Of a stretch of DNA of 64,000 nucleotides, positions 1 through 64,000 are shown in pieces. The position numbers were made by a program, and so were the translations under genes. The stretch spans positions 1-64,000 of the forward strand of contig NZ_SRYM01000004.1 of the NCBI RefSeq assembly GCF_004793765.1. Reading direction: 5' to 3'. The stretch is from Parabacteroides distasonis (lineage in GTDB: Bacteria; Bacteroidota; Bacteroidia; Bacteroidales; Tannerellaceae). Each line of letters starts with the position of its first letter. The stretch's first letter is position 1. The notes below the pieces were generated by a model. It did not search any database. It saw only the letters and a list, made by a program, of their open reading frames with translations, and was not told the DNA's origin.

Positions 1-80
1 CATGAGTATGCTAATTATCGTTAACCGTATTCTGTTTTTATATTATAGTTCATATCTTTTCGTGTTTGTAAGAGGATGTG

Positions 81-3000
81 TCAAAAGTCGGTTGAGTTTA
101 TTTTTTCCATCTCTTGCAGGTAACCGCATGCCGCTTCCACCGTAGGGACGTTCTTGATCACGATGCTTCGCTTGCCATTCTGCTCCCGGAGGTTGCATTC
201 ACGGGGATGCTTCTGGATGAAGCCCAGCAGCTTGCCGAACGCCTCGCTTTGGTAATACGGGCTATCCGGGTTATTCACCAAGAAGAGGCTCATCTGCCCT
301 TTCTTCAGGACCACTTTCTCCATACCCAGTTTCTTGGCCATGCGGCGGAGGCGCACGATCCGGATCAACTCCTTGCCCTCCTTCGGTATCTTGCCGAAGC
401 GGTCTTTCAAGCGCTCCGTAAAGGCGAGGATATCACGTTCCTCCTCCATATTATCCAACTCCCGGTATAGGGAGATACGCTCCGAGTCGTTGGGGATGTA
501 GGTGGGAGGGAACATCAATTCCAGGTCGCTCTCGATATAGGTCTCCCGGACGTACTCGCTGCCCGTATCCCAGTGCCCTTCGGCATTATCGGCGTAAAGA
601 TCGGCGAATTCCTCGCTTTTCAACTCGTCTACCGCCTCCTCCAAGATCTTCTGATACGTCTCATAGCCTAGGTCGGCGATGAAACCGCTTTGCTCGGCGC
701 CTAGCATGTTCCCGGCTCCCCGGATGTCGAGGTCTTGCATGGCGATATGGATACCACTACCCAGCTCGGAGAAGTTCTCGATCGCCTGCAACCTGCGTCG
801 TGCCTCCTGCGTCAGCGAGGTGAGGGGCGGGGAAAGGAGGTAGCAGAAGGCTTTCCGGTTGCTTCGTCCTACACGTCCGCGTAGCTGATGGAGGTCGCTA
901 AGCCCGAATTGCTGGGCGTTGTTGATGATGATCGTATTGGCGTTGGGCACGTCGATGCCGCTCTCCACGATACTGGTGGCGATCAATACGTCGTATTCAT
1001 AGTTCACGAAATCGAGGATGATCTTTTCCAGCTTCTCCGGCTCCATCTGCCCGTGCCCCACGGCTACCCGTGCGTCGGGGACTTCCCGCCGTACCAAGGC
1101 TTCCATCTCGTAAATGTTTTGGATACGGTTGTTGATGAAGAACACTTGCCCGTTCCGGCTCATCTCGAAATTGATCGCTTCCCGGATGATATCGGGGTTG
1201 AAACGCTCCACCTCCGTCTGTACGGGATAACGGTTGGGCGGTGGCGTGGTGATGCTGGAAAGGTCCCGGGCCCCCATCAAGGAGAACTGTAGGGTACGGG
1301 GGATCGGGGTAGCCGTCATTGTTAAGGTGTCCACGTTCACCTTCAGTTGCCGAAGCTTCTCCTTGACGGATACCCCGAACTTCTGCTCCTCATCGATGAT
1401 AAGCAAGCCCAGATCCTTGAAACGTACATCCTTGCCGACGATCCGGTGGGTGCCGATCAAGATATTCACCTCGCCCTCTTTCAGCTCTTTCAAGGTAGCC
1501 TTGATTTGCGCGGCCGTACGGGCCCGGCTGATATAACCGATCTTGCAAGGGAAATCCTTCAAGCGCTCATAAAACGTCTGGTAATGCTGGAAAGCCAGTA
1601 CGGTGGTGGGTACCAACACGGCCACCTGCTTATTGTCCGATACCGCCTTGAATGCCGCACGGATAGCTACCTCGGTCTTTCCGAAACCAACGTCTCCACA
1701 AATCAGCCGGTCCATCGGACGGGTACTTTCCATATCCGCCTTGACCTCGGCGGTAGCCTTCATCTGGTCCGGCGTGTCCTCGTAGATGAAGCTGGCTTCC
1801 AGCTCATGCTGCATGAAGCTGTCCGGCGTGTAGGCGAAACCCGTCTCTTGCTTGCGTTTGGAATAGAGGAGGATCAAGTCCCGGGCGATATCCTTCACCT
1901 TCGCCTTGGTACGTTCCTTCATCTTTTCCCAAGCGCCCGTGCCGAGCTTGCTCAACTTAGGAGGCTCGCCGCTCTCTTTCCCCTTGTATTTCGATAATTT
2001 ATGCAGGGAATGGATGCTGACGAAGATGATATCGTTATTCTGATAAATCAATTTGATGGCCTCTTGCATCTTACCGTTCACCTCGGTACGTACCAATCCC
2101 CCGAACTGTCCTACGCCATGATCGATATGTACGATATAATCCCCCTGCGAGAACTGGTTCAGCTCCTTGAGCGAAAGGGTGATCTTTCCGCTTCGTGCTT
2201 TATCGCTCTTCAGGTTGAACTTATGGAAGCGGTCGAACAATTGATGGTCGGTGAAAAAGCAGATGCGTAGCGTATCATCGGCGAATCCCTCGTGTATCGT
2301 GCGGTTTACGGCGGTGAAAGGGATATTGTCGCCCCTATCCTCGAAAATCATCCGGATACGGTTGGCTTGTTTCTCTTGATCGCTCAATATATATAATGCA
2401 TAACCCTCGTTGAGGTATTTATGGAACGACTCGCTCACCCGGTCGAAATTCTTATGATAGATCGGCTGCGTTTGCGTAGAGAAATGGATGGTAGCGTCTG
2501 CCGTTCCCATCGGTCGTGCCCCGAAATGGATGCGACGGAAATCCAAGACCTCCCGTAGGAAGTCCTCCGCTTGGACTAATTTCTTCCGCATCTGGTCGAT
2601 ATCGGCGAAGGATTCCTCGTCGGCTACCACCGGATCGTCGTTCCATACGCTTCCGATGCGCTCCTTGCACCATGCGAGATCTCTCGCCGCTATGAAAGTA
2701 TTCCGGGGAAGGGAGCCTAGCAAGGAAGTACTATCCTTGGCGTTCTTGCTCATCTCCGGGACGATATAGATGCTGTCCAGTTTCTCCTTGCTGAGTTGCG
2801 TCTCCACGTCGAACGTACGGATGGTCTCCACCTCATCGCCGAAAAAGTCGATACGGTAGGGGAACTCGTAGGAGAAAGAGAAAACGTCGAGGATACTGCC
2901 CCGGAGGGCGTACTGCCCCGGCTCATATACATAATCGACCTGCTCGAAGCCATACTCGTCCAGTACGTCGGAGACAAACATATTATCCAGCTTCTCGCCC

Positions 3001-3497
3001 ACGCTGATCTTCAAGGTGTTATCCTTCAATACCTCCCGGGCCACGACTCGTTCCGCCAAAGCGTCCGGATACGTAACAATCACGAAAAAGGCGTCCGGGT
3101 CTTGCAACCGGCTGAGTACCTCGGTGCGCAGGATCTCGTTCGCCGGATCGACATGCCCATACTTAATGGCCCTTCGGTAAGCGGACGGGAAGAAGTATAC
3201 CTCATTGCTGGCGGTAAGCTGCATCAAGTCGTGATAGAAATAGCCGGCTTCCTCTTGGTCGTTCAACACACACACATAACTTCCCCTTCCTTTCGTAAAA
3301 AGAGAGGCAATCGTCATCGCCGGACCCGAGCCACTCAGTCCCTTTAGGAATATATTGTGGGACGTATCGTTTTTCAGTAGGGTGTCCAGCGCCGTCACTT
3401 GTAGGTGAGCGGCATATAGTTTCAATAATTCTTGTACTTCCAAAGCGATATCTTGTTTCCGCGAAGGTAACCTTTTCTTATAAAAAATAAGCCACAT
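81..3497 (-). CDS. mfd: Transcription-repair coupling factor Mfd
   Basis: Mfd is a DNA translocase that removes stalled RNA polymerase from lesions and recruits UvrA. The 1138-residue product has the usual family length. It shows the UvrB-like N-terminal part, a CarD-like RNA polymerase interaction region at about residues 443-505 (GDYIVHIDHGVGQF), Walker A GDVGFGKT at 601-608, the DEEQ box at 702-705 and a helicase C-terminal half with QLRGRVGRS, followed by the TRCF C-terminal domain. The first ATG is used here. The opening residues (MWLIFYKKRL) look atypical, so a start some 15-20 codons later at a TTG is possible. No TAnnTTTG promoter is obvious upstream, where an ISAs1 fragment lies divergently. 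Confidence 0.97.
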   Translation of the reverse strand: MWLIFYKKRLPSRKQDIALEVQELLKLYAAHLQVTALDTLLKNDTSHNIFLKGLSGSGPAMTIASLFTKGRGSYVCVLNDQEEAGYFYHDLMQLTASNEVYFFPSAYRRAIKYGHVDPANEILRTEVLSRLQDPDAFFVIVTYPDALAERVVAREVLKDNTLKISVGEKLDNMFVSDVLDEYGFEQVDYVYEPGQYALRGSILDVFSFSYEFPYRIDFFGDEVETIRTFDVETQLSKEKLDSIYIVPEMSKNAKDSTSLLGSLPRNTFIAARDLAWCKERIGSVWNDDPVVADEESFADIDQMRKKLVQAEDFLREVLDFRRIHFGARPMGTADATIHFSTQTQPIYHKNFDRVSESFHKYLNEGYALYILSDQEKQANRIRMIFEDRGDNIPFTAVNRTIHEGFADDTLRICFFTDHQLFDRFHKFNLKSDKARSGKITLSLKELNQFSQGDYIVHIDHGVGQFGGLVRTEVNGKMQEAIKLIYQNNDIIFVSIHSLHKLSKYKGKESGEPPKLSKLGTGAWEKMKERTKAKVKDIARDLILLYSKRKQETGFAYTPDSFMQHELEASFIYEDTPDQMKATAEVKADMESTRPMDRLICGDVGFGKTEVAIRAAFKAVSDNKQVAVLVPTTVLAFQHYQTFYERLKDFPCKIGYISRARTAAQIKATLKELKEGEVNILIGTHRIVGKDVRFKDLGLLIIDEEQKFGVSVKEKLRQLKVNVDTLTMTATPIPRTLQFSLMGARDLSSITTPPPNRYPVQTEVERFNPDIIREAINFEMSRNGQVFFINNRIQNIYEMEALVRREVPDARVAVGHGQMEPEKLEKIILDFVNYEYDVLIATSIVESGIDVPNANTIIINNAQQFGLSDLHQLRGRVGRSNRKAFCYLLSPPLTSLTQEARRRLQAIENFSELGSGIHIAMQDLDIRGAGNMLGAEQSGFIADLGYETYQKILEEAVDELKSEEFADLYADNAEGHWDTGSEYVRETYIESDLELMFPPTYIPNDSERISLYRELDNMEEERDILAFTERLKDRFGKIPKEGKELIRIVRLRRMAKKLGMEKVVLKKGQMSLFLVNNPDSPYYQSEAFGKLLGFIQKHPRECNLREQNGKRSIVIKNVPTVEAACGYLQEMEKINSTDF

Positions 3498-3554
3498 TAT
3501 CCTAAATCCAGAGTGACTGCACTCAAATTACTCTAAAGAGTTTACCATTGCAAT

Positions 3555-3821
3555 ATGAATCCATCTAATTATTTTTCAGCAGTGACAGATCCTCGTGTAA
3601 CAGGTCGCAGTCTACATTTGTTGTCAGATATATTAATGATAGCTTTGTGTACTTATCTGACAGATGGAACAGATCATGAAGACATGCGTCTGTTTGCCTT
3701 AGAGCCTAGAGAAAAGTTGGATGATATACTTTCTCTACCCAACGGCGTACCTTCAGAAGAGTCTTGCCGTTCAGTGAGGAATGCGGTCGTTTCTTATTGT
3801 AGAACTCCTGCCATTCCATAG
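3555..3821 (+). pseudogene. ISAs1-family transposase, N-terminal fragment
   Basis: About the first 72 residues match the N-terminal region associated with ISAs1 / H-repeat transposases: a DPR motif, HLLSDILMIALC, a DHEDM-type acidic stretch and LPNGVPSEES. Full-length transposases are about 370 residues. This reading frame loses similarity after residue 72 and stops at 88, and the DDE catalytic region is absent. No terminal inverted repeats are apparent. A C-terminal ISAs1 fragment lies at 30367-30558 on the other strand. The following 159 bases up to the receptor gene hold no recognisable continuation. Confidence 0.8.
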
Positions 3822-3980
3822 CCATCGCATTCAAATCAAGTGTATTGTCCGATAATCGGCGATAAGACTAAATAACATTCCTGGTAAGACAAGGTAAGAC
3901 TTCGTAAGTGAGTGGTAACATACTTTCTTTTAAGAATACGTTTCTTTTGCATAAACGAAAAATGATAAAAGCAAACCGAT

Positions 3981-6347
3981 ATGAAACGTACGATTTACTA
4001 CACGATTTTATGCTTGCTGATGAGTTTTGGTAAGATGATGGCACAAGGTATTTCCGGGAAAGTGAAGGATGGCAAGGAATTGCCGGTAGATGGAGTGGCG
4101 GTGATTTTACAGACCCTCGACTCTGTATATGTGGATGCCGTGGTTACTGATACACTTGGGAATTTTCGATTGAATCATCCGCTGGACCAGTTGTATCGAC
4201 TTATTTTCCAACACATCTTATATAATGCGGTAGAGAAGGAGATAACTACCGCCAACGTAGGTACGGTGGTGCTGGAGGAGAAAGATTATCAGTTGGCCGA
4301 AATTACCGTAAAGGGAGAATGCCCGCAAGTGAAGCTAGAGGGAGGCAAACTGACGTATGATGTCCCTCAACTGATGAAGGATAAGACCGCCACGAACGCT
4401 TTTGAGATCATCAAGGACTTACCGGGGCTTATCGAACGAAATGATAATCTGGAACTGGTAGGGGCCAGTCGTTTGAATATAATCTTGAATGGCCAGTTGA
4501 CGACAATGTCGACAGATCAATTAATCCAGTTACTGAAAACTATGCCGGCCTCAAGGGTCGAAAAGGCCGAGGTGATGTATAACGCTCCAGCTAAATATAA
4601 TGTCAAGGGGGCATTACTCAATGTCGTATTGAATAAGAATGAGTCCGAGACTCCTTCTTGGCAAGGAGAAACGGGTGTGGATTACACCCAATATCGCCAT
4701 GCGAGGGGAGATGCGCATATGAATTTACTTTATACGAATAAGGGCTTTAGCATGGATTTCCTGTTGGATGGAAATAAGAGACGGGATGTGATGGGGGAGG
4801 ATATGTTGGCCTACCATACATTAAATAGTGGTATGACGGAAATAAGCCAACATAATCGGGCCCTTGTCCATGTAAATAGAGGAACGGTTCGTCTGGGAAT
4901 GGATTATACGTTCGCAAATGAGGATAAACTCTCTTTTGCATATTATCTGAAGGGAGATAAAGTCTTATCGGACCGTGATGCCTTTACCTCATATTTGGAT
5001 CTGTCGAAGCCGGAAAATAAAAGTGAGAGTATGAGCTTGGTCCGTGACGACGGGCACTCCGCTATCCATAATATACGTTTACAGTATGACGGACATGCCG
5101 GGATATCGGCAGGAGCGGATTTTACTCGTTATCATTCGCCTTCGGTACTTGATTACCAGGATACGAATACGAATGGTTCCCGGACTGATATGATAAATAA
5201 TACGAGACAGGATGTATCCCGCTGGTCCGTATTCCTAAATAAGACACATAGTTTCGCTTCTGGGTGGGGATTGAATTACGGTGTGCATGGAGGTTACGCC
5301 TCGTCGAAAAACTATTCGGGGTATTTATATGATCAAGGTGCTGGCTATGAGATGGACGAGGAAGCGTTGGAGGATAATACACAAAAGGAATACATCGCTG
5401 ATATTTTCGCAGAGGTATCGAAAAGCTTCGGAGACCGTTTCTCTGCTACGGTCGGGCTGAAAGGGGAATATTTTAAGTCTGACTACGCCTCTAGCCGGGA
5501 AAATATGAACCTATGGAATGAGGGGGCGTTGTTTCCCACCGTATCCCTGAGCTATACGTTTTCTCCCCGACATATTTTACAGTTCGATATAAGTAGCGAT
5601 AAGACCTACCCCGATTATTGGCAAATCTCCCCGCAAGTAACGCCTCTAAACTCTTACTCGGAGGTGGCGGGAAATCCCTTGTTGAAACCTTATCGCACGT
5701 ATGAGGGGCAGATGGTCTATATCTTCCGCCAAAAGTATATGCTGGTAGCGTTCTGTGAATACACGCCGGATTATTTCGCCCAACTTCCTTATCAAAGCGA
5801 TACGGAACTGAAGACCGTTTTTCGTTTCGAGAATATGGATTATAGTCTGGAAGCGGGATTGGCGGTGATCATTCCTTTTAATGTAGGTCGTTTTTGGAAT
5901 AGCCGCATCACACTGCGAGGTTGGAGGATGCAAGAGAAGAATGATAACTTCCACGGTATCTCATATAACCGTGAGGCTTATCTCGGGTTAGCGCATATGA
6001 GTAACACTTTTAACCTATGTGATAAACCGAATTTAAAAATGACGATAGATGGCCAATACGTGACTCCCGGTGCCATCCAAGGTATATACGACTTGGGTTT
6101 CATGTATGAGATATCCGCTGGATTAAAATGGACTTTCTTGAATGACCGTGCTAGCTTGACACTTAAAGGAGACGATATTTTCGCCAGCAGCATTCCACGT
6201 AGCATCAAAATAAACCAAGGCAATCAATGGAGCCGGATGAGGAAGTTGAATGATGAGAGATGTCTGAAATTATCTTTTGTCTGGAAGTTTGGTGGTTACA
6301 AGGAGAGGGAACATGATTCGATAGACACATCCCGTTTCGGAAAATAA
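3981..6347 (+). CDS. TonB-dependent receptor-like outer membrane beta-barrel protein
   Basis: The 788-residue product begins with a signal peptide (about 1-21, ending MAQ). A carboxypeptidase-regulatory-like domain follows (GISGKVKDGKELPVDGVAVIL, up to about 95), then a plug-like region (FEIIKDLPGLIERNDNLELVGASRLNIILNG) and a long beta-barrel of the outer-membrane beta-barrel type that ends near KLSFVWKFGG. It is shorter than SusC proteins and has no SusD neighbour, so a starch-utilisation-type role is unlikely; the substrate cannot be read from the sequence. It stands alone between an IS remnant and phoH. A hairpin follows its stop codon. Confidence 0.82.
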   Translation: MKRTIYYTILCLLMSFGKMMAQGISGKVKDGKELPVDGVAVILQTLDSVYVDAVVTDTLGNFRLNHPLDQLYRLIFQHILYNAVEKEITTANVGTVVLEEKDYQLAEITVKGECPQVKLEGGKLTYDVPQLMKDKTATNAFEIIKDLPGLIERNDNLELVGASRLNIILNGQLTTMSTDQLIQLLKTMPASRVEKAEVMYNAPAKYNVKGALLNVVLNKNESETPSWQGETGVDYTQYRHARGDAHMNLLYTNKGFSMDFLLDGNKRRDVMGEDMLAYHTLNSGMTEISQHNRALVHVNRGTVRLGMDYTFANEDKLSFAYYLKGDKVLSDRDAFTSYLDLSKPENKSESMSLVRDDGHSAIHNIRLQYDGHAGISAGADFTRYHSPSVLDYQDTNTNGSRTDMINNTRQDVSRWSVFLNKTHSFASGWGLNYGVHGGYASSKNYSGYLYDQGAGYEMDEEALEDNTQKEYIADIFAEVSKSFGDRFSATVGLKGEYFKSDYASSRENMNLWNEGALFPTVSLSYTFSPRHILQFDISSDKTYPDYWQISPQVTPLNSYSEVAGNPLLKPYRTYEGQMVYIFRQKYMLVAFCEYTPDYFAQLPYQSDTELKTVFRFENMDYSLEAGLAVIIPFNVGRFWNSRITLRGWRMQEKNDNFHGISYNREAYLGLAHMSNTFNLCDKPNLKMTIDGQYVTPGAIQGIYDLGFMYEISAGLKWTFLNDRASLTLKGDDIFASSIPRSIKINQGNQWSRMRKLNDERCLKLSFVWKFGGYKEREHDSIDTSRFGK

Positions 6348-6359
6348 TAGATACCTTGT

Positions 6360-6401
6360 AGTTTCATCCTAATGAACTCTTTGTTTCAATAGGATGAAAC
6401 T
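6360..6401. terminator. Hairpin after the TonB-type receptor gene
   Basis: A perfect 12-bp inverted repeat, AGTTTCATCCTA and TAGGATGAAACT, encloses an 18-base loop just after the receptor stop codon. There is no clear T-run, so it may be a weak terminator or an mRNA 3' stabiliser. Confidence 0.5.
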
Positions 6402-6550
6402 GATGCTCTTCTAAAGGAAATCCTATATTGCTTTGAATTGGTCAATATGACGAAATTATTGGTGTGTGTAATTAATTTTAGTAGGCTAGAACTATCAACG
6501 TGTCTGAATTGTTATTATATTAGATGCAATAATCATTAAATCGAAAGGCC

Positions 6551-7876
6551 ATGGGAGCAAAGAAGAATTTTGTGTTGGACACGAATGTCATATTACATGA
6601 CTATAAGTGCGTCGAGAACTTTCAGGAAAATGATATCTATCTACCCATCGTGGTATTAGAGGAATTAGACAAGTTCAAGAAGGGGAGTGAGCAGATCAAT
6701 TATAATGCCCGTGAATTTGTTCGGGAGCTGGATTTATTGACTAGTAATGACCTGTTCTTAAAAGGTGCCTCACTTGGACCGGGAAAAGGTACACTCTATA
6801 TCGTGACCGGTGATAAGTACCAGGAGAAAATAGCGCATTCTTTTCCGGATAAAACACCAGATCACCGTATCTTGTCTTGTGCGTTGACAATAGCCGAGAA
6901 GAATCCGAAGATCACGACAACCTTGGTCAGCAAGGATGTGAACCTTCGTATGAAGGCTCGTTCTTTGGGTATTCCCGTTGAGGATTATATCACGGATAAG
7001 GTCGTGAATGTAGATATTTTCGAGCGTGCGCAAGAGACCTATGAGAATATAGACCCCGATTTGATCGACAAGATCTACAGCTCTCCGGAAGGTGTGGATG
7101 CAGATTCGTTGGATATCAAGTCTAAGCTCGACCCCAATGAATGCTTTATCTTGAAAAGCGTACGTAATAGTGTATTGGCTCGCTACAATCCGTTTACGGA
7201 TAAGATCAAGAAGGTGGATAAAGGCACGAACTTTGGTATCCAGCCCCGTAATGCCGAGCAGAGTTTCGCTTTCGAGGTATTGAACGATCCGAATATCAAG
7301 CTTGTGGGGCTGACCGGAAAGGCCGGAACCGGAAAGACATTGTTGGCGTTGGCCTCTGCCTTGAAACAAGCCGGCACGTATAAACAGATACTTTTGGCCC
7401 GTCCGATCGTCGCTTTGGCGAATAAGGATCTTGGTTTCCTTCCGGGTGACGAGAAGCAAAAGGTCGCTCCTTATATGCAACCTTTATTCGATAACTTGAA
7501 CGTGATCAAGACCCAGTTTGCCCCGGGTAATCCCGATGTCCGTAAGATCGACGATATGCAGAAGAACAACCAGTTGGTGATCGAGGCGTTGGCCTTTATC
7601 CGAGGTCGTAGCTTGTCTGAGACTTATTGTATCATCGATGAGGCCCAGAACCTCACGCCGCATGAGATCAAGACGATTATCACCCGTGCGGGAGAGGGAA
7701 CGAAGATGGTCTTCACGGGAGATATCCAACAGATTGACTCCCCGTATCTAGACGCCCAAAGTAATGGCTTGGCCTATATGATCGACAAGATGAAAGGACA
7801 GGACTTGTTCGCCCATATCAACTTGATAAAAGGCGAGCGAAGCGAATTATCTGAATTGGCGTCAGATCTTTTGTAA
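6551..7876 (+). CDS. PhoH-family protein with N-terminal PIN domain
   Basis: The 441-residue product joins a PIN ribonuclease-like domain to a PhoH ATPase domain, as in PhoH2/YlaK-type proteins thought to unwind and cut RNA. The PIN part (about 5-150) keeps the acidic positions D10 (VLDTN), E37/E38 (LEELDKF), D104 (DHRIL) and D129 (SKDVN). The PhoH part (about 230-435) has Walker A GKAGTGKT at 256-263 and the DEAQ box at 363-366 (CIIDEAQNLTPHEIK), followed by FTGDIQQID. The start is the ATG after AAAGGCC. The gene is monocistronic, with a strong terminator hairpin behind it facing a convergent lipoprotein gene. The physiological substrate is not known. Confidence 0.92.
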   Translation: MGAKKNFVLDTNVILHDYKCVENFQENDIYLPIVVLEELDKFKKGSEQINYNAREFVRELDLLTSNDLFLKGASLGPGKGTLYIVTGDKYQEKIAHSFPDKTPDHRILSCALTIAEKNPKITTTLVSKDVNLRMKARSLGIPVEDYITDKVVNVDIFERAQETYENIDPDLIDKIYSSPEGVDADSLDIKSKLDPNECFILKSVRNSVLARYNPFTDKIKKVDKGTNFGIQPRNAEQSFAFEVLNDPNIKLVGLTGKAGTGKTLLALASALKQAGTYKQILLARPIVALANKDLGFLPGDEKQKVAPYMQPLFDNLNVIKTQFAPGNPDVRKIDDMQKNNQLVIEALAFIRGRSLSETYCIIDEAQNLTPHEIKTIITRAGEGTKMVFTGDIQQIDSPYLDAQSNGLAYMIDKMKGQDLFAHINLIKGERSELSELASDLL

Positions 7877-7887
7877 TTAAATATAGG

Positions 7888-7943
7888 GAATTGAAGATTG
7901 AAAATAAACGCTTATGTGAAGCTTGATTTTTAATCTTCAATTC
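7888..7943. terminator. Bidirectional terminator between phoH and the ABM lipoprotein gene
   Basis: An 18-base inverted repeat (GAATTGAAGATTGAAAAT, and a partner at 7926-7943 with 17 of 18 complementary positions) lies between convergent genes. The A-rich and T-rich inner arms suit termination in both directions. Confidence 0.75.
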
Positions 7944-7950
7944 TTAACGA

Positions 7951-8373
7951 TTAATCGTTTACGCTCGGACAGACATAAATCTTCCGGAAACTACCTTTAT
8001 AGGAAGGGTCTCCCATATCCTTGATCTCATTGAGGTGTTGTTTAAGATGAGCTGTCTCTCCATGCTTTTGCAATTCCCTGTCGTTTTTCCAAGTCTCGGC
8101 GATAAAGAATTCGGTACTATCGGTGAGGGACTGATACATGCCGTAGTCGATACATCCCGGTTCTAGCAACGTGCTTTCCTTGCATTTCAAGAATGATTCC
8201 TTTAAGGCGGAGACACATTCGGGTTTTACTTTTCGTTTGATATTCAGTACGACTTCCATGGATTCTTTGCCGTTGGCGCAGGAATCGGCGGTGGCTTCTT
8301 TATTGCTTCCTCCATGCGTACAACCGGATAGAGCGATTAATACGCAGGCCATTGATATAAACACTTTCTTCAT
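7951..8373 (-). CDS. Lipoprotein with antibiotic-biosynthesis-monooxygenase (ABM)-like domain
   Basis: The 140-residue protein has a lipoprotein signal with lipobox ALSGC (Cys18), a short polar linker, then a dimeric ferredoxin-like ABM fold from about residue 40. Visible features are VVLNIKRKVKPECVSALKESFL, the LEPGCIDYGMYQS strand and FFIAETWKNDRELQKHGETAHLKQH, with the usual conserved W and H. ABM proteins include quinol or heme-type monooxygenases and small stress proteins. The extracytoplasmic anchoring makes a precise function hard to assign. A TAnnTTTG box lies 30 bases upstream. Confidence 0.8.
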   Translation of the reverse strand: MKKVFISMACVLIALSGCTHGGSNKEATADSCANGKESMEVVLNIKRKVKPECVSALKESFLKCKESTLLEPGCIDYGMYQSLTDSTEFFIAETWKNDRELQKHGETAHLKQHLNEIKDMGDPSYKGSFRKIYVCPSVND

Positions 8374-8402
8374 GATAGATTGTTTTTAAGTATTTGATAC
8401 GA

Positions 8403-8410
8403 CAAAAGTA
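8403..8410 (-). promoter_or_regulatory. Putative -7 element for the ABM lipoprotein gene
   Basis: On the minus strand this reads TACTTTTG, a full match to TAnnTTTG. It lies 30 bases from the ATG. No clear -33 TTTG was found. Confidence 0.55.
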
Positions 8411-8665
8411 GTAAATGATGGGAGAATATGGAGGCTTTGTTTGTGAGAGATTGATATTATTTTGATCTAAACACAGGAATCGAACATCTGATATTAAATT
8501 ATTGTTGTTAATGGAAGTTGGAATGGATATATTTGTGAGTGATCTATGATAGAGCCTGCTATCAGTAATTTGATTTGGGGCAAAGTAAGCACTACAACTA
8601 CTTCCGAACGCAAAAACGTTAGAGTTTGGACTTAATTTCACAAAATAATTGAAAATCCTAGGTTA
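8411..8665. other. Intergenic region without a recognised gene
   Basis: This AT-rich stretch lies between the lipoprotein promoter and the repeat hairpin at 8666. Open frames here are short and without family resemblance. I see no RNA gene. Confidence 0.5.
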
Positions 8666-8691
8666 TAGAGACGGAGCGTGCCCCGTCTCTA
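8666..8691. repeat. Dispersed hairpin repeat (TAGAGACGG family), copy 1
   Basis: Arms TAGAGACGG and CCGTCTCTA enclose an 8-base centre. A second copy with the same arms is at 47650-47676. It lies 37 bases after the stop of lptG, so it may act in 3' end formation there. Confidence 0.7.
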
Positions 8692-8728
8692 CAACTGGAT
8701 GAAATTAGGTGGGGTTTAGTCAATTCCT

Positions 8729-9814
8729 TTACCTTGGTGCTTTCTGATATAAGAATATCGCTATAAACGTATAAATTATATTTGGTATCCAAGCCGCTAC
8801 GGCAGGACTCACATAACCATTAATAGCGAAGGTGGAAGTAACCGTCATAAACAGGATGTAAGAGAAACTCAACGCCAATCCGATACCGATATTCATACCC
8901 ATACCTCCCTTTATTTTCCGGGAAGACAACGACGCTCCGATAGAAGTCAAGATAAACGCCGCCATGATCGTAGCGAAGCGCTTATGATACTCGATCTGGA
9001 AGGTCTGTATATTCCCGATACCTCTTTTTTTCTGCCGGTTGATATACGTATTCAGCTCGGGCGTTGTCATCGTCTCGCAATCATTCACGGAAATCAGGAA
9101 GTCCGAGGGCACGATGGTCAAGGTCGTATCCTTACGGGAGCCTTGGGAAATATGTTCCCGCATGCCATCGAAATCACGGATCATATAATCGATAACGGTC
9201 CATTGATAAAGCGAGTCGTATTTGATCGACTTGGCGGTCAGACGGGAGATCAATTTCTTATCTTCGAAATGCTCCAAAGAGAAACGGTATCCCATGTTCG
9301 AGCGAGCGTCATAGCTATCGAAATAAGCGATAACACCCGGCTCGATCTCCAATTGGGCGTTCTTCACGTAGTCCACCTTCTTGTTGCGGATATACTTGTT
9401 CTGGAAATCAATACGAGTCTCATTCGCAGGGGGAATGATGTAAGCGTTCAGGATAAACGTCACGATAGCGATAATCGTAGCCGAGACCGCATAAGGAAAC
9501 ATTAACCTACGGAAACTCATACCGCTGGCAAGCATCGCTATGATCTCCGAACGATCCGCTAGCTTCGACGTGAAAAAGATCACGGCGATAAATGTAAACA
9601 ACGGACTGAACAAATTGGCAAAATAGGGGATAAAGTTCAAGTAATAATCCAAGATGATCGCCTTTAAGGGGACATCCGGATTCAAGAATTTATCGATCTT
9701 CTCGTTTATATCGAAAACGACGGAGATAGAGATAATCAAGGCGATAGCGAACACGTACGTGCCCAGAAACTGCTTGATGATATACCAATCGATCCGTTTT
9801 AGTTTAAATTTCAT
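8729..9814 (-). CDS. lptG: LptF/LptG-family permease (lipopolysaccharide export)
   Basis: The 361-residue inner-membrane protein belongs to the YjgP/YjgQ family, which with LptB extracts LPS from the inner membrane. The N-terminus (RIDWYIIKQFLGTYVFAIALIISISVVFDI) and the ADRSEIIAMLASGMSFRRLMFPY coupling region are typical. About six membrane segments flank a periplasmic beta-jellyroll (about 130-260). The N-terminal three and C-terminal three segments are both present, so it is complete. It lies 12 bases downstream of tgt on the same strand and is very probably cotranscribed. Only one family member is in this window, so the choice between LptF and LptG is not certain. Confidence 0.9.
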   Translation of the reverse strand: MKFKLKRIDWYIIKQFLGTYVFAIALIISISVVFDINEKIDKFLNPDVPLKAIILDYYLNFIPYFANLFSPLFTFIAVIFFTSKLADRSEIIAMLASGMSFRRLMFPYAVSATIIAIVTFILNAYIIPPANETRIDFQNKYIRNKKVDYVKNAQLEIEPGVIAYFDSYDARSNMGYRFSLEHFEDKKLISRLTAKSIKYDSLYQWTVIDYMIRDFDGMREHISQGSRKDTTLTIVPSDFLISVNDCETMTTPELNTYINRQKKRGIGNIQTFQIEYHKRFATIMAAFILTSIGASLSSRKIKGGMGMNIGIGLALSFSYILFMTVTSTFAINGYVSPAVAAWIPNIIYTFIAIFLYQKAPR

Positions 9815-9826
9815 CTGTCTCGTTTT

Positions 9827-10957
9827 TTATAACCGGTTCGCTAATTGACGGACCATACCACTTTTCCATGTAGTAAAATCGCCAGCGATGATATGTGCCC
9901 TCGCTTCTTTCACCAGCCATAGGTAGAAAGCGAGGTTATGGATAGAAGCGATCTGTAAGCCAAGCATTTCTTTCGCCTTGATCAAGTGGTGCAGATAAGC
10001 CTTGCTATATAAGGTATCCACGTAGGAATGTCCGTCCGGATCGACCGGCGAGAAATCGTTCTCCCATTTCTTGTTACGCATATTGATAGTACCGAAGCGG
10101 GTGAAAAGTTGGCCGTTGCGTCCGTTACGGGTCGGCATGATACAGTCGAACATATCAATGCCCCGTTCGATCCCTTCAAGCAGATTGATCGGGGTACCTA
10201 CGCCCATCAAGTAACGAGGCTTATCTTTCGGTAAGATATCGTTTACGACTTCGATCATCTCATACATCTTATCGGTAGGCTCGCCAACGGCCAGTCCCCC
10301 GATAGCGTTTCCATCGGCGCCTTTTCGGGCCACGTTCTCCGCCGCCCTCTGCCGCAAGTCCGTATAGACGCATCCCTGTACGATCGGGAAGAGACTTTGT
10401 CGGTAGCCGTATTTCGGCTCCGTGCTGTTGAAGCGGGCAAAACAACGATCCAGCCAACGCTCGGTCAGGCCCAGTGATTGCTTGGCGTAATTGTAGTCGG
10501 CATCTCCCGGGCAACACTCATCGAAGGCCATGATGATATCTGCGCCGATAGAGCGTTCGATATCCATCACCTTCTCCGGCGTGAACATATGCTTGGAACC
10601 GTCGAGATGCGAGCGGAACTCGGCTCCCTCTTCATGCAGCTTGCGATTGTCGGAAAGGGAGAATACCTGAAACCCCCCGCTATCGGTCAATATCGGCCGA
10701 TCCCACGTATTAAACTTATGCAAGCCTCCTGCCTGCTCCAAGATATGGATACCGGGACGAAGATACAGATGGTACGTATTCCCCAAGATGATTTGTGCCT
10801 TGGTATCTTCCTTTAGCTCGGTCATATGTACACCCTTTACCGTACCTTGCGTACCCACGGGCATAAAAATAGGCGTCTCGATTACCCCGTGATCGGTGGT
10901 AATCAAGCCCGCCCTAGCGTTCGATTTCGTGTCGTTATACTGTAATTCAAATGTCAT
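9827..10957 (-). CDS. tgt: tRNA-guanine (queuine) transglycosylase
   Basis: Tgt exchanges guanine for preQ1 at the wobble position of GUN-anticodon tRNAs. The 376-residue protein has the normal length and the catalytic signatures LTDSGGFQVFSL, DIIMAFDECC, GGLAVGEP, MGVGTP and MFDCIMPTRNGRNG with its nucleophilic Asp. Oddly, where many Tgt proteins carry the zinc-binding CxCxxC, this one reads SPVDPDGHSYVDTLYSKAYLHHL, with no cysteines. The gene precedes lptG and has a TAnnTTTG box 18 bases upstream. Confidence 0.96.
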   Translation of the reverse strand: MTFELQYNDTKSNARAGLITTDHGVIETPIFMPVGTQGTVKGVHMTELKEDTKAQIILGNTYHLYLRPGIHILEQAGGLHKFNTWDRPILTDSGGFQVFSLSDNRKLHEEGAEFRSHLDGSKHMFTPEKVMDIERSIGADIIMAFDECCPGDADYNYAKQSLGLTERWLDRCFARFNSTEPKYGYRQSLFPIVQGCVYTDLRQRAAENVARKGADGNAIGGLAVGEPTDKMYEMIEVVNDILPKDKPRYLMGVGTPINLLEGIERGIDMFDCIMPTRNGRNGQLFTRFGTINMRNKKWENDFSPVDPDGHSYVDTLYSKAYLHHLIKAKEMLGLQIASIHNLAFYLWLVKEARAHIIAGDFTTWKSGMVRQLANRL

Positions 10958-10974
10958 GTATCAAAAATTTGTGA

Positions 10975-10982
10975 CAAAGGTA
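10975..10982 (-). promoter_or_regulatory. Putative -7 element for tgt-lptG
   Basis: On the minus strand it reads TACCTTTG, a full TAnnTTTG match 18 bases before the tgt ATG, inside the 36-base gap after the Fe-S gene. Confidence 0.55.
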
Positions 10983-10993
10983 GCATTTTTCTC

Positions 10994-12631
10994 TTAGAAT
11001 CCGAAGTCATCTATTTCTACCTTTTTCACCTCTTCCTCTTTGGGCTTCTCCACGAATTTGTGTACCTCGTTTGCCTTGATGATGATCGCTCTCATCGGGC
11101 GTACGGGACAGATCGATTCGCAGCCGCCACAACCGATGCAAAGATCGGGGTTTACTTGCGGGATGGTCAGCGTGCCCTCGTAAGGAACCATATGCACGGC
11201 TTGGGTAGGGCAGTGCTCCGAGCAGGCCCCGCAGTCCGTCCCCTCTGTCTTTACGATACAGCGGTTGATGAAGAAGGTGGCGATGCCTACTTGCGTAGTC
11301 GCTTTCTCTTCCTTGGTAAGCGGCTTTATAGCGTGCGTGGGGCAAACCTCCGAGCAGACCGTGCATTCGTAATTGCAATAACTGTCGATGTAAGCGATAC
11401 GGGGTTTCAACATATAATCAAAGCCATACTCTAATCCCGTGGGACGTAGTACATGACTCGGGCATTGGGTCACGCAAATCTGGCATCCGGTACATACATC
11501 CTTGAAACGCTCTATGCTGATCGCTCCCGGCGGTACGATAGGGAGCCATTTCTTGCCGTGCTTATCTTGCCCGTGCTGTCCTTTACAGTGTCCGTCTTGC
11601 CCCTCGCATGAATGTTGCCCTTTGCCATGCCCTTTTTCAATTCCTTGGGCAATGGTGGATACGATCGGGAGGGAGACCGCTACGGTAGCCCCTGCCGTGA
11701 GGAACGTACGGCGGCTGTTCGGAGCGGTAGCCTGTTGGATCACGTCTGTTTGTATGCGAGCTGTTTCGGCTTCTTTCTTGAAGGAAGGCTTGAAACGATA
11801 TTGCAATCCTCCTTTAGCGCACGAGGACACGCAGTTGAAACAATCTACGCAACGGGAGGTATCTACGGCGAGGTTCTTGCTGTCGATAGCCTCCGCCTTA
11901 CAAGTGTGCTCGCAATTGCCACAGTGCGTACAAGTTTCTTTGTCAAAGGAGATCCGGAAAAACGAATACCGGGAGATAAGGCTCAACAATGTTCCTACCG
12001 GGCAAAGCGTATTGCAGAACAACCTTCCCCGGAATACGACCATGATGATGAATACGAGCAAGGCGACCAAAGCGGATATCACGCCGAATACCGTCACGTT
12101 ACTGATCGTGACGTGATAAAGCGTATAGTTATCCATCTGTGCCAATCCGTCGGCCAGCAGGTTATTGACCCACATGACGGCCGGACGGAACAAGTTGCTC
12201 GCGATACGGCCGAAGTTACTGTACGGATCTAGCAACGTACATAATTCGATCATCCCGAAAACAGCCAATACGAATGTAAGCCCGAGAATAGAGTACCGTA
12301 AGATATTCATAGGCTTATGATAGCTGAACCTGCGTACTCCTTTCTTTTTCTTCTTTCCGATACAGAAAACCCGGTTGATAATATCTTGCAATACGCCCGC
12401 CGGGCAAATGACCGAGCAATAGATCCGGCCGAACAATAAAGCCAATATGAATTGGAAGACCACCAACCCCGCCATTCCCCCTAAAATAGCAGGCATGATC
12501 TGGAGATGCAACAACGTGTGCAGGTTGTCCGGCAATACATCGGCGAAATCAACGAAGAATAAAAGTATGGGTGCGAAAATGAGGATCGCGAGTACGACCC
12601 GCAATCCTTTTAGGTAATTAGGCTTTTTCAT
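10994..12631 (-). CDS. NapH-like membrane protein fused to polyferredoxin, with internal twin-arginine segment
   Basis: The 545-residue protein starts as a NapH/MauN-type membrane electron-transfer protein: several membrane helices in residues 10-200 and two CxxxCP motifs (Cys72/76 and Cys206/210). Two 4Fe-4S motifs follow (CTHCGNCEHTC at 234, CVDCFNCVSSC at 261). Residues 307-329 then read like a Tat signal, RRTFLTAGATVAVSLPIVST. A His/Gly/Cys-rich linker (334-360) comes next, then four more cluster motifs at about 380, 419, 467 and 498 (NapG-like). It is cotranscribed with the upstream DUF362 gene (6-base gap). A redox role at the membrane is likely; the partner is unknown. Confidence 0.85.
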   Translation of the reverse strand: MKKPNYLKGLRVVLAILIFAPILLFFVDFADVLPDNLHTLLHLQIMPAILGGMAGLVVFQFILALLFGRIYCSVICPAGVLQDIINRVFCIGKKKKKGVRRFSYHKPMNILRYSILGLTFVLAVFGMIELCTLLDPYSNFGRIASNLFRPAVMWVNNLLADGLAQMDNYTLYHVTISNVTVFGVISALVALLVFIIMVVFRGRLFCNTLCPVGTLLSLISRYSFFRISFDKETCTHCGNCEHTCKAEAIDSKNLAVDTSRCVDCFNCVSSCAKGGLQYRFKPSFKKEAETARIQTDVIQQATAPNSRRTFLTAGATVAVSLPIVSTIAQGIEKGHGKGQHSCEGQDGHCKGQHGQDKHGKKWLPIVPPGAISIERFKDVCTGCQICVTQCPSHVLRPTGLEYGFDYMLKPRIAYIDSYCNYECTVCSEVCPTHAIKPLTKEEKATTQVGIATFFINRCIVKTEGTDCGACSEHCPTQAVHMVPYEGTLTIPQVNPDLCIGCGGCESICPVRPMRAIIIKANEVHKFVEKPKEEEVKKVEIDDFGF

Positions 12632-12637
12632 CCTCGA

Positions 12638-13570
12638 TTATATCTTAATACGTTTGATCGTGACATTATCCAGATTCGTCGTACCCAGCTTTAAAGCCTC
12701 GCCTTTACCGATATGACCTACGGCGGCCATATCCAGCTTCTTCACTTGGTTGAACAGGCGAAGGGCAGCGGTGTCGATAGTGACGATATTGGTGGAGGCG
12801 ATCAAGGATTTCAAGGTAGCCACATCGGCCGCGCTCTTTCCTTGCGGGCCGTTTTGGTGCATGATACGATAAGCGTCCACGATGTTCAATACCGGTTTCT
12901 TTTGCCAAGTGCAAATATCGGCGATGCATTGTTGCAAATCATTTTGATGGAAGAAACGGCGATCCCATACGATTCCCATATAGTTCTTCATGGCGCAAGT
13001 CATCTTCGCCCCACCATGGTTCTTCAATACGGGGACGTTGATCCATGCGTCAGCCTCGATCAGGGCCTCATGGATCTTGGCGCTTTTCAGGTTCACGCCA
13101 CCCGGGATGGATACTTCCTTGAAATATTTCTCATCGTTGGCAGGCATGATGATACCTCCGGCCTCTTTTACGGCTTCGGCGATCCCGCTCGTCTCATAGC
13201 ATTTCTGCCAGTTATCGCAGGTGTGGTCGAATACGGTCACTTTAGAGGCGCCGGCCTCCAAACATTTCTTGACCAAGGCTTTCACTAATTTGGGGTTCGT
13301 ATTACCGGCCAATTCAGGAGAGCGGTCCCAACCGATATTCGGCTTGATCACGATCTTTTGTCCTTTCTTTACGAAGTTTCCGATACCGCCAAGGGCTTCC
13401 AAGGCTTTATCTAGCATCACCTCCGGCTCTCCACCCATAACGGCTACCATATCGGGAGCCTTTTCTACGGCTACGGTGTTTGTGGAAAGGGCCGCTTGCA
13501 GACCTTCAAAATTTAAGGATAGAGCTGCGCTAGCGATGACACTGGTCTTTAAAAAATCACGACGTTTCAT
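12638..13570 (-). CDS. DUF362-domain protein with Tat signal
   Basis: The 310-residue protein begins MKRRDFLKTSVIASAALSL, a twin-arginine export signal, followed by a DUF362 domain (from about residue 38: PEVMLDKALEALGGIGNFVKKGQKIVIKPNIGW). DUF362 proteins often sit with ferredoxin-type Fe-S proteins. This one is directly followed by the NapH-type polyferredoxin gene, supporting a joint extracytoplasmic redox or maturation role. Several conserved segments are visible (PVLKNHGGAKMTCAMKNYMG, VDAYRIMHQNGPQG). The biochemical function of the family is not settled. Confidence 0.88.
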   Translation of the reverse strand: MKRRDFLKTSVIASAALSLNFEGLQAALSTNTVAVEKAPDMVAVMGGEPEVMLDKALEALGGIGNFVKKGQKIVIKPNIGWDRSPELAGNTNPKLVKALVKKCLEAGASKVTVFDHTCDNWQKCYETSGIAEAVKEAGGIIMPANDEKYFKEVSIPGGVNLKSAKIHEALIEADAWINVPVLKNHGGAKMTCAMKNYMGIVWDRRFFHQNDLQQCIADICTWQKKPVLNIVDAYRIMHQNGPQGKSAADVATLKSLIASTNIVTIDTAALRLFNQVKKLDMAAVGHIGKGEALKLGTTNLDNVTIKRIKI

Positions 13571-13641
13571 AATTGTATACTATAATTGGTTTATATTTTG
13601 ATTTACGGTACAGTCTTTTTTTGCTCGTTTGTTATTCTGAA

Positions 13642-13649
13642 CAAAGATA
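13642..13649 (-). promoter_or_regulatory. Putative -7 element for the DUF362 / Fe-S operon
   Basis: On the minus strand it reads TATCTTTG (TAnnTTTG), 72 bases before the DUF362 start codon. Confidence 0.5.
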
Positions 13650-13735
13650 ATGATTATTTTGATATGCGAGTCAACTCTTTTTACAAAGTAGAACGAAAGT
13701 AGTCAACTAAAATAGCGAAGCTACACGCTGCTTTT

Positions 13736-13824
13736 TACTGCAACGCTCGTGCAGTGTTACTGCAACAGGCATTGCAGTACCGCTGCATAAGCCTTGCAGT
13801 ACTACTGCAACCCGGGTTGCAGTA
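13736..13824. repeat. Tandem palindrome array A (4 units, about 22-bp period)
   Basis: Four units start at 13736, 13758, 13780 and 13803. Each has arms of the type ACTGCA / TGCAGT around a variable 6-7-base centre (ACGCTCG, CAGGCA, TAAGCC, CCCGGG). Unit 2 has perfect 8-base arms TACTGCAA / TTGCAGTA. Unit 4 is a perfect 22-bp palindrome (TACTGCAACCC plus its reverse complement). The array lies between the divergent DUF362 gene and the gene starting at 13911, in a 340-base gap that otherwise holds only the DUF362 promoter. Confidence 0.9.
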
Positions 13825-13910
13825 ATCTTGCGTAATAAGATAAATTCTTGTCGGAAGGCATATCGGTTCTGATAATATTTTCCTACCTTGCGAGGCAAAA
13901 AACAGATTGT

Positions 13911-14690
13911 ATGGTTTTATATTGTAGAGTATCATTGAACGCTTTTGTCGAAAGCTTTCGGAATACCTCGGGGCCTGATTCCTTTTTCACGCTTCCGGCG
14001 AAGGGGTTGATGCATATCGTGCCGCAAGAGGAGATCGAGTATGGGCTTTCCTTGCTTAGGGAGTCTATCGGTTTGTATGAGGAACGCAAAGGGATACCTG
14101 TGGAAAAGAGCAAGAAAGCGATGCCCTTTTTCAGACAGGACAGCCGGATGCTGGTGGGGCCGGAGATAGGCATGTACGTGATCCCTTTGTATGAGAAACC
14201 CGGTGAGCCGGCCCGGTCTGCCGAGCCTTCTCTGCTCCTTGAGCTGGACTATCAGTCGTTGGGCGAGCTTTGCCTGTTCGAGAATTATTCCCTGTTGTCT
14301 TGTAAATATGAGAGGGAGCCTATCTTGAACCATTTTACGGCACAATTGGAAAAGGAATACGATACCTTCTTTTTTGATGAGGAGCACACGGGCTTTACGC
14401 CTGATTCCCGCTTTTTCTCGATGCTGTGTAACGCCTGTCTGGAGGTGAAGCATCCTTCCTCGGTGGGGGATAAGGAATGGCGGTTGGCCTCGCTGCAAGC
14501 TACGGACGAGGTGCTCTATCGTTATGAGCATGGAAACTTGATCCCATACGTCCCGGTATCGATGCCGGTAGACTGCCTGAAACGGGTTTATCTGGAAGAT
14601 TTCCGGCGGCAGCCCTTATTATTCGGGACTTTGAACGGTTTCTTGAAAAGCAAGGGACTTCCCGCCGAACAATTACTAAACTTATCATAA
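13911..14690 (+). CDS. Hypothetical protein, weak DUF2971-like resemblance
   Basis: From the ATG at 13911 the product is 259 residues; earlier alternative starts add up to 21 codons but look unconvincing. It has no signal peptide or membrane segment, so it is probably cytosolic. The order of elements (LCLFENYSLLSCKYE in the middle, FFDEEHTGF, then GDKEWRLASLQ followed by a strand-rich tail) faintly recalls DUF2971 proteins, which have a KEWR-type motif before the C-terminus. I do not consider that proven. It ends 3 bases before the mutarotase gene, so the two are probably cotranscribed. Palindrome array A lies 86 bases upstream. Confidence 0.65.
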   Translation: MVLYCRVSLNAFVESFRNTSGPDSFFTLPAKGLMHIVPQEEIEYGLSLLRESIGLYEERKGIPVEKSKKAMPFFRQDSRMLVGPEIGMYVIPLYEKPGEPARSAEPSLLLELDYQSLGELCLFENYSLLSCKYEREPILNHFTAQLEKEYDTFFFDEEHTGFTPDSRFFSMLCNACLEVKHPSSVGDKEWRLASLQATDEVLYRYEHGNLIPYVPVSMPVDCLKRVYLEDFRRQPLLFGTLNGFLKSKGLPAEQLLNLS

Positions 14691-14693
14691 GGA

Positions 14694-15575
14694 ATGAAGA
14701 CAGTATCAAATCAAGAACTAACGATCCGTGTCGCCGAACATGGAGCGGAGTTGAGTAGTATCGTAGCGAACGCTACGGGAAAGGAGTATCTCTGGCAAGC
14801 GGACCCCGCTTTCTGGAAACGTCATTCCCCGGTATTGTTCCCGATCGTCGGGAGCGTATGGAAGGCCGAGTATCGGAACGAGGGAACCGTGTATCCGCTG
14901 TCGCAGCACGGCTTTGCACGGGATATGGATTTTACGTTGATCGATGAGGCGGAGAATGAGTTGCGTTTCGCGCTGGAAAGTACCCCGGACACGTTGAGAG
15001 CCTATCCGTTCCCTTTCCTTTTGGAGATCGGGTATCGTTTGGAGGGCAATAAGGTGGAGGTGCTTTGGCGTGTGAAGAATACGGGAGATCAGACGATGCA
15101 TTTCCAGATCGGCGCTCATCCGGCTTTCCTGTACCCGAATTATGAGGTGGATCAACCGGATCGGGGGTATTTCGCTTTCGATGTGAAAAAAGATCTCGTA
15201 TACCGTGCGCTGGTGGAGAAAGGGTGCGTAGGGGATGTGGTTCGTCCGGTACCTTTGGATGCGGACGGCTTGCTGCCGTTGAATATCCATACGTTTGATA
15301 TCGATACGTTTATCTTGGAGGACAGCCAGATTAAGCGGGTGGACTTATTGGATGTGGAGAAACGTCCGTACCTTTCGCTCACCTTTACGGCTCCGGTGGT
15401 AGGCTTATGGTCTCCGCCTACGAGAAACGCTCCGTTTGTCTGTATCGAACCTTGGTATGGGCGTTGCGACCGGGTGGATTATACGGGTGAGTATAAAGAC
15501 CGGGATTGGGTATGGCATTTGGAACTGGGAGAGGTCTTCGATGCCTCCTATACGATAGAAATAGCGGGGGCTTGA
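14694..15575 (+). CDS. Aldose 1-epimerase family protein (LacX-like)
   Basis: The 293-residue protein matches the galactose-mutarotase-like fold of LacX-type epimerases. Characteristic parts are HGAELSSIVANATGKEYLWQAD at the N-terminus, SPVLFPIVGSVWK, the QHGFARDMDF His motif, the HFQIGAHPAF His motif at about residue 140, and a C-terminal CIEPWYG containing the catalytic-type Glu. It probably interconverts anomers of a hexose or hexose phosphate; the sugar cannot be told from the sequence. It is not next to a sugar operon, only behind a hypothetical gene. A hairpin separates it from the convergent trkA. Confidence 0.87.
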   Translation: MKTVSNQELTIRVAEHGAELSSIVANATGKEYLWQADPAFWKRHSPVLFPIVGSVWKAEYRNEGTVYPLSQHGFARDMDFTLIDEAENELRFALESTPDTLRAYPFPFLLEIGYRLEGNKVEVLWRVKNTGDQTMHFQIGAHPAFLYPNYEVDQPDRGYFAFDVKKDLVYRALVEKGCVGDVVRPVPLDADGLLPLNIHTFDIDTFILEDSQIKRVDLLDVEKRPYLSLTFTAPVVGLWSPPTRNAPFVCIEPWYGRCDRVDYTGEYKDRDWVWHLELGEVFDASYTIEIAGA

Positions 15576-15600
15576 TCGCTTCGTTGATATTTGCCGTAGG

Positions 15601-15631
15601 CAGACGACGCTGATTATATCGTGATCGTCTG
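15601..15631. terminator. Hairpin between convergent mutarotase and trkA genes
   Basis: Arms CAGACGA and TCGTCTG, 17-base loop, followed by TCTATGTTTTGC. It is the only structure in this 69-base convergent gap. Confidence 0.55.
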
Positions 15632-15644
15632 TCTATGTTTTGCT

Positions 15645-16331
15645 TTAGATGTTGGCTATTTTATTCAATAGCTCTATCTTCCCGAATAAGATCAGTAGAT
15701 CATCCGCCTCGATCACCAATTCCTCGGTGATGCGGCTGATAACCTTGTATTCTGTCTGTGTGAGCCCGATCAGGTTCTTTTTCTCGTAAGGGCGTTCGAT
15801 CGCTATCAGATGGATGCCGAAATTCTCCTCGAAATCGATGTTCTTGATGGTTTGCCCGACAAGAGTGGCCGGTGTCTTGATCTTATAGAGATGTTCCGTG
15901 TCGGTTACTTTATACCAATGCCGGAACAGGCCGCCTAAAGACGCTTGGGAGGTGTACATCGTAGAGAAATCCTTTTCCGGGGTGATGATCTCGCTTACCC
16001 CGATCGCACGGATTACTGTCTCATGGATCGAGGAGATCGCCCGCACGATCAGTTTGCCCGCATCCAAGCTTTTCAATAAGGCGACAGTCTGAACGGAAGT
16101 CCCGAAATCCTTACCGAATGTTACGATAATGGCATCCATCTCACTCAAAGGCAGGGTGTTCAATGCCTCTTTGTCCGTGGAGTCCAAGGCGACCGCCCCC
16201 GCTATGTCGTTTTTCAGCATATCGACACGATGCAGATCCATGTCTACGCCGATCACCTCATTGCCGACACGTGTCAAGTCCTTTGCTATCGCACGTCCTA
16301 AATTCCCTAATCCGATTACTAAATATTTCAT
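15645..16331 (-). CDS. Potassium uptake regulatory subunit, TrkA/KtrA-like
   Basis: The 228-residue cytosolic protein has one RCK module: a Rossmann nucleotide-binding domain (VIGLGNLGRAIAKDL at about 4-18, acidic VIGVDMD near residue 30) and a TrkA-C domain in the last 80 residues (KTPATLVGQTIKNIDFEENFGI). Proteins with a single RCK module work as KtrA-type rings gating the channel subunit. The channel-type gene lies immediately upstream on the same strand, 12 bases away, giving a two-gene operon. Confidence 0.93.
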   Translation of the reverse strand: MKYLVIGLGNLGRAIAKDLTRVGNEVIGVDMDLHRVDMLKNDIAGAVALDSTDKEALNTLPLSEMDAIIVTFGKDFGTSVQTVALLKSLDAGKLIVRAISSIHETVIRAIGVSEIITPEKDFSTMYTSQASLGGLFRHWYKVTDTEHLYKIKTPATLVGQTIKNIDFEENFGIHLIAIERPYEKKNLIGLTQTEYKVISRITEELVIEADDLLILFGKIELLNKIANI

Positions 16332-16343
16332 GCTATCTTGTTT

Positions 16344-18164
16344 TTACATTAATATATTTTCTTGTGGATATGTATAGTCCTTTTTCGTGTATTCCTTGCA
16401 GAAACTTACGAGGAAGGCCAATACCCCGATACGTCCGACCAGCATCGTGCTGATAATGATGATTTTCCCGATAGGGGTGAGATGAGGGGTATAATCGATG
16501 CTCAAGCCTACGGTACTCAAGGCGGAAACAACCTCGAACAATAGGGAGAACAATGGCGCCCCTTTTTCCGTATAAGATAATACCCACGTAGCGATCGCCA
16601 CCCACATGAAGTACATCATGATGATAGCGAATGCCCGGCGGATAGCGAATGGGGCGATCTCCCGTTTTCTCACTTCCACTTTATCTTTCTCACGTGCGGC
16701 GTTCAGGGTCGTAACCAGAGCTACGAAAACGGTGGTCACTTTCAATCCGCCGCCGGTGGACATAGGGGCGGCTCCAATTACCATAAGGATCCACGTCAGC
16801 ATTAAGGTCGGAGGGGCCAATGTAGTCATATCCGCCACGTTGAATCCTGCCGTTCTAGGCGTGACGGCGCCTAAGAACGCATTTGCCAGTTTCCCCCGCA
16901 AAGGAAGGTCGCCCAAGGTATTGTCATACTCGAAAAAGAGGTAGAAAACTGTTCCGGTAATTAATAGGATCAAGGTAGATATAACAACTATGTACGTATG
17001 TACATTAATGATACGGGGCGTATGGATATAATGCTTTTGCTTACCGATCAATATCTTGATACCATTCATCAGCAAGTGATGCAAGAGTTTCAGGTAATTG
17101 AAGACGATCGGGAAGCCCAAGCCTCCGAATATAATCAGCATGGCTATCCAGAAATGGAGGTTGTACTTATCCGCCACTAACGGATCGTACATATTGCCGC
17201 TCAAGGTAGAGATCCCTGCGTTACAAAAAGCGGACACGGCATGAAACATTGCGTAGAATAATTCCTGCTGCGTACCTCCCGGCAGGCTTCCCCGTACGTC
17301 CATATAAATAAAATAGGCACCGATCCCCTCGATAAACAAGGTCACGAAAAGAATATTTAAGATGACCCGGAATAATCCTCCCGTCCGATCCTCGTTCAAC
17401 ATATCTTTCAGCATCATCTTGCTCGTAAAAGAGGATTTCCCCATAAAGGAGAGGGCGAAGAAAGAGGTAAATGTCATGACTCCTATGCCGCCTATCTGTA
17501 TTAAAATCAGGATGATAATATGACCAATATGCGTGAAACTGGTGGCTACATCGACGGTAGTTAGTCCGGTTACGCATACCGAGGTCGTGGAGATAAACAA
17601 AGCGTCGATAAACGGAATCCGGTGCGTAGTGGCGTTCGGCAACGATAGCAACCCGGCCCCGACCAATATCACGAACACGAAACTGAGCAAGAAAAGCAAC
17701 GAGGGCTTGATCCGTGTCTGCATCAGCGTGAACGTCTGCCGGGATAAGTGAATCGTGCTAAGTAGCAATAATAAGACATATACGAAGAGAGGTTTCGTAA
17801 GGAAAGACAAATAAGGCAAGGAGTGCGCTATGGCATCCTTGAAAAATATTTTGCTGGATAATACGGCGAATAAAAGGAAATAGATGCTGATATCGAGATA
17901 CAACATTTTCTCCTGTATGATTTCTTGGAACCTCACCACGTACCGGAGTGTTATGCCCGTGAAAAAAGCTAGCAGGATGAATGGGCGGGAACGCTCTAGG
18001 ATATGGACGGAATCGGGTGTCTGTACAAAGCCGAACTGGTAGATCAATACGAAGAAAGAGGCTAAGGAGGCGAGTAGGATGGTCGCTTCCGCTATCCCGT
18101 TCAACAATCCCTTCATTTTATCCCAATAAATCAGCCAGGCGAAGTATATGTTTTTTAGATTCAT
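16344..18164 (-). CDS. Potassium transporter subunit, TrkH/KtrB family
   Basis: From the ATG at 18164 the product has 606 residues (MNLKNIYFAWLIYWDKMKGLL). A longer frame begins at 18233, but a -7 element sits between the two starts, so the shorter is preferred. Ten or more membrane helices are present. The C-terminal two thirds carry the four-fold pore pattern of Trk/Ktr, with filter-like segments STTSVCVTGL, VSAFCNAGIS, VTPRTAGFN and VSALSTVGLS. The first 150 residues contain extra helices as in larger Trk-type subunits. It forms an operon with the RCK gene. Confidence 0.93.
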   Translation of the reverse strand: MNLKNIYFAWLIYWDKMKGLLNGIAEATILLASLASFFVLIYQFGFVQTPDSVHILERSRPFILLAFFTGITLRYVVRFQEIIQEKMLYLDISIYFLLFAVLSSKIFFKDAIAHSLPYLSFLTKPLFVYVLLLLLSTIHLSRQTFTLMQTRIKPSLLFLLSFVFVILVGAGLLSLPNATTHRIPFIDALFISTTSVCVTGLTTVDVATSFTHIGHIIILILIQIGGIGVMTFTSFFALSFMGKSSFTSKMMLKDMLNEDRTGGLFRVILNILFVTLFIEGIGAYFIYMDVRGSLPGGTQQELFYAMFHAVSAFCNAGISTLSGNMYDPLVADKYNLHFWIAMLIIFGGLGFPIVFNYLKLLHHLLMNGIKILIGKQKHYIHTPRIINVHTYIVVISTLILLITGTVFYLFFEYDNTLGDLPLRGKLANAFLGAVTPRTAGFNVADMTTLAPPTLMLTWILMVIGAAPMSTGGGLKVTTVFVALVTTLNAAREKDKVEVRKREIAPFAIRRAFAIIMMYFMWVAIATWVLSYTEKGAPLFSLLFEVVSALSTVGLSIDYTPHLTPIGKIIIISTMLVGRIGVLAFLVSFCKEYTKKDYTYPQENILM

Positions 18165-18188
18165 GTCCGATGTTTTATAAATATATAA

Positions 18189-18196
18189 CAAATGTA
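18189..18196 (-). promoter_or_regulatory. Putative -7 element for the potassium transport operon
   Basis: On the minus strand it reads TACATTTG. It lies 24 bases before the ATG at 18164 but downstream of the alternative start at 18233, which favours the shorter protein. Confidence 0.6.
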
Positions 18197-18377
18197 GGAA
18201 ATAAAAGTTAGAGGTTCGTGAAGACGCCTTCATTATTTGTTCTCATGCTAATTGTTTTACTTACATTATGTGTTGTATAGCATATTGTACGATTTACGAT
18301 ATTGAAAATATCAGAAAAATAATTGATTAGTAGGTATAAAAAAGGTATTTTGTAATAGCTTTATTAAGAAAAATACT

Positions 18378-18385
18378 TATATTTG
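18378..18385 (+). promoter_or_regulatory. Putative -7 element for the xylose unit
   Basis: TATATTTG, 22 bases before the start of the NUDIX-type regulator gene. A TTTG lies 25 bases upstream of it, somewhat farther than the usual 19-21. Confidence 0.6.
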
Positions 18386-18407
18386 CGTAAATCTAATTAC
18401 TGATATC

Positions 18408-19148
18408 ATGGATACACAAAACGAGAATAGAGAGATGCTTTCCCCTTATGTTTCCGTAGACTGCGTTCTTCTCGGCATCAATGATGACAAGCTCACCGTG
18501 CTGCTGGCAGAGCGGAAAAGCGAGGAGGGCGAGTTGATCGGCTATAAACTACCTGGTAGCCTGATCTATGAGAACGAGGATTTAGATGACGCCGCTTATC
18601 GGATACTGAATGATTCGACTGGCTTGAAGCGTGTCCAATTGAAACAATTCCGTTGTTTCGGTTCCCCCGCCCGTACCTCGAACCGCTTGGACGTGATGTG
18701 GCTGGAGGCGACTTCCAAGGTGAAGATCGGACGGTTGATCACGGTCGCTTATCTTGCCTTGTGCAAGAACAGTAGGAAGACGTGTTCGGCCGATAAATCC
18801 GACTCGATCCGCTGGTGCCCGATCAATGAGCTTCCCCGTTTGCCATTCGATCATAAAGAGATTATCGAGGCTGCCATACAGGAGATCCGTAATTGGGTGG
18901 AGAAGGAGCCCGCCATCATTTTCGACTATATGCCGATGAAGTTCACGGCGTTTCAGCTTAGGCGCACGTACGAGGTGATCTATAACCGTGAGATGGACGT
19001 GCGCAATTTTCATAAGAAGATGAATTCCTTGGATTACGTGGTGCCCACGGAGGACATGCAAGACGGGGTCGCCCATCGTGCCGCACGGTATTATCGGTTT
19101 GATAAGGTGAAATATAATCAACAACGTTCGAAGTTTAATAAGATATAA
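18408..19148 (+). CDS. NUDIX-type transcriptional regulator (NrtR family), probable xylose regulator
   Basis: The 246-residue protein has an N-terminal NUDIX-like fold (about 12-150; YVSVDCVLLGINDDKLTVLLAERK, GYKLPGSLIYENEDLDDAAYRIL) and a C-terminal winged helix (about 165-235; FTAFQLRRTYEVIYNREMDVRNFHKKM). The NUDIX box lacks the full REVxEE signature (DDAAYRILNDSTGL), as in regulators that bind rather than hydrolyse a ligand. NrtR-family proteins of this kind control pentose use in Bacteroides, for example the arabinose regulator AraR. Its position 12 bases before xylulokinase points to xylose or xylulose-type ligands and control of xylBAE, possibly with autoregulation. Confidence 0.88.
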   Translation: MDTQNENREMLSPYVSVDCVLLGINDDKLTVLLAERKSEEGELIGYKLPGSLIYENEDLDDAAYRILNDSTGLKRVQLKQFRCFGSPARTSNRLDVMWLEATSKVKIGRLITVAYLALCKNSRKTCSADKSDSIRWCPINELPRLPFDHKEIIEAAIQEIRNWVEKEPAIIFDYMPMKFTAFQLRRTYEVIYNREMDVRNFHKKMNSLDYVVPTEDMQDGVAHRAARYYRFDKVKYNQQRSKFNKI

Positions 19149-19160
19149 AACCATACGATT

Positions 19161-20645
19161 ATGTGTCTGTTAGGATGTGACATTGGAAGTTCTTCCATCA
19201 AGGTCTCTATTATCGATGAGGAGACCGGGTTAACAATAGGTGCGGATTTTTATCCCAAAGAAGAGGCCCCGATTAAGGCGTTGCGCCCAGGGTGGGCGGA
19301 GCAAAATCCAGAGGATTGGTGGTCGTACGTGAAGATCGCTATGAAAGGCGCCATGAGCAAGGCGAAGGTGAAAGGCGAGGATATCAAGGCGATCGGTATC
19401 TCGTACCAGATGCATGGCTTGGTGGCGGTGGACAAGAAGATGGAGGTGCTTCGTCCATCTATTATCTGGTGCGATAGCCGTGCTGTTCCTTATGGCGAGC
19501 GTGCGTTTAAGAATATAGGCGAGAAACGATGCCTTACCCACCTATTGAACTCGCCGGGTAATTTTACCGCTTCCAAGCTGGCTTGGATCAAGGAGTACGA
19601 GCCGGATATTTACGGCCGTATTCATAAGATCATGTTGCCAGGAGATTTCATAGCCATGCGCCTTACGGGGGATATCGTGACTACGGTTTCCGGTTTGTCG
19701 GAGGGGATCTTCTGGGACTTCAAGAATAATGCTTTATCGGAGGATTTGATGAATTATTATGGATTCAGTAAGGATCTGATCGCCGATATCCGTCCGACGT
19801 TCGGTGTGCAGGGCGAGGTTACCGCCTCGGTTGCGGCCGAGTTGGGATTGAAGAAAGGTACGCCGGTTACCTATCGTGCGGGCGACCAGCCGAATAACGC
19901 TTTATCATTGAATGTATTGAATCCGGGTGAGATAGCGGCTACCGGCGGGACTTCCGGAGTCGTGTATGGCGTGAACGGCAAGGTGAATTACGATACGCTT
20001 TCCCGTGTGAATACGTTCGCCCACGTGAACCATACGACGGAGCAGACCCGTTTGGGTGTCTTGTTGTGCATCAACGGAGTCGGTATCCTTAATTCTTGGA
20101 TCAAACGGAATATAGCGCCAGAAGGTATTAACTATAATGAGTTGAATGATTTGGCGGCTACGGTTCCCATTGGTTGCGACGGACTTTCGATCTTGCCGTT
20201 CGGAAACGGGGCAGAGCGTATATTGCAGAATAAGCAAATCGATTGCTCGGTTCATGGATTGAACTTTAACATACATACCAAGGCGCATATGGCTAGGGCG
20301 GCGCAGGAAGGTATCGTGTTCGCCTTTAAATACGGTATGGATATCATGAATGAGATGGGGATCGATATTCAGGTAATCCGTGCGGGGAATGCGAACTTGT
20401 TCTTAAGCCCGATTTTCCGGGATGCTTTGGCGGGCGTGACGGGTACGGTGATCGAACTGTATGATACGAACGGTGCGGTAGGAGCGGCCAAGGGTGCCGG
20501 TATTGGTGCCGGTATCTATAAGAATGCGGAAGAAGCGTTCGCTTCCTTGAAGAAGATTAACGTGATCGAGCCGGACGGTTTCAAGGCGAATGCTTATTGT
20601 GGGGCGTTCGAGATTTGGAAAGGACGATTGGAGCAATCTATTTAA
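19161..20645 (+). CDS. xylB: Xylulokinase
   Basis: The 494-residue FGGY-family kinase phosphorylates D-xylulose to xylulose 5-phosphate. It shows the N-terminal phosphate loop [29 protein letters not shown] with the substrate-contacting MHG, WCDSRA, and the C-terminal ATP-site segments [11 protein letters not shown] and [19 protein letters not shown]. The length is normal. It follows the regulator by 12 bases and precedes xylose isomerase by 35 bases, so regulator, kinase and isomerase form one unit. Confidence 0.95.
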
Positions 20646-20680
20646 CAGCAGAATTATTTACATTTTTAATATATATTATT

Positions 20681-22009
20681 ATGAGTTACTTTAGAGGAGA
20701 GAAAGAATTTTTCCCGGGAATCGGACAGATTCAGTTTGAGGGACGTGAGTCAAAAAATCCGTTGGCATTTCATTATTATGATGCGGATAAGGTAGTAATG
20801 GGTAAGACACTAAAGGATCATTTACGCTTCGCTATGGCTTATTGGCATACCTTGTGTGCCGAGGGAGGTGATCAGTTTGGTGGTGGTACAAAATCATTCC
20901 CTTGGAACGACAGCACGGACGCTATCACCCGTGCGAAGTACAAGATGGACGCCGCTTTCGAGTTTATGACCAAATGTAATATTCCTTACTATTGCTTCCA
21001 CGACGTGGACGTGGTGGACGAGGCTCCTACGCTGGGCGAGTTCGAGAAACGTTTGCAGACGATGGTGGAACATGCCAAGGAGCATCAAGCCGCTACCGGA
21101 AAGAAACTGCTATGGTCTACCGCTAACGTGTTCGGACATAAGCGTTATATGAACGGTGCCGCTACGAACCCTTATTTCCCGACCGTGGCATGCGCTGGCA
21201 CGCAGATCAAGAATGCTATCGACGCTTGTATCGCCTTAGGGGGTGAGAACTATGTGTTCTGGGGTGGTCGTGAGGGTTATATGAGCCTATTGAACACGAA
21301 CATGAAACGTGAGAAGGATCATTTGGCTATGATGTTGACGATGGCCCGTGATTATGGTCGTAAGAACGGTTTCAAGGGTACGTTCCTGATCGAGCCGAAA
21401 CCGATGGAACCGACGAAACATCAATATGACGTGGATTCGGAGACCGTGATCGGCTTTCTTCGCCATTATGGACTGGACAAGGATTTCGCCTTGAATATCG
21501 AGGTGAACCACGCTACCTTGGCCGGACATACATTCGAGCATGAGTTGCAAGCCGCCGCCGACGCCGGCATGTTGTGCAGTATCGACGCGAACCGTGGCGA
21601 TTACCAGAATGGTTGGGATACGGATCAATTCCCGATGGATATCTATGAGTTGGCACAGGCTTGGCTGGTTATCCTTGAGGGAGGTGGCTTGACTACCGGA
21701 GGTACGAACTTCGACGCCAAGACCCGCCGTAATTCTACGGACTTGGAGGACATCTTCATCGCTCATATCGGTGGTATGGACGCTTTCGCCCGTGCTTTGA
21801 TGATCGCCGCCGATATCCTTGAGCACTCAGACTACCGCAAGATGCGTGCCGAGCGTTACGCTAGTTTCGATGCCGGCGAGGGTAAGGCATTCGAGGATGG
21901 CAAACTTACACTGGAAGATCTTCGTACGATCGCTTTGCGTGACGGCGAGCCGAAACAGATCAGCGGTAAGCAGGAGTTATATGAGATGATTATAAATCTG
22001 CATATCTAA
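20681..22009 (+). CDS. xylA: Xylose isomerase
   Basis: From the ATG at 20681 the product has 442 residues ([15 protein letters not shown]), the usual length for class II xylose isomerases. The enzyme converts D-xylose to D-xylulose. Visible signatures are [12 protein letters not shown] with the catalytic His, [26 protein letters not shown] with metal-binding Glu, [17 protein letters not shown], and [19 protein letters not shown] with metal-binding Asp residues. It is followed by a hairpin and then the xylose symporter gene. Confidence 0.97.
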
Positions 22010-22022
22010 ATAATTAAAAAAT

Positions 22023-22088
22023 CGAGAATTGGGAATTGAAAATTATCGTGCGTAAGCCCTAGTTTTCAGCTCTCAATTCTCGGTTTTT
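22023..22088 (+). terminator. Hairpin with T-run between xylA and xylE
   Basis: Outer arms CGAGAATTG and CAATTCTCG, inner TGAAAA / TTTTCA pairing, followed directly by GTTTTT. It looks like an intrinsic terminator yet stands inside the presumed xyl unit, so it could lower xylE expression relative to xylBA. Confidence 0.65.
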
Positions 22089-22106
22089 CACTTATAAATC
22101 TATTCC

Positions 22107-23654
22107 ATGAAAAATAACAACACTTATATTTTCGCTCTAACCTTGGTTGCTACCTTGGGAGGCCTGCTGTTCGGGTATGACACGGCGGTAATCTCCGGTA
22201 CGGTAGAGTCTTTGCGTAAGTTCTTCATCGAGCCGCAAGGATTTCCGTTGGATCAGGCGAACGCTTTGGAGGGCTTCGTGGTAAGTAGCGCATTGATCGG
22301 ATGTATCCTAGGTGCCTCGTTTGCCGGGTGGATCAGCCAGCGTTACGGCAGGAAGCCGACGTTGATCTTGGCCGCTATCCTTTTCTTGCTTTCCGCTATC
22401 GGTTCGGCTTGGCCGGAGTTATTTATCGGTATGCCCGGAAGTGGGGATCATACGTTTATGTATGCATTCGTGGCTTATCGTATCTTGGGAGGTATCGGTG
22501 TGGGACTAGCCTCCATGGTATCGCCGATGTATATCGCCGAGGTGGCTCCCTTCGATCGCCGGGGGAATCTGGTGGCATGGAACCAGTTTGCCATTATCTT
22601 TGGTATGCTGGTGGTCTATTTCGTGAATTATACGATCGCTCTTCAGGGAGATGCCGCTTGGCTGCATACGATTGGTTGGCGTTGGATGTTCGCTTCTGAG
22701 ATTATTCCGGCGGTATTGTTCCTCTCGTTCTTGGTGTTCGTGCCCGAGACGCCTCGTTACCTCGTGATGCGTGGGCATACGGAGAAGGCGTTGGTGGTCT
22801 TGAGGCATTTGATGGATCAGGCGGACGCCGGCCGTGAATTGGAGGACATACGGAATAGTTTCAAGGAGAAAGCTCCATCGATGAAGCCTTACTTTCAGTT
22901 TATGGGGACTTGGTTGGCGTTGTTCTTGATTGGTTACGGGTTGTTGTCGTGGGCAGGTAATACGAGCGCATTGGAGATCGCCTTGTTGGCTAGCTTCTGT
23001 ATCGCCTTGCTGTTCCCGATCCGGTCGTTTGGCGTGCTGATCATCTTGGTGGGCGTGTTGCTCTCCGGTTTCCAGCAATTCGTGGGGATCAACGTGGTGC
23101 TTTACTATGCCCCGGAGATCTTCAAGACGATGGGAGCGGCTACGGACGCCGCCCTTTTGCAACAGATCGTGGTAGGGGCGGTGAACCTGTCGTTTACTGT
23201 ATTGGCTATTTTCACGGTGGATAAGTTCGGACGCCGTCCGTTGATGATTATCGGGGCGCTCATCATGGCGGTGTCCATGTTGATCTTGGGAACTACTTTC
23301 TACACCCATTCGGTGGGTATGGGATCGTTGGTTTGCATGCTGGTTTATACGGCGGGGTTCGCCATGTCGTGGGGGCCGGTCTGCTGGGTGTTGCTGGCGG
23401 AGATCTTTCCGAACTCTATCCGATCCACGGTGATGAGTATCGCCGTGGCGGCACAATGGATCGCCAACTTTTTGGTATCATGGACTTTCCCGATGCTGGA
23501 TAAGAACCAGTACCTGACTGATATGTTCAATCACGGTATGGCCTATTGGATCTATGGCGTGATGGGTATATTGGCGGCGTTGTTCATCTGGCGTTTCGTC
23601 CCCGAGACGAAGGAGAAGACGCTGGAGGAGATGGATGACTTTTGGCGGCGTTAA
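22107..23654 (+). CDS. xylE: D-xylose:proton symporter, MFS sugar porter family
   Basis: The 515-residue protein has about 12 membrane segments and clear sugar-porter signatures: GGLLFGYDTAVISG in the first helix, RYGRKPTL in loop 2-3, RILGGIGVGLASMVSPMYIAEVAP, PETPRYLV after helix 6, QQFVGINVVLYYAPEIF in helix 7, DKFGRRPLM and the C-terminal VPETKEKTLEE. Genetic context (xylulokinase, isomerase) makes D-xylose the likely substrate. A terminator-like hairpin separates it from xylA; a hypothetical gene follows after 22 bases. Confidence 0.93.
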   Translation: MKNNNTYIFALTLVATLGGLLFGYDTAVISGTVESLRKFFIEPQGFPLDQANALEGFVVSSALIGCILGASFAGWISQRYGRKPTLILAAILFLLSAIGSAWPELFIGMPGSGDHTFMYAFVAYRILGGIGVGLASMVSPMYIAEVAPFDRRGNLVAWNQFAIIFGMLVVYFVNYTIALQGDAAWLHTIGWRWMFASEIIPAVLFLSFLVFVPETPRYLVMRGHTEKALVVLRHLMDQADAGRELEDIRNSFKEKAPSMKPYFQFMGTWLALFLIGYGLLSWAGNTSALEIALLASFCIALLFPIRSFGVLIILVGVLLSGFQQFVGINVVLYYAPEIFKTMGAATDAALLQQIVVGAVNLSFTVLAIFTVDKFGRRPLMIIGALIMAVSMLILGTTFYTHSVGMGSLVCMLVYTAGFAMSWGPVCWVLLAEIFPNSIRSTVMSIAVAAQWIANFLVSWTFPMLDKNQYLTDMFNHGMAYWIYGVMGILAALFIWRFVPETKEKTLEEMDDFWRR

Positions 23655-23676
23655 TTCGGTATAATTGATAGTGATT

Positions 23677-24315
23677 ATGGAAAAGGAAAATATAGACCCC
23701 AAACTGGTTCTCGCCCTCATGGAGCGTGAGATTTGTCGCCGGGCGTTATTGATGCACATGTTGATGCAGGGTTACGAGCATTTCGTCTCGATCCATATGC
23801 TCAAGCAGTCGATGAAGGCCCGGAAATTCACCTACGAGGAAGCGGAGCGTTTTGCCGATGTGTTGGAGCGGCACACGGGTATCAAGGTCGCTCCCGAGAG
23901 GTTCATCCGTAATGAGGACGAGGATGCGAACGAGCTTCTGGAGCATTACACGGAGCTGGAGCGAATGCGCAACAGTCAGTTGAGCGATACGATGCGGCCG
24001 ATCCACGATGGCTTCAATCGGTATCTGCATCATAATCTTCACGTGGATGTAACTCATGCCACCCGTCTGCGGATTGCCTTGGAAGCTTTCTTGACTTTCG
24101 CGATGGGCGACATCGACTGGCAAGAGATGCGACGGAATATCTTGGATGTAGACTTGCGGATCATGAAAGCCGTGCCGATCGATTCCGTGGCTGTCCGGCA
24201 TGATTTCCTCCGTTTCGAGAACGTGTATCATGAGATTTGCCTCAAGTGTGCGAACCGCGAGCGTAAGCGGCGGGGAGAGCCGCCTGGCGATAACTTCCAG
24301 ATCAATATCTCCTAG
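23677..24315 (+). CDS. Hypothetical protein behind xylE
   Basis: Starting at the ATG 22 bases after xylE, the product has 212 residues (MEKENIDPKLVLALMERE). I do not recognise a family. It is highly charged, predicted mainly helical, has no signal peptide or membrane segment, and ends in a basic stretch (NRERKRRGEPP). The short gap suggests it is cotranscribed with xylE, but nothing in the protein points to sugar metabolism. A strong hairpin follows. Confidence 0.72.
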   Translation: MEKENIDPKLVLALMEREICRRALLMHMLMQGYEHFVSIHMLKQSMKARKFTYEEAERFADVLERHTGIKVAPERFIRNEDEDANELLEHYTELERMRNSQLSDTMRPIHDGFNRYLHHNLHVDVTHATRLRIALEAFLTFAMGDIDWQEMRRNILDVDLRIMKAVPIDSVAVRHDFLRFENVYHEICLKCANRERKRRGEPPGDNFQINIS

Positions 24316-24345
24316 ATGGGAGGATAGGGGGAATGACAAAGATGA

Positions 24346-24375
24346 GGGGGAGGGTGTCTCGCGACAGCCTCCCCC
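24346..24375. terminator. GC-rich bidirectional terminator
   Basis: Two 13-base arms starting GGGGGAGG and ending CCTCCCCC, with one mismatch, close a 4-base TCGC loop between convergent genes ending at 24315 and 24424. Confidence 0.75.
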
Positions 24376-24423
24376 CCTTTATTACAAATAATATGCTTGT
24401 GAAAAAAAATATCTTGTAAGTGG

Positions 24424-25221
24424 TTACGCCTCCGGTTGCCCGTTCGTCTCCTCTTCCTTCCGCTTGTTGGCGCTCTTCGTGGCACGTGCCTTGATGATCG
24501 CACTCTGGCGGTCGATGAGGGTGTTGAGGGCGTTGATCACGTCGATGTAATCGGTGTCGCCGTTCACTTCGGCGAGGGCGTTGAGGCGTTTCACGGCGGC
24601 CCGATATGCGTTGTCGGTGGCTAGGCGGGCGGCCTTGGTAGCGCCGGTCACTTTCGTGGCGTTTTGCGTGTTACGCTCGGCGAACAACTCCAGGAAACGA
24701 GCCGTTTCGGTCTTCAGCCGGCTTACCCAGCCGTCGATATGGATGGCGGCGAGGCGGTTCGTGGTGATCTCGTCCGCAGATATCTCGTCGGGCGACTCCG
24801 AGTCCGATACGCCGTCGAATTCCTCCAGCTCTTGTATCAGGTTATGCAACACGCCGGCCTCCTCCAAGTAGGGCAGGGCGGTGGGATTGCCGTATTTCTT
24901 GAGGATGATACGGGCCTGCCGTGCCACCTCGGCGATGGCGGGGTCGAAGAAGCCTTCCATGGCGGATACCTGGCTGTTCAATCCCCGGTAAAGCTTATCG
25001 CAGACGGTGTCTTGGGTTATGATGGGCTGGCTGAGGACATGCTCGCCGCCGCTTTGTTTCAACGCTTTGTCGAACGTCTCGTAGGCGGTTTTGTAGACTT
25101 GGTACACGGGAGCGAGTTTCTCGTCCGTGCATTTACCCATCTCTGCTATAGCTATTTTATGAAAGCCGAAGTCTTCTTCTTGGCGAAGGCGACTTTGATC
25201 GATGTACTTGATTTCACTCAT
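24424..25221 (-). CDS. DUF6261-like protein of unknown function
   Basis: The 265-residue protein is almost entirely helical and acidic, without signal peptide or membrane segments. It resembles the DUF6261 group that is widespread and often multicopy in Bacteroidales: an N-terminal FHKIAIAEMGKC..LAPVYQVYKTAYETFDKALKQS, a central VARQARIILKKYGNPTALPYLEE and a C-terminal RLATDNAYRAAVKRLNALAEVNGD...FINALNTLI-type helix pair. It ends in a basic tail. No function is known to me. Its likely 5' leader contains the five-unit palindrome array C. Confidence 0.75.
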   Translation of the reverse strand: MSEIKYIDQSRLRQEEDFGFHKIAIAEMGKCTDEKLAPVYQVYKTAYETFDKALKQSGGEHVLSQPIITQDTVCDKLYRGLNSQVSAMEGFFDPAIAEVARQARIILKKYGNPTALPYLEEAGVLHNLIQELEEFDGVSDSESPDEISADEITTNRLAAIHIDGWVSRLKTETARFLELFAERNTQNATKVTGATKAARLATDNAYRAAVKRLNALAEVNGDTDYIDVINALNTLIDRQSAIIKARATKSANKRKEEETNGQPEA

Positions 25222-25249
25222 GTCTAGTCGTTTTTAGATTTAAAGTACG

Positions 25250-25446
25250 TTGTCAAGAGTTCCCGACAGCTGTTTTTTGTTTGTTTTTTCCTTGTCAAGA
25301 GTTCCCAACAGCCGTTTTTTGTTGTCCTTCTTGCTGTCGGGAGTTCCCGACAACGTTTTTTTTGTTGTTTTTCTCCTGTCGAGAGTTCCCGGCAGCTGTT
25401 TTTTGCTGTTTTCCTCTTGTCGGGAGTTCCCAACAGCTGTTTTTTA
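25250..25446. repeat. Tandem palindrome array C (5 units, 42-bp period)
   Basis: Five units begin (TGTC) at 25251, 25293, 25335, 25377 and 25418, spacings 42, 42, 42 and 41. Each contains a near-palindrome of the form TGTCGGGAGTTCCCGACA, perfect in unit 3, followed by about GCTG and a run of six or more T. Read on the plus strand each unit resembles an intrinsic terminator. Read on the minus strand the array would be a leader of five hairpins separated by A-rich linkers, between a putative promoter at 25459 and the DUF6261-like start at 25221. Confidence 0.92.
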
Positions 25447-25458
25447 TCATTGCCATGC

Positions 25459-25466
25459 CAAATGTA
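25459..25466 (-). promoter_or_regulatory. Putative -7 element for the DUF6261-like gene
   Basis: On the minus strand it reads TACATTTG. If used, the transcript would start near 25452 and carry the whole of array C in a leader of about 230 bases. No good -33 element is seen. Confidence 0.45.
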
Positions 25467-25510
25467 GTTTAATTTTTCTTGATTTAGCTATAATCTGCTA
25501 ATAAATTTCT

Positions 25511-25518
25511 TATTTTTG
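25511..25518 (+). promoter_or_regulatory. Putative -7 element for the glycyl radical enzyme operon
   Basis: TATTTTTG, matching TAnnTTTG, 164 bases before the start codon. The implied leader of about 155 bases has no structure that I can match to a known riboswitch. Confidence 0.45.
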
Positions 25519-25681
25519 CCATTATACTTCAAAAATAAACAAGCGTTATGTTGCACAAAGGCTATCGGATGCTTTTCAACTGTCTGATGTTTTACCTCTA
25601 ACAGATAGTATTTCCCCATTCCCGGGGAGACGTTTCGCTATACATATATATTACATTACGTTATCCTTTAAAAGTAAGTCT

Positions 25682-28114
25682 ATGAATACAACCAACCGTA
25701 CGCTGCGACGCGTACACGATACCGTTCCTTCCGTGGAAGCGAACAATTTCGGGATGAACGACCGTATCAAACGCTTGCGCCGGCAGACCTTCGAGGCCCA
25801 GCCTTCCCTATCCATCGAGCGTGCCTTGATCGAGACCCGTTTCTATCAGGAGAATTACGGGAAGTATCCGATCCCTATCCTGCGTGCCTTGAACTTCCTT
25901 GAGATCTGCAAGCGGAAGACGATCTATATCGGCGAGGACGAGTTGATCGTCGGCGAGCGGGGGCCCCGCCCCAAGGCCGTGCCTACCTTCCCGGAACTTA
26001 CCTGCCATAGCGTGGAGGACTTGCATATATTGAATACCCGGGAGCTGCAACGTTACACCATCAGTCAAGAAGATATCGATACCTACGAGCGGGAGGTGAT
26101 CCCGTACTGGAAAGGCCGTACCCAGCGGGAACGCATCTTTAGTCACGTCCCCAAGGAATGGAAAGAGGCGTACGAGGTGGGTATGTTCACCGAGTTCATG
26201 GAGCAACGCGCGCCCGGGCATACCGCTTTGGACGGCAAGGTCTACCAATATGGCCTGCTGGACTTGAAGAAACGTATCGAGGGGGAACTAAGCGCCTTGG
26301 ATTTCATGAACGACCCCGAGGCCACGGATAAGCAGGAGGAGCTGACGGCCATGTCTATCTCCTGCGACGCCGCTATCCTGCTGGCCGGGCGACATGCGGA
26401 CTTGGCCGACGAGATGTCTCTCACCGAGAAAGATCCCCGCCGTGCCGCCGAGCTGAGGAAGATCGCCGAGGTATGCCGCCGGGTTCCCGCCCACGCTCCC
26501 CGTACCTATTGGGAAGCGATCCAGATGTACTGGTTTGTCCACCTCGGTACGATCACGGAGCTGAATGGTTGGGATGCCATGAACCCCGGTCATTTCGACC
26601 AGCATCTGGCGCCTTTCTACGAGAAAGAAATCGCCGCCGGAACCTTGACCCGTGACGAGGCGAAAGAGTTGATGTCTTGCTTCTTCATCAAGGTAAACAA
26701 TCATACCGCCCCGCCGAAAGTAGGTATCACGGCGAAGGAGAGCGGAACCTATAACGATTTCACGAACCTGAACATCGGCGGCATCCGGGCGGACGGTAGC
26801 GATGGCGTAAGCGAGGTCTCCTATATCATGTTGGAGACGATCGAGGAGCTGCATATCCTCCAGCCCGGCAGCGCCATCCACGTCAGTGCCCGTACGCCGG
26901 AGCGTTTCCTTCGTGCCGGGTGCAAGGTGATCCGCCAAGGCCATGGCTACCCGTCGGTATTCAACCCGGATGTGTACGTGCAGGAGTTGATGCGGCAAGG
27001 CAAGTCGCTGCGTGATGCCCGCGAGGGAGGTTGCAGCGGTTGCATCGAGGTGGGCGCTTTCGGGAAGGAGGCGTACGTGTTGACCGGTTATCTGAACGTG
27101 CCGAAGATATTGGAGGTGACGCTGCATAACGGCGTAGATCCGGTAAGCGGTCGCAAGGTTGGTCTGGAGACCGGCGATCCCCGTGGTTTCCGGACGTATG
27201 AGGAGCTTTACGCGGCGTTCATGCGCCAGATCCATTATTTCGTGGACATGAAGGTGCGGGTCAGCAACTATATCGACCGCATGTTCGCCAAGTACGCCCC
27301 CGCCACGTTCCTCTCCCTGTTTATCGATGATTGTATCGCGAAGGGTAAGGATTATTACGATTGCGGGCCTCGTTACAACACCACTTATATCCAGTGTACC
27401 GGATTAGGCACGATAACCGATAGCCTTTCCTCTTTACGGAAACACGTCTTCGAGGATAAGACCTTCACGATGGAAGCCTTGTTGGACGCGATGGCGGATA
27501 ATTTCGAGGGACATGAGCCGATGCGCCAAATGATCCTGAACCGTACGCCTTTCTTTGGCAACGATGATCCGTACGCCGACCAGATCGCCGTCCGTGTCTT
27601 CGACGATTTATATGATGCGATCGAGGGCAAGCCGAATACGAAAGGGGAGTGTTTCCATTTGAATATGTTATCCACCACTTGCCATGTCTACTTCGGCAAG
27701 GTGATGGGAGCCACCCCGAACGGCCGCTTGGCCGGGCGTGCGATCTCCGATGGTACCTCGCCCTCACACGGAGCCGATACCCACGGGCCGTCCGCCGTTG
27801 TCAAGTCCCTCGGCAAGCTGGATCAGGTGAAGAGCGGCGGCACGCTGCTGAACCAACGCTTCCTGCCCAGCCTGCTCCGGCGGGAGGAGGATATCTCGAA
27901 GCTGGCCTCCTTGATCCGTAGCTACTTCGCCTTGGGTGGCCATCATATCCAATTCAATATCGTGGATACGGAAACGCTTTACGCCGCCCAGAAGTGTCCG
28001 GAGGACTACCGGGATCTGCTGGTCCGTGTAGCGGGCTATAGCGACTATTTCAACGATATGAACGCCGATTTGCAAGCGGACGTGATCGCACGTACGGAGC
28101 AAGAGACTTTCTAG
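25682..28114 (+). CDS. hypD: Glycyl radical enzyme, probable trans-4-hydroxy-L-proline dehydratase
   Basis: The 810-residue protein has the pyruvate-formate-lyase-like fold. The thiyl site is GCSGCIEVG (Cys454, Glu456), followed by GKEAYVLTGYLN, which resembles the SGCxExGxFGKEAY pattern of hydroxyproline dehydratase HypD and not the pattern of formate lyase, choline lyase or propanediol dehydratase. The C-terminal glycyl radical motif is RVAGYSDYF (Gly785). HypD converts trans-4-hydroxy-L-proline to pyrroline-5-carboxylate by anaerobic dehydration. The activase gene follows after 3 bases. No pyrroline-5-carboxylate reductase lies nearby. Substrate is inferred from motif and could be a related compound. 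Confidence 0.82.
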   Translation: MNTTNRTLRRVHDTVPSVEANNFGMNDRIKRLRRQTFEAQPSLSIERALIETRFYQENYGKYPIPILRALNFLEICKRKTIYIGEDELIVGERGPRPKAVPTFPELTCHSVEDLHILNTRELQRYTISQEDIDTYEREVIPYWKGRTQRERIFSHVPKEWKEAYEVGMFTEFMEQRAPGHTALDGKVYQYGLLDLKKRIEGELSALDFMNDPEATDKQEELTAMSISCDAAILLAGRHADLADEMSLTEKDPRRAAELRKIAEVCRRVPAHAPRTYWEAIQMYWFVHLGTITELNGWDAMNPGHFDQHLAPFYEKEIAAGTLTRDEAKELMSCFFIKVNNHTAPPKVGITAKESGTYNDFTNLNIGGIRADGSDGVSEVSYIMLETIEELHILQPGSAIHVSARTPERFLRAGCKVIRQGHGYPSVFNPDVYVQELMRQGKSLRDAREGGCSGCIEVGAFGKEAYVLTGYLNVPKILEVTLHNGVDPVSGRKVGLETGDPRGFRTYEELYAAFMRQIHYFVDMKVRVSNYIDRMFAKYAPATFLSLFIDDCIAKGKDYYDCGPRYNTTYIQCTGLGTITDSLSSLRKHVFEDKTFTMEALLDAMADNFEGHEPMRQMILNRTPFFGNDDPYADQIAVRVFDDLYDAIEGKPNTKGECFHLNMLSTTCHVYFGKVMGATPNGRLAGRAISDGTSPSHGADTHGPSAVVKSLGKLDQVKSGGTLLNQRFLPSLLRREEDISKLASLIRSYFALGGHHIQFNIVDTETLYAAQKCPEDYRDLLVRVAGYSDYFNDMNADLQADVIARTEQETF

Positions 28115-28117
28115 GCC

Positions 28118-29023
28118 ATGCTGTTATTCGATATCAAACGATACGCCATAAACGACGGGCCGGGCATCCGTATCACGATCTTCATGAAAGGATGCCCGCT
28201 TGCCTGCGTATGGTGTCATAACCCAGAAGGCATATCGCTCCGGGCGGAGAAGCTGTATACGAGAAAGAAGTGCATAGGTTGCGGGTCCTGCGTGAATGCC
28301 TGCCCCGTCGGGGCGTTGACCTTGACGCAGGCGGGCATCGTCACGGATGGAGCTCTGTGCCGCACATGCGGTAGATGCGCGGAGGTTTGTCCTACCTTGG
28401 CGATGGAGATGTCCGGCCGTGAGTATTCTCTGGATGAGGTCATGTGTGAGATCGAGAAAGAAACGGTCTTTATGGATCGTTCCGAGGGAGGCGTTACCTT
28501 CTGTGGGGGAGAGCCGTTGTCGCATCCCTCGGATTTGGTTGCCCTGCTGGATCGTTGCGGAGAGTTGGGAATCCATCGTGCGGTGGATACGACCTTATTC
28601 GCCTCGCCGGATACCGTCTGGAGAGTAATGGAGCGCACGGATCTTTTTCTGGTGGATTTAAAACATATGGATTCTGGTAGCCATCGTCGTTTCACGGGTG
28701 TCCCGAACGAGCGTATCTTCTCCAACCTCCGGATGATTGCCGAAGCCGGGATGGACTTTCTAATCCGCATTCCGTTGATCGAGGGCGTCAATGCGGACGA
28801 GGAGAATATATCCCGCTCTGCCACCTTCCTAGCCTCCTTACCGTGGAAACGGAAAGTCGTCAATCTTCTCCCGTATCACGACATCGGAAAAGGCAAGCAC
28901 GATAAGCGAGGAACCCTCTACAACCCCGGGTACCTTCCGCTATTCACCCCTTCCGAAGCAGTCCTGCAAAGGTGTATCGATCAATTCGCCTCTTGTGGAA
29001 TAACTGCGTTGATCGGAGGATAA
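28118..29023 (+). CDS. Glycyl radical enzyme activase (radical SAM)
   Basis: The 301-residue protein installs the glycyl radical on the partner enzyme encoded just upstream. It has the CxxxCxxC radical SAM motif (MKGCPLACVWCHNPEG) and, unlike the short formate-lyase activase, an inserted domain with two further 4Fe-4S motifs (CIGCGSCVNACPVGAL, CRTCGRCAEVCPTLAM). This is typical of activases for dehydratase-type glycyl radical enzymes. FCGGEPLSHP is the SAM-binding GGE-type motif. It starts 3 bases after the enzyme's stop codon, so translation is probably coupled. Confidence 0.93.
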   Translation: MLLFDIKRYAINDGPGIRITIFMKGCPLACVWCHNPEGISLRAEKLYTRKKCIGCGSCVNACPVGALTLTQAGIVTDGALCRTCGRCAEVCPTLAMEMSGREYSLDEVMCEIEKETVFMDRSEGGVTFCGGEPLSHPSDLVALLDRCGELGIHRAVDTTLFASPDTVWRVMERTDLFLVDLKHMDSGSHRRFTGVPNERIFSNLRMIAEAGMDFLIRIPLIEGVNADEENISRSATFLASLPWKRKVVNLLPYHDIGKGKHDKRGTLYNPGYLPLFTPSEAVLQRCIDQFASCGITALIGG

Positions 29024-29241
29024 TAGTGCCTTCGTCCCCAAGACACCGTAATTGTCGATCCATTCCCCGGCCGGGGAGAATGTCTGCCTTAATACGGACT
29101 ATTATAAGGCGGGTACGGTAACGCTGAAGCGATCTTTTAGACATCTAATCGCTCCTTCAGCAAAGCCGTGATCAGTATACGGGCGATTATATGGCTTATT
29201 TGATCAAACGTACGGAATATTTACAGGCAACAGGGCGTTAA
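29024..29241 (+). other. Intergenic region with possible gene remnant
   Basis: A 14-bp perfect palindrome (TCCCCGGCCGGGGA, 29064-29077) is present. An open stretch of 30 codons ends at 29241 and reads GDYMAYLIKRTEYLQATGR at its end, which looks like a real protein C-terminus without its gene; the other frame upstream has TDYYKAGTVTLKRSF. I could not identify a family. Confidence 0.3.
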
Positions 29242-29256
29242 TTTGTTTTTTTTCCA

Positions 29257-29264
29257 TATATTTG
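29257..29264 (+). promoter_or_regulatory. Putative -7 element for cysQ
   Basis: TATATTTG, 30 bases before the cysQ start codon. Confidence 0.55.
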
Positions 29265-29294
29265 CTTATTAACAAAATAATAAAACGAGAAGTG

Positions 29295-30104
29295 ATGATG
29301 AGCTACGCCAATTATCTTTACATAGCGATCCGTGCCGCGGTAGACGCAGGCAAGTCGATCATGGATATTTATAACGATCCCGACTCAAACTTCGGGATAG
29401 AGAGAAAAGCAGACAACTCACCGTTGACAAAGGCCGATAAGGCGGCCCATCGATTGATAACAGACGCTTTGTCCGTTACCCCGTTTCCGGTCTTAAGCGA
29501 GGAAGGGAAGGAGATCCCGTTCAAGGAGCGCTCCAAATGGGAGACGTTGTGGATCGTGGACCCGCTGGACGGTACCAAGGAGTTTATCAAGAAAAACGGT
29601 GAGTTTACCGTGAATATAGCCTTGGTGGAGAAGGGTGTTCCTGTGCTGGGTGTCATCTATGTGCCTGTCCGGAAGGAGTTGTATTTCGCCTCCTCCTCCG
29701 TGGGGGCTTATAAGTTTATGGGAATCGATAGCAGTAGCCAGCCCTCGATGAACGAGATGAAACAGGGAGCGATACATTTACCCATGGCACTGGCGCATCA
29801 GGGAGTTGTGGTAGTAGCGTCTCGGTCTCACCAAACGGAGGAGACCACCGCTTTCATTGATAATCTCCGCAAGCAGGGAAAGCCCGTTACGTTGATCAGT
29901 AGCGGTAGCAGCCTGAAGATTTGTCTGGTTGCGGAAGGTTCGGCCGATATCTATCCCCGTTTCGCCCCGACGATGGAGTGGGATACCGCTGCCGGCCACG
30001 CCATTGCCAAGTCTGCCGGTTGCGACATATATCATATCGATGGTAAGACTCCGCTTCGCTATAACAAGGAAGATTTGCATAATCCATGGTTTATCGTGAA
30101 GTGA
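29295..30104 (+). CDS. cysQ: 3'(2'),5'-bisphosphate nucleotidase CysQ
   Basis: CysQ hydrolyses 3'-phosphoadenosine 5'-phosphate to AMP, clearing a by-product of sulfate activation. From the double ATG at 29295/29298 the protein has 269 or 268 residues; the second Met is equally possible. Inositol-monophosphatase-superfamily metal motifs are present: the early KADNSPLTKADKAAH, EEGKEIPF, WIVDPLDGTKEFIK and the C-terminal MEWDTAAGHAIAKSAGC. Other sulfate assimilation genes are not nearby. The -7 element 30 bases upstream agrees with this start. Confidence 0.92.
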   Translation: MMSYANYLYIAIRAAVDAGKSIMDIYNDPDSNFGIERKADNSPLTKADKAAHRLITDALSVTPFPVLSEEGKEIPFKERSKWETLWIVDPLDGTKEFIKKNGEFTVNIALVEKGVPVLGVIYVPVRKELYFASSSVGAYKFMGIDSSSQPSMNEMKQGAIHLPMALAHQGVVVVASRSHQTEETTAFIDNLRKQGKPVTLISSGSSLKICLVAEGSADIYPRFAPTMEWDTAAGHAIAKSAGCDIYHIDGKTPLRYNKEDLHNPWFIVK

Positions 30105-30298
30105 GGGACTACTTTCGGCTCTCTCTCATACTCCTTAGATACTCGCTCCGCTAAAGCTGTAAATATCATGGCGGTTGTACTTAGACAGATTCCAAAGGTA
30201 TGATATGGTTATTCTAAAGCGTATCTGATAAACATGAATAGACAACCATATCAGGTGAAATATAAAATCCAATGGAAAATAACTATATTTGAATCGTT

Positions 30299-30328
30299 GA
30301 AAAGGATACACTTAGTGGTATCCTTTTC
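30299..30328. terminator. Hairpin downstream of cysQ
   Basis: Perfect 11-base arms GAAAAGGATAC and GTATCCTTTTC around an 8-base loop, with T-rich sequence after. A wider 10-base inverted repeat (TGATATGGTT / AACCATATCA) lies just before it, at about 30202-30254. Confidence 0.55.
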
Positions 30329-30366
30329 TGTTATTGTCTACATTGATGCTATGGTATTGAATTCTT

Positions 30367-30558
30367 TTAGAGTTGTTTATAGTTAAACATAATTCTTCTT
30401 TCATCGTTCTTTCTGGCCCGGCAGGCGTCCTCTTTGAACGTAACGTCAAGGTTCCGGTGCGGCTGGTTCTCGATGGACCAGTGGCCGCACCCTAACATGT
30501 TGAAGTAAGCGGCTTTGGGAAAGTCCTCATCACTGATATAGTACCGTGTTGCGGTCAT
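30367..30558 (-). pseudogene. ISAs1-family transposase, C-terminal fragment
   Basis: The 63-residue frame reads RYYISDEDFPKAAYFNMLGCGHWSIENQ and then LDVTFKEDACRARKND. This is the C-terminal catalytic signature of ISAs1 transposases (YYIS, HWxIEN, LDVxFxEDxxRxR), including the last acidic residue. The N-terminal 300 or so residues are missing and the tail is truncated. The other ISAs1 fragment (3555-3821) is N-terminal and on the opposite strand. Confidence 0.85.
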
Positions 30559-30764
30559 CTGTATGTTCCCCGTTTTAAACTTTATAAATTCGAATTTCCC
30601 AATGAAAAGGTTCGCTATGGCTTTCTGAACTTTATAACTCCTTTTTATTCATCTATATTCGATGAGGAAAGAGGTATACGCCGAAAAATTGGAGGCTGAA
30701 TGCGAGGAGAAAGACCAAGAGCATCTTTTATGTCAAATCCTATCCGTATATGAGCAAGTTTCAT
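30559..30764. other. Degraded intergenic stretch behind the IS fragment
   Basis: A 38-codon open frame (30662-30778, MRKEVYAEKLEAECEEKDQE) is probably chance or a remnant. It runs into the promoter of the next gene. I see no complete gene or RNA here. Confidence 0.4.
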
Positions 30765-30772
30765 TATATTTG
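30765..30772 (+). promoter_or_regulatory. Putative -7 element for the HGSNAT-like pair
   Basis: TATATTTG, 26 bases before the ATG at 30799. This placement supports that start over upstream alternatives. Confidence 0.6.
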
Positions 30773-30798
30773 TGTTGACTTTAAATATAAGCAGATTT

Positions 30799-31917
30799 AT
30801 GGAAAAACAAAAACAACAACCTCAGCGGTTGCAATCATTGGATGCTCTTAGGGGTTTTGACATGCTCTTTATTATGGGCGGTGCTTCTTTATTTGTCGCT
30901 TTGGCGACATTGTTTCCGAATCCTTTATTTCAGGTGATAGCCGGGCAGATGGAACATGTGGAATGGAACGGGTTGGCGCATCATGACACGATCTTCCCAT
31001 TGTTTCTTTTTATTGCGGGTATCTCGTTTCCGTTCTCACTAGAGAAGCAACGAGGAAAAGGTATGACGGAAGGGGCGATTTATAAGAAGATCGTTCGTCG
31101 AGGAATTACCCTGGTTTTCTTGGGATTGGTATATAACGGGCTACTGTCGTTTGATTTTGACCACCTGCGTTGTGCGAGCGTGCTGGCGCGTATCGGGTTG
31201 GGATGGATGTTAGCGGCCTTGTTGTTTGTCCGTTTCGGTTGGAAAGTGCGTGCGGGGATAACGGCTTTTATCTTGGTTGGCTATTGGTTGGCTATGGCTT
31301 TTGTGCCTGTGCCGGATACTGGAGGAGCGGGACCGTTCACGTTCGAAGGTAACTTGGTGGGATATATTGACCGCCTGTTTCTTCCCGGACGTTTGCACGA
31401 GACTATTTTTGATCCGGAGGGTTTATTCTCCACCGTCCCCGCAATTGCCACAGCGATGCTGGGTATGTTCACCGGTGAATGGATCAAGCTGAGGAAAGAG
31501 GGGCTGACCGACCGGAAGAAAGTACTTTGTTTGGTAGGAGCGGGAACTGTGCTGTTGATCGTTGGTTTGTTATGGAGCTTGGTATTCCCGATCAATAAGA
31601 AGCTATGGACAAGCTCTTTTGTCTGTGTAGTAGGTGCTTATTCCGTTTGGATGTTTGCTTTGTTCTTCTATATTATAGATGTATTGGGGTGGCGTAAATG
31701 GACCTTGTTTTTTACCGTGATCGGCATGAATTCTATTACGATCTATTTGGCGCAGCGTTTCATCCGTTTCTCCTATACTTCCGAGGCTATATTCGGAGGG
31801 TTGGCGAAGTTGATGCCCGAAACCGCCCAGCCTTTGGTTAGCGCTATCGCATATATCGCCGTTTGTTGGGGATTCTTGTATTTTTTATATCGTCAACGTA
31901 TTTTCTTGAAAGTATAA
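30799..31917 (+). CDS. HGSNAT-like (DUF5009/DUF1624) membrane acyltransferase family protein
   Basis: The 372-residue protein has about ten membrane helices and the family opening RLQSLDALRGFDMLFIMGG. A conserved luminal or periplasmic segment, WNGLAHHDTIFPLFLFIAGISFPFS (about 56-80), contains the His/Asp region implicated in acetyl transfer in heparan-alpha-glucosaminide N-acetyltransferase. The C-terminus reads GMNSITIYLAQRFIRF and ends IFLKV. In Bacteroidota such proteins are presumed to acetylate a sugar across the membrane; substrates are unproven. A shortened paralogue follows after 8 bases. Confidence 0.85.
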   Translation: MEKQKQQPQRLQSLDALRGFDMLFIMGGASLFVALATLFPNPLFQVIAGQMEHVEWNGLAHHDTIFPLFLFIAGISFPFSLEKQRGKGMTEGAIYKKIVRRGITLVFLGLVYNGLLSFDFDHLRCASVLARIGLGWMLAALLFVRFGWKVRAGITAFILVGYWLAMAFVPVPDTGGAGPFTFEGNLVGYIDRLFLPGRLHETIFDPEGLFSTVPAIATAMLGMFTGEWIKLRKEGLTDRKKVLCLVGAGTVLLIVGLLWSLVFPINKKLWTSSFVCVVGAYSVWMFALFFYIIDVLGWRKWTLFFTVIGMNSITIYLAQRFIRFSYTSEAIFGGLAKLMPETAQPLVSAIAYIAVCWGFLYFLYRQRIFLKV

Positions 31918-31925
31918 TAAAACGG

Positions 31926-32780
31926 ATGGAGAAGAAGAAATTAAATCGGTTGGAGTCATTGGACGTACTTCGTGGCTTCAACCTTTTTTGTTTGGTGGTG
32001 TTGGAGATGGTGTTGCATCCGCTGGCCCATGCGATCGCTATGGGGTATTTGATCGCTTCTTTGTTATTCTTGCATGTAAGGATACGGGTACAGATCGGTA
32101 TAGCGGCAGTTCTTTTATTAATCTTTTGGGGAGCGATGGAGTTTATTACGGTCGGTAACTATGGGGGAGGTTCGTACGCCCCGGATAGTAATTTGGCCGA
32201 ATGGATCGACCGTACCGTATTGGGACGTTTTCGGGATGGGGCGACGGTGGAGAACGGGGAGGTGATATTCGCTACTTGGTATCGTTATACATGGATACTA
32301 AGCAGCTTGAATTTCGGGGTAACCGTGTTGACCGGGTTGTTCGCCGGATATATCCTAAAGAACAAATTATATTCCGAGCAGTTCAAGTTACGGATGTTAT
32401 TCGGAATAGGTTTGGGTATGGTTATTGCCGGATGGCTTTGGGGTATCGAGCTTCCCGTTATTAAGAAATTGTGGACCAGTTCGATGGTGTTGGTGAGCAG
32501 TGGGTACTGTCTCTTGCTTATGGGGCTGTTCTATTATTGGATCGACTATAAAGGGCATCGAAAGTATACGACTTGGCTGAAAGTGTATGGCATGAATTCA
32601 ATACTGGCTTATATGCTTACTAACGTGGTAAGTTTCAGGTGTATCGGCGAATCCTTGTTTTTCGGGGTCCAGCAATATTTAGGAAATTATTATCTAGTGT
32701 TCATTGCCATGTGTAATGTATCGGTAATTTATGTACTTTTGTATGCGTTTTATAAACATAATATTTTCCTTAAAGTATAG
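31926..32780 (+). CDS. HGSNAT-like paralogue with internal deletion
   Basis: From the ATG at 31926 the product has 284 residues and parallels the preceding protein at both ends: RLESLDVLRGFNLFCLVVLEMVLHPLAHA at the start, and VIKKLWTSSMVLVSSGYCLLL and YGMNSILAYML, ending NIFLKV, at the C-terminus. The alignment jumps after residue 36: residues 37-74 align with 132-169 of the neighbour. About 93 residues are missing, including the W-G-x-x-x-H-D-x-x-FP region thought to be catalytic. The frame is intact and codon use looks normal, so it may still make a membrane protein, but acyltransferase activity is doubtful. Confidence 0.8.
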   Translation: MEKKKLNRLESLDVLRGFNLFCLVVLEMVLHPLAHAIAMGYLIASLLFLHVRIRVQIGIAAVLLLIFWGAMEFITVGNYGGGSYAPDSNLAEWIDRTVLGRFRDGATVENGEVIFATWYRYTWILSSLNFGVTVLTGLFAGYILKNKLYSEQFKLRMLFGIGLGMVIAGWLWGIELPVIKKLWTSSMVLVSSGYCLLLMGLFYYWIDYKGHRKYTTWLKVYGMNSILAYMLTNVVSFRCIGESLFFGVQQYLGNYYLVFIAMCNVSVIYVLLYAFYKHNIFLKV

Positions 32781-32807
32781 AAACAAGAAAACTTAGATCG
32801 AAGAAAG

Positions 32808-34019
32808 ATGGAATCAATCAAACAAATATACCGGATGGGACATGGCCCTTCAAGCAGTCATACCATGGGACCGATGCGTGCGGCACAAATGTTCTTGGAA
32901 CGTAACCGAGGTGCTGTTCATTTTAACGTAACCTTATATGGTAGCCTAGCTGCTACAGGAAAAGGCCATATGACGGATGCCGCTATTCTTGAGGTATTAC
33001 AGCCGGTTGCGAAGACAAATATTACTTGGGAACCCAAGATCTTCTTGCCGTTCCATCCGAATGGGATGTTGTTCGAGTCGTATAATGAGAGTGGCGAGGA
33101 GCTGGATACGTGGACCGTATATAGTATCGGCGGGGGAACCTTGGCTAACGAGTCTTTCAATGAGTTGAGGACGGAACAAGTGTACGATATGCATACGATC
33201 AAGGAGATACAGGCTTGGTGTGAGAAGACTGGGCATTCCTATTGGGAATATGTCGAGCAGCACGAAGGCCCTTCTATCTGGGATTATCTGGCAGAGGTAT
33301 GGGATGTGATGCAGGATGCGGTTCGTCGTGGCCTGGAAGCGGAAGGTATCTTGCCGGGAGGCTTGGGGATTCGTCGTAAGGCTTCTGATTATATGATCCG
33401 TGCGAAAGGTTATGGTAGCAGTATCAAGAGCCGGGGAATGGTGTATGCCTATGCCTTGGCGGTGTCTGAGGAGAACGCATGTGGTGGAAAGATCGTGACC
33501 GCTCCGACTTGTGGTTCTTGCGGTGTAATGCCTGCGGTCCTTTATCACTTGAAAGAGACGCGTGAGTTCCGGGATTCCCGTATATTGCGTGCGTTGGCTA
33601 CAGCGGGCTTGTTTGGAAATGTGGTGCGTACGAATGCCTCCGTATCGGGGGCTGAGGTAGGTTGCCAAGGTGAGGTTGGGGTGGCTTGCGCTATGGCTGC
33701 GGGTGCTGCCAGCCAATTGTTTGGTGGTACGCCTGCCCAGATCGAGTATGCTGCCGAGATGGGATTGGAGCATCACTTGGGATTGACTTGCGATCCTGTT
33801 TGTGGTTTGGTACAAATCCCTTGTATCGAGCGGAACGCTTTTGCCGCCGCCCGTGCGCTTGACGCGAATACGTTCTCGAACTTCTCCGACGGAAAACACC
33901 GGGTCAGTTTTGATCAGGTGGTTGAGGTGATGCGCCAGACAGGTAATGATTTGCCTAGTCTTTATAAGGAGACCTCGGAAGGTGGTCTGGCGAAGAACAT
34001 GGAGACCTCGAATAATTAA
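32808..34019 (+). CDS. sdaA: L-serine ammonia-lyase, iron-sulfur-dependent, single chain
   Basis: The 403-residue enzyme deaminates L-serine to pyruvate using a 4Fe-4S cluster. The N-terminal beta domain begins IYRMGHGPSSSHTMGPMRAA, the typical S-S-H-T motif. The C-terminal alpha domain contains IVTAPTCGSCGVMPAVLYH, NASVSGAEVGCQGEVGVACAMAA and LGLTCDPVCGLVQIPCIERNA, giving the cluster-ligating cysteines. Both domains are in one chain, as in E. coli SdaA. It follows the HGSNAT pair by 27 bases and may be cotranscribed. Confidence 0.95.
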   Translation: MESIKQIYRMGHGPSSSHTMGPMRAAQMFLERNRGAVHFNVTLYGSLAATGKGHMTDAAILEVLQPVAKTNITWEPKIFLPFHPNGMLFESYNESGEELDTWTVYSIGGGTLANESFNELRTEQVYDMHTIKEIQAWCEKTGHSYWEYVEQHEGPSIWDYLAEVWDVMQDAVRRGLEAEGILPGGLGIRRKASDYMIRAKGYGSSIKSRGMVYAYALAVSEENACGGKIVTAPTCGSCGVMPAVLYHLKETREFRDSRILRALATAGLFGNVVRTNASVSGAEVGCQGEVGVACAMAAGAASQLFGGTPAQIEYAAEMGLEHHLGLTCDPVCGLVQIPCIERNAFAAARALDANTFSNFSDGKHRVSFDQVVEVMRQTGNDLPSLYKETSEGGLAKNMETSNN

Positions 34020-34057
34020 AAGATATGATTTGATTTACTAATAATAATTTACTATTG

Positions 34058-35062
34058 ATGATAAACGGAAAGAAAAGCTTGTTTTACACAGTATTGATGG
34101 CCAGTGCCTTGATGTCTTGCGGAGGCCCTAAACAGGCTCCAAATGAAGAGGTTGCGAAGAGTGGTAATCCTGTATTCGAGGGTTGGTATGCCGATCCGGA
34201 GGGAATTATTTATGGGGATACCTATTGGATTTACCCGACTACGAGTGATTTATATGAGAAGCAAACCTTCTTCGATTGCTTCTCTTCCAAGGATTTGGTG
34301 AATTGGACCAAGCATACCGCTATCTTGGATACGGCAGAGGTGAAATGGGCTAAGATCGCTATGTGGGCTCCTTCGGTAATCAACAAGGACGGTAAGTATT
34401 ATCTTTTCTTCGGTGCGAATGACGTGCATGAGGGAGAGATCGGAGGCATCGGTGTTGCCGTGAGCGATCGTCCGGAAGGGCCTTATAAAGATTTGCTGGG
34501 TAAGCCGCTGATCAACGAGATCGTGAACGGGGCGCAGCCGATCGACCAGTTTGTTTTCCACGACGCTGATAATGATGAGTATTATATGTATTACGGTGGT
34601 TGGAAGCATTGCAATATGGTACGCTTGAATAAAGATTTTACCGGACTTATACCGTTTGAGGACGGAACGATTTATAAAGAGGTAACTCCCAAGGATTATG
34701 TGGAAGGCCCGTTTATGTTTAAGAAGAATGGTAAATATTACTTCATGTGGAGTGAGGGCGGCTGGACTGGACCGGATTACAAGGTAGCTTACGCCATATC
34801 CGATTCTCCTTTTGGCCCGTTCGATCGTATCGGGGAGGTCTTGCGGCAAAATTTCGATATCGCTAACGGAGCGGGGCACCACTCAATCATGCATGTGCCG
34901 AATTCGGAAGATTACTACATTGTGTACCATCGCCGTCCAGCCGGGGTTAAGACACGTGACCACCGGGAGACTTGTATCGAGAAGATGACGTTCAGTGAGG
35001 AGGGATTGATCAATCCCGTGGAGATTACGGTTGAAGGAGTTGAGGCTCACACGATCCAATAA
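34058..35062 (+). CDS. GH43-family glycoside hydrolase, lipoprotein
   Basis: From the ATG at 34058 (a TTG directly before it is the alternative) the product has 334 residues with lipobox ALMSC (Cys21). The five-bladed beta-propeller of GH43 is evident: WYADPEGIIYGDTYWIYPT with the catalytic-base Asp, DLVNWTKH, MWAPSVINKDGKYYLFFGA with the pKa-modulating Asp region, and DYVEGPFMFKKNGKYYF with the catalytic Glu. GH43 enzymes mostly act on arabinosides or xylosides. It would face the periplasm or cell surface. It lies 38 bases behind sdaA and is followed by a strong terminator. Confidence 0.9.
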   Translation: MINGKKSLFYTVLMASALMSCGGPKQAPNEEVAKSGNPVFEGWYADPEGIIYGDTYWIYPTTSDLYEKQTFFDCFSSKDLVNWTKHTAILDTAEVKWAKIAMWAPSVINKDGKYYLFFGANDVHEGEIGGIGVAVSDRPEGPYKDLLGKPLINEIVNGAQPIDQFVFHDADNDEYYMYYGGWKHCNMVRLNKDFTGLIPFEDGTIYKEVTPKDYVEGPFMFKKNGKYYFMWSEGGWTGPDYKVAYAISDSPFGPFDRIGEVLRQNFDIANGAGHHSIMHVPNSEDYYIVYHRRPAGVKTRDHRETCIEKMTFSEEGLINPVEITVEGVEAHTIQ

Positions 35063-35129
35063 TTACTTCCGATAGAAACAGATGACGGATTCGAAGAGAA
35101 TCCTCCTTCCTCTCGAAGGAAAAAAGAAG

Positions 35130-35176
35130 AATTACATAGCAAGAAAACTTAGGTTTTATTTGCTATGTAATTTTTT
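35130..35176 (+). terminator. Intrinsic terminator after the GH43 gene
   Basis: Perfect 13-base arms AATTACATAGCAA and TTGCTATGTAATT (35130-35142 and 35160-35172), then TTTTTT reaching 35176. Confidence 0.85.
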
Positions 35177-35194
35177 ACGCTACTTTTGACATAT

Positions 35195-35713
35195 ATGTCA
35201 AACCTCGAGGGCGAGTTAAATAGGAATCCGGAACGTTTATTTCAGACCGTTCTGAAAGATCCGAACAAATACAGCTCATCCTTTGTCTTCGACGTCAGGT
35301 TGAAACATATAAAATCCGGTCCGGTCACATTGTTCGAGCAGAAGGAGGACAGCGGGGTAAGCGATGAGCTGGCGACGAGTCTGGAGCAATTGCCCGTTCA
35401 TCCGTTGATCTTGGGTTGGCTGATCTCTGCCGTGATTCGTTTGTGCGTAGGATCGGCTACGGTGGCAGCGTTGACGGCGGCAAGTGTGGTGATGCCTTTA
35501 GTTACGCAAACGGGGGCGAACCCGAACTTGATGGCTTTATCTTTGGGGTCGGGTAGCTTGATGTTCTCGCATCTCAACGATTCCGGGCTCTGGATGTTTA
35601 AGGAATATTTTAACCTGAACATAAAGGATACGATCTGTTCGTGGTCTATCATGGATACGATCGTGTCGGTCGTAGGATTGATCGGGGTAATGATCTTAAA
35701 TATGATTGTATAA
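35195..35713 (+). pseudogene. C-terminal fragment of a GntP-family gluconate-type permease, fused to an unrelated head
   Basis: From about residue 52 (DSGVSDELATSLEQLPVHPL) to the end the 172-residue frame matches the last quarter of GntP permeases: GSATVAALTAASVVMPL, SLGSGSLMFSHLNDSGLWMFKEYFNL and SIMDTIVSVVGLIGVMILN. Full-length permeases have about 440 residues. The first 51 residues (ELNRNPERLFQTVLKDPNKY, SSFVFDVRLKHIKSG) do not belong to that family and are unidentified. It is probably a chimeric remnant. Broken D-threonine-aldolase-like and dipeptidase genes lie downstream. Confidence 0.8.
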
Positions 35714-35731
35714 CAAGAGAATGATTGAGCA

Positions 35732-36253
35732 ATGAGAAAGAGATGGCTGCTTAGTATTGTTATTATGCTTTTCCCTTTCGTCGCCTCGTTTGCGGCGGAC
35801 CCAGAGGAAGGTACTTATCCAACGGTCGGGAGGCTTTTTCATATAGCGCGAAGTGTAAATAAGAACTTGGTTTGTTACGATGTGAATTTGAGGGACGGTA
35901 AGCTGGATACGCATGATCCCTTGAATGTTTATTGGGTCAATCGAGAAAAGCATCCGGGGGAAACCAATGGCTTGAGTTATATCCAGCGGAAAATGGCTTA
36001 CGGGTATAAACTGATCTCGGCAAGTGATAACGCTTGTGTATGCTCATTAACCGCTTATCCCTCCCGCCAGTTGACGATTACCAAATGTGATTCCCGCTAT
36101 GTATGCTACATAACGATCAACAACCAACAGGCGATTCTTCAGTCTCTCTACGTTAAAGCCAGCTCCAAAAATCCTTTAAGCGTTGAGTATGTAGAACTCC
36201 AAGGAATCTCTGTCGCCACGAATCAACTGGTAACGGAAAAAGTCAGGAAATAG
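35732..36253 (+). CDS. Exported protein, DUF4833-like
   Basis: The 173-residue protein has a signal peptide (MRKRWLLSIVIMLFPFVASFAAD). The mature part contains NLVCYDVNLRDGKLDTHDPLNVYWVNREK, GLSYIQRKMAYGYKL and VCYITINNQQAILQSLYV, which I associate with the DUF4833 family of small Bacteroidota secreted proteins. Function is unknown. It appears intact although it sits inside a run of broken genes; its stop codon overlaps the start of the similarity of the next remnant. Confidence 0.7.
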   Translation: MRKRWLLSIVIMLFPFVASFAADPEEGTYPTVGRLFHIARSVNKNLVCYDVNLRDGKLDTHDPLNVYWVNREKHPGETNGLSYIQRKMAYGYKLISASDNACVCSLTAYPSRQLTITKCDSRYVCYITINNQQAILQSLYVKASSKNPLSVEYVELQGISVATNQLVTEKVRK

Positions 36254-36459
36254 ACCAAGCGGAGAATGCCCGTGCGATCTCGGCTCTTTGCGAGGCCGGG
36301 AATATCACCTTGGATGTTCTTATCGATCTGAACGTGGGAATGAATCGTACCGGAATTCTCCTGGAGAGAGCGGAGGCGCTGGTGGATGAGATTCTGCCGT
36401 TGAGATCTCTGCGGAGCTATCGGTACGTTGCCAAGGTGCGGATGCGGCGTACGCCTTGA
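36247..36459 (+). pseudogene. D-threonine-aldolase / D-serine-dehydratase-like fragment
   Basis: The 70-codon frame contains EIDQAENARAISALCEAGN and LDVLIDLNVGMNRTGI. This corresponds to the alanine-racemase-like barrel of D-threonine aldolase family proteins (VDSxExA, then DxNVGMxRTGI). Both the PLP-lysine region upstream and the metal-binding C-terminal domain are missing, and the sequence goes out of frame near ILPLRSLRSYRYV. Confidence 0.75.
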
Positions 36460-36530
36460 CAGAGTGTGTGTTCCGCATTTAGCTCTTTGGAAAGACGGTG
36501 AGCTCGCCGACTCGTTCATCACCGTGAATC

Positions 36531-36640
36531 ATGGGGAAAGAGTTGTTGCGTACCATGGATCGCTTGGGTATGATTCTTGACGTTGACGCGAACCATGTGG
36601 CTATCGGCAGTGATCTGGATGGCGCTTTCGCCGGAATAAG
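36531..36640 (+). pseudogene. Membrane dipeptidase (renal dipeptidase family) fragment with internal deletion
   Basis: The frame reads MGKELLRTMDRLGMILDV and then DANHVAIGSDLDGAF. Both parts are recognisable in peptidase family M19: the first normally precedes the DxSH metal motif, the second is the late HVxIGSDxDG motif. They are joined directly, so about 100 or more residues including the metal site are deleted. The coding frame then runs into palindrome site B. Confidence 0.7.
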
Positions 36641-36641
36641 C

Positions 36642-36707
36642 TACTGCAACCCGGGTTGCAGTGATACCGCGATGCGGATGCAGTAACACTGCATCCGCAT
36701 CGCGGTA
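36642..36707. repeat. Palindrome site B (one array-A-type unit plus a 20-bp hairpin)
   Basis: 36642-36663 matches unit 4 of array A at 21 of 22 positions. Directly after it, perfect 20-base arms at 36665-36684 and 36688-36707 (beginning TACCGCGATGCGG) form a hairpin with a 3-base loop AAC; its tip again contains GATGCAGT and ACTGCATC. It lies between the dipeptidase remnant and the 3' end of the sensor kinase gene. Confidence 0.9.
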
Positions 36708-36732
36708 AAAAGGCAAACAAGGTGAGTCTATT

Positions 36733-38277
36733 TTATATCTGCAATACCAAGACGAATCGGCATCCTTTCTTGTATTCCTTATCGATAGATAGGGTTCCGT
36801 TTAGTTTGCTTGCCATTAATGCGCAGATCGGTAGTCCCAATCCATCGCCTTGCGCTAAATCCTTCGCCTCGTTAAAAGGTTTGAATAAGTCCTCTTTTAG
36901 ATCATCTGGTATGCCTGTGCCGTTATCCGTAATGATGAATTGGCAAACATGAGCACCCTTCCGTTTAAATTCCAGACGAATATTACCGCTGGAAGTATAT
37001 AATGCGGCATTTTTCAACAAATGCAATAAGATTTGTTCCAGATGCTCAGCATTCGTCTTAATCTCCAATTGGGGTACGTCCATTACGAGATTGACCTCCG
37101 GTTTAACATCCCCTTTAACCTTTTCCACGATTTTCTTGCTGAAGTTTCCTACATTAAAAGAACTAACCTCATACGGTTCCATCAACGTATTCTCCAAGGA
37201 GGAAAGCTCTTGGATATGAACCGTGAACTGCTTTAAAGCCTCTATCCGTGTCAATACATCCTCGGCTTGCTTCGGAGCTACCACCTGCAATTCCTTAGCG
37301 GATGTGTTAAGCTTGTTCAAGGTAGGCTCCATCTGAACCGATATGTTTTGGATGAATTGGGCCTGCTGCTCGCTATGTTCATTTGTCGTCTGAATGATTT
37401 TCTTTAATTTCTTATTCAGCACGATAAAGCGCAGCAAAAGGAATCCTAAGAAAAGCAAGGCGGCTATAAGGATCACCACGAATGTGATAAGTCCGACAAT
37501 CATATATTGCTTAACAGACAGTTTATCGTCTTTCTCCTGTATCGTCTGTAAGCTTTGATCGTACTTTTGCTGTAACGCTCCCAATTGATCCTCCGCTGTA
37601 AGAGCCTTTACGGAGTCTGTCCATACGATGTATTTCTCATAGGTACGTTCCATCAGCGAAGCATTGTTTGCCTTGCGAGCTATAGAGATCAGATTCCGGT
37701 AGCAGTCGCTCACCTTCTCGTACTCTTTCTTCTCCTTATACTGGTTGATCAGTTTTTGGAAAGCGGCATCTCCCTGTTCGTTTTGCCCGAACGTATAATA
37801 ATAACCCGCTTGGGTATATAATAAATTGTTCGATAACTTCTCATCGCCCGCTTGGCTGGCCAGATTATCTAATGTGCTGAGTTGAACTTGCGCTTGGGCG
37901 GTGTTCTTTAGTTTAATGTACATTTCCAGCCGTTCTTTCGTTATTTGGAAATGTTGCTCATAAAGCGGTTTCTGTAACTTCTGTTCTTCGGTTAAGATAA
38001 ATTGGTTCATCTGGCGGCAAAGGTCGAAAGCCTCTTGATAATAATTCTCGCGATAGTATAGATAAACCGCTTGCGTACCGGCATTGATCGCTTGTTGATA
38101 ATCACCTTTTCGGGATAAGCTTTTGTAAGCTTGTAAAAAAAGATAACGAGCTTTGGTGTAATCTTTTTTTTCCAGGCTGCTTTGTGCCTGTGTCATAAAT
38201 TGATTCGTCGTGCTTTGCGCCTGTGTGACAGGGTAGAAACAAAGCATAAAAGATAGTAAAAGATAAATGACCCTCAT
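36733..38277 (-). CDS. TPR-containing sensor histidine kinase-like protein lacking the phospho-accepting His
   Basis: The 514-residue protein has a signal peptide (1-20), periplasmic TPR-like helical repeats (about 25-250), one membrane segment (about 258-285) and a cytosolic kinase-like part. The ATPase domain is complete: N-box LLKNAALYT (Asn423), G1 DNGTGIPDD (from Asp451) and G2 GDGLGLPICALMASKLNG (from 477). The dimerisation box reads QFIQNISVQMEPTL at 308-320, so the position normally His in NISHEIRTPL is Val314. No response regulator gene is adjacent. It may act as a non-canonical or dead kinase, or partner with another kinase. Confidence 0.85.
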   Translation of the reverse strand: MRVIYLLLSFMLCFYPVTQAQSTTNQFMTQAQSSLEKKDYTKARYLFLQAYKSLSRKGDYQQAINAGTQAVYLYYRENYYQEAFDLCRQMNQFILTEEQKLQKPLYEQHFQITKERLEMYIKLKNTAQAQVQLSTLDNLASQAGDEKLSNNLLYTQAGYYYTFGQNEQGDAAFQKLINQYKEKKEYEKVSDCYRNLISIARKANNASLMERTYEKYIVWTDSVKALTAEDQLGALQQKYDQSLQTIQEKDDKLSVKQYMIVGLITFVVILIAALLFLGFLLLRFIVLNKKLKKIIQTTNEHSEQQAQFIQNISVQMEPTLNKLNTSAKELQVVAPKQAEDVLTRIEALKQFTVHIQELSSLENTLMEPYEVSSFNVGNFSKKIVEKVKGDVKPEVNLVMDVPQLEIKTNAEHLEQILLHLLKNAALYTSSGNIRLEFKRKGAHVCQFIITDNGTGIPDDLKEDLFKPFNEAKDLAQGDGLGLPICALMASKLNGTLSIDKEYKKGCRFVLVLQI

Positions 38278-38474
38278 AACTTAAATTTTTTTTGAAGTAA
38301 AAATATGTATTTACTGGGATTCACACAAAATATATCAAGGGAAAAATAATAGATATCTTATTTTAAGATGTGATTTGTGTGTCAATATTCATATTTATTC
38401 TGTCAATTCTGAAAGTTCCGAACAAGTGGATTGTACTATCTTTATCACATTATTAACCTTAAAAAATTGTGTTT

Positions 38475-40346
38475 ATGAGTATATCCGTATTAACAAAAGG
38501 CATGTCGTGCCTATTCTTTTGTTTTTGTGCTTGTTGTATGAATGCGCAAGTAAGAAACACTGATCCTGTACGTCGCTTGAGGATATCTGGTTATTTGGGG
38601 CAACGGATCGACGCTTGTATCGAGTATCGAGTGAAAGCTCAAGATGTGGATCACTTGGTGGAACCTTTCCGGCATAAGGAAGAGACCTCGCGCTGGCAAT
38701 CGGAATTTTGGGGAAAATGGATACAAGGGGCGATCGCCTCATACCGTTATGATAAAGATCCTGAGTTGTACAAGATTATTAAGAATGGAGCGGAATTGTT
38801 GATGGAAACCCAATTGCCAAATGGATATATCGGTAACTATTCCGAGGAAGCACAGTTGAACCAGTGGGATATATGGGGGCGAAAATACACGGCTTTAGGT
38901 TTGATCGCTTATTATGACTTATCTGGGGATCGAAACGCTTTGGATGCTGCCTGCCGGGTAATCGACCATTTGATGACGCAGGTAGGGCCTGGAAAAGTGA
39001 ATATCGTGACGACCGGTAATTATATAGGAATGCCTAGCTCTTCGGTACTTGAGCCGGTGATGTATCTGTATAATCGTACCCGGCAAGATAAATATCTGGA
39101 TTTTGCCAAATACATCGTAAAGCAATGGGAGACTCCGGAAGGCCCTCGATTGATTAGTAAGGCGATTGCGGATATTCCTGTCGCCGGACGTTTCCCACAT
39201 CCAAAGGTTTGGTTCTCTCCGGAGAATGGACAAAAAGCATATGAGATGATGTCTTGTTATGAGGGCTTGTTGGAACTTTACAAGGTCACTAAGAATCCAT
39301 TATATTTATCTGTGGTGGAGAAAACGATGAATCATATTATCAATGAGGAAATCAATGTGGCCGGTTCTGGTAGTGCGTTCGAGTGCTGGTATGGAGGCAA
39401 GGCGTTACAGACTTATCCTACCTATCATACGATGGAGACTTGCGTGACATTCACGTGGATGCAGATTTGTGACAGGATGCTCGGACTAACCGGAAATTCC
39501 TTATATGCGGACCAGATCGAGAAGGCTATGTATAACGCTTTACTAGCCTCGCTGAAAGCAGATGCCTCACAAATAGCGAAATATAGTCCGTTGGAGGGCT
39601 GGCGGCATGAAGGAGAGGAACAATGCGGTATGCATATCAATTGTTGCAATGCGAATGGACCTCGTGCTTTCGCGATGATTCCGCAGTTCGCTTATCAGGT
39701 AAATGGCAGACGTATTGATGTCAACCTATATGCGGCTTCGAGCGTGGAGGTAGAGTTGGATAAAAAGACGAGGGTGTCGATGACGCAGGAGACGGACTAT
39801 CCGATAGACGGGCAAGTCCGGATTGTGGTGGAACCGGAGAAGACGAGTGATTTTACGATCGCCTTGCGCATCCCGGCGTGGAGTGAGCGAACTGTGGTGT
39901 CTGTCAATGGTGAGCCTTTAACGGATCTGTTGGCTGGAGCATACCTGCCGATTCATAGGACTTGGGAGAAAGGGGATGAAATTACGGTGGAGTTGGATAT
40001 GCGGGCTCGCTTGGTAGAGCTGAACGAGGCTCAAGCGATCGTAAGGGGCCCTTTGGTGCTGGCTAGAGATAGCCGCTTTAAGGATGGAGATGTGGATGAG
40101 GCTTCGGTGATCGTCAGCAAGGATGGTTATGTGGAATTAACTCCGGTGCAAGCCCCCGATTTCGCTTGGATGGCTTTCACCGTTCCTATGGTTTTAGGAA
40201 CGGATTTGGAAGGAAACGGCAAGGCTCGCCCGATTCATCTGTGCGATTTCGCCTCAGCTGGTAATACGTGGAATCAGGCGGAACGTTATAGAGTTTGGCT
40301 ACCAAAAACATGGAATGTCATGCGTACGCCTTATAAACCTTATTGA
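38475..40346 (+). CDS. GH127-family (DUF1680) beta-L-arabinofuranosidase-like enzyme
   Basis: From the ATG at 38475 the product has 623 residues with a Cys-rich signal peptide ending near MNAQ. It is an (alpha/alpha)6-barrel enzyme with C-terminal beta domains. The zinc and nucleophile residues of GH127 are all visible: METC (Glu321, Cys323) and INCCNANGPR (Cys390, Cys391). Family members cleave beta-L-arabinofuranosides through a Cys nucleophile, although the wider family has other specificities. The neighbouring AraC gene is convergent, so control by it is uncertain. Confidence 0.88.
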   Translation: MSISVLTKGMSCLFFCFCACCMNAQVRNTDPVRRLRISGYLGQRIDACIEYRVKAQDVDHLVEPFRHKEETSRWQSEFWGKWIQGAIASYRYDKDPELYKIIKNGAELLMETQLPNGYIGNYSEEAQLNQWDIWGRKYTALGLIAYYDLSGDRNALDAACRVIDHLMTQVGPGKVNIVTTGNYIGMPSSSVLEPVMYLYNRTRQDKYLDFAKYIVKQWETPEGPRLISKAIADIPVAGRFPHPKVWFSPENGQKAYEMMSCYEGLLELYKVTKNPLYLSVVEKTMNHIINEEINVAGSGSAFECWYGGKALQTYPTYHTMETCVTFTWMQICDRMLGLTGNSLYADQIEKAMYNALLASLKADASQIAKYSPLEGWRHEGEEQCGMHINCCNANGPRAFAMIPQFAYQVNGRRIDVNLYAASSVEVELDKKTRVSMTQETDYPIDGQVRIVVEPEKTSDFTIALRIPAWSERTVVSVNGEPLTDLLAGAYLPIHRTWEKGDEITVELDMRARLVELNEAQAIVRGPLVLARDSRFKDGDVDEASVIVSKDGYVELTPVQAPDFAWMAFTVPMVLGTDLEGNGKARPIHLCDFASAGNTWNQAERYRVWLPKTWNVMRTPYKPY

Positions 40347-40361
40347 GTGGTTCACTCCAGC

Positions 40362-41249
40362 TCAATGCGTCCGATCCCGGAACTCCGAGGGTGTAACCCC
40401 TTCTTTCTTCTTGAAAAATGTGGAGAATTGGCCGGCATTCTCGAAATGCAGGCTATAGGCGATCTCGGAGATCGTCAAAGGGGTGCTGGTCAGAAGCTCT
40501 TTCGCACGAAGGAGCTTCTGTTGTAATTGATATTGGGCGGGGGAGACGCCGGTGTATTCCTTGAACATCCGGCGAAACCATGAATAACCTAAACCAAGGC
40601 GAGCAGCGATCTCTTCCGGACTTAAGGGGTCCTCGATGTTCTCCTTCATTAATATACGTGCCTCGTTGATTTTATCTACGACATAGGTGTTCGTGAAGGA
40701 GTTGTTCTTTTCCTTATAATATACGGAGCCTAATATATGAAGCACGATACTGGAGATCATCTGTTGGTAACCGGATTTCTCCTCCGAGGCGAACTTCAGT
40801 ATATCCTCATAAAGTCCGACGATCGTAGCGCTCAGCCCGATCCGGTGTAGCGGCTCTTCCTTGGTAAAGAATTTCTTCTCCACACGTTTATCGATATGAA
40901 TGCCCCGGAAACCTACCCAATACTCATCCCATCCCGTTTCCCGGTCTGGATAATAACTATGCCATTCCCCGGGGAAAAGGAGGATCATCGTCCCTGCGTT
41001 TATCTTTTGCGATTTACAAGACTGGGAGGAAAAGTAGCCGCTACCTTTCGTTATATATACCAATTGGTACTCATTTAGGATGCGCCCGGTCTGAGGCTTG
41101 AAATTATACTTCTCCGGATGCCGGGAAAGTGGATAGGCGCAACCCGGCGGGATGAATTGGTATCCGACCGTCGTAACAACGACTCCCCATTCCTCATCCG
41201 TGGCACTGATAGTCAAGTAACGTAGTAAATCATTCCGCAGTTCGTTCAT
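40362..41249 (-). CDS. AraC-family regulator of rhamnose use (RhaR-like)
   Basis: From the ATG at 41249 the product has 295 residues; a longer frame from a TTG at 41327 is disfavoured because a -7 element lies between. The N-terminal cupin-like sensor region (YQLVYITKGSGYFSSQSCKSQKINAGTMILLFPGEWHSYYPD) is followed by two helix-turn-helix motifs (LSPEEIAARLGLGYSWFRRMFKEYTGVSPAQY and ISEIAYSLHFENAGQFSTFFKKKEGVTPSEFR). It is divergent from rhaB. In Bacteroides thetaiotaomicron an AraC-type RhaR activates the rha operon in response to L-rhamnose, so the same role is likely. Confidence 0.88.
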   Translation of the reverse strand: MNELRNDLLRYLTISATDEEWGVVVTTVGYQFIPPGCAYPLSRHPEKYNFKPQTGRILNEYQLVYITKGSGYFSSQSCKSQKINAGTMILLFPGEWHSYYPDRETGWDEYWVGFRGIHIDKRVEKKFFTKEEPLHRIGLSATIVGLYEDILKFASEEKSGYQQMISSIVLHILGSVYYKEKNNSFTNTYVVDKINEARILMKENIEDPLSPEEIAARLGLGYSWFRRMFKEYTGVSPAQYQLQQKLLRAKELLTSTPLTISEIAYSLHFENAGQFSTFFKKKEGVTPSEFRDRTH

Positions 41250-41284
41250 GTCAGATTTGAAAGGTTTAAAATCATTTTCGTAAG

Positions 41285-41292
41285 CAAATATA
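41285..41292 (-). promoter_or_regulatory. Putative -7 element for the AraC regulator
   Basis: On the minus strand it reads TATATTTG, 36 bases before the ATG at 41249. Confidence 0.55.
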
Positions 41293-41305
41293 GCAATAAT
41301 GCTTC

Positions 41306-41313
41306 TACTTTTG
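41306..41313 (+). promoter_or_regulatory. Putative -7 element for the rha operon
   Basis: TACTTTTG, 31 bases before the rhaB start. It lies 13 bases from the oppositely oriented regulator promoter, so the two polymerase sites overlap. No good -33 element is seen, which fits activator dependence. Confidence 0.55.
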
Positions 41314-41343
41314 CTTTCGTCAAACAAATAACTTTGTTAAGCC

Positions 41344-42765
41344 ATGAAGGAATATAATTTTCTAGCCTTTGATATAGGGGCTACCAGTGGACGGGCCGTG
41401 CTTGGAACCTTAAAGGATACCAAATTTGAAATGAAAGAGATTCATCGGTTCCCGAATCCGATGGTGGAATTACACGGACGGTTTTATTGGGATATCTATC
41501 ATCTCTATACTTCTCTTATAGAAAGCTTGACGATATGCGCCCGGCAAAGAATCCGGTTACACTCAATTGGAATAGATACATGGGGAGTGGATTTTGGGTA
41601 TGTGGCTTTGGATGGCTCTTTATTGGGTTTACCTCGTGCTTACCGAGATCCTTATACGAACGGCGCTCCCGAGGACTTTTTCAAACGGATTCCCAAGGAA
41701 GAGGTCTATAAGCGGACAGGTATTCAAGTGATGCCTTTTAATAGCTTGTTCCAGCTTTTCAGGGCGGGGCAAGATTCGTTTATCCCACAGGAAGTGGCAG
41801 AAAGGATATTATTCATACCGGACCTTTTGGCTTATATGTTGACGGAGCGTATGGTATGTGAATATACGATTGCTTCCACGTCTCAATTATTGAATCCGGA
41901 AACCCATAAATTCGATTACAAGCTCTTGGAGGCCGTGGGTGTATCTCCTACCTTGATGTGCCCGGTCGTAATGCCGGGAACGTTGATCGGGCGGTTGAGC
42001 GAGTCGATCGCCCGTAAGACAGGAATCGGGGAAATCCCGGTAATCGCCGTAGCCGGTCACGATACGGCGTCGGCGGTAGCGGCTGTCCCGGCTTCTTCTC
42101 CTAATTTCGCTTACTTGAGTAGCGGTACTTGGAGCTTGATGGGTATCGAGGTGGAGAAGCCGATCATCAACGAGGTCTCTTTCAAGAATAATTTTACGAA
42201 TGAGGGGGGCATCGAGGGTACGACCCGCTTTTTGAAGAATATTACAGGTATGTGGATCTTAGAACGTTGCCGGGAGCAATGGAAGCGGTTCGGATTGGAT
42301 TATTCGTACGATGATATGGTTCGGATGGCGGAGTTAAGCGAGTTTCCCTCCTTGATCAATCCGGATGATCCTCGTTTCGCCAATCCTGAGAGTATGCTAC
42401 GTGAGATTACGGCCTATTGTGAGGAAACCGGGCAAGCTGTTCCCGCTTCGGACGCCGATTATATACATTGTATATTTTATAGCTTGGCGAATCGTTATAA
42501 AGAGGTGTTGGAAATACTCAAATCGATGTCGCCACATCCGATCGAACGATTGCATGTGATAGGTGGGGGCTCTCGGAACGATCTGCTGAATCAGTTGACA
42601 GCTAACGCTATCGGTATTCCCGTATTGGCAGGCCCGTCTGAGGCGACAGCCATTGGAAATTGCTTGATACAGGCTAAGTCGGCAGGATTACTGACGGATT
42701 GTTGGGAGATGCGAAGACTGATAGCCACCGCATTCCCTCCCAAGGAATTTTATCCGGAAAGGTGA
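41344..42765 (+). CDS. rhaB: Rhamnulokinase
   Basis: The 473-residue FGGY-family kinase phosphorylates L-rhamnulose. It has the phosphate loop FLAFDIGATSGRAVLGTL, HGRFYWDIYHLY, GIDTWGVDFGYV, the AGHDTASAVAAVP segment, YLSSGTWSLMGIE and HVIGGGSRNDLLNQLTANA in the ATP-binding half. Rhamnose isomerase follows after 38 bases, which settles the assignment over other FGGY kinases. The gene is also called rhaK in Bacteroides. Confidence 0.96.
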   Translation: MKEYNFLAFDIGATSGRAVLGTLKDTKFEMKEIHRFPNPMVELHGRFYWDIYHLYTSLIESLTICARQRIRLHSIGIDTWGVDFGYVALDGSLLGLPRAYRDPYTNGAPEDFFKRIPKEEVYKRTGIQVMPFNSLFQLFRAGQDSFIPQEVAERILFIPDLLAYMLTERMVCEYTIASTSQLLNPETHKFDYKLLEAVGVSPTLMCPVVMPGTLIGRLSESIARKTGIGEIPVIAVAGHDTASAVAAVPASSPNFAYLSSGTWSLMGIEVEKPIINEVSFKNNFTNEGGIEGTTRFLKNITGMWILERCREQWKRFGLDYSYDDMVRMAELSEFPSLINPDDPRFANPESMLREITAYCEETGQAVPASDADYIHCIFYSLANRYKEVLEILKSMSPHPIERLHVIGGGSRNDLLNQLTANAIGIPVLAGPSEATAIGNCLIQAKSAGLLTDCWEMRRLIATAFPPKEFYPER

Positions 42766-42803
42766 TACACATTGAAATCATATAAATTTAAAAACATCAT
42801 ACC

Positions 42804-44063
42804 ATGACAAAAGACAGTTTAATTCAACAGGCATTTGACGTAGCGGCAGAACGTTATGCGGCCGTAGGTGTAGACGTTCGTAAAGCTTTAGAGGATATGA
42901 AGAAAATATCCCTATCCCTGCATTGCTGGCAGGCCGATGACGTAAGCGGTTTCGAGAACCAAGGCGGCTCCTTGACCGGTGGTATACAAGTGACTGGCAA
43001 TTATCCGGGACGTGCCCGTACTATCGATGAGTTGCGCTGGGATGTATTGAAAGCGAAATCCTATATCCCCGGTAATCATCGGCTTAGTCTGCATGAGATC
43101 TATGGGGATTTCCAAGGGGAGAAAATAGACCGTGACGAGGTAGAACCTCGCCATTTCGAGAGTTGGATGCAATGGGCAAAGGAGAATGATTTCAAGCTAG
43201 ACTTTAACAGTACCTCTTTCTCGCACCCTAAAAGCGGAGATTTGACCTTGGCGAACCCCTGCGATGATATCCGTAACTTTTGGATCGAGCATACGAAGCG
43301 TTGTCGCTGGATCAGTGATGAGATGGGTAAAGCCCAAAACGATCCTTGTATGATGAACCTTTGGATACATGACGGGAGCAAGGAAGTACCGGCTAGCCGT
43401 CTACGTTATCGCCGTATCTTAGAGGAGTCTCTGGATGAGATATTCGCTACCGAATATAAATGGATGAAAGATTGTATCGAGGCGAAACTATTTGGTATCG
43501 GCTTGGAGAGTTATACGGTAGGATCCTATGATTTTTATTTGGGTTACGGAGCGAAAAAGAACAAGATCGTTACCTTAGATACCGGCCATTTCCATTTGAC
43601 GGAAAGTATCGCCGATAAGGTTTCCTCCCTGTTGTTGTTTACGCCCGAGATCATGTTGCACGTAAGTCGTCCGATCCGTTGGGATAGCGATCATGTCGTG
43701 ATCTTGAATGACGATGTGCAGGATTTAGCCCGTGAGATCGTGCGTTGCGACGCCTTGGACCGGGTACATATCGGTTTGGATTATTTCGACGCTACCATCA
43801 ATCGCATCGGTGCTTACGTTGTTGGTAGCCGTGCCACGCAAAAAGCCTTTATGCTCGCTTTGCTGGAGCCGATTGCCTTGCTTCGCCAATATGAGGATGA
43901 GGGCAAGTATTTCCAGCGTCTTGCCTTGCAGGAGGAAGCGAAAAGCCTGCCTTGGGGTGCGGTTTGGGATATGTATTGTCTGCAAAGCGGAGTTCCCGTA
44001 GGAGAGTCTTATATCGCTGAGATCGAGAAATATGAGTTTGACGTTACCTCAAGACGGCAATGA
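42804..44063 (+). CDS. rhaA: L-rhamnose isomerase
   Basis: The 419-residue TIM-barrel enzyme converts L-rhamnose to L-rhamnulose and is also called rhaI in Bacteroides. Characteristic segments are SLHCWQADDVSGFE near the N-terminus, QVTGNYPGRARTIDELRWD, MNLWIHDGSKEVPASR, GIGLESYTVGSYDFYLGY and TLDTGHFHLTE with metal-binding residues, and RPIRWDSDHVVILNDD. The stop codon overlaps the start of rhaT by 4 bases (ATGA), indicating translational coupling. Confidence 0.97.
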   Translation: MTKDSLIQQAFDVAAERYAAVGVDVRKALEDMKKISLSLHCWQADDVSGFENQGGSLTGGIQVTGNYPGRARTIDELRWDVLKAKSYIPGNHRLSLHEIYGDFQGEKIDRDEVEPRHFESWMQWAKENDFKLDFNSTSFSHPKSGDLTLANPCDDIRNFWIEHTKRCRWISDEMGKAQNDPCMMNLWIHDGSKEVPASRLRYRRILEESLDEIFATEYKWMKDCIEAKLFGIGLESYTVGSYDFYLGYGAKKNKIVTLDTGHFHLTESIADKVSSLLLFTPEIMLHVSRPIRWDSDHVVILNDDVQDLAREIVRCDALDRVHIGLDYFDATINRIGAYVVGSRATQKAFMLALLEPIALLRQYEDEGKYFQRLALQEEAKSLPWGAVWDMYCLQSGVPVGESYIAEIEKYEFDVTSRRQ

Positions 44064-45088
44064 TAGAGATCGGGATCGGGTTGTTGATCATTGCGATCGG
44101 TAGTTTCGGGCAAAGTAGCTCGTACGTACCGATCAATAAGGTCCGGGATTGGAGTTGGGAAAGTTTTTGGTTGGTGCAAGGTATCTTCGCTTGGCTGGTT
44201 TTTCCTTATCTTGGGGCGATGTTGGCGGTACCGGAAGGGAGTACCTTACTGGAGTTATGGTGTTCGCCGGGTAGCTTGGGAGCGGTTATCTATGGCATGC
44301 TCTGGGGTGTCGGCGGGTTGACTTTCGGGTTGAGTATGCGTTATCTGGGCGTAGCTTTGGGACAGAGCATCGCCTTGGGTACATGCGCCGGTTTTGGTAC
44401 GCTTTTCCCGGCTTTGTTCGGTGGAACGAATCTGTTTGAGGGAACCGGATTGATCCTGTTGACCGGTGTTTGCATTACCTTAGCGGGTATCGCCGTGATC
44501 GGTTACGCCGGAAGCCTGCGGGCCCGGAATATGAGTGAGGAGGAGAAGAAAGCGGCGGTGAAGGATTTTGCCTTGACTAAGGGTTTGGCGGTAGCCTTGC
44601 TTGCCGGTGTGATGAGCGCCTGCTTCAATTTGGGTTTGGAATCGGGAAACGAGGTGCTGGCGAAAGCGAAAGAGGCGGGAGCTAGCGATCTGTTCGCCTT
44701 GAATCCCGTGATACTGTTGGTTACTTTGGGCGGCTTTTGTACGAACGCTGTGTATTGTATTTTCCAGAACGTGAAAAACGGGACGGGTAAGGATTATTTC
44801 TCGGTATCGGGAGGTACATTGCTGAATAATGTCTTATTTTGCGCTTTGGCAGGTGTGCTTTGGTACTCGCAGTTTTTCGGGTTGGGGATGGGAAAGAGCT
44901 ATTTCTCGGATTCCCCGGTTATGCTGGCTTTCTCGTGGAGTATCCTGATGTCGCTGAATGTTATTTTCAGTAATGTCTGGGGCATCTTATTAAAAGAATG
45001 GAAGGGCGTGGATCGCCGGACGATCGTGGTATTGATTACTGGCATGTGCATCTTGATCCTTTCCTTATTATATCCGAATATAGTTTAA
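44060..45088 (+). CDS. rhaT: L-rhamnose:proton symporter
   Basis: The 342-residue protein has ten predicted membrane segments and the RhaT family pattern: GIGLLIIAIGSFGQSSSYVPINKVRDWSWESFW at the N-terminus, GMLWGVGGLTFGLSMRYLGVALGQSIALGTCAG, and the C-terminal SWSILMSLNVIFSNVWGILLKEWKG. It is also called rhaP in Bacteroides. It overlaps rhaA by 4 bases and is followed by rhaD after 11 bases. Confidence 0.95.
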   Translation: MIEIGIGLLIIAIGSFGQSSSYVPINKVRDWSWESFWLVQGIFAWLVFPYLGAMLAVPEGSTLLELWCSPGSLGAVIYGMLWGVGGLTFGLSMRYLGVALGQSIALGTCAGFGTLFPALFGGTNLFEGTGLILLTGVCITLAGIAVIGYAGSLRARNMSEEEKKAAVKDFALTKGLAVALLAGVMSACFNLGLESGNEVLAKAKEAGASDLFALNPVILLVTLGGFCTNAVYCIFQNVKNGTGKDYFSVSGGTLLNNVLFCALAGVLWYSQFFGLGMGKSYFSDSPVMLAFSWSILMSLNVIFSNVWGILLKEWKGVDRRTIVVLITGMCILILSLLYPNIV

Positions 45089-45099
45089 TTAAAATAGAC

Positions 45100-45900
45100 A
45101 TGATAACACTAAGAAACAATGAACGCCTAATGGCGGAAATAGATCGTATCGCCGAGGTCGCCGGCTATTTGTGGATCAAGGGGTGGGCCGAGCGAAACGG
45201 AGGAAATATATCGGTGAACCTGACTACTTTATTGAGCGAGGAGGAGAAGGCCTTGCCGGCTTTGGTTTCCTCGATCCCCTTGCAAGAGGCGATGACGGCC
45301 TTATGCGGGCACGTCTTTTATGTGACGGGTACCGGAAAACGGATGCGTTACGTGGCGAAAGATCCTTTTGCCAACGGCTCTTTGATCCGTATCGCCGCCG
45401 ATGGGAAATCGTATGATATCTTAGCGGAGCAACCGATCCAGCCGACTTCTGAGTTACCTTCCCATTTACTGATGCACAATTTCTTGCGTGCGAAGGGACG
45501 GGATAACCGGGTGGTATTGCATACGCATCCGACGGATATTATCGGTATGACGCATTGCAAGCCGTTCTTGGATTCGGAGAAGATTACCCGCACGTTATGG
45601 AGTATGATCCCGGAATGTCGGATTATCGTGCCGAAAGGGGTCGGTATCGTTCCTTACGAGATACCGGGCACTTTGGCGTTGGCGCACGCTACGATCCGCC
45701 AGTTGGAGGAGCACGACGTGGTGTTCTGGGAGAAGCATGGTATCCTTGCCGTCGGTGAGGACCTAATCGAGTGCTTCGATGCGATCGATACGTTGAGTAA
45801 ATCCGCCCAGATCTATTTTAGTGCCCGCATGACCGGTTACGAGCCGGAAGGTATGACGGATCAGCAATTGGATGACTTGGTTCTGGCTTTTGGACTCTAG
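45100..45900 (+). CDS. rhaD: Rhamnulose-1-phosphate aldolase
   Basis: From the ATG at 45100 the product has 266 residues (MITLRNNERLMAEIDRIAEVAGYLWIKGWAERNGGNISVN). This class II aldolase splits rhamnulose 1-phosphate into dihydroxyacetone phosphate and L-lactaldehyde. The family features are the GGNIS phosphate-binding loop, the HTHPTDIIG zinc-binding histidines near residues 145-150, and the later EEHDVVFWEKHGILAVG with the third His. The stop is 3 bases before the next rhamnosidase gene. No lactaldehyde reductase gene (rhaO) is in the cluster. Confidence 0.95.
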   Translation: MITLRNNERLMAEIDRIAEVAGYLWIKGWAERNGGNISVNLTTLLSEEEKALPALVSSIPLQEAMTALCGHVFYVTGTGKRMRYVAKDPFANGSLIRIAADGKSYDILAEQPIQPTSELPSHLLMHNFLRAKGRDNRVVLHTHPTDIIGMTHCKPFLDSEKITRTLWSMIPECRIIVPKGVGIVPYEIPGTLALAHATIRQLEEHDVVFWEKHGILAVGEDLIECFDAIDTLSKSAQIYFSARMTGYEPEGMTDQQLDDLVLAFGL

Positions 45901-45903
45901 CGT

Positions 45904-47652
45904 ATGCGAAAGAAATTAATCATTCTATTCATAGGGATCGGTTCGTTCACGTTGTTCGCCCAGCAGCGAGACCATCGGACACGGGAGTATATCGCCCCGG
46001 TCCGTATTGTCTGGCAGCAAGATAGTTCGCGAATTACGGGAGCGGACCATTTGCTTGTTTCAGGCAACGGACAGTCGGATTTGGCGAATAATCGGTTGTG
46101 TGTGTTGAAAAGTACGCCAACCGAACATCCCGCTTTGCTGCTTGATTTCGGGAAGGAGTTGCAAGGCGGTCTTCAGTTGGTGACCGGTATGCCATCGTCT
46201 CACGATCCGGTTTCCGTGCGGGTTCGTTTCGGCGAGTCCGTTAGTGAGGCTATGTGCGAGATAGATGGTGCGAACGGGGCGAGCAACGATCATGCGATGC
46301 GGGATTTCGTGGTATCGCTTCCTTGGCTGGGTGTGCAGGAGATCGGTAATTCCGGTTTCCGTTTCGTGCGTATTGATGTATTGGGTGATTCTACGGAGTT
46401 GCAATTAAAAGAGGTCCGTGCGATCTCCACGTTTCGGGATATTCCTTATCTGGGCTCTTTCCGTTGTAATGACGAGCGGTTGAACCGGATCTGGAAGACT
46501 GGTGCATACACGGTTCACTTGAATATGCAGGAATATCTATGGGACGGCGTAAAACGGGATCGTCTGGTCTGGGTGGGGGATTTACATCCGGAGGTAATGA
46601 CGGTCAGTTCCGTCTTCGGTTATAATGAGGTGGTTCCTAAGAGCCTGGATTTGATTCGGGATATTACGCCGCTGCCTAGTTGGATGAACGGTATCAGTTC
46701 GTACTCGATCTGGTGGTTGTTGATTCAGCGGGATTGGTATTATTACCAAGGGAATCTTGCGTATCTACAAGAGCAACGCTCTTATATGACTGCTTTGTTG
46801 CGTCACTTGATCTCGAAGGTTGACCCAAGCGGACAAGAGAAACTGGATGGGAACCGTTTTTTGGATTGGCCTTCCAGTGAGAATACACCCGCTATCGATG
46901 CCGGTCTTCAATCTCTGATGATACAGGCCATGCGTGCGGGAGAGGAGTTATGTACCGTCTTGGGTGAGGATGTGTTGGCCTCGGAGTGCCGTGCGGTAGC
47001 TTCCAAGGCTGTAACGTTTTCCCTTCGGAAGAAATCCCGGTTCCCTTCGGAGAAAGATCGGATTACGCCTGGGGATAAACAAGCCGCCGCTTTGATGGCT
47101 TTGGCAGGTATCATGGATGCTAAGGAGGCGAACGAGCGTTGCTTAGCCGTGGACGGGGCGAAAGGCTTCTCTACGTTTTACGGGTATTATATGTTACGGG
47201 CGATGGCATTGGCTGGTAATTTCCAAGGTGCGTTAGATGTGATCCGTACGTATTGGGGAGCTATGCTGGATGTAGGTGCTACAACGTTTTGGGAGGATTT
47301 CAATATGGAATGGCTTCCGGATGCCGGGCGTATTGACGAGCTGGTTCCTGCGGGAAAGAAAGATATTCATGGGGATTATGGGGCGTATTGCTATCAAGGT
47401 TTCCGTCATAGCTTGTGCCATGGATGGGCTTCGGGACCCACATCGTGGTTAAGCGAGTACGTATTGGGCGTACAAGTGGTGGAACCGGGTTGTCGTACGG
47501 TGCGTATTGCCCCGCATCTGGGAGATCTCGAATGGGTGGAAGGTACGTTTCCCACGCCTTATGGGGTGATTGAGATCCGGCATGAGAAAGATATGGGCGG
47601 CAAGGTCATCAGTAAAATTCATGCTCCTAAAGAAATCCGTGTCTTGCGATAG
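45904..47652 (+). CDS. Alpha-L-rhamnosidase-like six-hairpin glycosidase (GH78-type), short form
   Basis: The 582-residue protein has a signal peptide (MRKKLIILFIGIGSFTLFAQ). After a beta-sandwich segment (about 30-180) comes an (alpha/alpha)6-barrel with the GH78 acidic motif WDGVKRDRLVWVGDLHPEVM (about 213-232), and a C-terminal beta domain with VEPGCRTVRIAPHLGDLEWVEGTFPTPYG, typical of rhamnosidases. It lacks the long N-terminal carbohydrate-binding domains of larger GH78 enzymes. It is translationally close to rhaD (3-base gap), so sugar release and catabolism are linked. Its TAG stop is the first three bases of a dispersed hairpin repeat. Confidence 0.85.
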   Translation: MRKKLIILFIGIGSFTLFAQQRDHRTREYIAPVRIVWQQDSSRITGADHLLVSGNGQSDLANNRLCVLKSTPTEHPALLLDFGKELQGGLQLVTGMPSSHDPVSVRVRFGESVSEAMCEIDGANGASNDHAMRDFVVSLPWLGVQEIGNSGFRFVRIDVLGDSTELQLKEVRAISTFRDIPYLGSFRCNDERLNRIWKTGAYTVHLNMQEYLWDGVKRDRLVWVGDLHPEVMTVSSVFGYNEVVPKSLDLIRDITPLPSWMNGISSYSIWWLLIQRDWYYYQGNLAYLQEQRSYMTALLRHLISKVDPSGQEKLDGNRFLDWPSSENTPAIDAGLQSLMIQAMRAGEELCTVLGEDVLASECRAVASKAVTFSLRKKSRFPSEKDRITPGDKQAAALMALAGIMDAKEANERCLAVDGAKGFSTFYGYYMLRAMALAGNFQGALDVIRTYWGAMLDVGATTFWEDFNMEWLPDAGRIDELVPAGKKDIHGDYGAYCYQGFRHSLCHGWASGPTSWLSEYVLGVQVVEPGCRTVRIAPHLGDLEWVEGTFPTPYGVIEIRHEKDMGGKVISKIHAPKEIRVLR

Positions 47653-47676
47653 AGACGGGGGTATGCCCCGTCTCTA
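47650..47676. repeat. Dispersed hairpin repeat (TAGAGACGG family), copy 2
   Basis: Perfect 11-base arms TAGAGACGGGG and CCCCGTCTCTA around a 5-base loop. It shares its arms with copy 1 at 8666-8691. The first three bases are the stop codon of the preceding rhamnosidase gene. Confidence 0.8.
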
Positions 47677-47720
47677 CGACAATAGGTGGAAATTTAATTA
47701 CTAAAATATATGATGCTACT

Positions 47721-50303
47721 ATGCGAATAAAACAGTTCATTTATATCTATGCTTTCGCCATCCTCTTATTAGGCGGTTGTGAAAGCAATAATGAATTAAC
47801 GATACCTGCTAATCTCCGTACGGAATACCTTACAGAGCCTATCGGCTTGGATACTTCGTCTCCTCGCTTTACATGGGAATATGCTGGAAATGAGGAGGGC
47901 TTTAAGGCTTCTCGCTATGAGATACGGATCGGCACGAGCCCGGATGACCTGCGGCCTTATGCGGAAGGAATGGCCCTGAAGCCTCATACCCGTTATTACT
48001 GGAATGTTACGGTATGGGATGGTGAGGGGCGTCCGTGCGCTACCTCGGAGACGGTTTCTTTCGAGACCGCTAAGTTCAATCCCTCGGATTGGTCCGCCTC
48101 TTGGATTACCGATCATAAGGATAAGGAGTTCGAGCCTGCCCCTCTGTTCCGCAAATCTTTTCTGGTGGGCAAGAAAGTGAGGGATGCCCGTGTGTACGTA
48201 GCATCCGCCGGGTATCATGAGTTATTCATCAATGGCGAGCGGGTCGGAACGAATTATCTGGACCCGGGGTATACGCATTTCGATAAACGTATCTTGTACG
48301 TGACGCATGATGTTACCTCTTTGCTGAAGCAAGGCGACAACGCCGTGGCCGCTGTTCTGGGAAACGGCTGGTACAATGAGCAGTCCGTGGCGGTATGGAA
48401 TTTCCATGAGGCACGCTGGCGGGATCGTCCCCGCCTGCTATGTGAGTTACGTATTACCTATATGGATGGTACGACGGAGGTGATTGGTTCGGACGAGACT
48501 TGGAAGACTTCCACCGGAGCCTATACCTATAATAATATATACAGCGGCGATAAATTCGATGCCCGGCTGGAAGAGGCCGGATGGAAAACCGCTCATTTCG
48601 ACGATAGTAAATGGGAAGCGGCACTTCCGGCGCAGGCTCCGGCACCTCTGTTGGTAGCCCAGCAAATGCCGGGAATCCGCATTACGGAAGAGGTGAGGCC
48701 CGTGTCGATGAAACGTTTCTCCGATCAGTTATATGTATATTCTTTCCCTAAGAACATGTCCGGCCTTTGCCGCTTGAAGGTGAAAGGTGAGGCGGGAACC
48801 CGTATCACGTTAAAACATGGTGAGTTGTTGAAGACAGACGGTCGCTTAGAGCAAGGCAATATCAATGTATATTATCATCCGGTCAAGCCGGACGAGGTAT
48901 TCCAAATGGATGTCTTTACCTTGAAAGGTACGGGAGAGGAGGAGATCTTCATGCCTTCCTTCTCTTATCACGGTTTCCAATACGTGGAGGTGGAGAGCAG
49001 CCGTCCCGTTACTTTAACGGAAGAGAACTTGACCGGCTTGTTTATGCATACCGATGTCCGTCCGTCCGGTTCCTTCGCTTGTTCGAATCCTCTATTGAAT
49101 AAGATATGGGAGGCTACGATGCAGGCTTACCGCAGTAACCTGCACAGTATCCCGACCGATTGTCCGCAACGGGAGAAGAATGGCTGGACCGCTGATGCCC
49201 ATATTGCGATCGACCTCGGTTTGCTGGGCTTTGATGGTATCACGCTTTATGAGAAATGGATGGATGATATTATCGACAACCAGCGTGAGGCGGGTGAGAT
49301 TTCCGGTATCATTCCTTCCAGCGGTTGGGGATATGGCGAGTGGCCGGGTCCGGTTTGGGACGCTGTCATGTTTATCATCCCGAACGCCTTGTATGATTAT
49401 TATGGCGAGTCTCGCAGTATAGAACGCTTATATCCTACGATGCTGCGATATCTGGATTATTTGAAGACGAAAGAGAAAGACGGTTACTTGCCGTTTGGCT
49501 TGGGTGACTGGGTGTATTGGAAAGCTACGACGAATAATGAATATACCTCTACCGCCTACTATTATCTGGATTATAAGTTGATGGCTCGCTTCGCCTCTTT
49601 GCTGGGCAAGGATGCCGCTCCTTATCAAGAGAAAGCGAATACGCTCAAATCCTTGATCAACCGGAAGTTCTTCAACGCCGAGACTGGTGTGTATGCCGAA
49701 GGAACCCAAACGGCGCAAGCCTTGGCCTTGTATCTGGGACTTGTACCGGAAGGAAAGGAACAACTCGTGGCGGATAAGCTGCGTGAGGTGGTAGCGGGAA
49801 ATAACTATTTCTTGGACTTCGGTCTTTTAGGCAGTAAGACCGTTCCGGCCATGCTTACGAAATATGGCTATATCGAGGATGTCATGAAGATGATCACGAA
49901 GACTGAGGCACCTTCTTGGGGATATTGGGTAGAGACGATGGGTTACTCCACATTGCCGGAGACGTGGACACTTAGTCCGGAGTTTGCCGACGCTTCCTTG
50001 AACCATGTTTTTATGGGAGATGTCTCCGCTTGGATGATGAATCAGCTGGCTGGTATCAATCATGACGACTCGGCTCCGGGTTTCCGTCATATCCGTATCA
50101 CACCTCATTTCGTGAAAGAACTGGATTGGGTGAAAGGTGAGTATCATTCCGTACGCGGCCGTATCGCCAGCGAATGGAAACGGGAAGGGGATAAGGTTAT
50201 GCTTACCGTGACGATTCCGGCTGATTGCTCCGCCGATATCGTGGTAGGCGATCAGACTGAGACCGTATCCGCCGGTACGCATACATTTACGTATCCTGTA
50301 TGA
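47721..50303 (+). CDS. Alpha-L-rhamnosidase, GH78, lipoprotein
   Basis: The 860-residue protein has lipobox LLGGC (Cys20) and the full GH78 layout: an N-terminal fibronectin-like part (LRTEYLTEPIGLDTSSPRFTWEY), a beta-sandwich with LYVYSFPKNMSGLCRLKVKG, then the catalytic (alpha/alpha)6-barrel with DCPQREKNGWTADAHIAIDLG (about 480-500), PSSGWGYGEWPGPVWDAV and WVETMGYSTLPETW near 735-748, and a C-terminal beta domain (APGFRHIRITPHF). The Asp and Glu residues in these motifs are the expected acid/base pair. It probably removes terminal alpha-L-rhamnose at the periplasm or cell surface for use by the upstream rha genes. Confidence 0.93.
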   Translation: MRIKQFIYIYAFAILLLGGCESNNELTIPANLRTEYLTEPIGLDTSSPRFTWEYAGNEEGFKASRYEIRIGTSPDDLRPYAEGMALKPHTRYYWNVTVWDGEGRPCATSETVSFETAKFNPSDWSASWITDHKDKEFEPAPLFRKSFLVGKKVRDARVYVASAGYHELFINGERVGTNYLDPGYTHFDKRILYVTHDVTSLLKQGDNAVAAVLGNGWYNEQSVAVWNFHEARWRDRPRLLCELRITYMDGTTEVIGSDETWKTSTGAYTYNNIYSGDKFDARLEEAGWKTAHFDDSKWEAALPAQAPAPLLVAQQMPGIRITEEVRPVSMKRFSDQLYVYSFPKNMSGLCRLKVKGEAGTRITLKHGELLKTDGRLEQGNINVYYHPVKPDEVFQMDVFTLKGTGEEEIFMPSFSYHGFQYVEVESSRPVTLTEENLTGLFMHTDVRPSGSFACSNPLLNKIWEATMQAYRSNLHSIPTDCPQREKNGWTADAHIAIDLGLLGFDGITLYEKWMDDIIDNQREAGEISGIIPSSGWGYGEWPGPVWDAVMFIIPNALYDYYGESRSIERLYPTMLRYLDYLKTKEKDGYLPFGLGDWVYWKATTNNEYTSTAYYYLDYKLMARFASLLGKDAAPYQEKANTLKSLINRKFFNAETGVYAEGTQTAQALALYLGLVPEGKEQLVADKLREVVAGNNYFLDFGLLGSKTVPAMLTKYGYIEDVMKMITKTEAPSWGYWVETMGYSTLPETWTLSPEFADASLNHVFMGDVSAWMMNQLAGINHDDSAPGFRHIRITPHFVKELDWVKGEYHSVRGRIASEWKREGDKVMLTVTIPADCSADIVVGDQTETVSAGTHTFTYPV

Positions 50304-50334
50304 TCTTATAAATCCGCTGTTTATTGCCGTGGGC

Positions 50335-50398
50335 TTACGATGGGCATTGTAAGCGGTTTACAATGCCCATTGTTAGCTTCTTACAATGCCCATTGTTA
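50335..50398. repeat. Tandem palindrome array D (3 units, 23-bp period)
   Basis: Units at 50335-50352, 50358-50375 and 50381-50398. Units 2 and 3 are identical (TTACAATGCCCATTGTTA); unit 1 is an inverted copy differing at two positions. Each unit is itself nearly palindromic (ACAATG / CATTGT). Spacing of unit starts is exactly 23 bases. It fills the gap between two rhamnosidase genes. Confidence 0.9.
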
Positions 50399-50417
50399 AA
50401 TACTTAAATGAAGAGAT

Positions 50418-52637
50418 ATGAAAAAACGTATATGTTCCTATTGGTTGGGGATGCTGGTGGCACTATGCTTACTGGATGCTTTCTCCTTGTCTGCTCGAAC
50501 TGTTTTCCCTTGGAAAGCCCAATGGATTAATACCGAGCGTTGCCAAAGCGCTACGAATACTTGGTTGATCTACCGTAAATCATTCGCTGTGACGGATGTC
50601 CCGAATCAACTCATCGCCCGTATCGCCGCCGATTCCAAGTATTGGCTTTGGATCAACGACCAACTGGTTGTCTTTGAGGGTGGCTTGAAAAGAGGACCTT
50701 CTCCTTCCGGGACTTATTACGATCCGGTAGATATCGCCCCTTACCTGACAAAAGGCTCGAACACCATCGCTATCTTGCTCTGGCATTTCGGGAAAGACGG
50801 TTTCAGCCATATTAACAGCGGGAAAGCGGCTTTGTTATTCGAGGCGATCGCTCCGGGACTGGAGATCGTCTCCGACGCGAGCTGGCAGTGCGCCTTGTAT
50901 GAGGCCTATCAAAATACCGAGGCCCCTTTCCCGAATTACCGTATGCCGGAGAGTAATATCCGCTTCGATGCCCGTCAAGCGATAACAAACTGGAACCGTA
51001 CGAGTTTCGAAGGTTCCCTTCCGGGGGCGGTCTGCGTCGGTAAGGCGGGGAAAGCTCCTTTCGGGGAGCTGGTGGAACGTCCGATACCCCAGTGGAAAAA
51101 CAGCGGCCTGTTATCCTATGTATCCGTCCGGGAATCCTTGAAAGGCGATACCTTGTTCTGTCGTTTGCCCTATAATGCCCAGATCACTCCGTATCTGAAA
51201 GTAGAGGCGGAGGCCGGGAAGACTATCCACATCCGGATGGATAATTACGAGGGAGGAAGCGAGCGCAACGTACGTGCCGAATATATCACCCGTGAGGGTG
51301 AGCAGGAATACGAAAGCTATGGCTGGATGAACGGCCATGAGGTCTATTACATCATCCCCGAGGGCGTGAAGGTGCTGGATGTGAAATACCGTGAGACCGG
51401 TTACAACACGGACCTCGCGGGCTCTTTCCATTGTGACGACCCGTTCTACGACGAGCTTTGGCAACGTTCTGCCCGCACCTTATACATAACGATGCGTGAT
51501 AATTATATGGACTGTCCGGATCGTGAACGTGCCCAATGGTGGGGTGACGAGGTGAATGAGCTAGGCGAGGCTTTCTATGCCCTTTCTCCGTCCGGGCAGA
51601 AACTAGCCGTAAAAGGCATCCATGAATTAATGAATTGGCAGCGGGAGGACGGAACGCTCTACGCTCCGGTTCCGGCGGGTAATTGGGATAAGGAGCTTCC
51701 TTTACAGATGTTGGCGTCTATCGGTTGGTACGGTTTTTATACGCAATATTATTATAGTGCCGACAGTAGTTTCGTACCGATGATATACGACCGGATGCGC
51801 CGTTACCTGCACGAGGTTTGGCAAGTCGATAAGAGTGGCTTGGTGATCGAGCGTCAAGGTGCTTGGAGTTGGGGCGACTGGGGCGAGCACGTCGATATGG
51901 GTGTATTGACCAATTGCTGGTATTATCTGGCCTTGAAAGCGGAGCGAGCCTTCGCCCTGCAACTCGGCAAGGATAAGGATGCCGATGAGATCTCCCGGAT
52001 GATGCGTAGCATAGAACGTTGTTTCGACACGAAGTTCTGGACGGGTTCCGCCTATCGCTCCCCCGGCTATAAAGGGGAGACGGACGATCGCTCCCAAGCC
52101 ATGGCGGTTGTTTCCGGGCTGGCCTCGAAAGATAAGTACCCGGCGCTGACGAAGGTACTTAAAAAGGAGTATCACGCCAGCCCTTATATGGAGAAGTATG
52201 TCCTAGAGGCCCTTTTCCAGATGGGCGAGCCGGCGTTTGCCTTGGAACGGATGAAGCAACGTTACACCCGTATGCTGGATTATGCCGAATACACGACCTT
52301 GTTCGAGGGATGGGGCATCGGAGCCGAGGGCTTCGGCGGCGGCACGATCAATCACGCTTGGAGCGGTGGCCCGCTTACCTTATTGAGCCAGAAGGTCTGC
52401 GGTATCGAGCCAACCTCTCCCGGCTTCCGTACCTTTAGGATTGCGCCTCAACTGGGTTTCTTATCGGAAGCCTCTGCCAGCCTAGAGACTCATTATGGAA
52501 CCATCCAAGTAAGCATCAAGAAGAAAGGCAAGCGATTGAGGTTCGATCTCCAAATCCCGGAAGGTACCTCCGCCGAACTGATAAGACCGAACGGCACTCG
52601 CAAGCATCTCGGCCCGGGGCACTATCAAGTGGATTAG
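50418..52637 (+). CDS. Alpha-L-rhamnosidase-related glycosidase (GH78-type)
   Basis: The 739-residue exported protein (signal peptide about 1-27, ending LSARTVFPW) has an N-terminal jellyroll (KAQWINTERCQSATNTWLIYRKSF, and LWINDQLVVFEGG), then a six-hairpin barrel with NYMDCPDRERAQWWGDEVNEL (about 364-382), the GH78-like acidic motif, and a C-terminal domain beginning SPGFRTFRIAPQLGFLSEASASLET. It differs clearly from the two upstream rhamnosidases, so the three may cut different rhamnoside linkages. Array D separates it from the previous gene. It is the last gene of the putative rhamnose operon. Confidence 0.85.
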   Translation: MKKRICSYWLGMLVALCLLDAFSLSARTVFPWKAQWINTERCQSATNTWLIYRKSFAVTDVPNQLIARIAADSKYWLWINDQLVVFEGGLKRGPSPSGTYYDPVDIAPYLTKGSNTIAILLWHFGKDGFSHINSGKAALLFEAIAPGLEIVSDASWQCALYEAYQNTEAPFPNYRMPESNIRFDARQAITNWNRTSFEGSLPGAVCVGKAGKAPFGELVERPIPQWKNSGLLSYVSVRESLKGDTLFCRLPYNAQITPYLKVEAEAGKTIHIRMDNYEGGSERNVRAEYITREGEQEYESYGWMNGHEVYYIIPEGVKVLDVKYRETGYNTDLAGSFHCDDPFYDELWQRSARTLYITMRDNYMDCPDRERAQWWGDEVNELGEAFYALSPSGQKLAVKGIHELMNWQREDGTLYAPVPAGNWDKELPLQMLASIGWYGFYTQYYYSADSSFVPMIYDRMRRYLHEVWQVDKSGLVIERQGAWSWGDWGEHVDMGVLTNCWYYLALKAERAFALQLGKDKDADEISRMMRSIERCFDTKFWTGSAYRSPGYKGETDDRSQAMAVVSGLASKDKYPALTKVLKKEYHASPYMEKYVLEALFQMGEPAFALERMKQRYTRMLDYAEYTTLFEGWGIGAEGFGGGTINHAWSGGPLTLLSQKVCGIEPTSPGFRTFRIAPQLGFLSEASASLETHYGTIQVSIKKKGKRLRFDLQIPEGTSAELIRPNGTRKHLGPGHYQVD

Positions 52638-52688
52638 TGATCTGTGTGTTTGTTATATTTCTCAAAAACAGAAGCAAAGAGTAAATAT

Positions 52689-52720
52689 TTTGGTAAAGAA
52701 CGGAATTTATCCTACATTTG
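52689..52720 (+). promoter_or_regulatory. Promoter of the small-protein / DUF6169 pair
   Basis: TTTG at 52689-52692, a spacer of 20 bases, then TACATTTG at 52713-52720: a full match to the Bacteroidota promoter in both elements and spacing. The first ATG lies 27 bases downstream. Confidence 0.75.
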
Positions 52721-52747
52721 TAATATATAAGTATTATATCGAAGGAT

Positions 52748-52912
52748 ATGGAAAAAGAGAAAAATAGCAAGATTACCAGAGAAGAGGCTTTGCGTCGGTT
52801 GGAGACCGCACGGAAGCTAAAGCGAGAGTATGTAGCTAAACTGGAAAAAGAGATGAAAGAAGAGTTTAAGAAACGTACAGGGCAAGAAGCTACTTATTTT
52901 GAAGTATGGTAA
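52748..52912 (+). CDS. Small charged helical protein (54 residues) overlapping a DUF6169-like gene
   Basis: This short frame reads MEKEKNSKITREEALRRLET and continues as a strongly charged amphipathic helix (ARKLKREYVAKLEKEMKEEF) ending YFEVW. It lies 27 bases after a textbook promoter, and its end overlaps the next gene by 7 bases in another frame, so it is very likely translated. The order small gene first, overlapping a larger gene, resembles toxin-antitoxin or immunity pairs, but the sequence matches no antitoxin family that I know. Confidence 0.7.
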   Translation: MEKEKNSKITREEALRRLETARKLKREYVAKLEKEMKEEFKKRTGQEATYFEVW

Positions 52913-53409
52913 GCCTTAACCTTGAACGTATAAATTCTAATTCTCCTTATGCGGTAACAGCTCTTAGGGATTCTATGTGTTTCCGGTTTGTTACGGACTT
53001 TGGTGTGATTTATTATGTCAGTTTTCTCGAGGACGAATTGATGCTTAGTGATGAATCCTATCAATTTATTATTGCTAATACGAATAATAGAAAGTCTCCT
53101 CGTGATTCTAAGTTGAGGCGGGCGATAATGGCGATAGTCTATGAGTTTTTTGAATGTTCTAATACAACTCTGTTGTATATTTGTGAGACAGGAGATAGCA
53201 AGCAGAGTATGCGCAATCGCCTTTTTGAGTTTTGGTTTCATTCCTCGCCGCGTAAATCTGATTTCGCTTTCATGTCTGCGGACATCCGAGATGCGGATGG
53301 GATACAGAATTATGCGGCGATTATTATTCGACTCGATAATCCCAATTTGAAGTCTATAGTCGCGGAGTTTACTGAAACAATACAAATACTTAGTCAAAAG
53401 CCGGAGTAA
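52906..53409 (+). CDS. DUF6169-like protein
   Basis: The 167-residue cytosolic protein shows the order FRFVTDFGVIYYVSFLEDEL, then a helix with RDSKLRRAIMAIVYEFFE, TTLLYICETGDSKQSMRNRLFEFWF and a C-terminal IIIRLDNPNLKSIVAEF, which I associate with the DUF6169 family of Bacteroidota. The function is unknown. It overlaps the preceding small gene by 7 bases and shares its promoter. Base composition is lower in G+C than the rhamnosidases before it, which fits accessory origin. Confidence 0.75.
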   Translation: MVSLNLERINSNSPYAVTALRDSMCFRFVTDFGVIYYVSFLEDELMLSDESYQFIIANTNNRKSPRDSKLRRAIMAIVYEFFECSNTTLLYICETGDSKQSMRNRLFEFWFHSSPRKSDFAFMSADIRDADGIQNYAAIIIRLDNPNLKSIVAEFTETIQILSQKPE

Positions 53410-53450
53410 AATGTATGTATTTTCTCCGGCCCGGGGCACCATTGGGTGGA

Positions 53451-54092
53451 TTAGTGATCGCCCTCTGTTTTCCTGCGGACATACACCCGGTGGCTTCCAT
53501 AACCCGATAGGGTAATTCCACTCGCCGGGTCGCTACTGAGGCGTAGTAGCTCACGGTTTGCGCTACTACGTTTTAGTCCGGTGACAGCCATGTAGTCTTG
53601 TATGCGCAAGAAAGGATGTTCATCCAGGTAATCCAATGCCCGTGTCCGGCGTTCCTCTTCGGTGAAGGGCGATTTCCGGACACGGCTGATACCTCCCCGT
53701 CTTAAATCGCAACGCAGGTTAGTCTCCCGTATCAGCTCCTTGTCGGCCCGGTAGTTGATACCATTCACCTCAATGCTCCGTGCGTTACGCTTCGGTTCGT
53801 CACCATCCAGCGAGTCGATCTCCTTGTTCTTCGCCACGCCTAGGCGGGGCGTGAACGTACCGATGCCATCCAACGTGACCGACTGCCCTTCCGCCATGCA
53901 ATAGGCCAGATGTTCCGCTACTGTCGTCATCACCTGTATTACGCTACCCCTGCTCAAGCCCGATCCGGGGTAGGTGATCCGTTCCACGAAATCCTCCATG
54001 TCCATGTTCCGTTGTATCTTCATCCGATAATACACAGGCTTTTCCCCCGTCCCGTTCAGGTCGCACATCTCTTGCTTGATATATTCTGCCAT
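53451..54092 (-). CDS. HU-like DNA-binding protein with C-terminal winged-helix-like domain
   Basis: The 213-residue protein has an HU/IHF-like fold of the Bacteroidota HIG type (about 15-125): YYRMKIQRNMDMEDFVERI, then SRGSVIQVMTTVAEHLAYCMAEGQSVTLDGIGTFTPRLG. After a linker rich in Arg comes a helix-turn-helix-like domain (about 145-205; ALDYLDEHPFLRIQDYMAVTGLKRSSANRELLRL), ending in a beta hairpin with VYVRRK. A nucleoid-type protein with an added reader domain is suggested. Array E lies upstream of its promoter. Confidence 0.85.
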   Translation of the reverse strand: MAEYIKQEMCDLNGTGEKPVYYRMKIQRNMDMEDFVERITYPGSGLSRGSVIQVMTTVAEHLAYCMAEGQSVTLDGIGTFTPRLGVAKNKEIDSLDGDEPKRNARSIEVNGINYRADKELIRETNLRCDLRRGGISRVRKSPFTEEERRTRALDYLDEHPFLRIQDYMAVTGLKRSSANRELLRLSSDPASGITLSGYGSHRVYVRRKTEGDH

Positions 54093-54152
54093 AACTGCTA
54101 CTAGGTATAATTGTTTGTATCTTCAAGTTAAAAACATTCTTCTTACTATATA

Positions 54153-54160
54153 CAAATATA
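54153..54160 (-). promoter_or_regulatory. Putative -7 element for the HU-like gene
   Basis: On the minus strand it reads TATATTTG, 61 bases from the start codon. Confidence 0.5.
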
Positions 54161-54190
54161 CTTATTACTTGATCTATTTCCAAATTATCA

Positions 54191-54268
54191 CCGTGGAATA
54201 TATAGACCACGTCGTGATTTGTATATTCCACGTCTTGATCTGTACAGACCACGTCGTGGTTTGTAGAA
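54191..54268. repeat. Tandem palindrome array E (3 units, 21-bp period)
   Basis: CCACG begins at 54207, 54228 and 54249, exactly 21 bases apart. Units 1 and 3 contain GACCACGTCGTG followed by an ATTTGTA- or GTTTGTA-type tail; unit 2 has CCACGTCTTGATCTGTA. CCACGTCGTGG is a palindrome around a central T. A partial inverted copy (CCGTGGAATATATA) precedes the array. It lies between the divergent promoters at 54153 and 54429. Confidence 0.85.
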
Positions 54269-54428
54269 TTATATAGTATGCGAACAAGAATCCATAAGCT
54301 ATCGAGCAAGGATTCATATAGGAGTAGAGCGTTTTTTGCTTAGGGGAGTAGAGGGTAGACAGGAAGGTAAAAGAACGTATACTGCGTAAATAATGTACGT
54401 CCGTATACCTTATATCCGCGTATTTATG

Positions 54429-54436
54429 TATATTTG
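54429..54436 (+). promoter_or_regulatory. Putative -7 element for the DUF4143 ATPase gene
   Basis: TATATTTG, 69 bases before the start codon. The rest of this 412-base gap holds array E and no other gene. Confidence 0.5.
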
Positions 54437-54504
54437 TATGGCGAATTGGTGCTGAAAAATGTGATGATTAGCTATGTTTATCCGCGTAAAAATGTTGTAT
54501 TCAT

Positions 54505-55785
54505 ATGGAAAGAACTGTTTTAAAGGAACTTATTGAATGGAAAGAAAGAGCGGACAGAAAACCTCTTATCCTTAATGGTGCCAGACAAGTGGGCAAGACT
54601 TGGTTACTCCATGAGTTTGCCAGGCTTGAATATAAGAAAGAGGCTTATGTCGTATGTCGTAAGAACAATCTTGCCCGGCAGCTTTTTACACAGGACTTTG
54701 ATGTGGAAAGAATTTTGCGCGGTCTTCGTGCCATGACTTCGGTGGATATCACTCCTGGCGATACGCTCGTCATTTTGGATGAGGTACAAGATATCCCGGA
54801 GGTATTGGAGGCGTTGAAGTATTTTAAGGAGGAAACTCCGGACTACCATATCGCGGTGGCGGGTTCGCTTTTGGGAATTTCTTTGCATGAGAATGTATCA
54901 TATCCGGTAGGTAAGGTTAATGTCATCAACCTGTATCCTATGAGTTTCGAGGAGTTTCTTATGGCGAAAGGAGAGAAAGAGGCCTGTAAACTACTTATGA
55001 GCCGTGACTATGGGATGATGAGTCTGTTGCATGAGAAGTATGTGGATCTTCTCCGCCAGTATTATTATGTGGGAGGCATGCCGGAGGCTGTTTCGAAATA
55101 CGTGGAGACCGGAGCTTTACGGGAGGTAAGGCGTATCCAGCAGGAGATTCTCCAAGGTTACGATCTTGATTTCTCGAAACATGCGCCCAAAGAGCAAGTG
55201 CCGCGTATCCGGATGGTTTGGAACAGTGTGCCGTCTCAATTATTCAAGGAGAATAAGAAGTTTATCTATGGCGCTTTACGTAAAGGCGCGAGGGCCAACG
55301 ACTTTGAGCTTTCCATACAATGGCTTGTCAATGCGGGTTTGTTGTATAAGATACCTCGATGCACGAAACCCGAGTTGCCGCTCGCCGTTTACGAGGACTT
55401 ATCGGCTTTCAAGCTTTATATGGTAGACCTAGGCTTGATGGGAGCGATGGTCCAGACCGATCCTGCGCAAGTCTTGATAAAGAATGATATATTCAAGGAG
55501 TATAAGGGTGGACTAACTGAGCAATACGTTTTGCAACAGATGAAAAGCAAAGGCGTGTCTCCCATTTATTATCATACGGCGGACAATTCACGCCTAGAGC
55601 TTGATTTCATCATCCAACGGGGAGCGGAAATGATCCCGATAGAAGTGAAGGCCGAAGGTAATGTCCGGGCTAATTCCTTGATGAACTTATTGGACAAGGT
55701 ACCAAGCCTGCATGCGGAGCGATATTCCATGCTGCCTTACAAGGAGCAAGGCAACCTGACGAATATTCCTCTTTATGCGGTATGA
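54505..55785 (+). CDS. AAA-type ATPase with DUF4143 C-terminal domain
   Basis: The 426-residue protein belongs to the common AAA/DUF4143 group. Walker A is NGARQVGKTWLL (about 24-35) and Walker B TLVILDEVQDIPEVLEALKYF (about 91-111). The C-terminal DUF4143 part has VDLGLMGAM and a nuclease-like core with LELDFIIQRGAEMIPIEVKAE (D-x-n-E-V-K pattern near 365-385). These proteins are widespread in gut Bacteroidota, often in many copies, with unknown function; mobility or defence roles have been suggested. It is monocistronic. Confidence 0.9.
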   Translation: MERTVLKELIEWKERADRKPLILNGARQVGKTWLLHEFARLEYKKEAYVVCRKNNLARQLFTQDFDVERILRGLRAMTSVDITPGDTLVILDEVQDIPEVLEALKYFKEETPDYHIAVAGSLLGISLHENVSYPVGKVNVINLYPMSFEEFLMAKGEKEACKLLMSRDYGMMSLLHEKYVDLLRQYYYVGGMPEAVSKYVETGALREVRRIQQEILQGYDLDFSKHAPKEQVPRIRMVWNSVPSQLFKENKKFIYGALRKGARANDFELSIQWLVNAGLLYKIPRCTKPELPLAVYEDLSAFKLYMVDLGLMGAMVQTDPAQVLIKNDIFKEYKGGLTEQYVLQQMKSKGVSPIYYHTADNSRLELDFIIQRGAEMIPIEVKAEGNVRANSLMNLLDKVPSLHAERYSMLPYKEQGNLTNIPLYAV

Positions 55786-55801
55786 AATAGCAAAGGGCTG
55801 A

Positions 55802-55850
55802 TCCCGGTTATCATCATCGCCTACGCCCAAGGCGATGACGATAACCGGGA
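55802..55850. terminator. Long bidirectional terminator hairpin
   Basis: Arms TCCCGGTTATC / GATAACCGGGA plus inner CATCGCC / GGCGATG, separated by two-base bulges on each side, form a strong hairpin in the convergent gap after the ATPase gene. Confidence 0.8.
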
Positions 55851-55862
55851 AAGCATTATCTA

Positions 55863-56273
55863 CTAGCCTTTCTGTCGCTTGGTGACTGTGAATTTAGAGT
55901 ATTTCTCATACTTGGAGCCTTTGGAGAATATATCCGGCATATGTCTCGCCGCAAACCGTAACTTCTCCTCATCCGTATGGAAATCCTTTCCTTCGCAATA
56001 TTTCTCTATGTCTTTGACAGCCTCAAGGAAAGCGTCTTTTTGGGATTCGGTCACGATCGGTAGCTCCGTTGAGTCCGCCTCTATTGCGTTTCTCGGATCT
56101 GCCGGTGCGATCATAAAGATCTTTTCGTTACATTCCCCCATCTTGATGTGAAACTGCACGTATTGCTCATCGGTAAGCTCAAGGAAATCTTCTTCTTTAA
56201 GGATAAATCCATATTGGAATGTTAACTGCATGGCCTGCCCGCCCCAACCGAATAGTAAATCAAAAATATCCAT
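55863..56273 (-). CDS. Hypothetical protein
   Basis: The 136-residue acidic protein (MDIFDLLFGWGGQAMQLTFQYG) has no signal peptide by its charge pattern, no membrane segment and no family that I recognise. It contains a helix-rich second half (SQKDAFLEAVKDIEKYCEG, LRFAARHMPDIFSK) and a basic C-terminus. A -7 element lies 61 bases upstream, and palindrome array F lies upstream of that. Confidence 0.7.
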   Translation of the reverse strand: MDIFDLLFGWGGQAMQLTFQYGFILKEEDFLELTDEQYVQFHIKMGECNEKIFMIAPADPRNAIEADSTELPIVTESQKDAFLEAVKDIEKYCEGKDFHTDEEKLRFAARHMPDIFSKGSKYEKYSKFTVTKRQKG

Positions 56274-56333
56274 AGCGTAAATTTTTATAAAGTTATTAAT
56301 GTTCTAGTATGAAACCTAAGTTAAGGTTTGGGG

Positions 56334-56341
56334 CAAAGGTA
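56334..56341 (-). promoter_or_regulatory. Putative -7 element for the hypothetical gene at 55863
   Basis: On the minus strand it reads TACCTTTG (TAnnTTTG), 61 bases from the start codon. Confidence 0.55.
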
Positions 56342-56501
56342 ACGTAAAAGCTGGGAGATACAAGTAAAATCGGGGTTTTGTTTATTACGTTTTAGGATAT
56401 CCTATGTATTCGGATCGTATGATACCTATTTTCTCTAGTAGTTATATACAATAAGTCTTTCGATATGCTCTCTTTTGTAAACGACTGATAATTAGTGCTT
56501 C

Positions 56502-56588
56502 AAAAACAAGATGATGTTTTCTCAAAAACTTGTACGTGTTTCCCAAAAAACTCGTACAAGTTTTTGAGAATTCATGTACATGTTTTTC
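56502..56588. repeat. Tandem palindrome array F (4 units, 22-bp period)
   Basis: Unit centres at 56510 (GATG), 56532, 56554 and 56576 (GTAC each), exactly 22 bases apart. The consensus arm is AAAAACTTGTAC followed by its complement; unit 3 reads ACTCGTACAAGTTTTTGAGA, unit 4 CATGTACATG. It lies in a 612-base gap that otherwise contains two promoters and the leader described at 56708. Confidence 0.88.
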
Positions 56589-56699
56589 GTGAAAACGGCA
56601 CGAACGAATATACGAAAGATCGGAAATAGACAATAACTCATCTTCTTGGAATCTTTATAAATATCCATGGAAAAAGAAATATGTATATTAGAAATTATA

Positions 56700-56707
56700 T
56701 ATATTTG
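56700..56707 (+). promoter_or_regulatory. Putative -7 element for the Trp-repeat gene
   Basis: TATATTTG, 178 bases before the first possible start codon. Confidence 0.45.
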
Positions 56708-56885
56708 CGAAGTCTCCTTACGCCGATGCCGTTAAAGTCGGCGGGCGAGGGAGGGCATATACATAAAGGCGTTTACTGAACGCTTTGGTTTTGACGCTAT
56801 AAGAATCTCGCAAATTCAGTACAGTTTGTCAAGGATTATGTGTTGATTTTTATGTTGCATTTATTGGTTATGAGAATGATATATA
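56708..56885 (+). other. Untranslated leader with GC-rich inverted repeats
   Basis: A GC-rich island in otherwise AT-rich DNA contains CGCCGA / TCGGCG around a 10-base loop (from about 56724) and AAAGGCGTT / AACGCTTT around TACTG (from about 56776). It is not a match to any riboswitch or RNA that I can identify. Confidence 0.35.
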
Positions 56886-58121
56886 ATGAATGTTTATTAT
56901 TTGATAATTGTTATGGGAAAATTGGATGATATAAGATTAACGGTATTATATATTGAATATAAAAATTTTTTTATTGATATATTAAGTAGGTTTTATAATT
57001 TCGAAAAATGTGATGTGTATCATTATGGTGAGATTCTAAATATTGATGAATTGTGTCTAAATAACGCTTTAAATTGGGATATATATCTGATAGAATTTTT
57101 TGGAAGGGGAAGGGTTAATTGGAAATATTTGAGTAAAAATAGATGCTTGCAATGTACGGTAGAATTACTTGATGAATATTATGATTGTTGGGAATGGAAT
57201 ATGTTGTCTTCTAATGAGGGAATATTTTGGACTGAGTTGATGATTAATAAGTATAAGTCTAAATTGAATTGGGATTTATTGAGCTTGAATAAATCGTTGC
57301 CATGGTCTATTGATTTTATAAATCGTTATATAGATAGATTTAATTGGGCTAATTTAAGTGCTAATCCATCGTTGCCTTGGTCTGACCATTTGTTGAAATA
57401 TTATGAGGATTTGTGGGATTGGAACTTAATAAGTTCCAATCCGTCGTTGCCTTGGACTGATGATTTAATCATTAAATATATAGATCGTTTAAATTGGGCA
57501 GGATTAAGTATGAATCCATCATTACCTTGGAGCTTAGAGTTTATACGAAAGTATGAATGTAACTGGATCTGGGGATATTCGTCAGATTGGTTAATGACTG
57601 ATAATATTGGTTTGTGTGGTAACTCGGGTATTCATTGGAATGAGGAATTGATAGAGATATTTGATGATTTTATTGATTGGGGAGAGTTAAGTTTAAATAC
57701 AGGAGATATGTGGAATGAATGTTTGATTGATAAATATTTAAGTAAATTACATTGGGAGGATTGTTGGTGGCCTTCTTCGGGTATGGGAGGCCTCAGTAGC
57801 AACCCTTCTTTGCCTTGGAGTTTGGACTTTGTCGATAAATATGGACCTTATTTAAATATAAAAGAAATTTGTACTAATGTATCTTTCCCCTGGCAAGAAG
57901 AAGATTTTAGAAATAATAATGGAAAAATAATAAATGATTGTGGTAAATCTTACTGGAAATTATTGAGTATGAATGAGGGTTTGCCTTGGTCTATAAATGT
58001 CTTGTATGATAATAGATGTTGGTTTGATTGGACTTTAATAAAAGAAAATGCAAAAGTGTACGATAAATGCTTAAGTGTTTTAGAAAAGGAAAAAATAAAA
58101 TTTTTACTTGATTTAGCTTGA
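56886..58121 (+). CDS. Tryptophan-rich tandem-repeat protein (25-residue unit)
   Basis: The 411-residue protein (an ATG at 56913 would give 402) consists mostly of a repeat of the form NWxxLSxNPSLPWSxxLIxK followed by Yxxxx. The first Trp of the unit falls at 79, 104, 129, 154, 179, 204 and 229, a strict period of 25, with more degenerate copies at about 265, 290, 357 and 382. No signal peptide is present. Such a regular unit suggests a solenoid, perhaps for protein binding. I recall unannotated proteins with similar repeats but no named family. The gene is clearly AT-richer than its neighbours, suggesting recent acquisition. Confidence 0.85.
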   Translation: MNVYYLIIVMGKLDDIRLTVLYIEYKNFFIDILSRFYNFEKCDVYHYGEILNIDELCLNNALNWDIYLIEFFGRGRVNWKYLSKNRCLQCTVELLDEYYDCWEWNMLSSNEGIFWTELMINKYKSKLNWDLLSLNKSLPWSIDFINRYIDRFNWANLSANPSLPWSDHLLKYYEDLWDWNLISSNPSLPWTDDLIIKYIDRLNWAGLSMNPSLPWSLEFIRKYECNWIWGYSSDWLMTDNIGLCGNSGIHWNEELIEIFDDFIDWGELSLNTGDMWNECLIDKYLSKLHWEDCWWPSSGMGGLSSNPSLPWSLDFVDKYGPYLNIKEICTNVSFPWQEEDFRNNNGKIINDCGKSYWKLLSMNEGLPWSINVLYDNRCWFDWTLIKENAKVYDKCLSVLEKEKIKFLLDLA

Positions 58122-58239
58122 TTAAAGTATCAAAAGGTGTTGTAGAATATTGAGTAGGATAGTTCTATAAGTGATGAGGTCAAAGAAGAAGGAAAGGGTA
58201 TATGTCTACAAAATATAGTGAAAAGTTAAAAAATAAAAG

Positions 58240-59280
58240 ATGGATGTTGTTAATGATTTAGATAAGCGTATTAGATCACTTGCTCCCATTATTATCTCCG
58301 TCAGCCGGTCAACGGATATTCCGGCCTTTTATGCCAAGTGGTTCTTTAATCGTTTGGCCAAGGGGTATTGTGTTTGGTATAATCCGTTTAATCGGCGGAA
58401 GATGTATGTGTCGTTTGAGCGGTGTAAGGCAATCGTGTTTTGGACAAAGAACCCGAAGCCGATATTGCCTTATTTGCATGAGTTGGATAGGAGGGGTATC
58501 CATTATTATTTCCAGTTCACGTTGAATGACTATGTGAGCGAAGGCTTTGAGCCGAATGTGCCGAGCGTTACGCAACGGGTGGAGACATTTCGGGAGTTGT
58601 CGGAAATGATAGGGAAGGAACGGGTGATCTGGCGATTCGACCCATTGATTATAACTCCATCTATCACGCCTCGTGTCCTGCTTAGCCGTATTTGGAAGAT
58701 CGGCAATCTGTTGAAAGGATATACTGATAAGCTCGTGTTCAGTTTCGTAGATGTAAAGGCGTATCGTAAGGTACAGAATAACCTTATAAAAGAGACGAAT
58801 TGCTTTACGAAAGAGGATGTGGAAACCGCAGAGATGAATGCGACGCAACGTCAAGAGATTGTAGAGGGATTGGTGAAGTTGAGGGAAATTTGGGCTTCTA
58901 CTGGTTGGAATGTGACACTCGCTACTTGTGCCGAGGATATTGACCTTACGGTTTATGGCATTGAGCATAACCGGTGTATCGACGGTGATTTAATGGAGCG
59001 TGTGTTTGGGGAGGATTATGAATTGGTTTATTTTCTTCGAACAGGCCAATTACCCGAACCGGATCTTTTTGGTACGTTTCCCGCTTTACCCGACAAACGC
59101 AAAGAGCTAAAAGACAAAGGCCAACGGAAAGCCTGTGGTTGCATGATAAGCAAAGATATCGGTAGGTATAACACTTGCTCCCATTTCTGTGTCTATTGTT
59201 ATGCCAATACAAGTAGGGAATGCGTACAAAAGAATGCGGTACACTATTCGGACGATAGTGAAAGTTTGATTCGAAGTTAA
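58240..59280 (+). CDS. DUF1848-family protein with C-terminal cysteine cluster
   Basis: The 346-residue protein matches DUF1848: IISVSRSTDIPAFYAKWFFNRL at the start, YVSFERCKAIVFWTKNPKPILPYL, YYFQFTLNDY, VIWRFDPLIITP and FSFVDVKAYRKV. Near the end lies CGCMISKDIGRYNTC followed by SHFCVYCYAN (about 298-322), whose cysteines resemble an iron-sulfur site. The fold is likely a TIM barrel related to spore-photoproduct-lyase or radical SAM proteins, but the reaction is not known. G+C is higher than in the preceding repeat gene. Confidence 0.85.
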   Translation: MDVVNDLDKRIRSLAPIIISVSRSTDIPAFYAKWFFNRLAKGYCVWYNPFNRRKMYVSFERCKAIVFWTKNPKPILPYLHELDRRGIHYYFQFTLNDYVSEGFEPNVPSVTQRVETFRELSEMIGKERVIWRFDPLIITPSITPRVLLSRIWKIGNLLKGYTDKLVFSFVDVKAYRKVQNNLIKETNCFTKEDVETAEMNATQRQEIVEGLVKLREIWASTGWNVTLATCAEDIDLTVYGIEHNRCIDGDLMERVFGEDYELVYFLRTGQLPEPDLFGTFPALPDKRKELKDKGQRKACGCMISKDIGRYNTCSHFCVYCYANTSRECVQKNAVHYSDDSESLIRS

Positions 59281-59301
59281 ATTTGAAAGCAAGGTCAAAT
59301 G

Positions 59302-59330
59302 AAGCGGCGTATTAAATTAAGCCGTCTTTT
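59302..59330 (+). terminator. Hairpin with T-run after the DUF1848 gene
   Basis: AAGCGGC and GCCGTCTTTT pair with one bulge around a 12-base AT loop, 22 bases after the stop codon. Confidence 0.55.
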
Positions 59331-59366
59331 ATAGTAATCGAGACCAATACTATCCTAGAATAGTGT

Positions 59367-59397
59367 TGTATAACATGCTGGATTTATCTATTTTTGC
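59367..59397 (+). promoter_or_regulatory. Promoter of the nuclease gene
   Basis: TTG at 59367-59369, 20-base spacer, TATTTTTG at 59390-59397. Just upstream, ACTATCCTAGAATAGT (59350-59365) is a near-palindrome that could be an operator. The start codon is 37 bases downstream. Confidence 0.6.
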
Positions 59398-59434
59398 GCC
59401 CAATACGAAAGGTTAAGAATAGGAAGTTTTAGGT

Positions 59435-60448
59435 ATGGCAAAAAAGAAAGGTAAGCCTCAACCCCGGAAAAGCAAGAAGAAGCGGGCATCATCATTCATG
59501 TCTTCTGTAAAGAAGATGCTTCTTGGCGCTTTTGCGGTAGTTGTTTGTTTTATCGGTGTATTATTCATATATAACTGGTTTTATCCGGTATCCAAGACAC
59601 GGCCTGTAGAGAAGAAACAGGATCGGGCGGAGACAATAGTCCGTCCGAAGATCTCGGACAAGGGCGGTTCCGGAACATCGGGTAAGAAAGCCGCACAAGC
59701 GACGAAAAACAAGCAAACGACGAACCCAAAGAAAGAGATCTCCGCTTATACTTTTCAAGAGGGAACTGAGATACCGAGACTAAAGAATAAACAAAAAGAG
59801 CAGGTTATAAAGCATGAGGGCTATACGGTTTCTTATAATTCCGATTATAAGATCGCCAATTGGGTAGCCTATGAACTGACCTCGAAAGAGGCGACAAGTA
59901 AGAAGAACGAGCGGTCTAATAAGTTCGTCTCGGACCCCATGGTGAAAGGGGCTACCGCCACGAACGAGGACTATACCCGTTCCGGCTATGACCGAGGACA
60001 TATGGCGCCTGCCGGCGATATGAAATGGTCCGCCAAGGCCATGCGGGAATCGTTCTACCTAAGTAATATCTGTCCGCAAAAGCCCGGCTTGAACCGGGGC
60101 ATCTGGAAAGATCTGGAAGAGCAGGCTCGTTTGTGGGCGAAAGAGAATGGCTCTTTGTTGATCGTGACCGGCCCGGTGATCACGGACGACCTGAAACGGT
60201 TAGGCAAGAATCGGGTGGGAATCCCGAAGACCTTTTATAAGGTAATCTGTACGATAACGAACGGTAAACCGGAAGGGGTAGGTTTTCTGTTTGATAATAA
60301 AGACTATGGAAAGACTCCGTTGAAATCGATGATGATCCCTATCGATAGCGTTGAGAAGGTTACCGGAATTGACTTTTTCCCTTCTTTGCCTGATTCGATA
60401 GAAAACCCGATGGAAGCATATGTGAATGATGGTAGTTGGTCTTTTTAA
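59435..60448 (+). CDS. Membrane-anchored DNA/RNA non-specific endonuclease (NucA/NUC1 family)
   Basis: The 337-residue protein has a very basic N-terminus (MAKKKGKPQPRKSKKKR), one membrane segment (about 28-47) and a Lys/Thr-rich linker to about 105, then the beta-beta-alpha-metal nuclease domain. The catalytic motif is YDRGHMAPAGDM (Asp186, Arg187, Gly188, His189), followed by FYLSNICPQKPGLNRGIWKDLEE with the metal-binding Asn. With the anchor in place the nuclease would act outside the cytoplasm, for example on extracellular nucleic acid. No immunity gene is adjacent. It has its own promoter. Confidence 0.92.
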   Translation: MAKKKGKPQPRKSKKKRASSFMSSVKKMLLGAFAVVVCFIGVLFIYNWFYPVSKTRPVEKKQDRAETIVRPKISDKGGSGTSGKKAAQATKNKQTTNPKKEISAYTFQEGTEIPRLKNKQKEQVIKHEGYTVSYNSDYKIANWVAYELTSKEATSKKNERSNKFVSDPMVKGATATNEDYTRSGYDRGHMAPAGDMKWSAKAMRESFYLSNICPQKPGLNRGIWKDLEEQARLWAKENGSLLIVTGPVITDDLKRLGKNRVGIPKTFYKVICTITNGKPEGVGFLFDNKDYGKTPLKSMMIPIDSVEKVTGIDFFPSLPDSIENPMEAYVNDGSWSF

Positions 60449-60541
60449 GGCACGTTATGCTCAACAATCTCTAGGCGAGAATGTTTTATATTTACTGTGA
60501 AGAAAAAGAAATCATAATTAAATAACAAAATGCAAGTTATC

Positions 60542-61591
60542 ATGAAAGGAAAATTAATCCCTGTGTTTGTTTTGGCAGCATTGGTTTCCTGTAGTCAACC
60601 ACCTGTTAAGGAGCAAGGCCCTCGTCCGGTTAAATTGGCGGACGTTACTTCGCTGAACATGGTTGAGAAATCATTCAGTGGAGTGATATCGTCCGATCAA
60701 TTCAGTGATTTGGCGTTTAAGATGTCCGGCCCGCTGATCTCATTAAACGTGGATGAAGGCCAGAAGGTTCGTACAGGACAGGTCGTAGCCGAAATCGATC
60801 CGTTGGATTTTAAGTGGGAATATGAGGCGAAGAAAGCGTCTTTCCAGACTGCTGAAGCGCAATTGCAACGTGCGAAGAAGTTATTGTCCAAACAAGCTAT
60901 CTCCAAACAAGAGTATGAGTCAACGGAAGCTTCTTACTCAAATGCCAAGGCAGCTTTCGAGTATGCGCAGAATACATTGAACCAGACAAAGCTTCGTGCG
61001 CCGTTCGATGGATTTATCCAGAAGAAATATGTGGAGAATTACCAGAAAGTACAGGCCGGACAAGGAATCGTTTGCTTGATCAATCCGAATAAGTTACAGG
61101 TCGTGTTTACGATGCCGGAGAGTAATATCAATTACTTCTCTTCTCCTTATTCTGTTTATGTGGAATTCGATAATTACAAGGGCGTTCGCTTTAAGGCGAA
61201 GGTGAAAGAATACGTGGAAGCCTCTCCCGATGGCTCCGGCGTTCCTGTATATCTGTATATCGATGATCCGAACTTTAATTTAGAGAAATATAAGGTAGCT
61301 GTAGGTTTCTCTTGCCGTGTGATCTTGAACGTGGATAGCGAGAGTTTCACGCAAGGCGCCGTATTGGTTCCGCTAGCCGCTGTCGTGGCTGACGATGCCA
61401 ATAGCGATAAGTATGTGTTTGTTTATAATGGGCAGTCTCAAAAGGTTGAGCGTCGCAAGATTACCGAGTCTATGCTGATCGGCAAGGATGGCGTGATCGT
61501 AACGGATGGCTTGCGACCCGGCGAACAGGTTGTCTCAGCCGGAGCCACTCGTTTGGTGGATGGACAACAGGTAAAAGTATTAACAGATTAA
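60542..61591 (+). CDS. RND efflux periplasmic adaptor, lipoprotein
   Basis: From the second ATG (60542) the product has 349 residues with lipobox ALVSC (Cys17); the first ATG adds 4 codons. The HlyD/AcrA layout is seen: barrel-sandwich hybrid (FSGVISSDQFSDLAFKMSGPLISLNVDEGQKVRTGQVVAEID, and LRAPFDGFIQKKYVENYQKVQAGQGIV), a helical hairpin between (about 88-145), a beta-barrel and a membrane-proximal domain (GLRPGEQVVSAGATRLVDGQQV). It joins an outer membrane channel to the RND pump encoded 10 bases downstream. Confidence 0.93.
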   Translation: MKGKLIPVFVLAALVSCSQPPVKEQGPRPVKLADVTSLNMVEKSFSGVISSDQFSDLAFKMSGPLISLNVDEGQKVRTGQVVAEIDPLDFKWEYEAKKASFQTAEAQLQRAKKLLSKQAISKQEYESTEASYSNAKAAFEYAQNTLNQTKLRAPFDGFIQKKYVENYQKVQAGQGIVCLINPNKLQVVFTMPESNINYFSSPYSVYVEFDNYKGVRFKAKVKEYVEASPDGSGVPVYLYIDDPNFNLEKYKVAVGFSCRVILNVDSESFTQGAVLVPLAAVVADDANSDKYVFVYNGQSQKVERRKITESMLIGKDGVIVTDGLRPGEQVVSAGATRLVDGQQVKVLTD

Positions 61592-61601
61592 GAGATAAAC
61601 A

Positions 61602-64000
61602 ATGAATATTCCAAAATATTCCTTAGAGAATCAGAAGATTATATACTTTTTCCTAGCGGTTCTGCTGATAGGAGGTATATATTCTTTCTTTAAATTGCCG
61701 AAGAAGGAAGATTCTCCCTTCGTGATCAAGACGGCGGTCTTGGTTACCCAGTATCCGGGAGCGACTCCACAAGAGGTGGAGAAGCTGGTGACTGAACCGA
61801 TCGAGCGGGAGATTCAGGCCATGTCGGATGTGTTCCAGATCAAGTCTGAGTCTTATTTCGGTATGTCTAAGATTACGATTGAGTTGCAGCCTACTTTGTC
61901 ACCGGATTATATGCCGGTCAAGTGGGATGAATTACGTCGTAAGGTGGCGAATATACAGCCACGCCTTCCGTCTGGTGCTTCTTCTATATCCGTTAATGAT
62001 GACTTCGGTGATGTGTTCGGTATTTATTATGCTTTGACAGCGGACGAGGGATATACTTATGATGAGTTACGTGATTGGGCGCAAAAGATCAAGACCGAGT
62101 TATCCCCGGTGCCGGGCGTGCAAAAAGTCTATTTGTTTGGTGAGCAGACACAAGTTGTCAACGTAAAGATTTCTGTCCCGAAGTTGGCGAACCTAGGTAT
62201 TGACCCGAACGCCATTCAGCAGGTGATGCAAACACAGAACCTGTTGGTGAATACAGGAGATATTAATACGGGCAATTATCAGTTGCGTTTGCGTACCGAA
62301 GGCACCTATAAGGATATACAAGATATACGTGATCAGTTGATCGTGACGAAAAGTGGCGGCGAGGTGCGTCTAGGCGATATAGCCACAGTGGAACGTGGCT
62401 ATATGGATCCTCCTTCCAACTTGATGCGTGTGGACGGTAAGCGCTCGATTGGAATCGGGGTCGCTACGGGAGCGAAAGATGACGTGGTGGCCGTGGGTAA
62501 CGTGGTGGCGGATCATCTGAAAGAGATGGAGCAGCTTTTCCCTATCGGTATGGATTTGAAGGCTATCTATCCGGAAAATAAGATTGCGCAAGAGGCAAAC
62601 AATGGTTTTATCTTGAACTTGATCGAGTCTCTGTTGATCGTGATCGTGATCATCTTTATCGTGATGGGATCCCGTGCCGGAATGTTGGTGGGTAGTTCAT
62701 TGCTCTTCTCCGTGGGGGGTACCTTGTTGATCATGTTGATCTGGGGTGTCGGCTTGAACCGGACCTCGTTGGCAGCCTTTATTATCGCTATGGGAATGTT
62801 GGTGGATAATGCGATCGTGGTGACGGATAACGCCCAAGTTGGTATTAAGCGAGGACTTTCCCGTTATCAGGCATTGATCGATGGTGCTACCAAACCGCAA
62901 TGGGCGTTGTTGGGCGCAACTTTTATCGCCGTATGTTCTTTCTTGCCGATGTACTTGGCACCGGCATCTGTGGCCGAGATCGTGAAGCCGTTGTTTATCG
63001 TCTTGGCGGTGTCTTTGGGATTGAGTTGGATCTTGGCTTTGACGCAAACGACCACATTCGGTAATTTTATCTTGAAAGAGGCAAAACCGGGTGAGAATAA
63101 GGATCCTTATGATACGAAGCTTTATCATAAGTTCGAGAGGTTGTTGGGACGTTTGATCAAACGTAGATATGTCACACTTGCTTCGGTTGTGGCTACTCTG
63201 TTCCTTTCCCTGTTTATAATGAGTATCATGCCCCAAAGTTTCTTCCCGATCATGAACAAGCCCTATTTCCGTGCGGACTTGATCTTCCCGGAGGGATATA
63301 GCATTTATGATGTGGAGGCGAATGTTAAGAAAATAGAGGAAGATTATTTAAGTAAGAATCCGAATATCAAATCATTCTCGTTTACATTAGGAGGTTCTCC
63401 GGTACGTTACTATCTGGCTAGTTCCTCTGTAGGCCCGAAGCCTAACTTTGCGAACGTATTGATCGAGACGCAAGTTCCGGAAGATGCGCAAGCGGAGGAA
63501 GGTAAGTTCTATGATTATATGGTGGCTAACTACCCGAATATATTGACTCGCTCGGCCTTATTCGCCTTGTCTCCGGTTCCGGATGCGGCGATTGAGATTG
63601 GTTTTATCGGCGATAATGTGGATACCTTGATCGCTTTGACACAAAAGGCGCAGGAGATCGCCCGGAATTATGATCAGGTAATGGAGGTTCGCAATAGTTG
63701 GGGCAACAAGGTTCCGGTATGGAAGCCGCTATATTCCCAAGAAAAGGGTTTGCGTTTGGGTATTACCCGTCAACAGGTGGCTTATTCTTTGCGTTCGGCT
63801 ACGAATGGCGTACCTCTGGGTGAGTATCGTGAAGGCGACGTGTTTATGCCGATCTTACTGAAAGATGCGGATAAGGATTCTATCAGTTTGAATGATATAA
63901 AGACGTTGCCGGTTTATAGCGCTAAAGGCCGTTCGGTAAAGGTGGAGCAGGTGATCGATGACTTCTCGCTGGATTATGAGTTTAACGTGGTGAGACGATT
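61602..64000 (+). CDS. RND efflux pump permease (AcrB-like), partial at window end
   Basis: The first 799 residues are present and the gene continues past base 64000. It begins MNIPKYSLENQKIIYFFLAVLLIGGIYSFFKLPKKEDSPF, with porter-domain features (VLVTQYPGATPQEVEKLVTEPIE) and the transmembrane block with GMLVDNAIVVTDNAQ at about 398-412. That motif carries the first of the two proton-relay aspartates of AcrB; the second is Asn, as in a sizeable RND subgroup. The adaptor gene lies 10 bases upstream. An outer membrane factor may follow outside the window. Substrate is not predictable. Confidence 0.93.
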   Translation, partial: MNIPKYSLENQKIIYFFLAVLLIGGIYSFFKLPKKEDSPFVIKTAVLVTQYPGATPQEVEKLVTEPIEREIQAMSDVFQIKSESYFGMSKITIELQPTLSPDYMPVKWDELRRKVANIQPRLPSGASSISVNDDFGDVFGIYYALTADEGYTYDELRDWAQKIKTELSPVPGVQKVYLFGEQTQVVNVKISVPKLANLGIDPNAIQQVMQTQNLLVNTGDINTGNYQLRLRTEGTYKDIQDIRDQLIVTKSGGEVRLGDIATVERGYMDPPSNLMRVDGKRSIGIGVATGAKDDVVAVGNVVADHLKEMEQLFPIGMDLKAIYPENKIAQEANNGFILNLIESLLIVIVIIFIVMGSRAGMLVGSSLLFSVGGTLLIMLIWGVGLNRTSLAAFIIAMGMLVDNAIVVTDNAQVGIKRGLSRYQALIDGATKPQWALLGATFIAVCSFLPMYLAPASVAEIVKPLFIVLAVSLGLSWILALTQTTTFGNFILKEAKPGENKDPYDTKLYHKFERLLGRLIKRRYVTLASVVATLFLSLFIMSIMPQSFFPIMNKPYFRADLIFPEGYSIYDVEANVKKIEEDYLSKNPNIKSFSFTLGGSPVRYYLASSSVGPKPNFANVLIETQVPEDAQAEEGKFYDYMVANYPNILTRSALFALSPVPDAAIEIGFIGDNVDTLIALTQKAQEIARNYDQVMEVRNSWGNKVPVWKPLYSQEKGLRLGITRQQVAYSLRSATNGVPLGEYREGDVFMPILLKDADKDSISLNDIKTLPVYSAKGRSVKVEQVIDDFSLDYEFNVVRR

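Follow-up and report, generated by a model that had tools for sequence, protein, structure and literature searches.

The question raised by this locus is why short near-palindromes should be lined up at almost constant spacing between the genes of one stretch of Parabacteroides distasonis DNA, each row with a sequence of its own. The window, i.e. the whole stretch of 64 kb that was analysed, had been initially annotated as carrying five such arrays (A, C, D, E and F), and direct reading confirmed both their existence and the spacing assigned to them. The features are as follows.

13737 to 13823, no strand: array A, an orphan of 87 bp in which 3-bp linkers join four ACTGCA-N7/8-TGCAGT units, read directly
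24424 to 25221, minus strand: DUF6261 gene, 265 aa (Pfam PF19775, E 1.3e-29), presumed partner of array C
25251 to 25445, no strand: array C, palindrome TGTCGGGA-N-TCCCGACA repeated five times at a period of 42 (41 for the last), with the DUF6261 start 30 bp downstream
36643 to 36706, no strand: three-unit A element between convergent genes, absent from the initial list
50336 to 50400, no strand: array D, three units TTACAATG-CC-CATTGTAA, period 23, orphan
53451 to 54092, minus strand: HU-HIG gene, 213 aa, HU domain and C-terminal winged helix (Pfam PF18291, E 7.7e-15), presumed partner of array E
54153 to 54184, minus strand: promoter-like TTTG ... TATATTTG between array E and the HU-HIG gene, reading into the gene, a candidate recognised by eye
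54190 to 54265, no strand: array E, four units around CCACG-N-CGTGG, the outermost degenerate, period 21
56502 to 56587, no strand: array F, orphan, period 22, its four units built around AAAACTTGTAC-GTACAAGTTTT

The units of array A start at 13737, 13759, 13782 and 13804 (spacing 22, 23 and 22), while the TGTC starts of array C fall at 25251, 25293, 25335, 25377 and 25418 (spacing 42, 42, 42 and 41). Array D is located 33 bp past the stop of a GH78 gene, and array E lies directly upstream of the site at 54153 to 54184, which we take to be promoter-like on the basis of the Bacteroides consensus.

Tandem Repeats Finder returned scores of 228, 78, 88 and 60 for arrays C, D, E and F respectively and did not detect array A. 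In 452 kb of the P. distasonis genome, 39 repeat rows with a period of 17-60 were found, a number that is not a genome density because these 452 kb were chosen around array A, and 18 of them had a consensus stem of at least 6. The comparison with shuffled sequence proposed in the initial annotation gave far fewer rows, as three dinucleotide shuffles of the same DNA contained 4, 2 and 3, with a stem of at least 6 in 1, 0 and 1. Shuffled 330-bp upstream regions of control genes reached a score of at least 14 at lag 20-23 in 0 of 852 cases, and a chance origin of the arrays was ruled out by the shuffles and the control genes. A generic dyad detector, which proved too strict, recovered 4 arrays against 0 in shuffles, and a loose scan with the E motif yielded noise.

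The arrays had been described as lying next to unrelated genes, which is incorrect for arrays C and E, as both sit directly upstream of a gene whose family matches the period of the array. HU-HIG and DUF6261 are unrelated families, and in gut Bacteroidales their genes usually have just upstream a row of gene-specific palindromes, frequently some four in number, whose spacing depends on the family. Copies of such rows are also dispersed behind other genes. Among loci sampled as the best matches of genome searches, and hence not at random, an upstream tandem array at lag 41-43 was present in 41 of 49 DUF6261 genes (PF19775) and in 0 of 37 long HU-HIG genes (PF18291), whereas the lag of 20-23 or 44 occurred in 32/37 long HU-HIG genes and in 0/49 DUF6261 genes; 8/49 and 5/37 genes, respectively, failed the array test. 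Control genes showed lag 41-43 in 1/284 and lag 20-23 or 44 in 6/284, and shuffles of the DUF6261 and long HU-HIG upstream sets gave 0/490 and 0/370. Short HU proteins without the winged helix had arrays in 3/16. Palindromy was evaluated against a null in which permutation destroyed the dyad and kept the tandem repeat, and it exceeded the null mean in 32/32 HU arrays and 40/41 DUF arrays, with p <=0.05 in 25 and 20 of them.

The same periods were observed more widely, lag 41-43 being present in 17 of 24 DUF6261 loci from 11 other Bacteroidales families, the 17 belonging to 8 of these families, while in a generality set of 22 HU-HIG genes the best lag was 20-23 in 21, and 19 of these 21 reached a score of at least 14. 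A genome-wide DUF6261 search with five close sequences returned 5 loci. The period counts exclude L141, L145, L151, L162, L179 and L182 (wrong or cut ORF; L145 and L162 nonetheless carry 42-bp repeats), L294, L298 and L303 (unreliable ORF; L303 shows lag 43), L278-L281 (refetched or cut copies) and the HU-HIG loci L198-L217, 8/20 of which have repeats of period 21-24. A Bacteroides-type -7 box could be located relative to the array in only 19/32 HU and 11/41 DUF cases, sometimes before the array and sometimes behind it, so that a single operator geometry is unsupported.

The partner proteins were then considered. HU-HIG combines an HU fold with a winged helix, and the HU-HIG domains have reportedly been analysed by Burroughs and colleagues. 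The DUF6261 model is all-alpha (pLDDT 84.5, pTM 0.54), and its fold search returned no PDB match at E 0.001 and no recognised DNA-binding fold. Pfam assigned the window partner proteins to HU-HIG or DUF6261 only, the scanned proteins had neither a ParB nor a Rep domain, HU-HIG and DUF6261 proteins showed no domain of a nuclease or transposase, and defence libraries gave no match. A C-terminal -SESPDEI tag is common to HU-like, DUF6261 and DUF6266-like proteins of the P. distasonis genome.

Close orthologues mostly share palindromes, while paralogues of the same genome that are 70-86% identical can share none. Arrays were common to 7/10 HU pairs and 2/3 DUF pairs at protein identities of at least 85%, and to 2/452 HU and 6/776 DUF pairs below 40%. 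The window HU-HIG gene and its two paralogues (70-71%) had 0 and 2% of 7-mers in common. In genome G056, four paralogues about 86% identical occur with the same flanks, and one of them has every unit altered together with changes in the recognition helix; the C-terminal wing diverged faster than the HU domain in all pairs compared. When DUF6261 residues were sorted by palindrome, 5 columns were obtained vs 28, 7, 7, 5 and 1 for other groupings, and the search for specificity residues in this family revealed nothing beyond phylogeny.

Of the two readings initially offered, protein-bound arrays with array-specific recognition are strongly supported as to the pattern, which involves two families, two periods and paralogue-specific palindromes, and from this pattern we infer binding. 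It is reasonably probable that the arrays are paralogue-specific binding platforms of the linked protein, with dispersed extra sites. Each HU-HIG or DUF6261 product would recognise its own upstream palindromes, which the products of its paralogues would not, and since the period corresponds to two turns of the helix in HU-HIG and to four in DUF6261, bound units would face one side and might bind cooperatively. The simplest use would be autoregulation, the linked protein probably controlling its own gene. Orphans (A, D, F and most E copies) would represent extra sites, some possibly being remnants of lost array-plus-gene cassettes, and may be tolerated or used directly past gene ends. Several observations weigh against this reading, namely the DUF6261 and long HU-HIG genes that failed the array test, the lack of a recognised DNA-binding fold in DUF6261, the DUF6261 residues that sort no better by palindrome than by other groupings, the arrays at a few short HU proteins, the varying position of the -7 box, and the failure to find a partner gene for A or F. 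As judged from sequence, this looks like a lock-and-key system of DNA-bound arrays undescribed so far, and our literature searches found no description of these arrays.

If correct, two large families now labelled "HU-like" or "unknown function" would gain a DNA partner linked to their function. They would also offer a natural library of protein-palindrome pairs, with specificity altered between near-identical paralogues of one genome, making questions of recognition code and coevolution directly testable, and the arrays may account for a large share of the intergenic repeats of abundant gut bacteria. A more tentative extension is a pan-Bacteroidales addressing system, in which many insulated protein-array pairs would coexist in each genome and orphans past gene ends would serve as private chromosomal marks (anchors, boundaries or transcription roadblocks); the -SESPDEI tag would then tie the three families bearing it to a common partner.

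The statement that sequence differs between arrays holds within the window and fails outside it, where the palindromes recur in the P. distasonis genome and in relatives. The exact 15-base A motif occurs at 20 loci of the P. distasonis genome, 15 of them with four units, and its forward matches number 29 in this genome, 5 in G004, 1 in G002 and 0 to 1 elsewhere. Of the 19 mapped A loci, 14 lie no more than 40 bp from the end of a gene, against a mean of 1.8 at random, and none of the HU-HIG or DUF6261 loci retrieved contained an A-type cluster. DUF6261 genes in G014 and G023 also carry the C palindrome with the same period. The D palindrome recurs in G010, G017, G020, G032 and G036 and lies upstream of an HU-like gene on contig C103 of the P. 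distasonis genome; the D partner L271 is a short HU-like protein of 153 aa without the winged helix. The E palindrome recurs in the P. distasonis genome, G004, G017 and G023, its copies have flanks in common, and HU-HIG start remnants accompany two orphan E arrays. Two further copies of the F palindrome occur, both in G032, and the 6-kb stretches around them gave no HU-HIG or DUF6261 match.

As for retention in relatives, array E beside its gene is conserved in G004 and, with all units, in P. distasonis TSDC17, while array D is not retained in P. distasonis, so that the refuting condition set in the initial annotation gave a mixed outcome. Unit number varies at orthologous sites, which have 1, 2, 3 or 4 units in different species, with differences in palindrome and one unit inverted between species. 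In G004, an HU-HIG gene with its own array occupies the site of an A element of the P. distasonis genome. This difference, the different arrays at orthologous sites, the species-specific dispersal of A and its location just past gene ends, where REPs are also placed, would all suit a REP-like selfish system, i.e. non-autonomous repeats spread by the HU-HIG or DUF6261 protein or by a transposase in trans, with the protein as partner or domesticated relic. This explanation is nevertheless unlikely, as neither protein has a nuclease or transposase domain, the compared orthologous sites included no clean empty one with a target duplication, copies are in the tens rather than hundreds, and most counted arrays adjoin their own gene. 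The Y1 transposase (Y1_Tnp, PF01797), present in 8/38 genus genomes, had 0 matches in the P. distasonis genome at E 0.001 and was absent from G004, G010, G014, G017, G020, G023, G032 and G036. RAYT-driven REPs were thus rejected, in agreement with the initial annotation as far as the transposase is concerned.

The binding platforms we favour resemble several known systems. Autoregulated DNA-binding proteins with several operators have sites beside their own gene at two-turn spacing; likewise, the arrays adjoin the gene of the presumed binder, which in HU-HIG has a winged helix, but the arrays differ in their family-wide fixed period, the frequent number of about four units, the fast change of specificity between paralogues and the orphans past gene ends. 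Self-linked site arrays are also a feature of ParB-parS and plasmid iteron-Rep systems, with iterons about 20-22 bp apart; they differ from the present case in the many paralogues per chromosome and in the lack of ParB or Rep domains in the scanned proteins. REP/RAYT elements are also dispersed intergenic palindromes of species-specific abundance, each kind tied to and diverging jointly with a linked gene (PMC2817692), a further point for a REP-like origin. In that system two REPs flank a Y1 transposase gene, whereas here tens of copies are linked to HU-HIG or DUF6261, and tandem units with a fixed helical period are found upstream only, no downstream array being present at the window DUF6261 and HU-HIG genes among the repeats found. 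The BrickBuilt MITEs of Porphyromonas gingivalis, from the same bacterial order, are tandem 23-nt intergenic repeats with 19 copies in one strain (PMC4596501). A 23-nt unit is shared by D and parts of A, the other arrays having 21, 22 or 42 bp; BrickBuilt, however, forms a single sequence family that has a leader and a tail with small inverted-repeat ends, and its abstract names no linked protein, whereas the arrays here comprise many sequences, consist of palindromic units and go with linked proteins. The P. gingivalis HU protein PG0121 is a Bacteroidales HU-like protein that also adjoins a regulatory inverted repeat (PMC3969353); this is a single long repeat of 77 bp instead of tandem short palindromes, and the abstract describes PG0121 as similar to E. 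coli HU rather than as an HU-HIG with a winged helix.

The units might alternatively be hairpins in 5' or 3' untranslated RNA, which we consider very improbable. The units could form hairpins, a promoter-like box is upstream of the array in 11/32 HU and 3/41 DUF cases, and array C read on the plus strand consists of five hairpins, each with a following T run as in an intrinsic terminator; on reading, arrays A, D, E and F show no T run behind each unit. However, 8 HU and 8 DUF cases have the box on the gene side of the array, and the Rfam search of the window gave 0 matches at gathering score. Moreover, G-T did not exceed A-C among gene-sense mismatches (20 vs 22 in HU, 15 vs 37 in DUF), and the RNA hairpin reading was rejected for lack of a G-T excess.

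Least probable of all is that the arrays have no function and merely result from hairpin slippage or template switching, which agrees with the unit numbers and the inverted unit seen at orthologous sites but predicts neither two protein families with two periods nor an array whose units all changed together between flanks that stayed the same. Slippage copying, the other reading initially offered, leaves the protein association unexplained, although slippage or template switching is probably at work on the arrays as well, given the 1 to 4 units at orthologous arrays and the inverted unit. Within array A, the loops of units 1 and 4 show a weak complementarity in the direction expected of such a by-product (p 0.04 uncorrected, one of 12 comparisons), to which no weight was given.

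The places and spacings that the initial annotation had claimed for five tandem rows of palindromes (arrays A, C, D, E and F) were all borne out when the window was re-read, and the observation is sound and understated. Such repeats were rare in shuffled sequence, the comparison proposed at the time, where a period of self-similarity (lag) of 20-23 bp occurred in 0/852 shuffled control regions. The arrays, with a second A element and the two genes that they head, are as follows.

Tandem palindrome arrays in the window
13737..13823: array A, orphan, four units, spacing 22, 23 and 22 bp
24424..25221 (-): DUF6261 gene (PF19775)
25251..25445: array C, heading the DUF6261 gene, five units, spacing 42, 42, 42 and 41 bp
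36643-36706: second A element, three units
50336..50400: array D, orphan, three units, spacing 23 bp
53451..54092 (-): HU-HIG gene (PF18291, HU domain and winged helix)
54190..54265: array E, heading the HU-HIG gene, four units, the outermost degenerate, spacing 21 bp
56502..56587: array F, orphan, four units, spacing 22 bp

Outside array F, the segment 56743-56832 matches many genomes of the genus, often several times apiece, and gave no Rfam match.

The DUF6261 gene is preceded by array C, which lies 30 bp upstream of it, and the HU-HIG gene by array E. Among genes of both families taken from six genomes, DUF6261 genes had tandem repeats with a period of 41-43 bp and HU-HIG genes with one of 21-23 bp. 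The period was evaluated by ungapped self-similarity at lags 12-60 in the 330 bp upstream of each usable gene, returning a lag of 41-43 for 41/49 DUF6261 genes and of 20-23 or 44 for 32/37 HU-HIG genes of at least 190 aa; HU-HIG genes below 190 aa had an array in 3/16 cases. Control genes of the window's genome (G000) gave 4/303 and 16/303 for the same two lag classes, or 1/284 and 6/284 once those overlapping a known array upstream were removed, and shuffled upstream regions gave 0/490 (lag 41-43) and 1/490 (lag 20-23) for DUF6261 and 0/370 in both classes for the long HU-HIG genes. This score measures repetition only, not palindromy, which was assessed by permuting positions within the period, alike in all units. 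Palindromy exceeded the null mean in 32/32 HU-HIG arrays and 40/41 DUF6261 arrays, with p ≤0.05 in 25 and 20 of these arrays respectively, so that the dyad is clear in the former and weaker, array by array, in the latter.

DUF6261 was present in 13/119 sampled Bacteroidales genomes and in 5/247 genomes of a phylum sample. Among loci of 11 other Bacteroidales families the best lag was 41-43 in 17/24, from 8 families, and lay outside that range in families f54, f74 and f76; beyond Bacteroidales, lag 41-42 was found in 4/6 loci, three of those scoring at least 18. Further HU-HIG genes (genomes G001, G056, G063, G074, G090, G108 and G116) had a best lag of 20-23 in 21/22 cases, 19/22 with a score of at least 14. 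DUF6261 relatives also occur in MT837725.1 and MT839608.1, unannotated 'Bacteriophage sp.' records from faeces.

By predicted model (pLDDT 76.8, pTM 0.46) and by profile, residues 33-118 of the HU-HIG protein match HU/IHF and residues 141-199 weakly match a winged helix (2mh2, E 0.0076), and the best Foldseek match was found in 4fmr, a Bacteroides vulgatus DNA-binding protein (E 7e-4). DUF6261 was all-alpha by structure prediction, its model having no PDB match at E 0.001. Array D has a partner at locus L271 of G000, a 153-aa HU protein with four D-type units upstream and no apparent winged helix, which indicates that a winged helix is not essential for having an array.

Arrays are mostly common to close orthologues and rarely shared otherwise. 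At a sharing threshold of >0.12 of 7-mers, proteins at least 85% identical shared arrays in 7/10 HU-HIG and 2/3 DUF6261 pairs, and those <40% identical in 2/452 and 6/776 pairs respectively. Paralogues of the window's HU-HIG gene on contigs C128 and C33 of G000, 70-71% identical, have 0 and 2% of 7-mers in common with it; syntenic relatives of the window's DUF6261 gene in G017 (77%) and G023 (82%) keep the period with different palindromes, and the C palindrome recurs at less closely related DUF6261 genes, in G014 (52%) and G023 (66%). Four HU-HIG paralogues of G056, ~86% identical, all retain the array flanks; three have palindromes in common, and the fourth, with all units altered, carries SKTVASKELVEF in place of SKPMASRELVEF (or SKPAASRELIEF) in the putative recognition helix. 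The C-terminal part of HU-HIG diverges faster than the HU part in every pair compared (e.g. 18/88 vs 11/125), and DUF6261 gave no comparable residue signal for palindrome specificity.

Array A was searched as the exact motif ACTGCAA-N1-8-TTGCAGTA in G000 (4.21 Mb, 177 contigs) and 37 further genomes of the genus. G000 returned 29 forward matches at 20 loci and none to the reversed control pattern; 5 forward matches came from G004 and no more than one per orientation from each of G002, G010 and G023, and the remaining 33 genomes had none. All 20 loci were read, giving four units in 15, five in two, three in two and one in one, with counts at L040, L051, L052 and L056 taking in diverged units judged by eye. 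The unit comprises ACTGCA, a 7- or 8-nt centre, TGCAGT and a 3-bp linker, the typical element being 87 bp long. With genes called by a simple custom script, 14/19 mapped elements lie within 40 bp of a gene 3' end (mean 1.8, maximum 7 in 2000 trials of random placement restricted to intergenic regions no shorter than 100 bp), and 7 of the 19 lie between convergent genes vs 3.1 expected (p 0.02).

The initial annotation had asked whether unit number varies between strains; between species, at orthologous A sites with flanks ~90-97% identical, it does, from one to four. Four units in G000 correspond to one in G004 at L038 and L044, one in G023 at L053, two in G004 (the second inverted) at L046 and three at L057, and four are retained at L051 and L054. 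Other palindromes were found at the L038 (ACCGCA...TGCGGT) and L039 (GGAGTTAACTCC) sites of G023 and the L042 site of G004 (TGCCA...TGGCA), and the L043 site of G004 (L208, 1987600-1990400) holds a 206-aa HU-HIG gene with four palindromes of its own. This gene and array are intergenic, beside a sigma-factor-like gene, where G000 has the A element. The L045 site of G023 (L258) bears a hairpin of ATTTATGATTTAT repeats, another repeat kind, and ~700 bp of the gene beside the L041 element are missing in G000 and present in G004 (L253).

Retention in relatives, likewise raised at the outset, held for array E, conserved with its promoter-like site and gene in G004 and P. distasonis TSDC17, and failed for array D at its site (50304-50417). 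There G004 (L100) and G023 (L101) carry an unrelated long inverted repeat, GTAGAGACGGGG...CCCCGTCTCTAC, and G035 has a simple hairpin; G013 is without an array at this position. The inner segment of this inverted repeat is oppositely oriented in L100 vs L101, and a similar palindrome occurs near 47660-47690 of the window. D recurs at dispersed loci of G010, G017, G020, G032 and G036, mostly with four units, and F at two G032 loci with gene ends 8-12 bp away. Orphan E copies of G000 and G004 have up to 250 bp in common with the HU-HIG upstream region, and fragments of the HU-HIG gene start are still visible beside two of them, so that some of the orphans are what is left of cassettes that once joined array and gene.

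A spacing of two or four helical turns would place bound dimers on one DNA face, and such placement might allow cooperative wrapping by HU-like proteins. The location of an array beside its gene suggests self-control. Taking the Bacteroides-type -7 box as promoter signal, HU-HIG arrays were downstream of the box in 11/32 and upstream in 8/32, with no box found in 13/32; the figures for DUF6261 arrays were 3/41, 8/41 and 30/41. Should the arrays prove to be plain autoregulation, they would be less novel and closer to known regulation. A role of the arrays as RNA is disfavoured because the mismatch types show no G-T excess.

The nearest known system in behaviour is REP/RAYT (PMC2817692), which differs in that its transposase is absent from G000; Bacteroidetes RAYT subclasses are mentioned in PMC6006769. 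Two further known cases are BrickBuilt (PMC4596501), a MITE found in a related genus and built from tandem 23-nt units, and HU PG0121, an HU-like protein adjoining a single long inverted repeat (PMC3969353). No prior account of these arrays was found in searches of an open-access library and, as far as the literature was searched, family-specific period, paralogue-specific palindrome and dispersed orphans together form an undescribed pattern.

Ten G000 proteins (L268-L277; contigs C44, C89, C90, C103, C112, C113, C130, C132, C156 and C177) end in -SESPDEI (pattern control 0), namely six HU-like, two DUF6261, one DUF6266-like (below the Pfam cut-off) and one fragment, DUF6261-like by eye. The motif also occurs inside DUF6261 loops, and its tail counterpart in G014 is -ERPGEL or -DRPGEL. 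Upstream of the DUF6266-like gene, L273 presents, as a single case, an ~11-bp tandem repeat (ACAACGGCCCT, four to five copies), corresponding to one helical turn.
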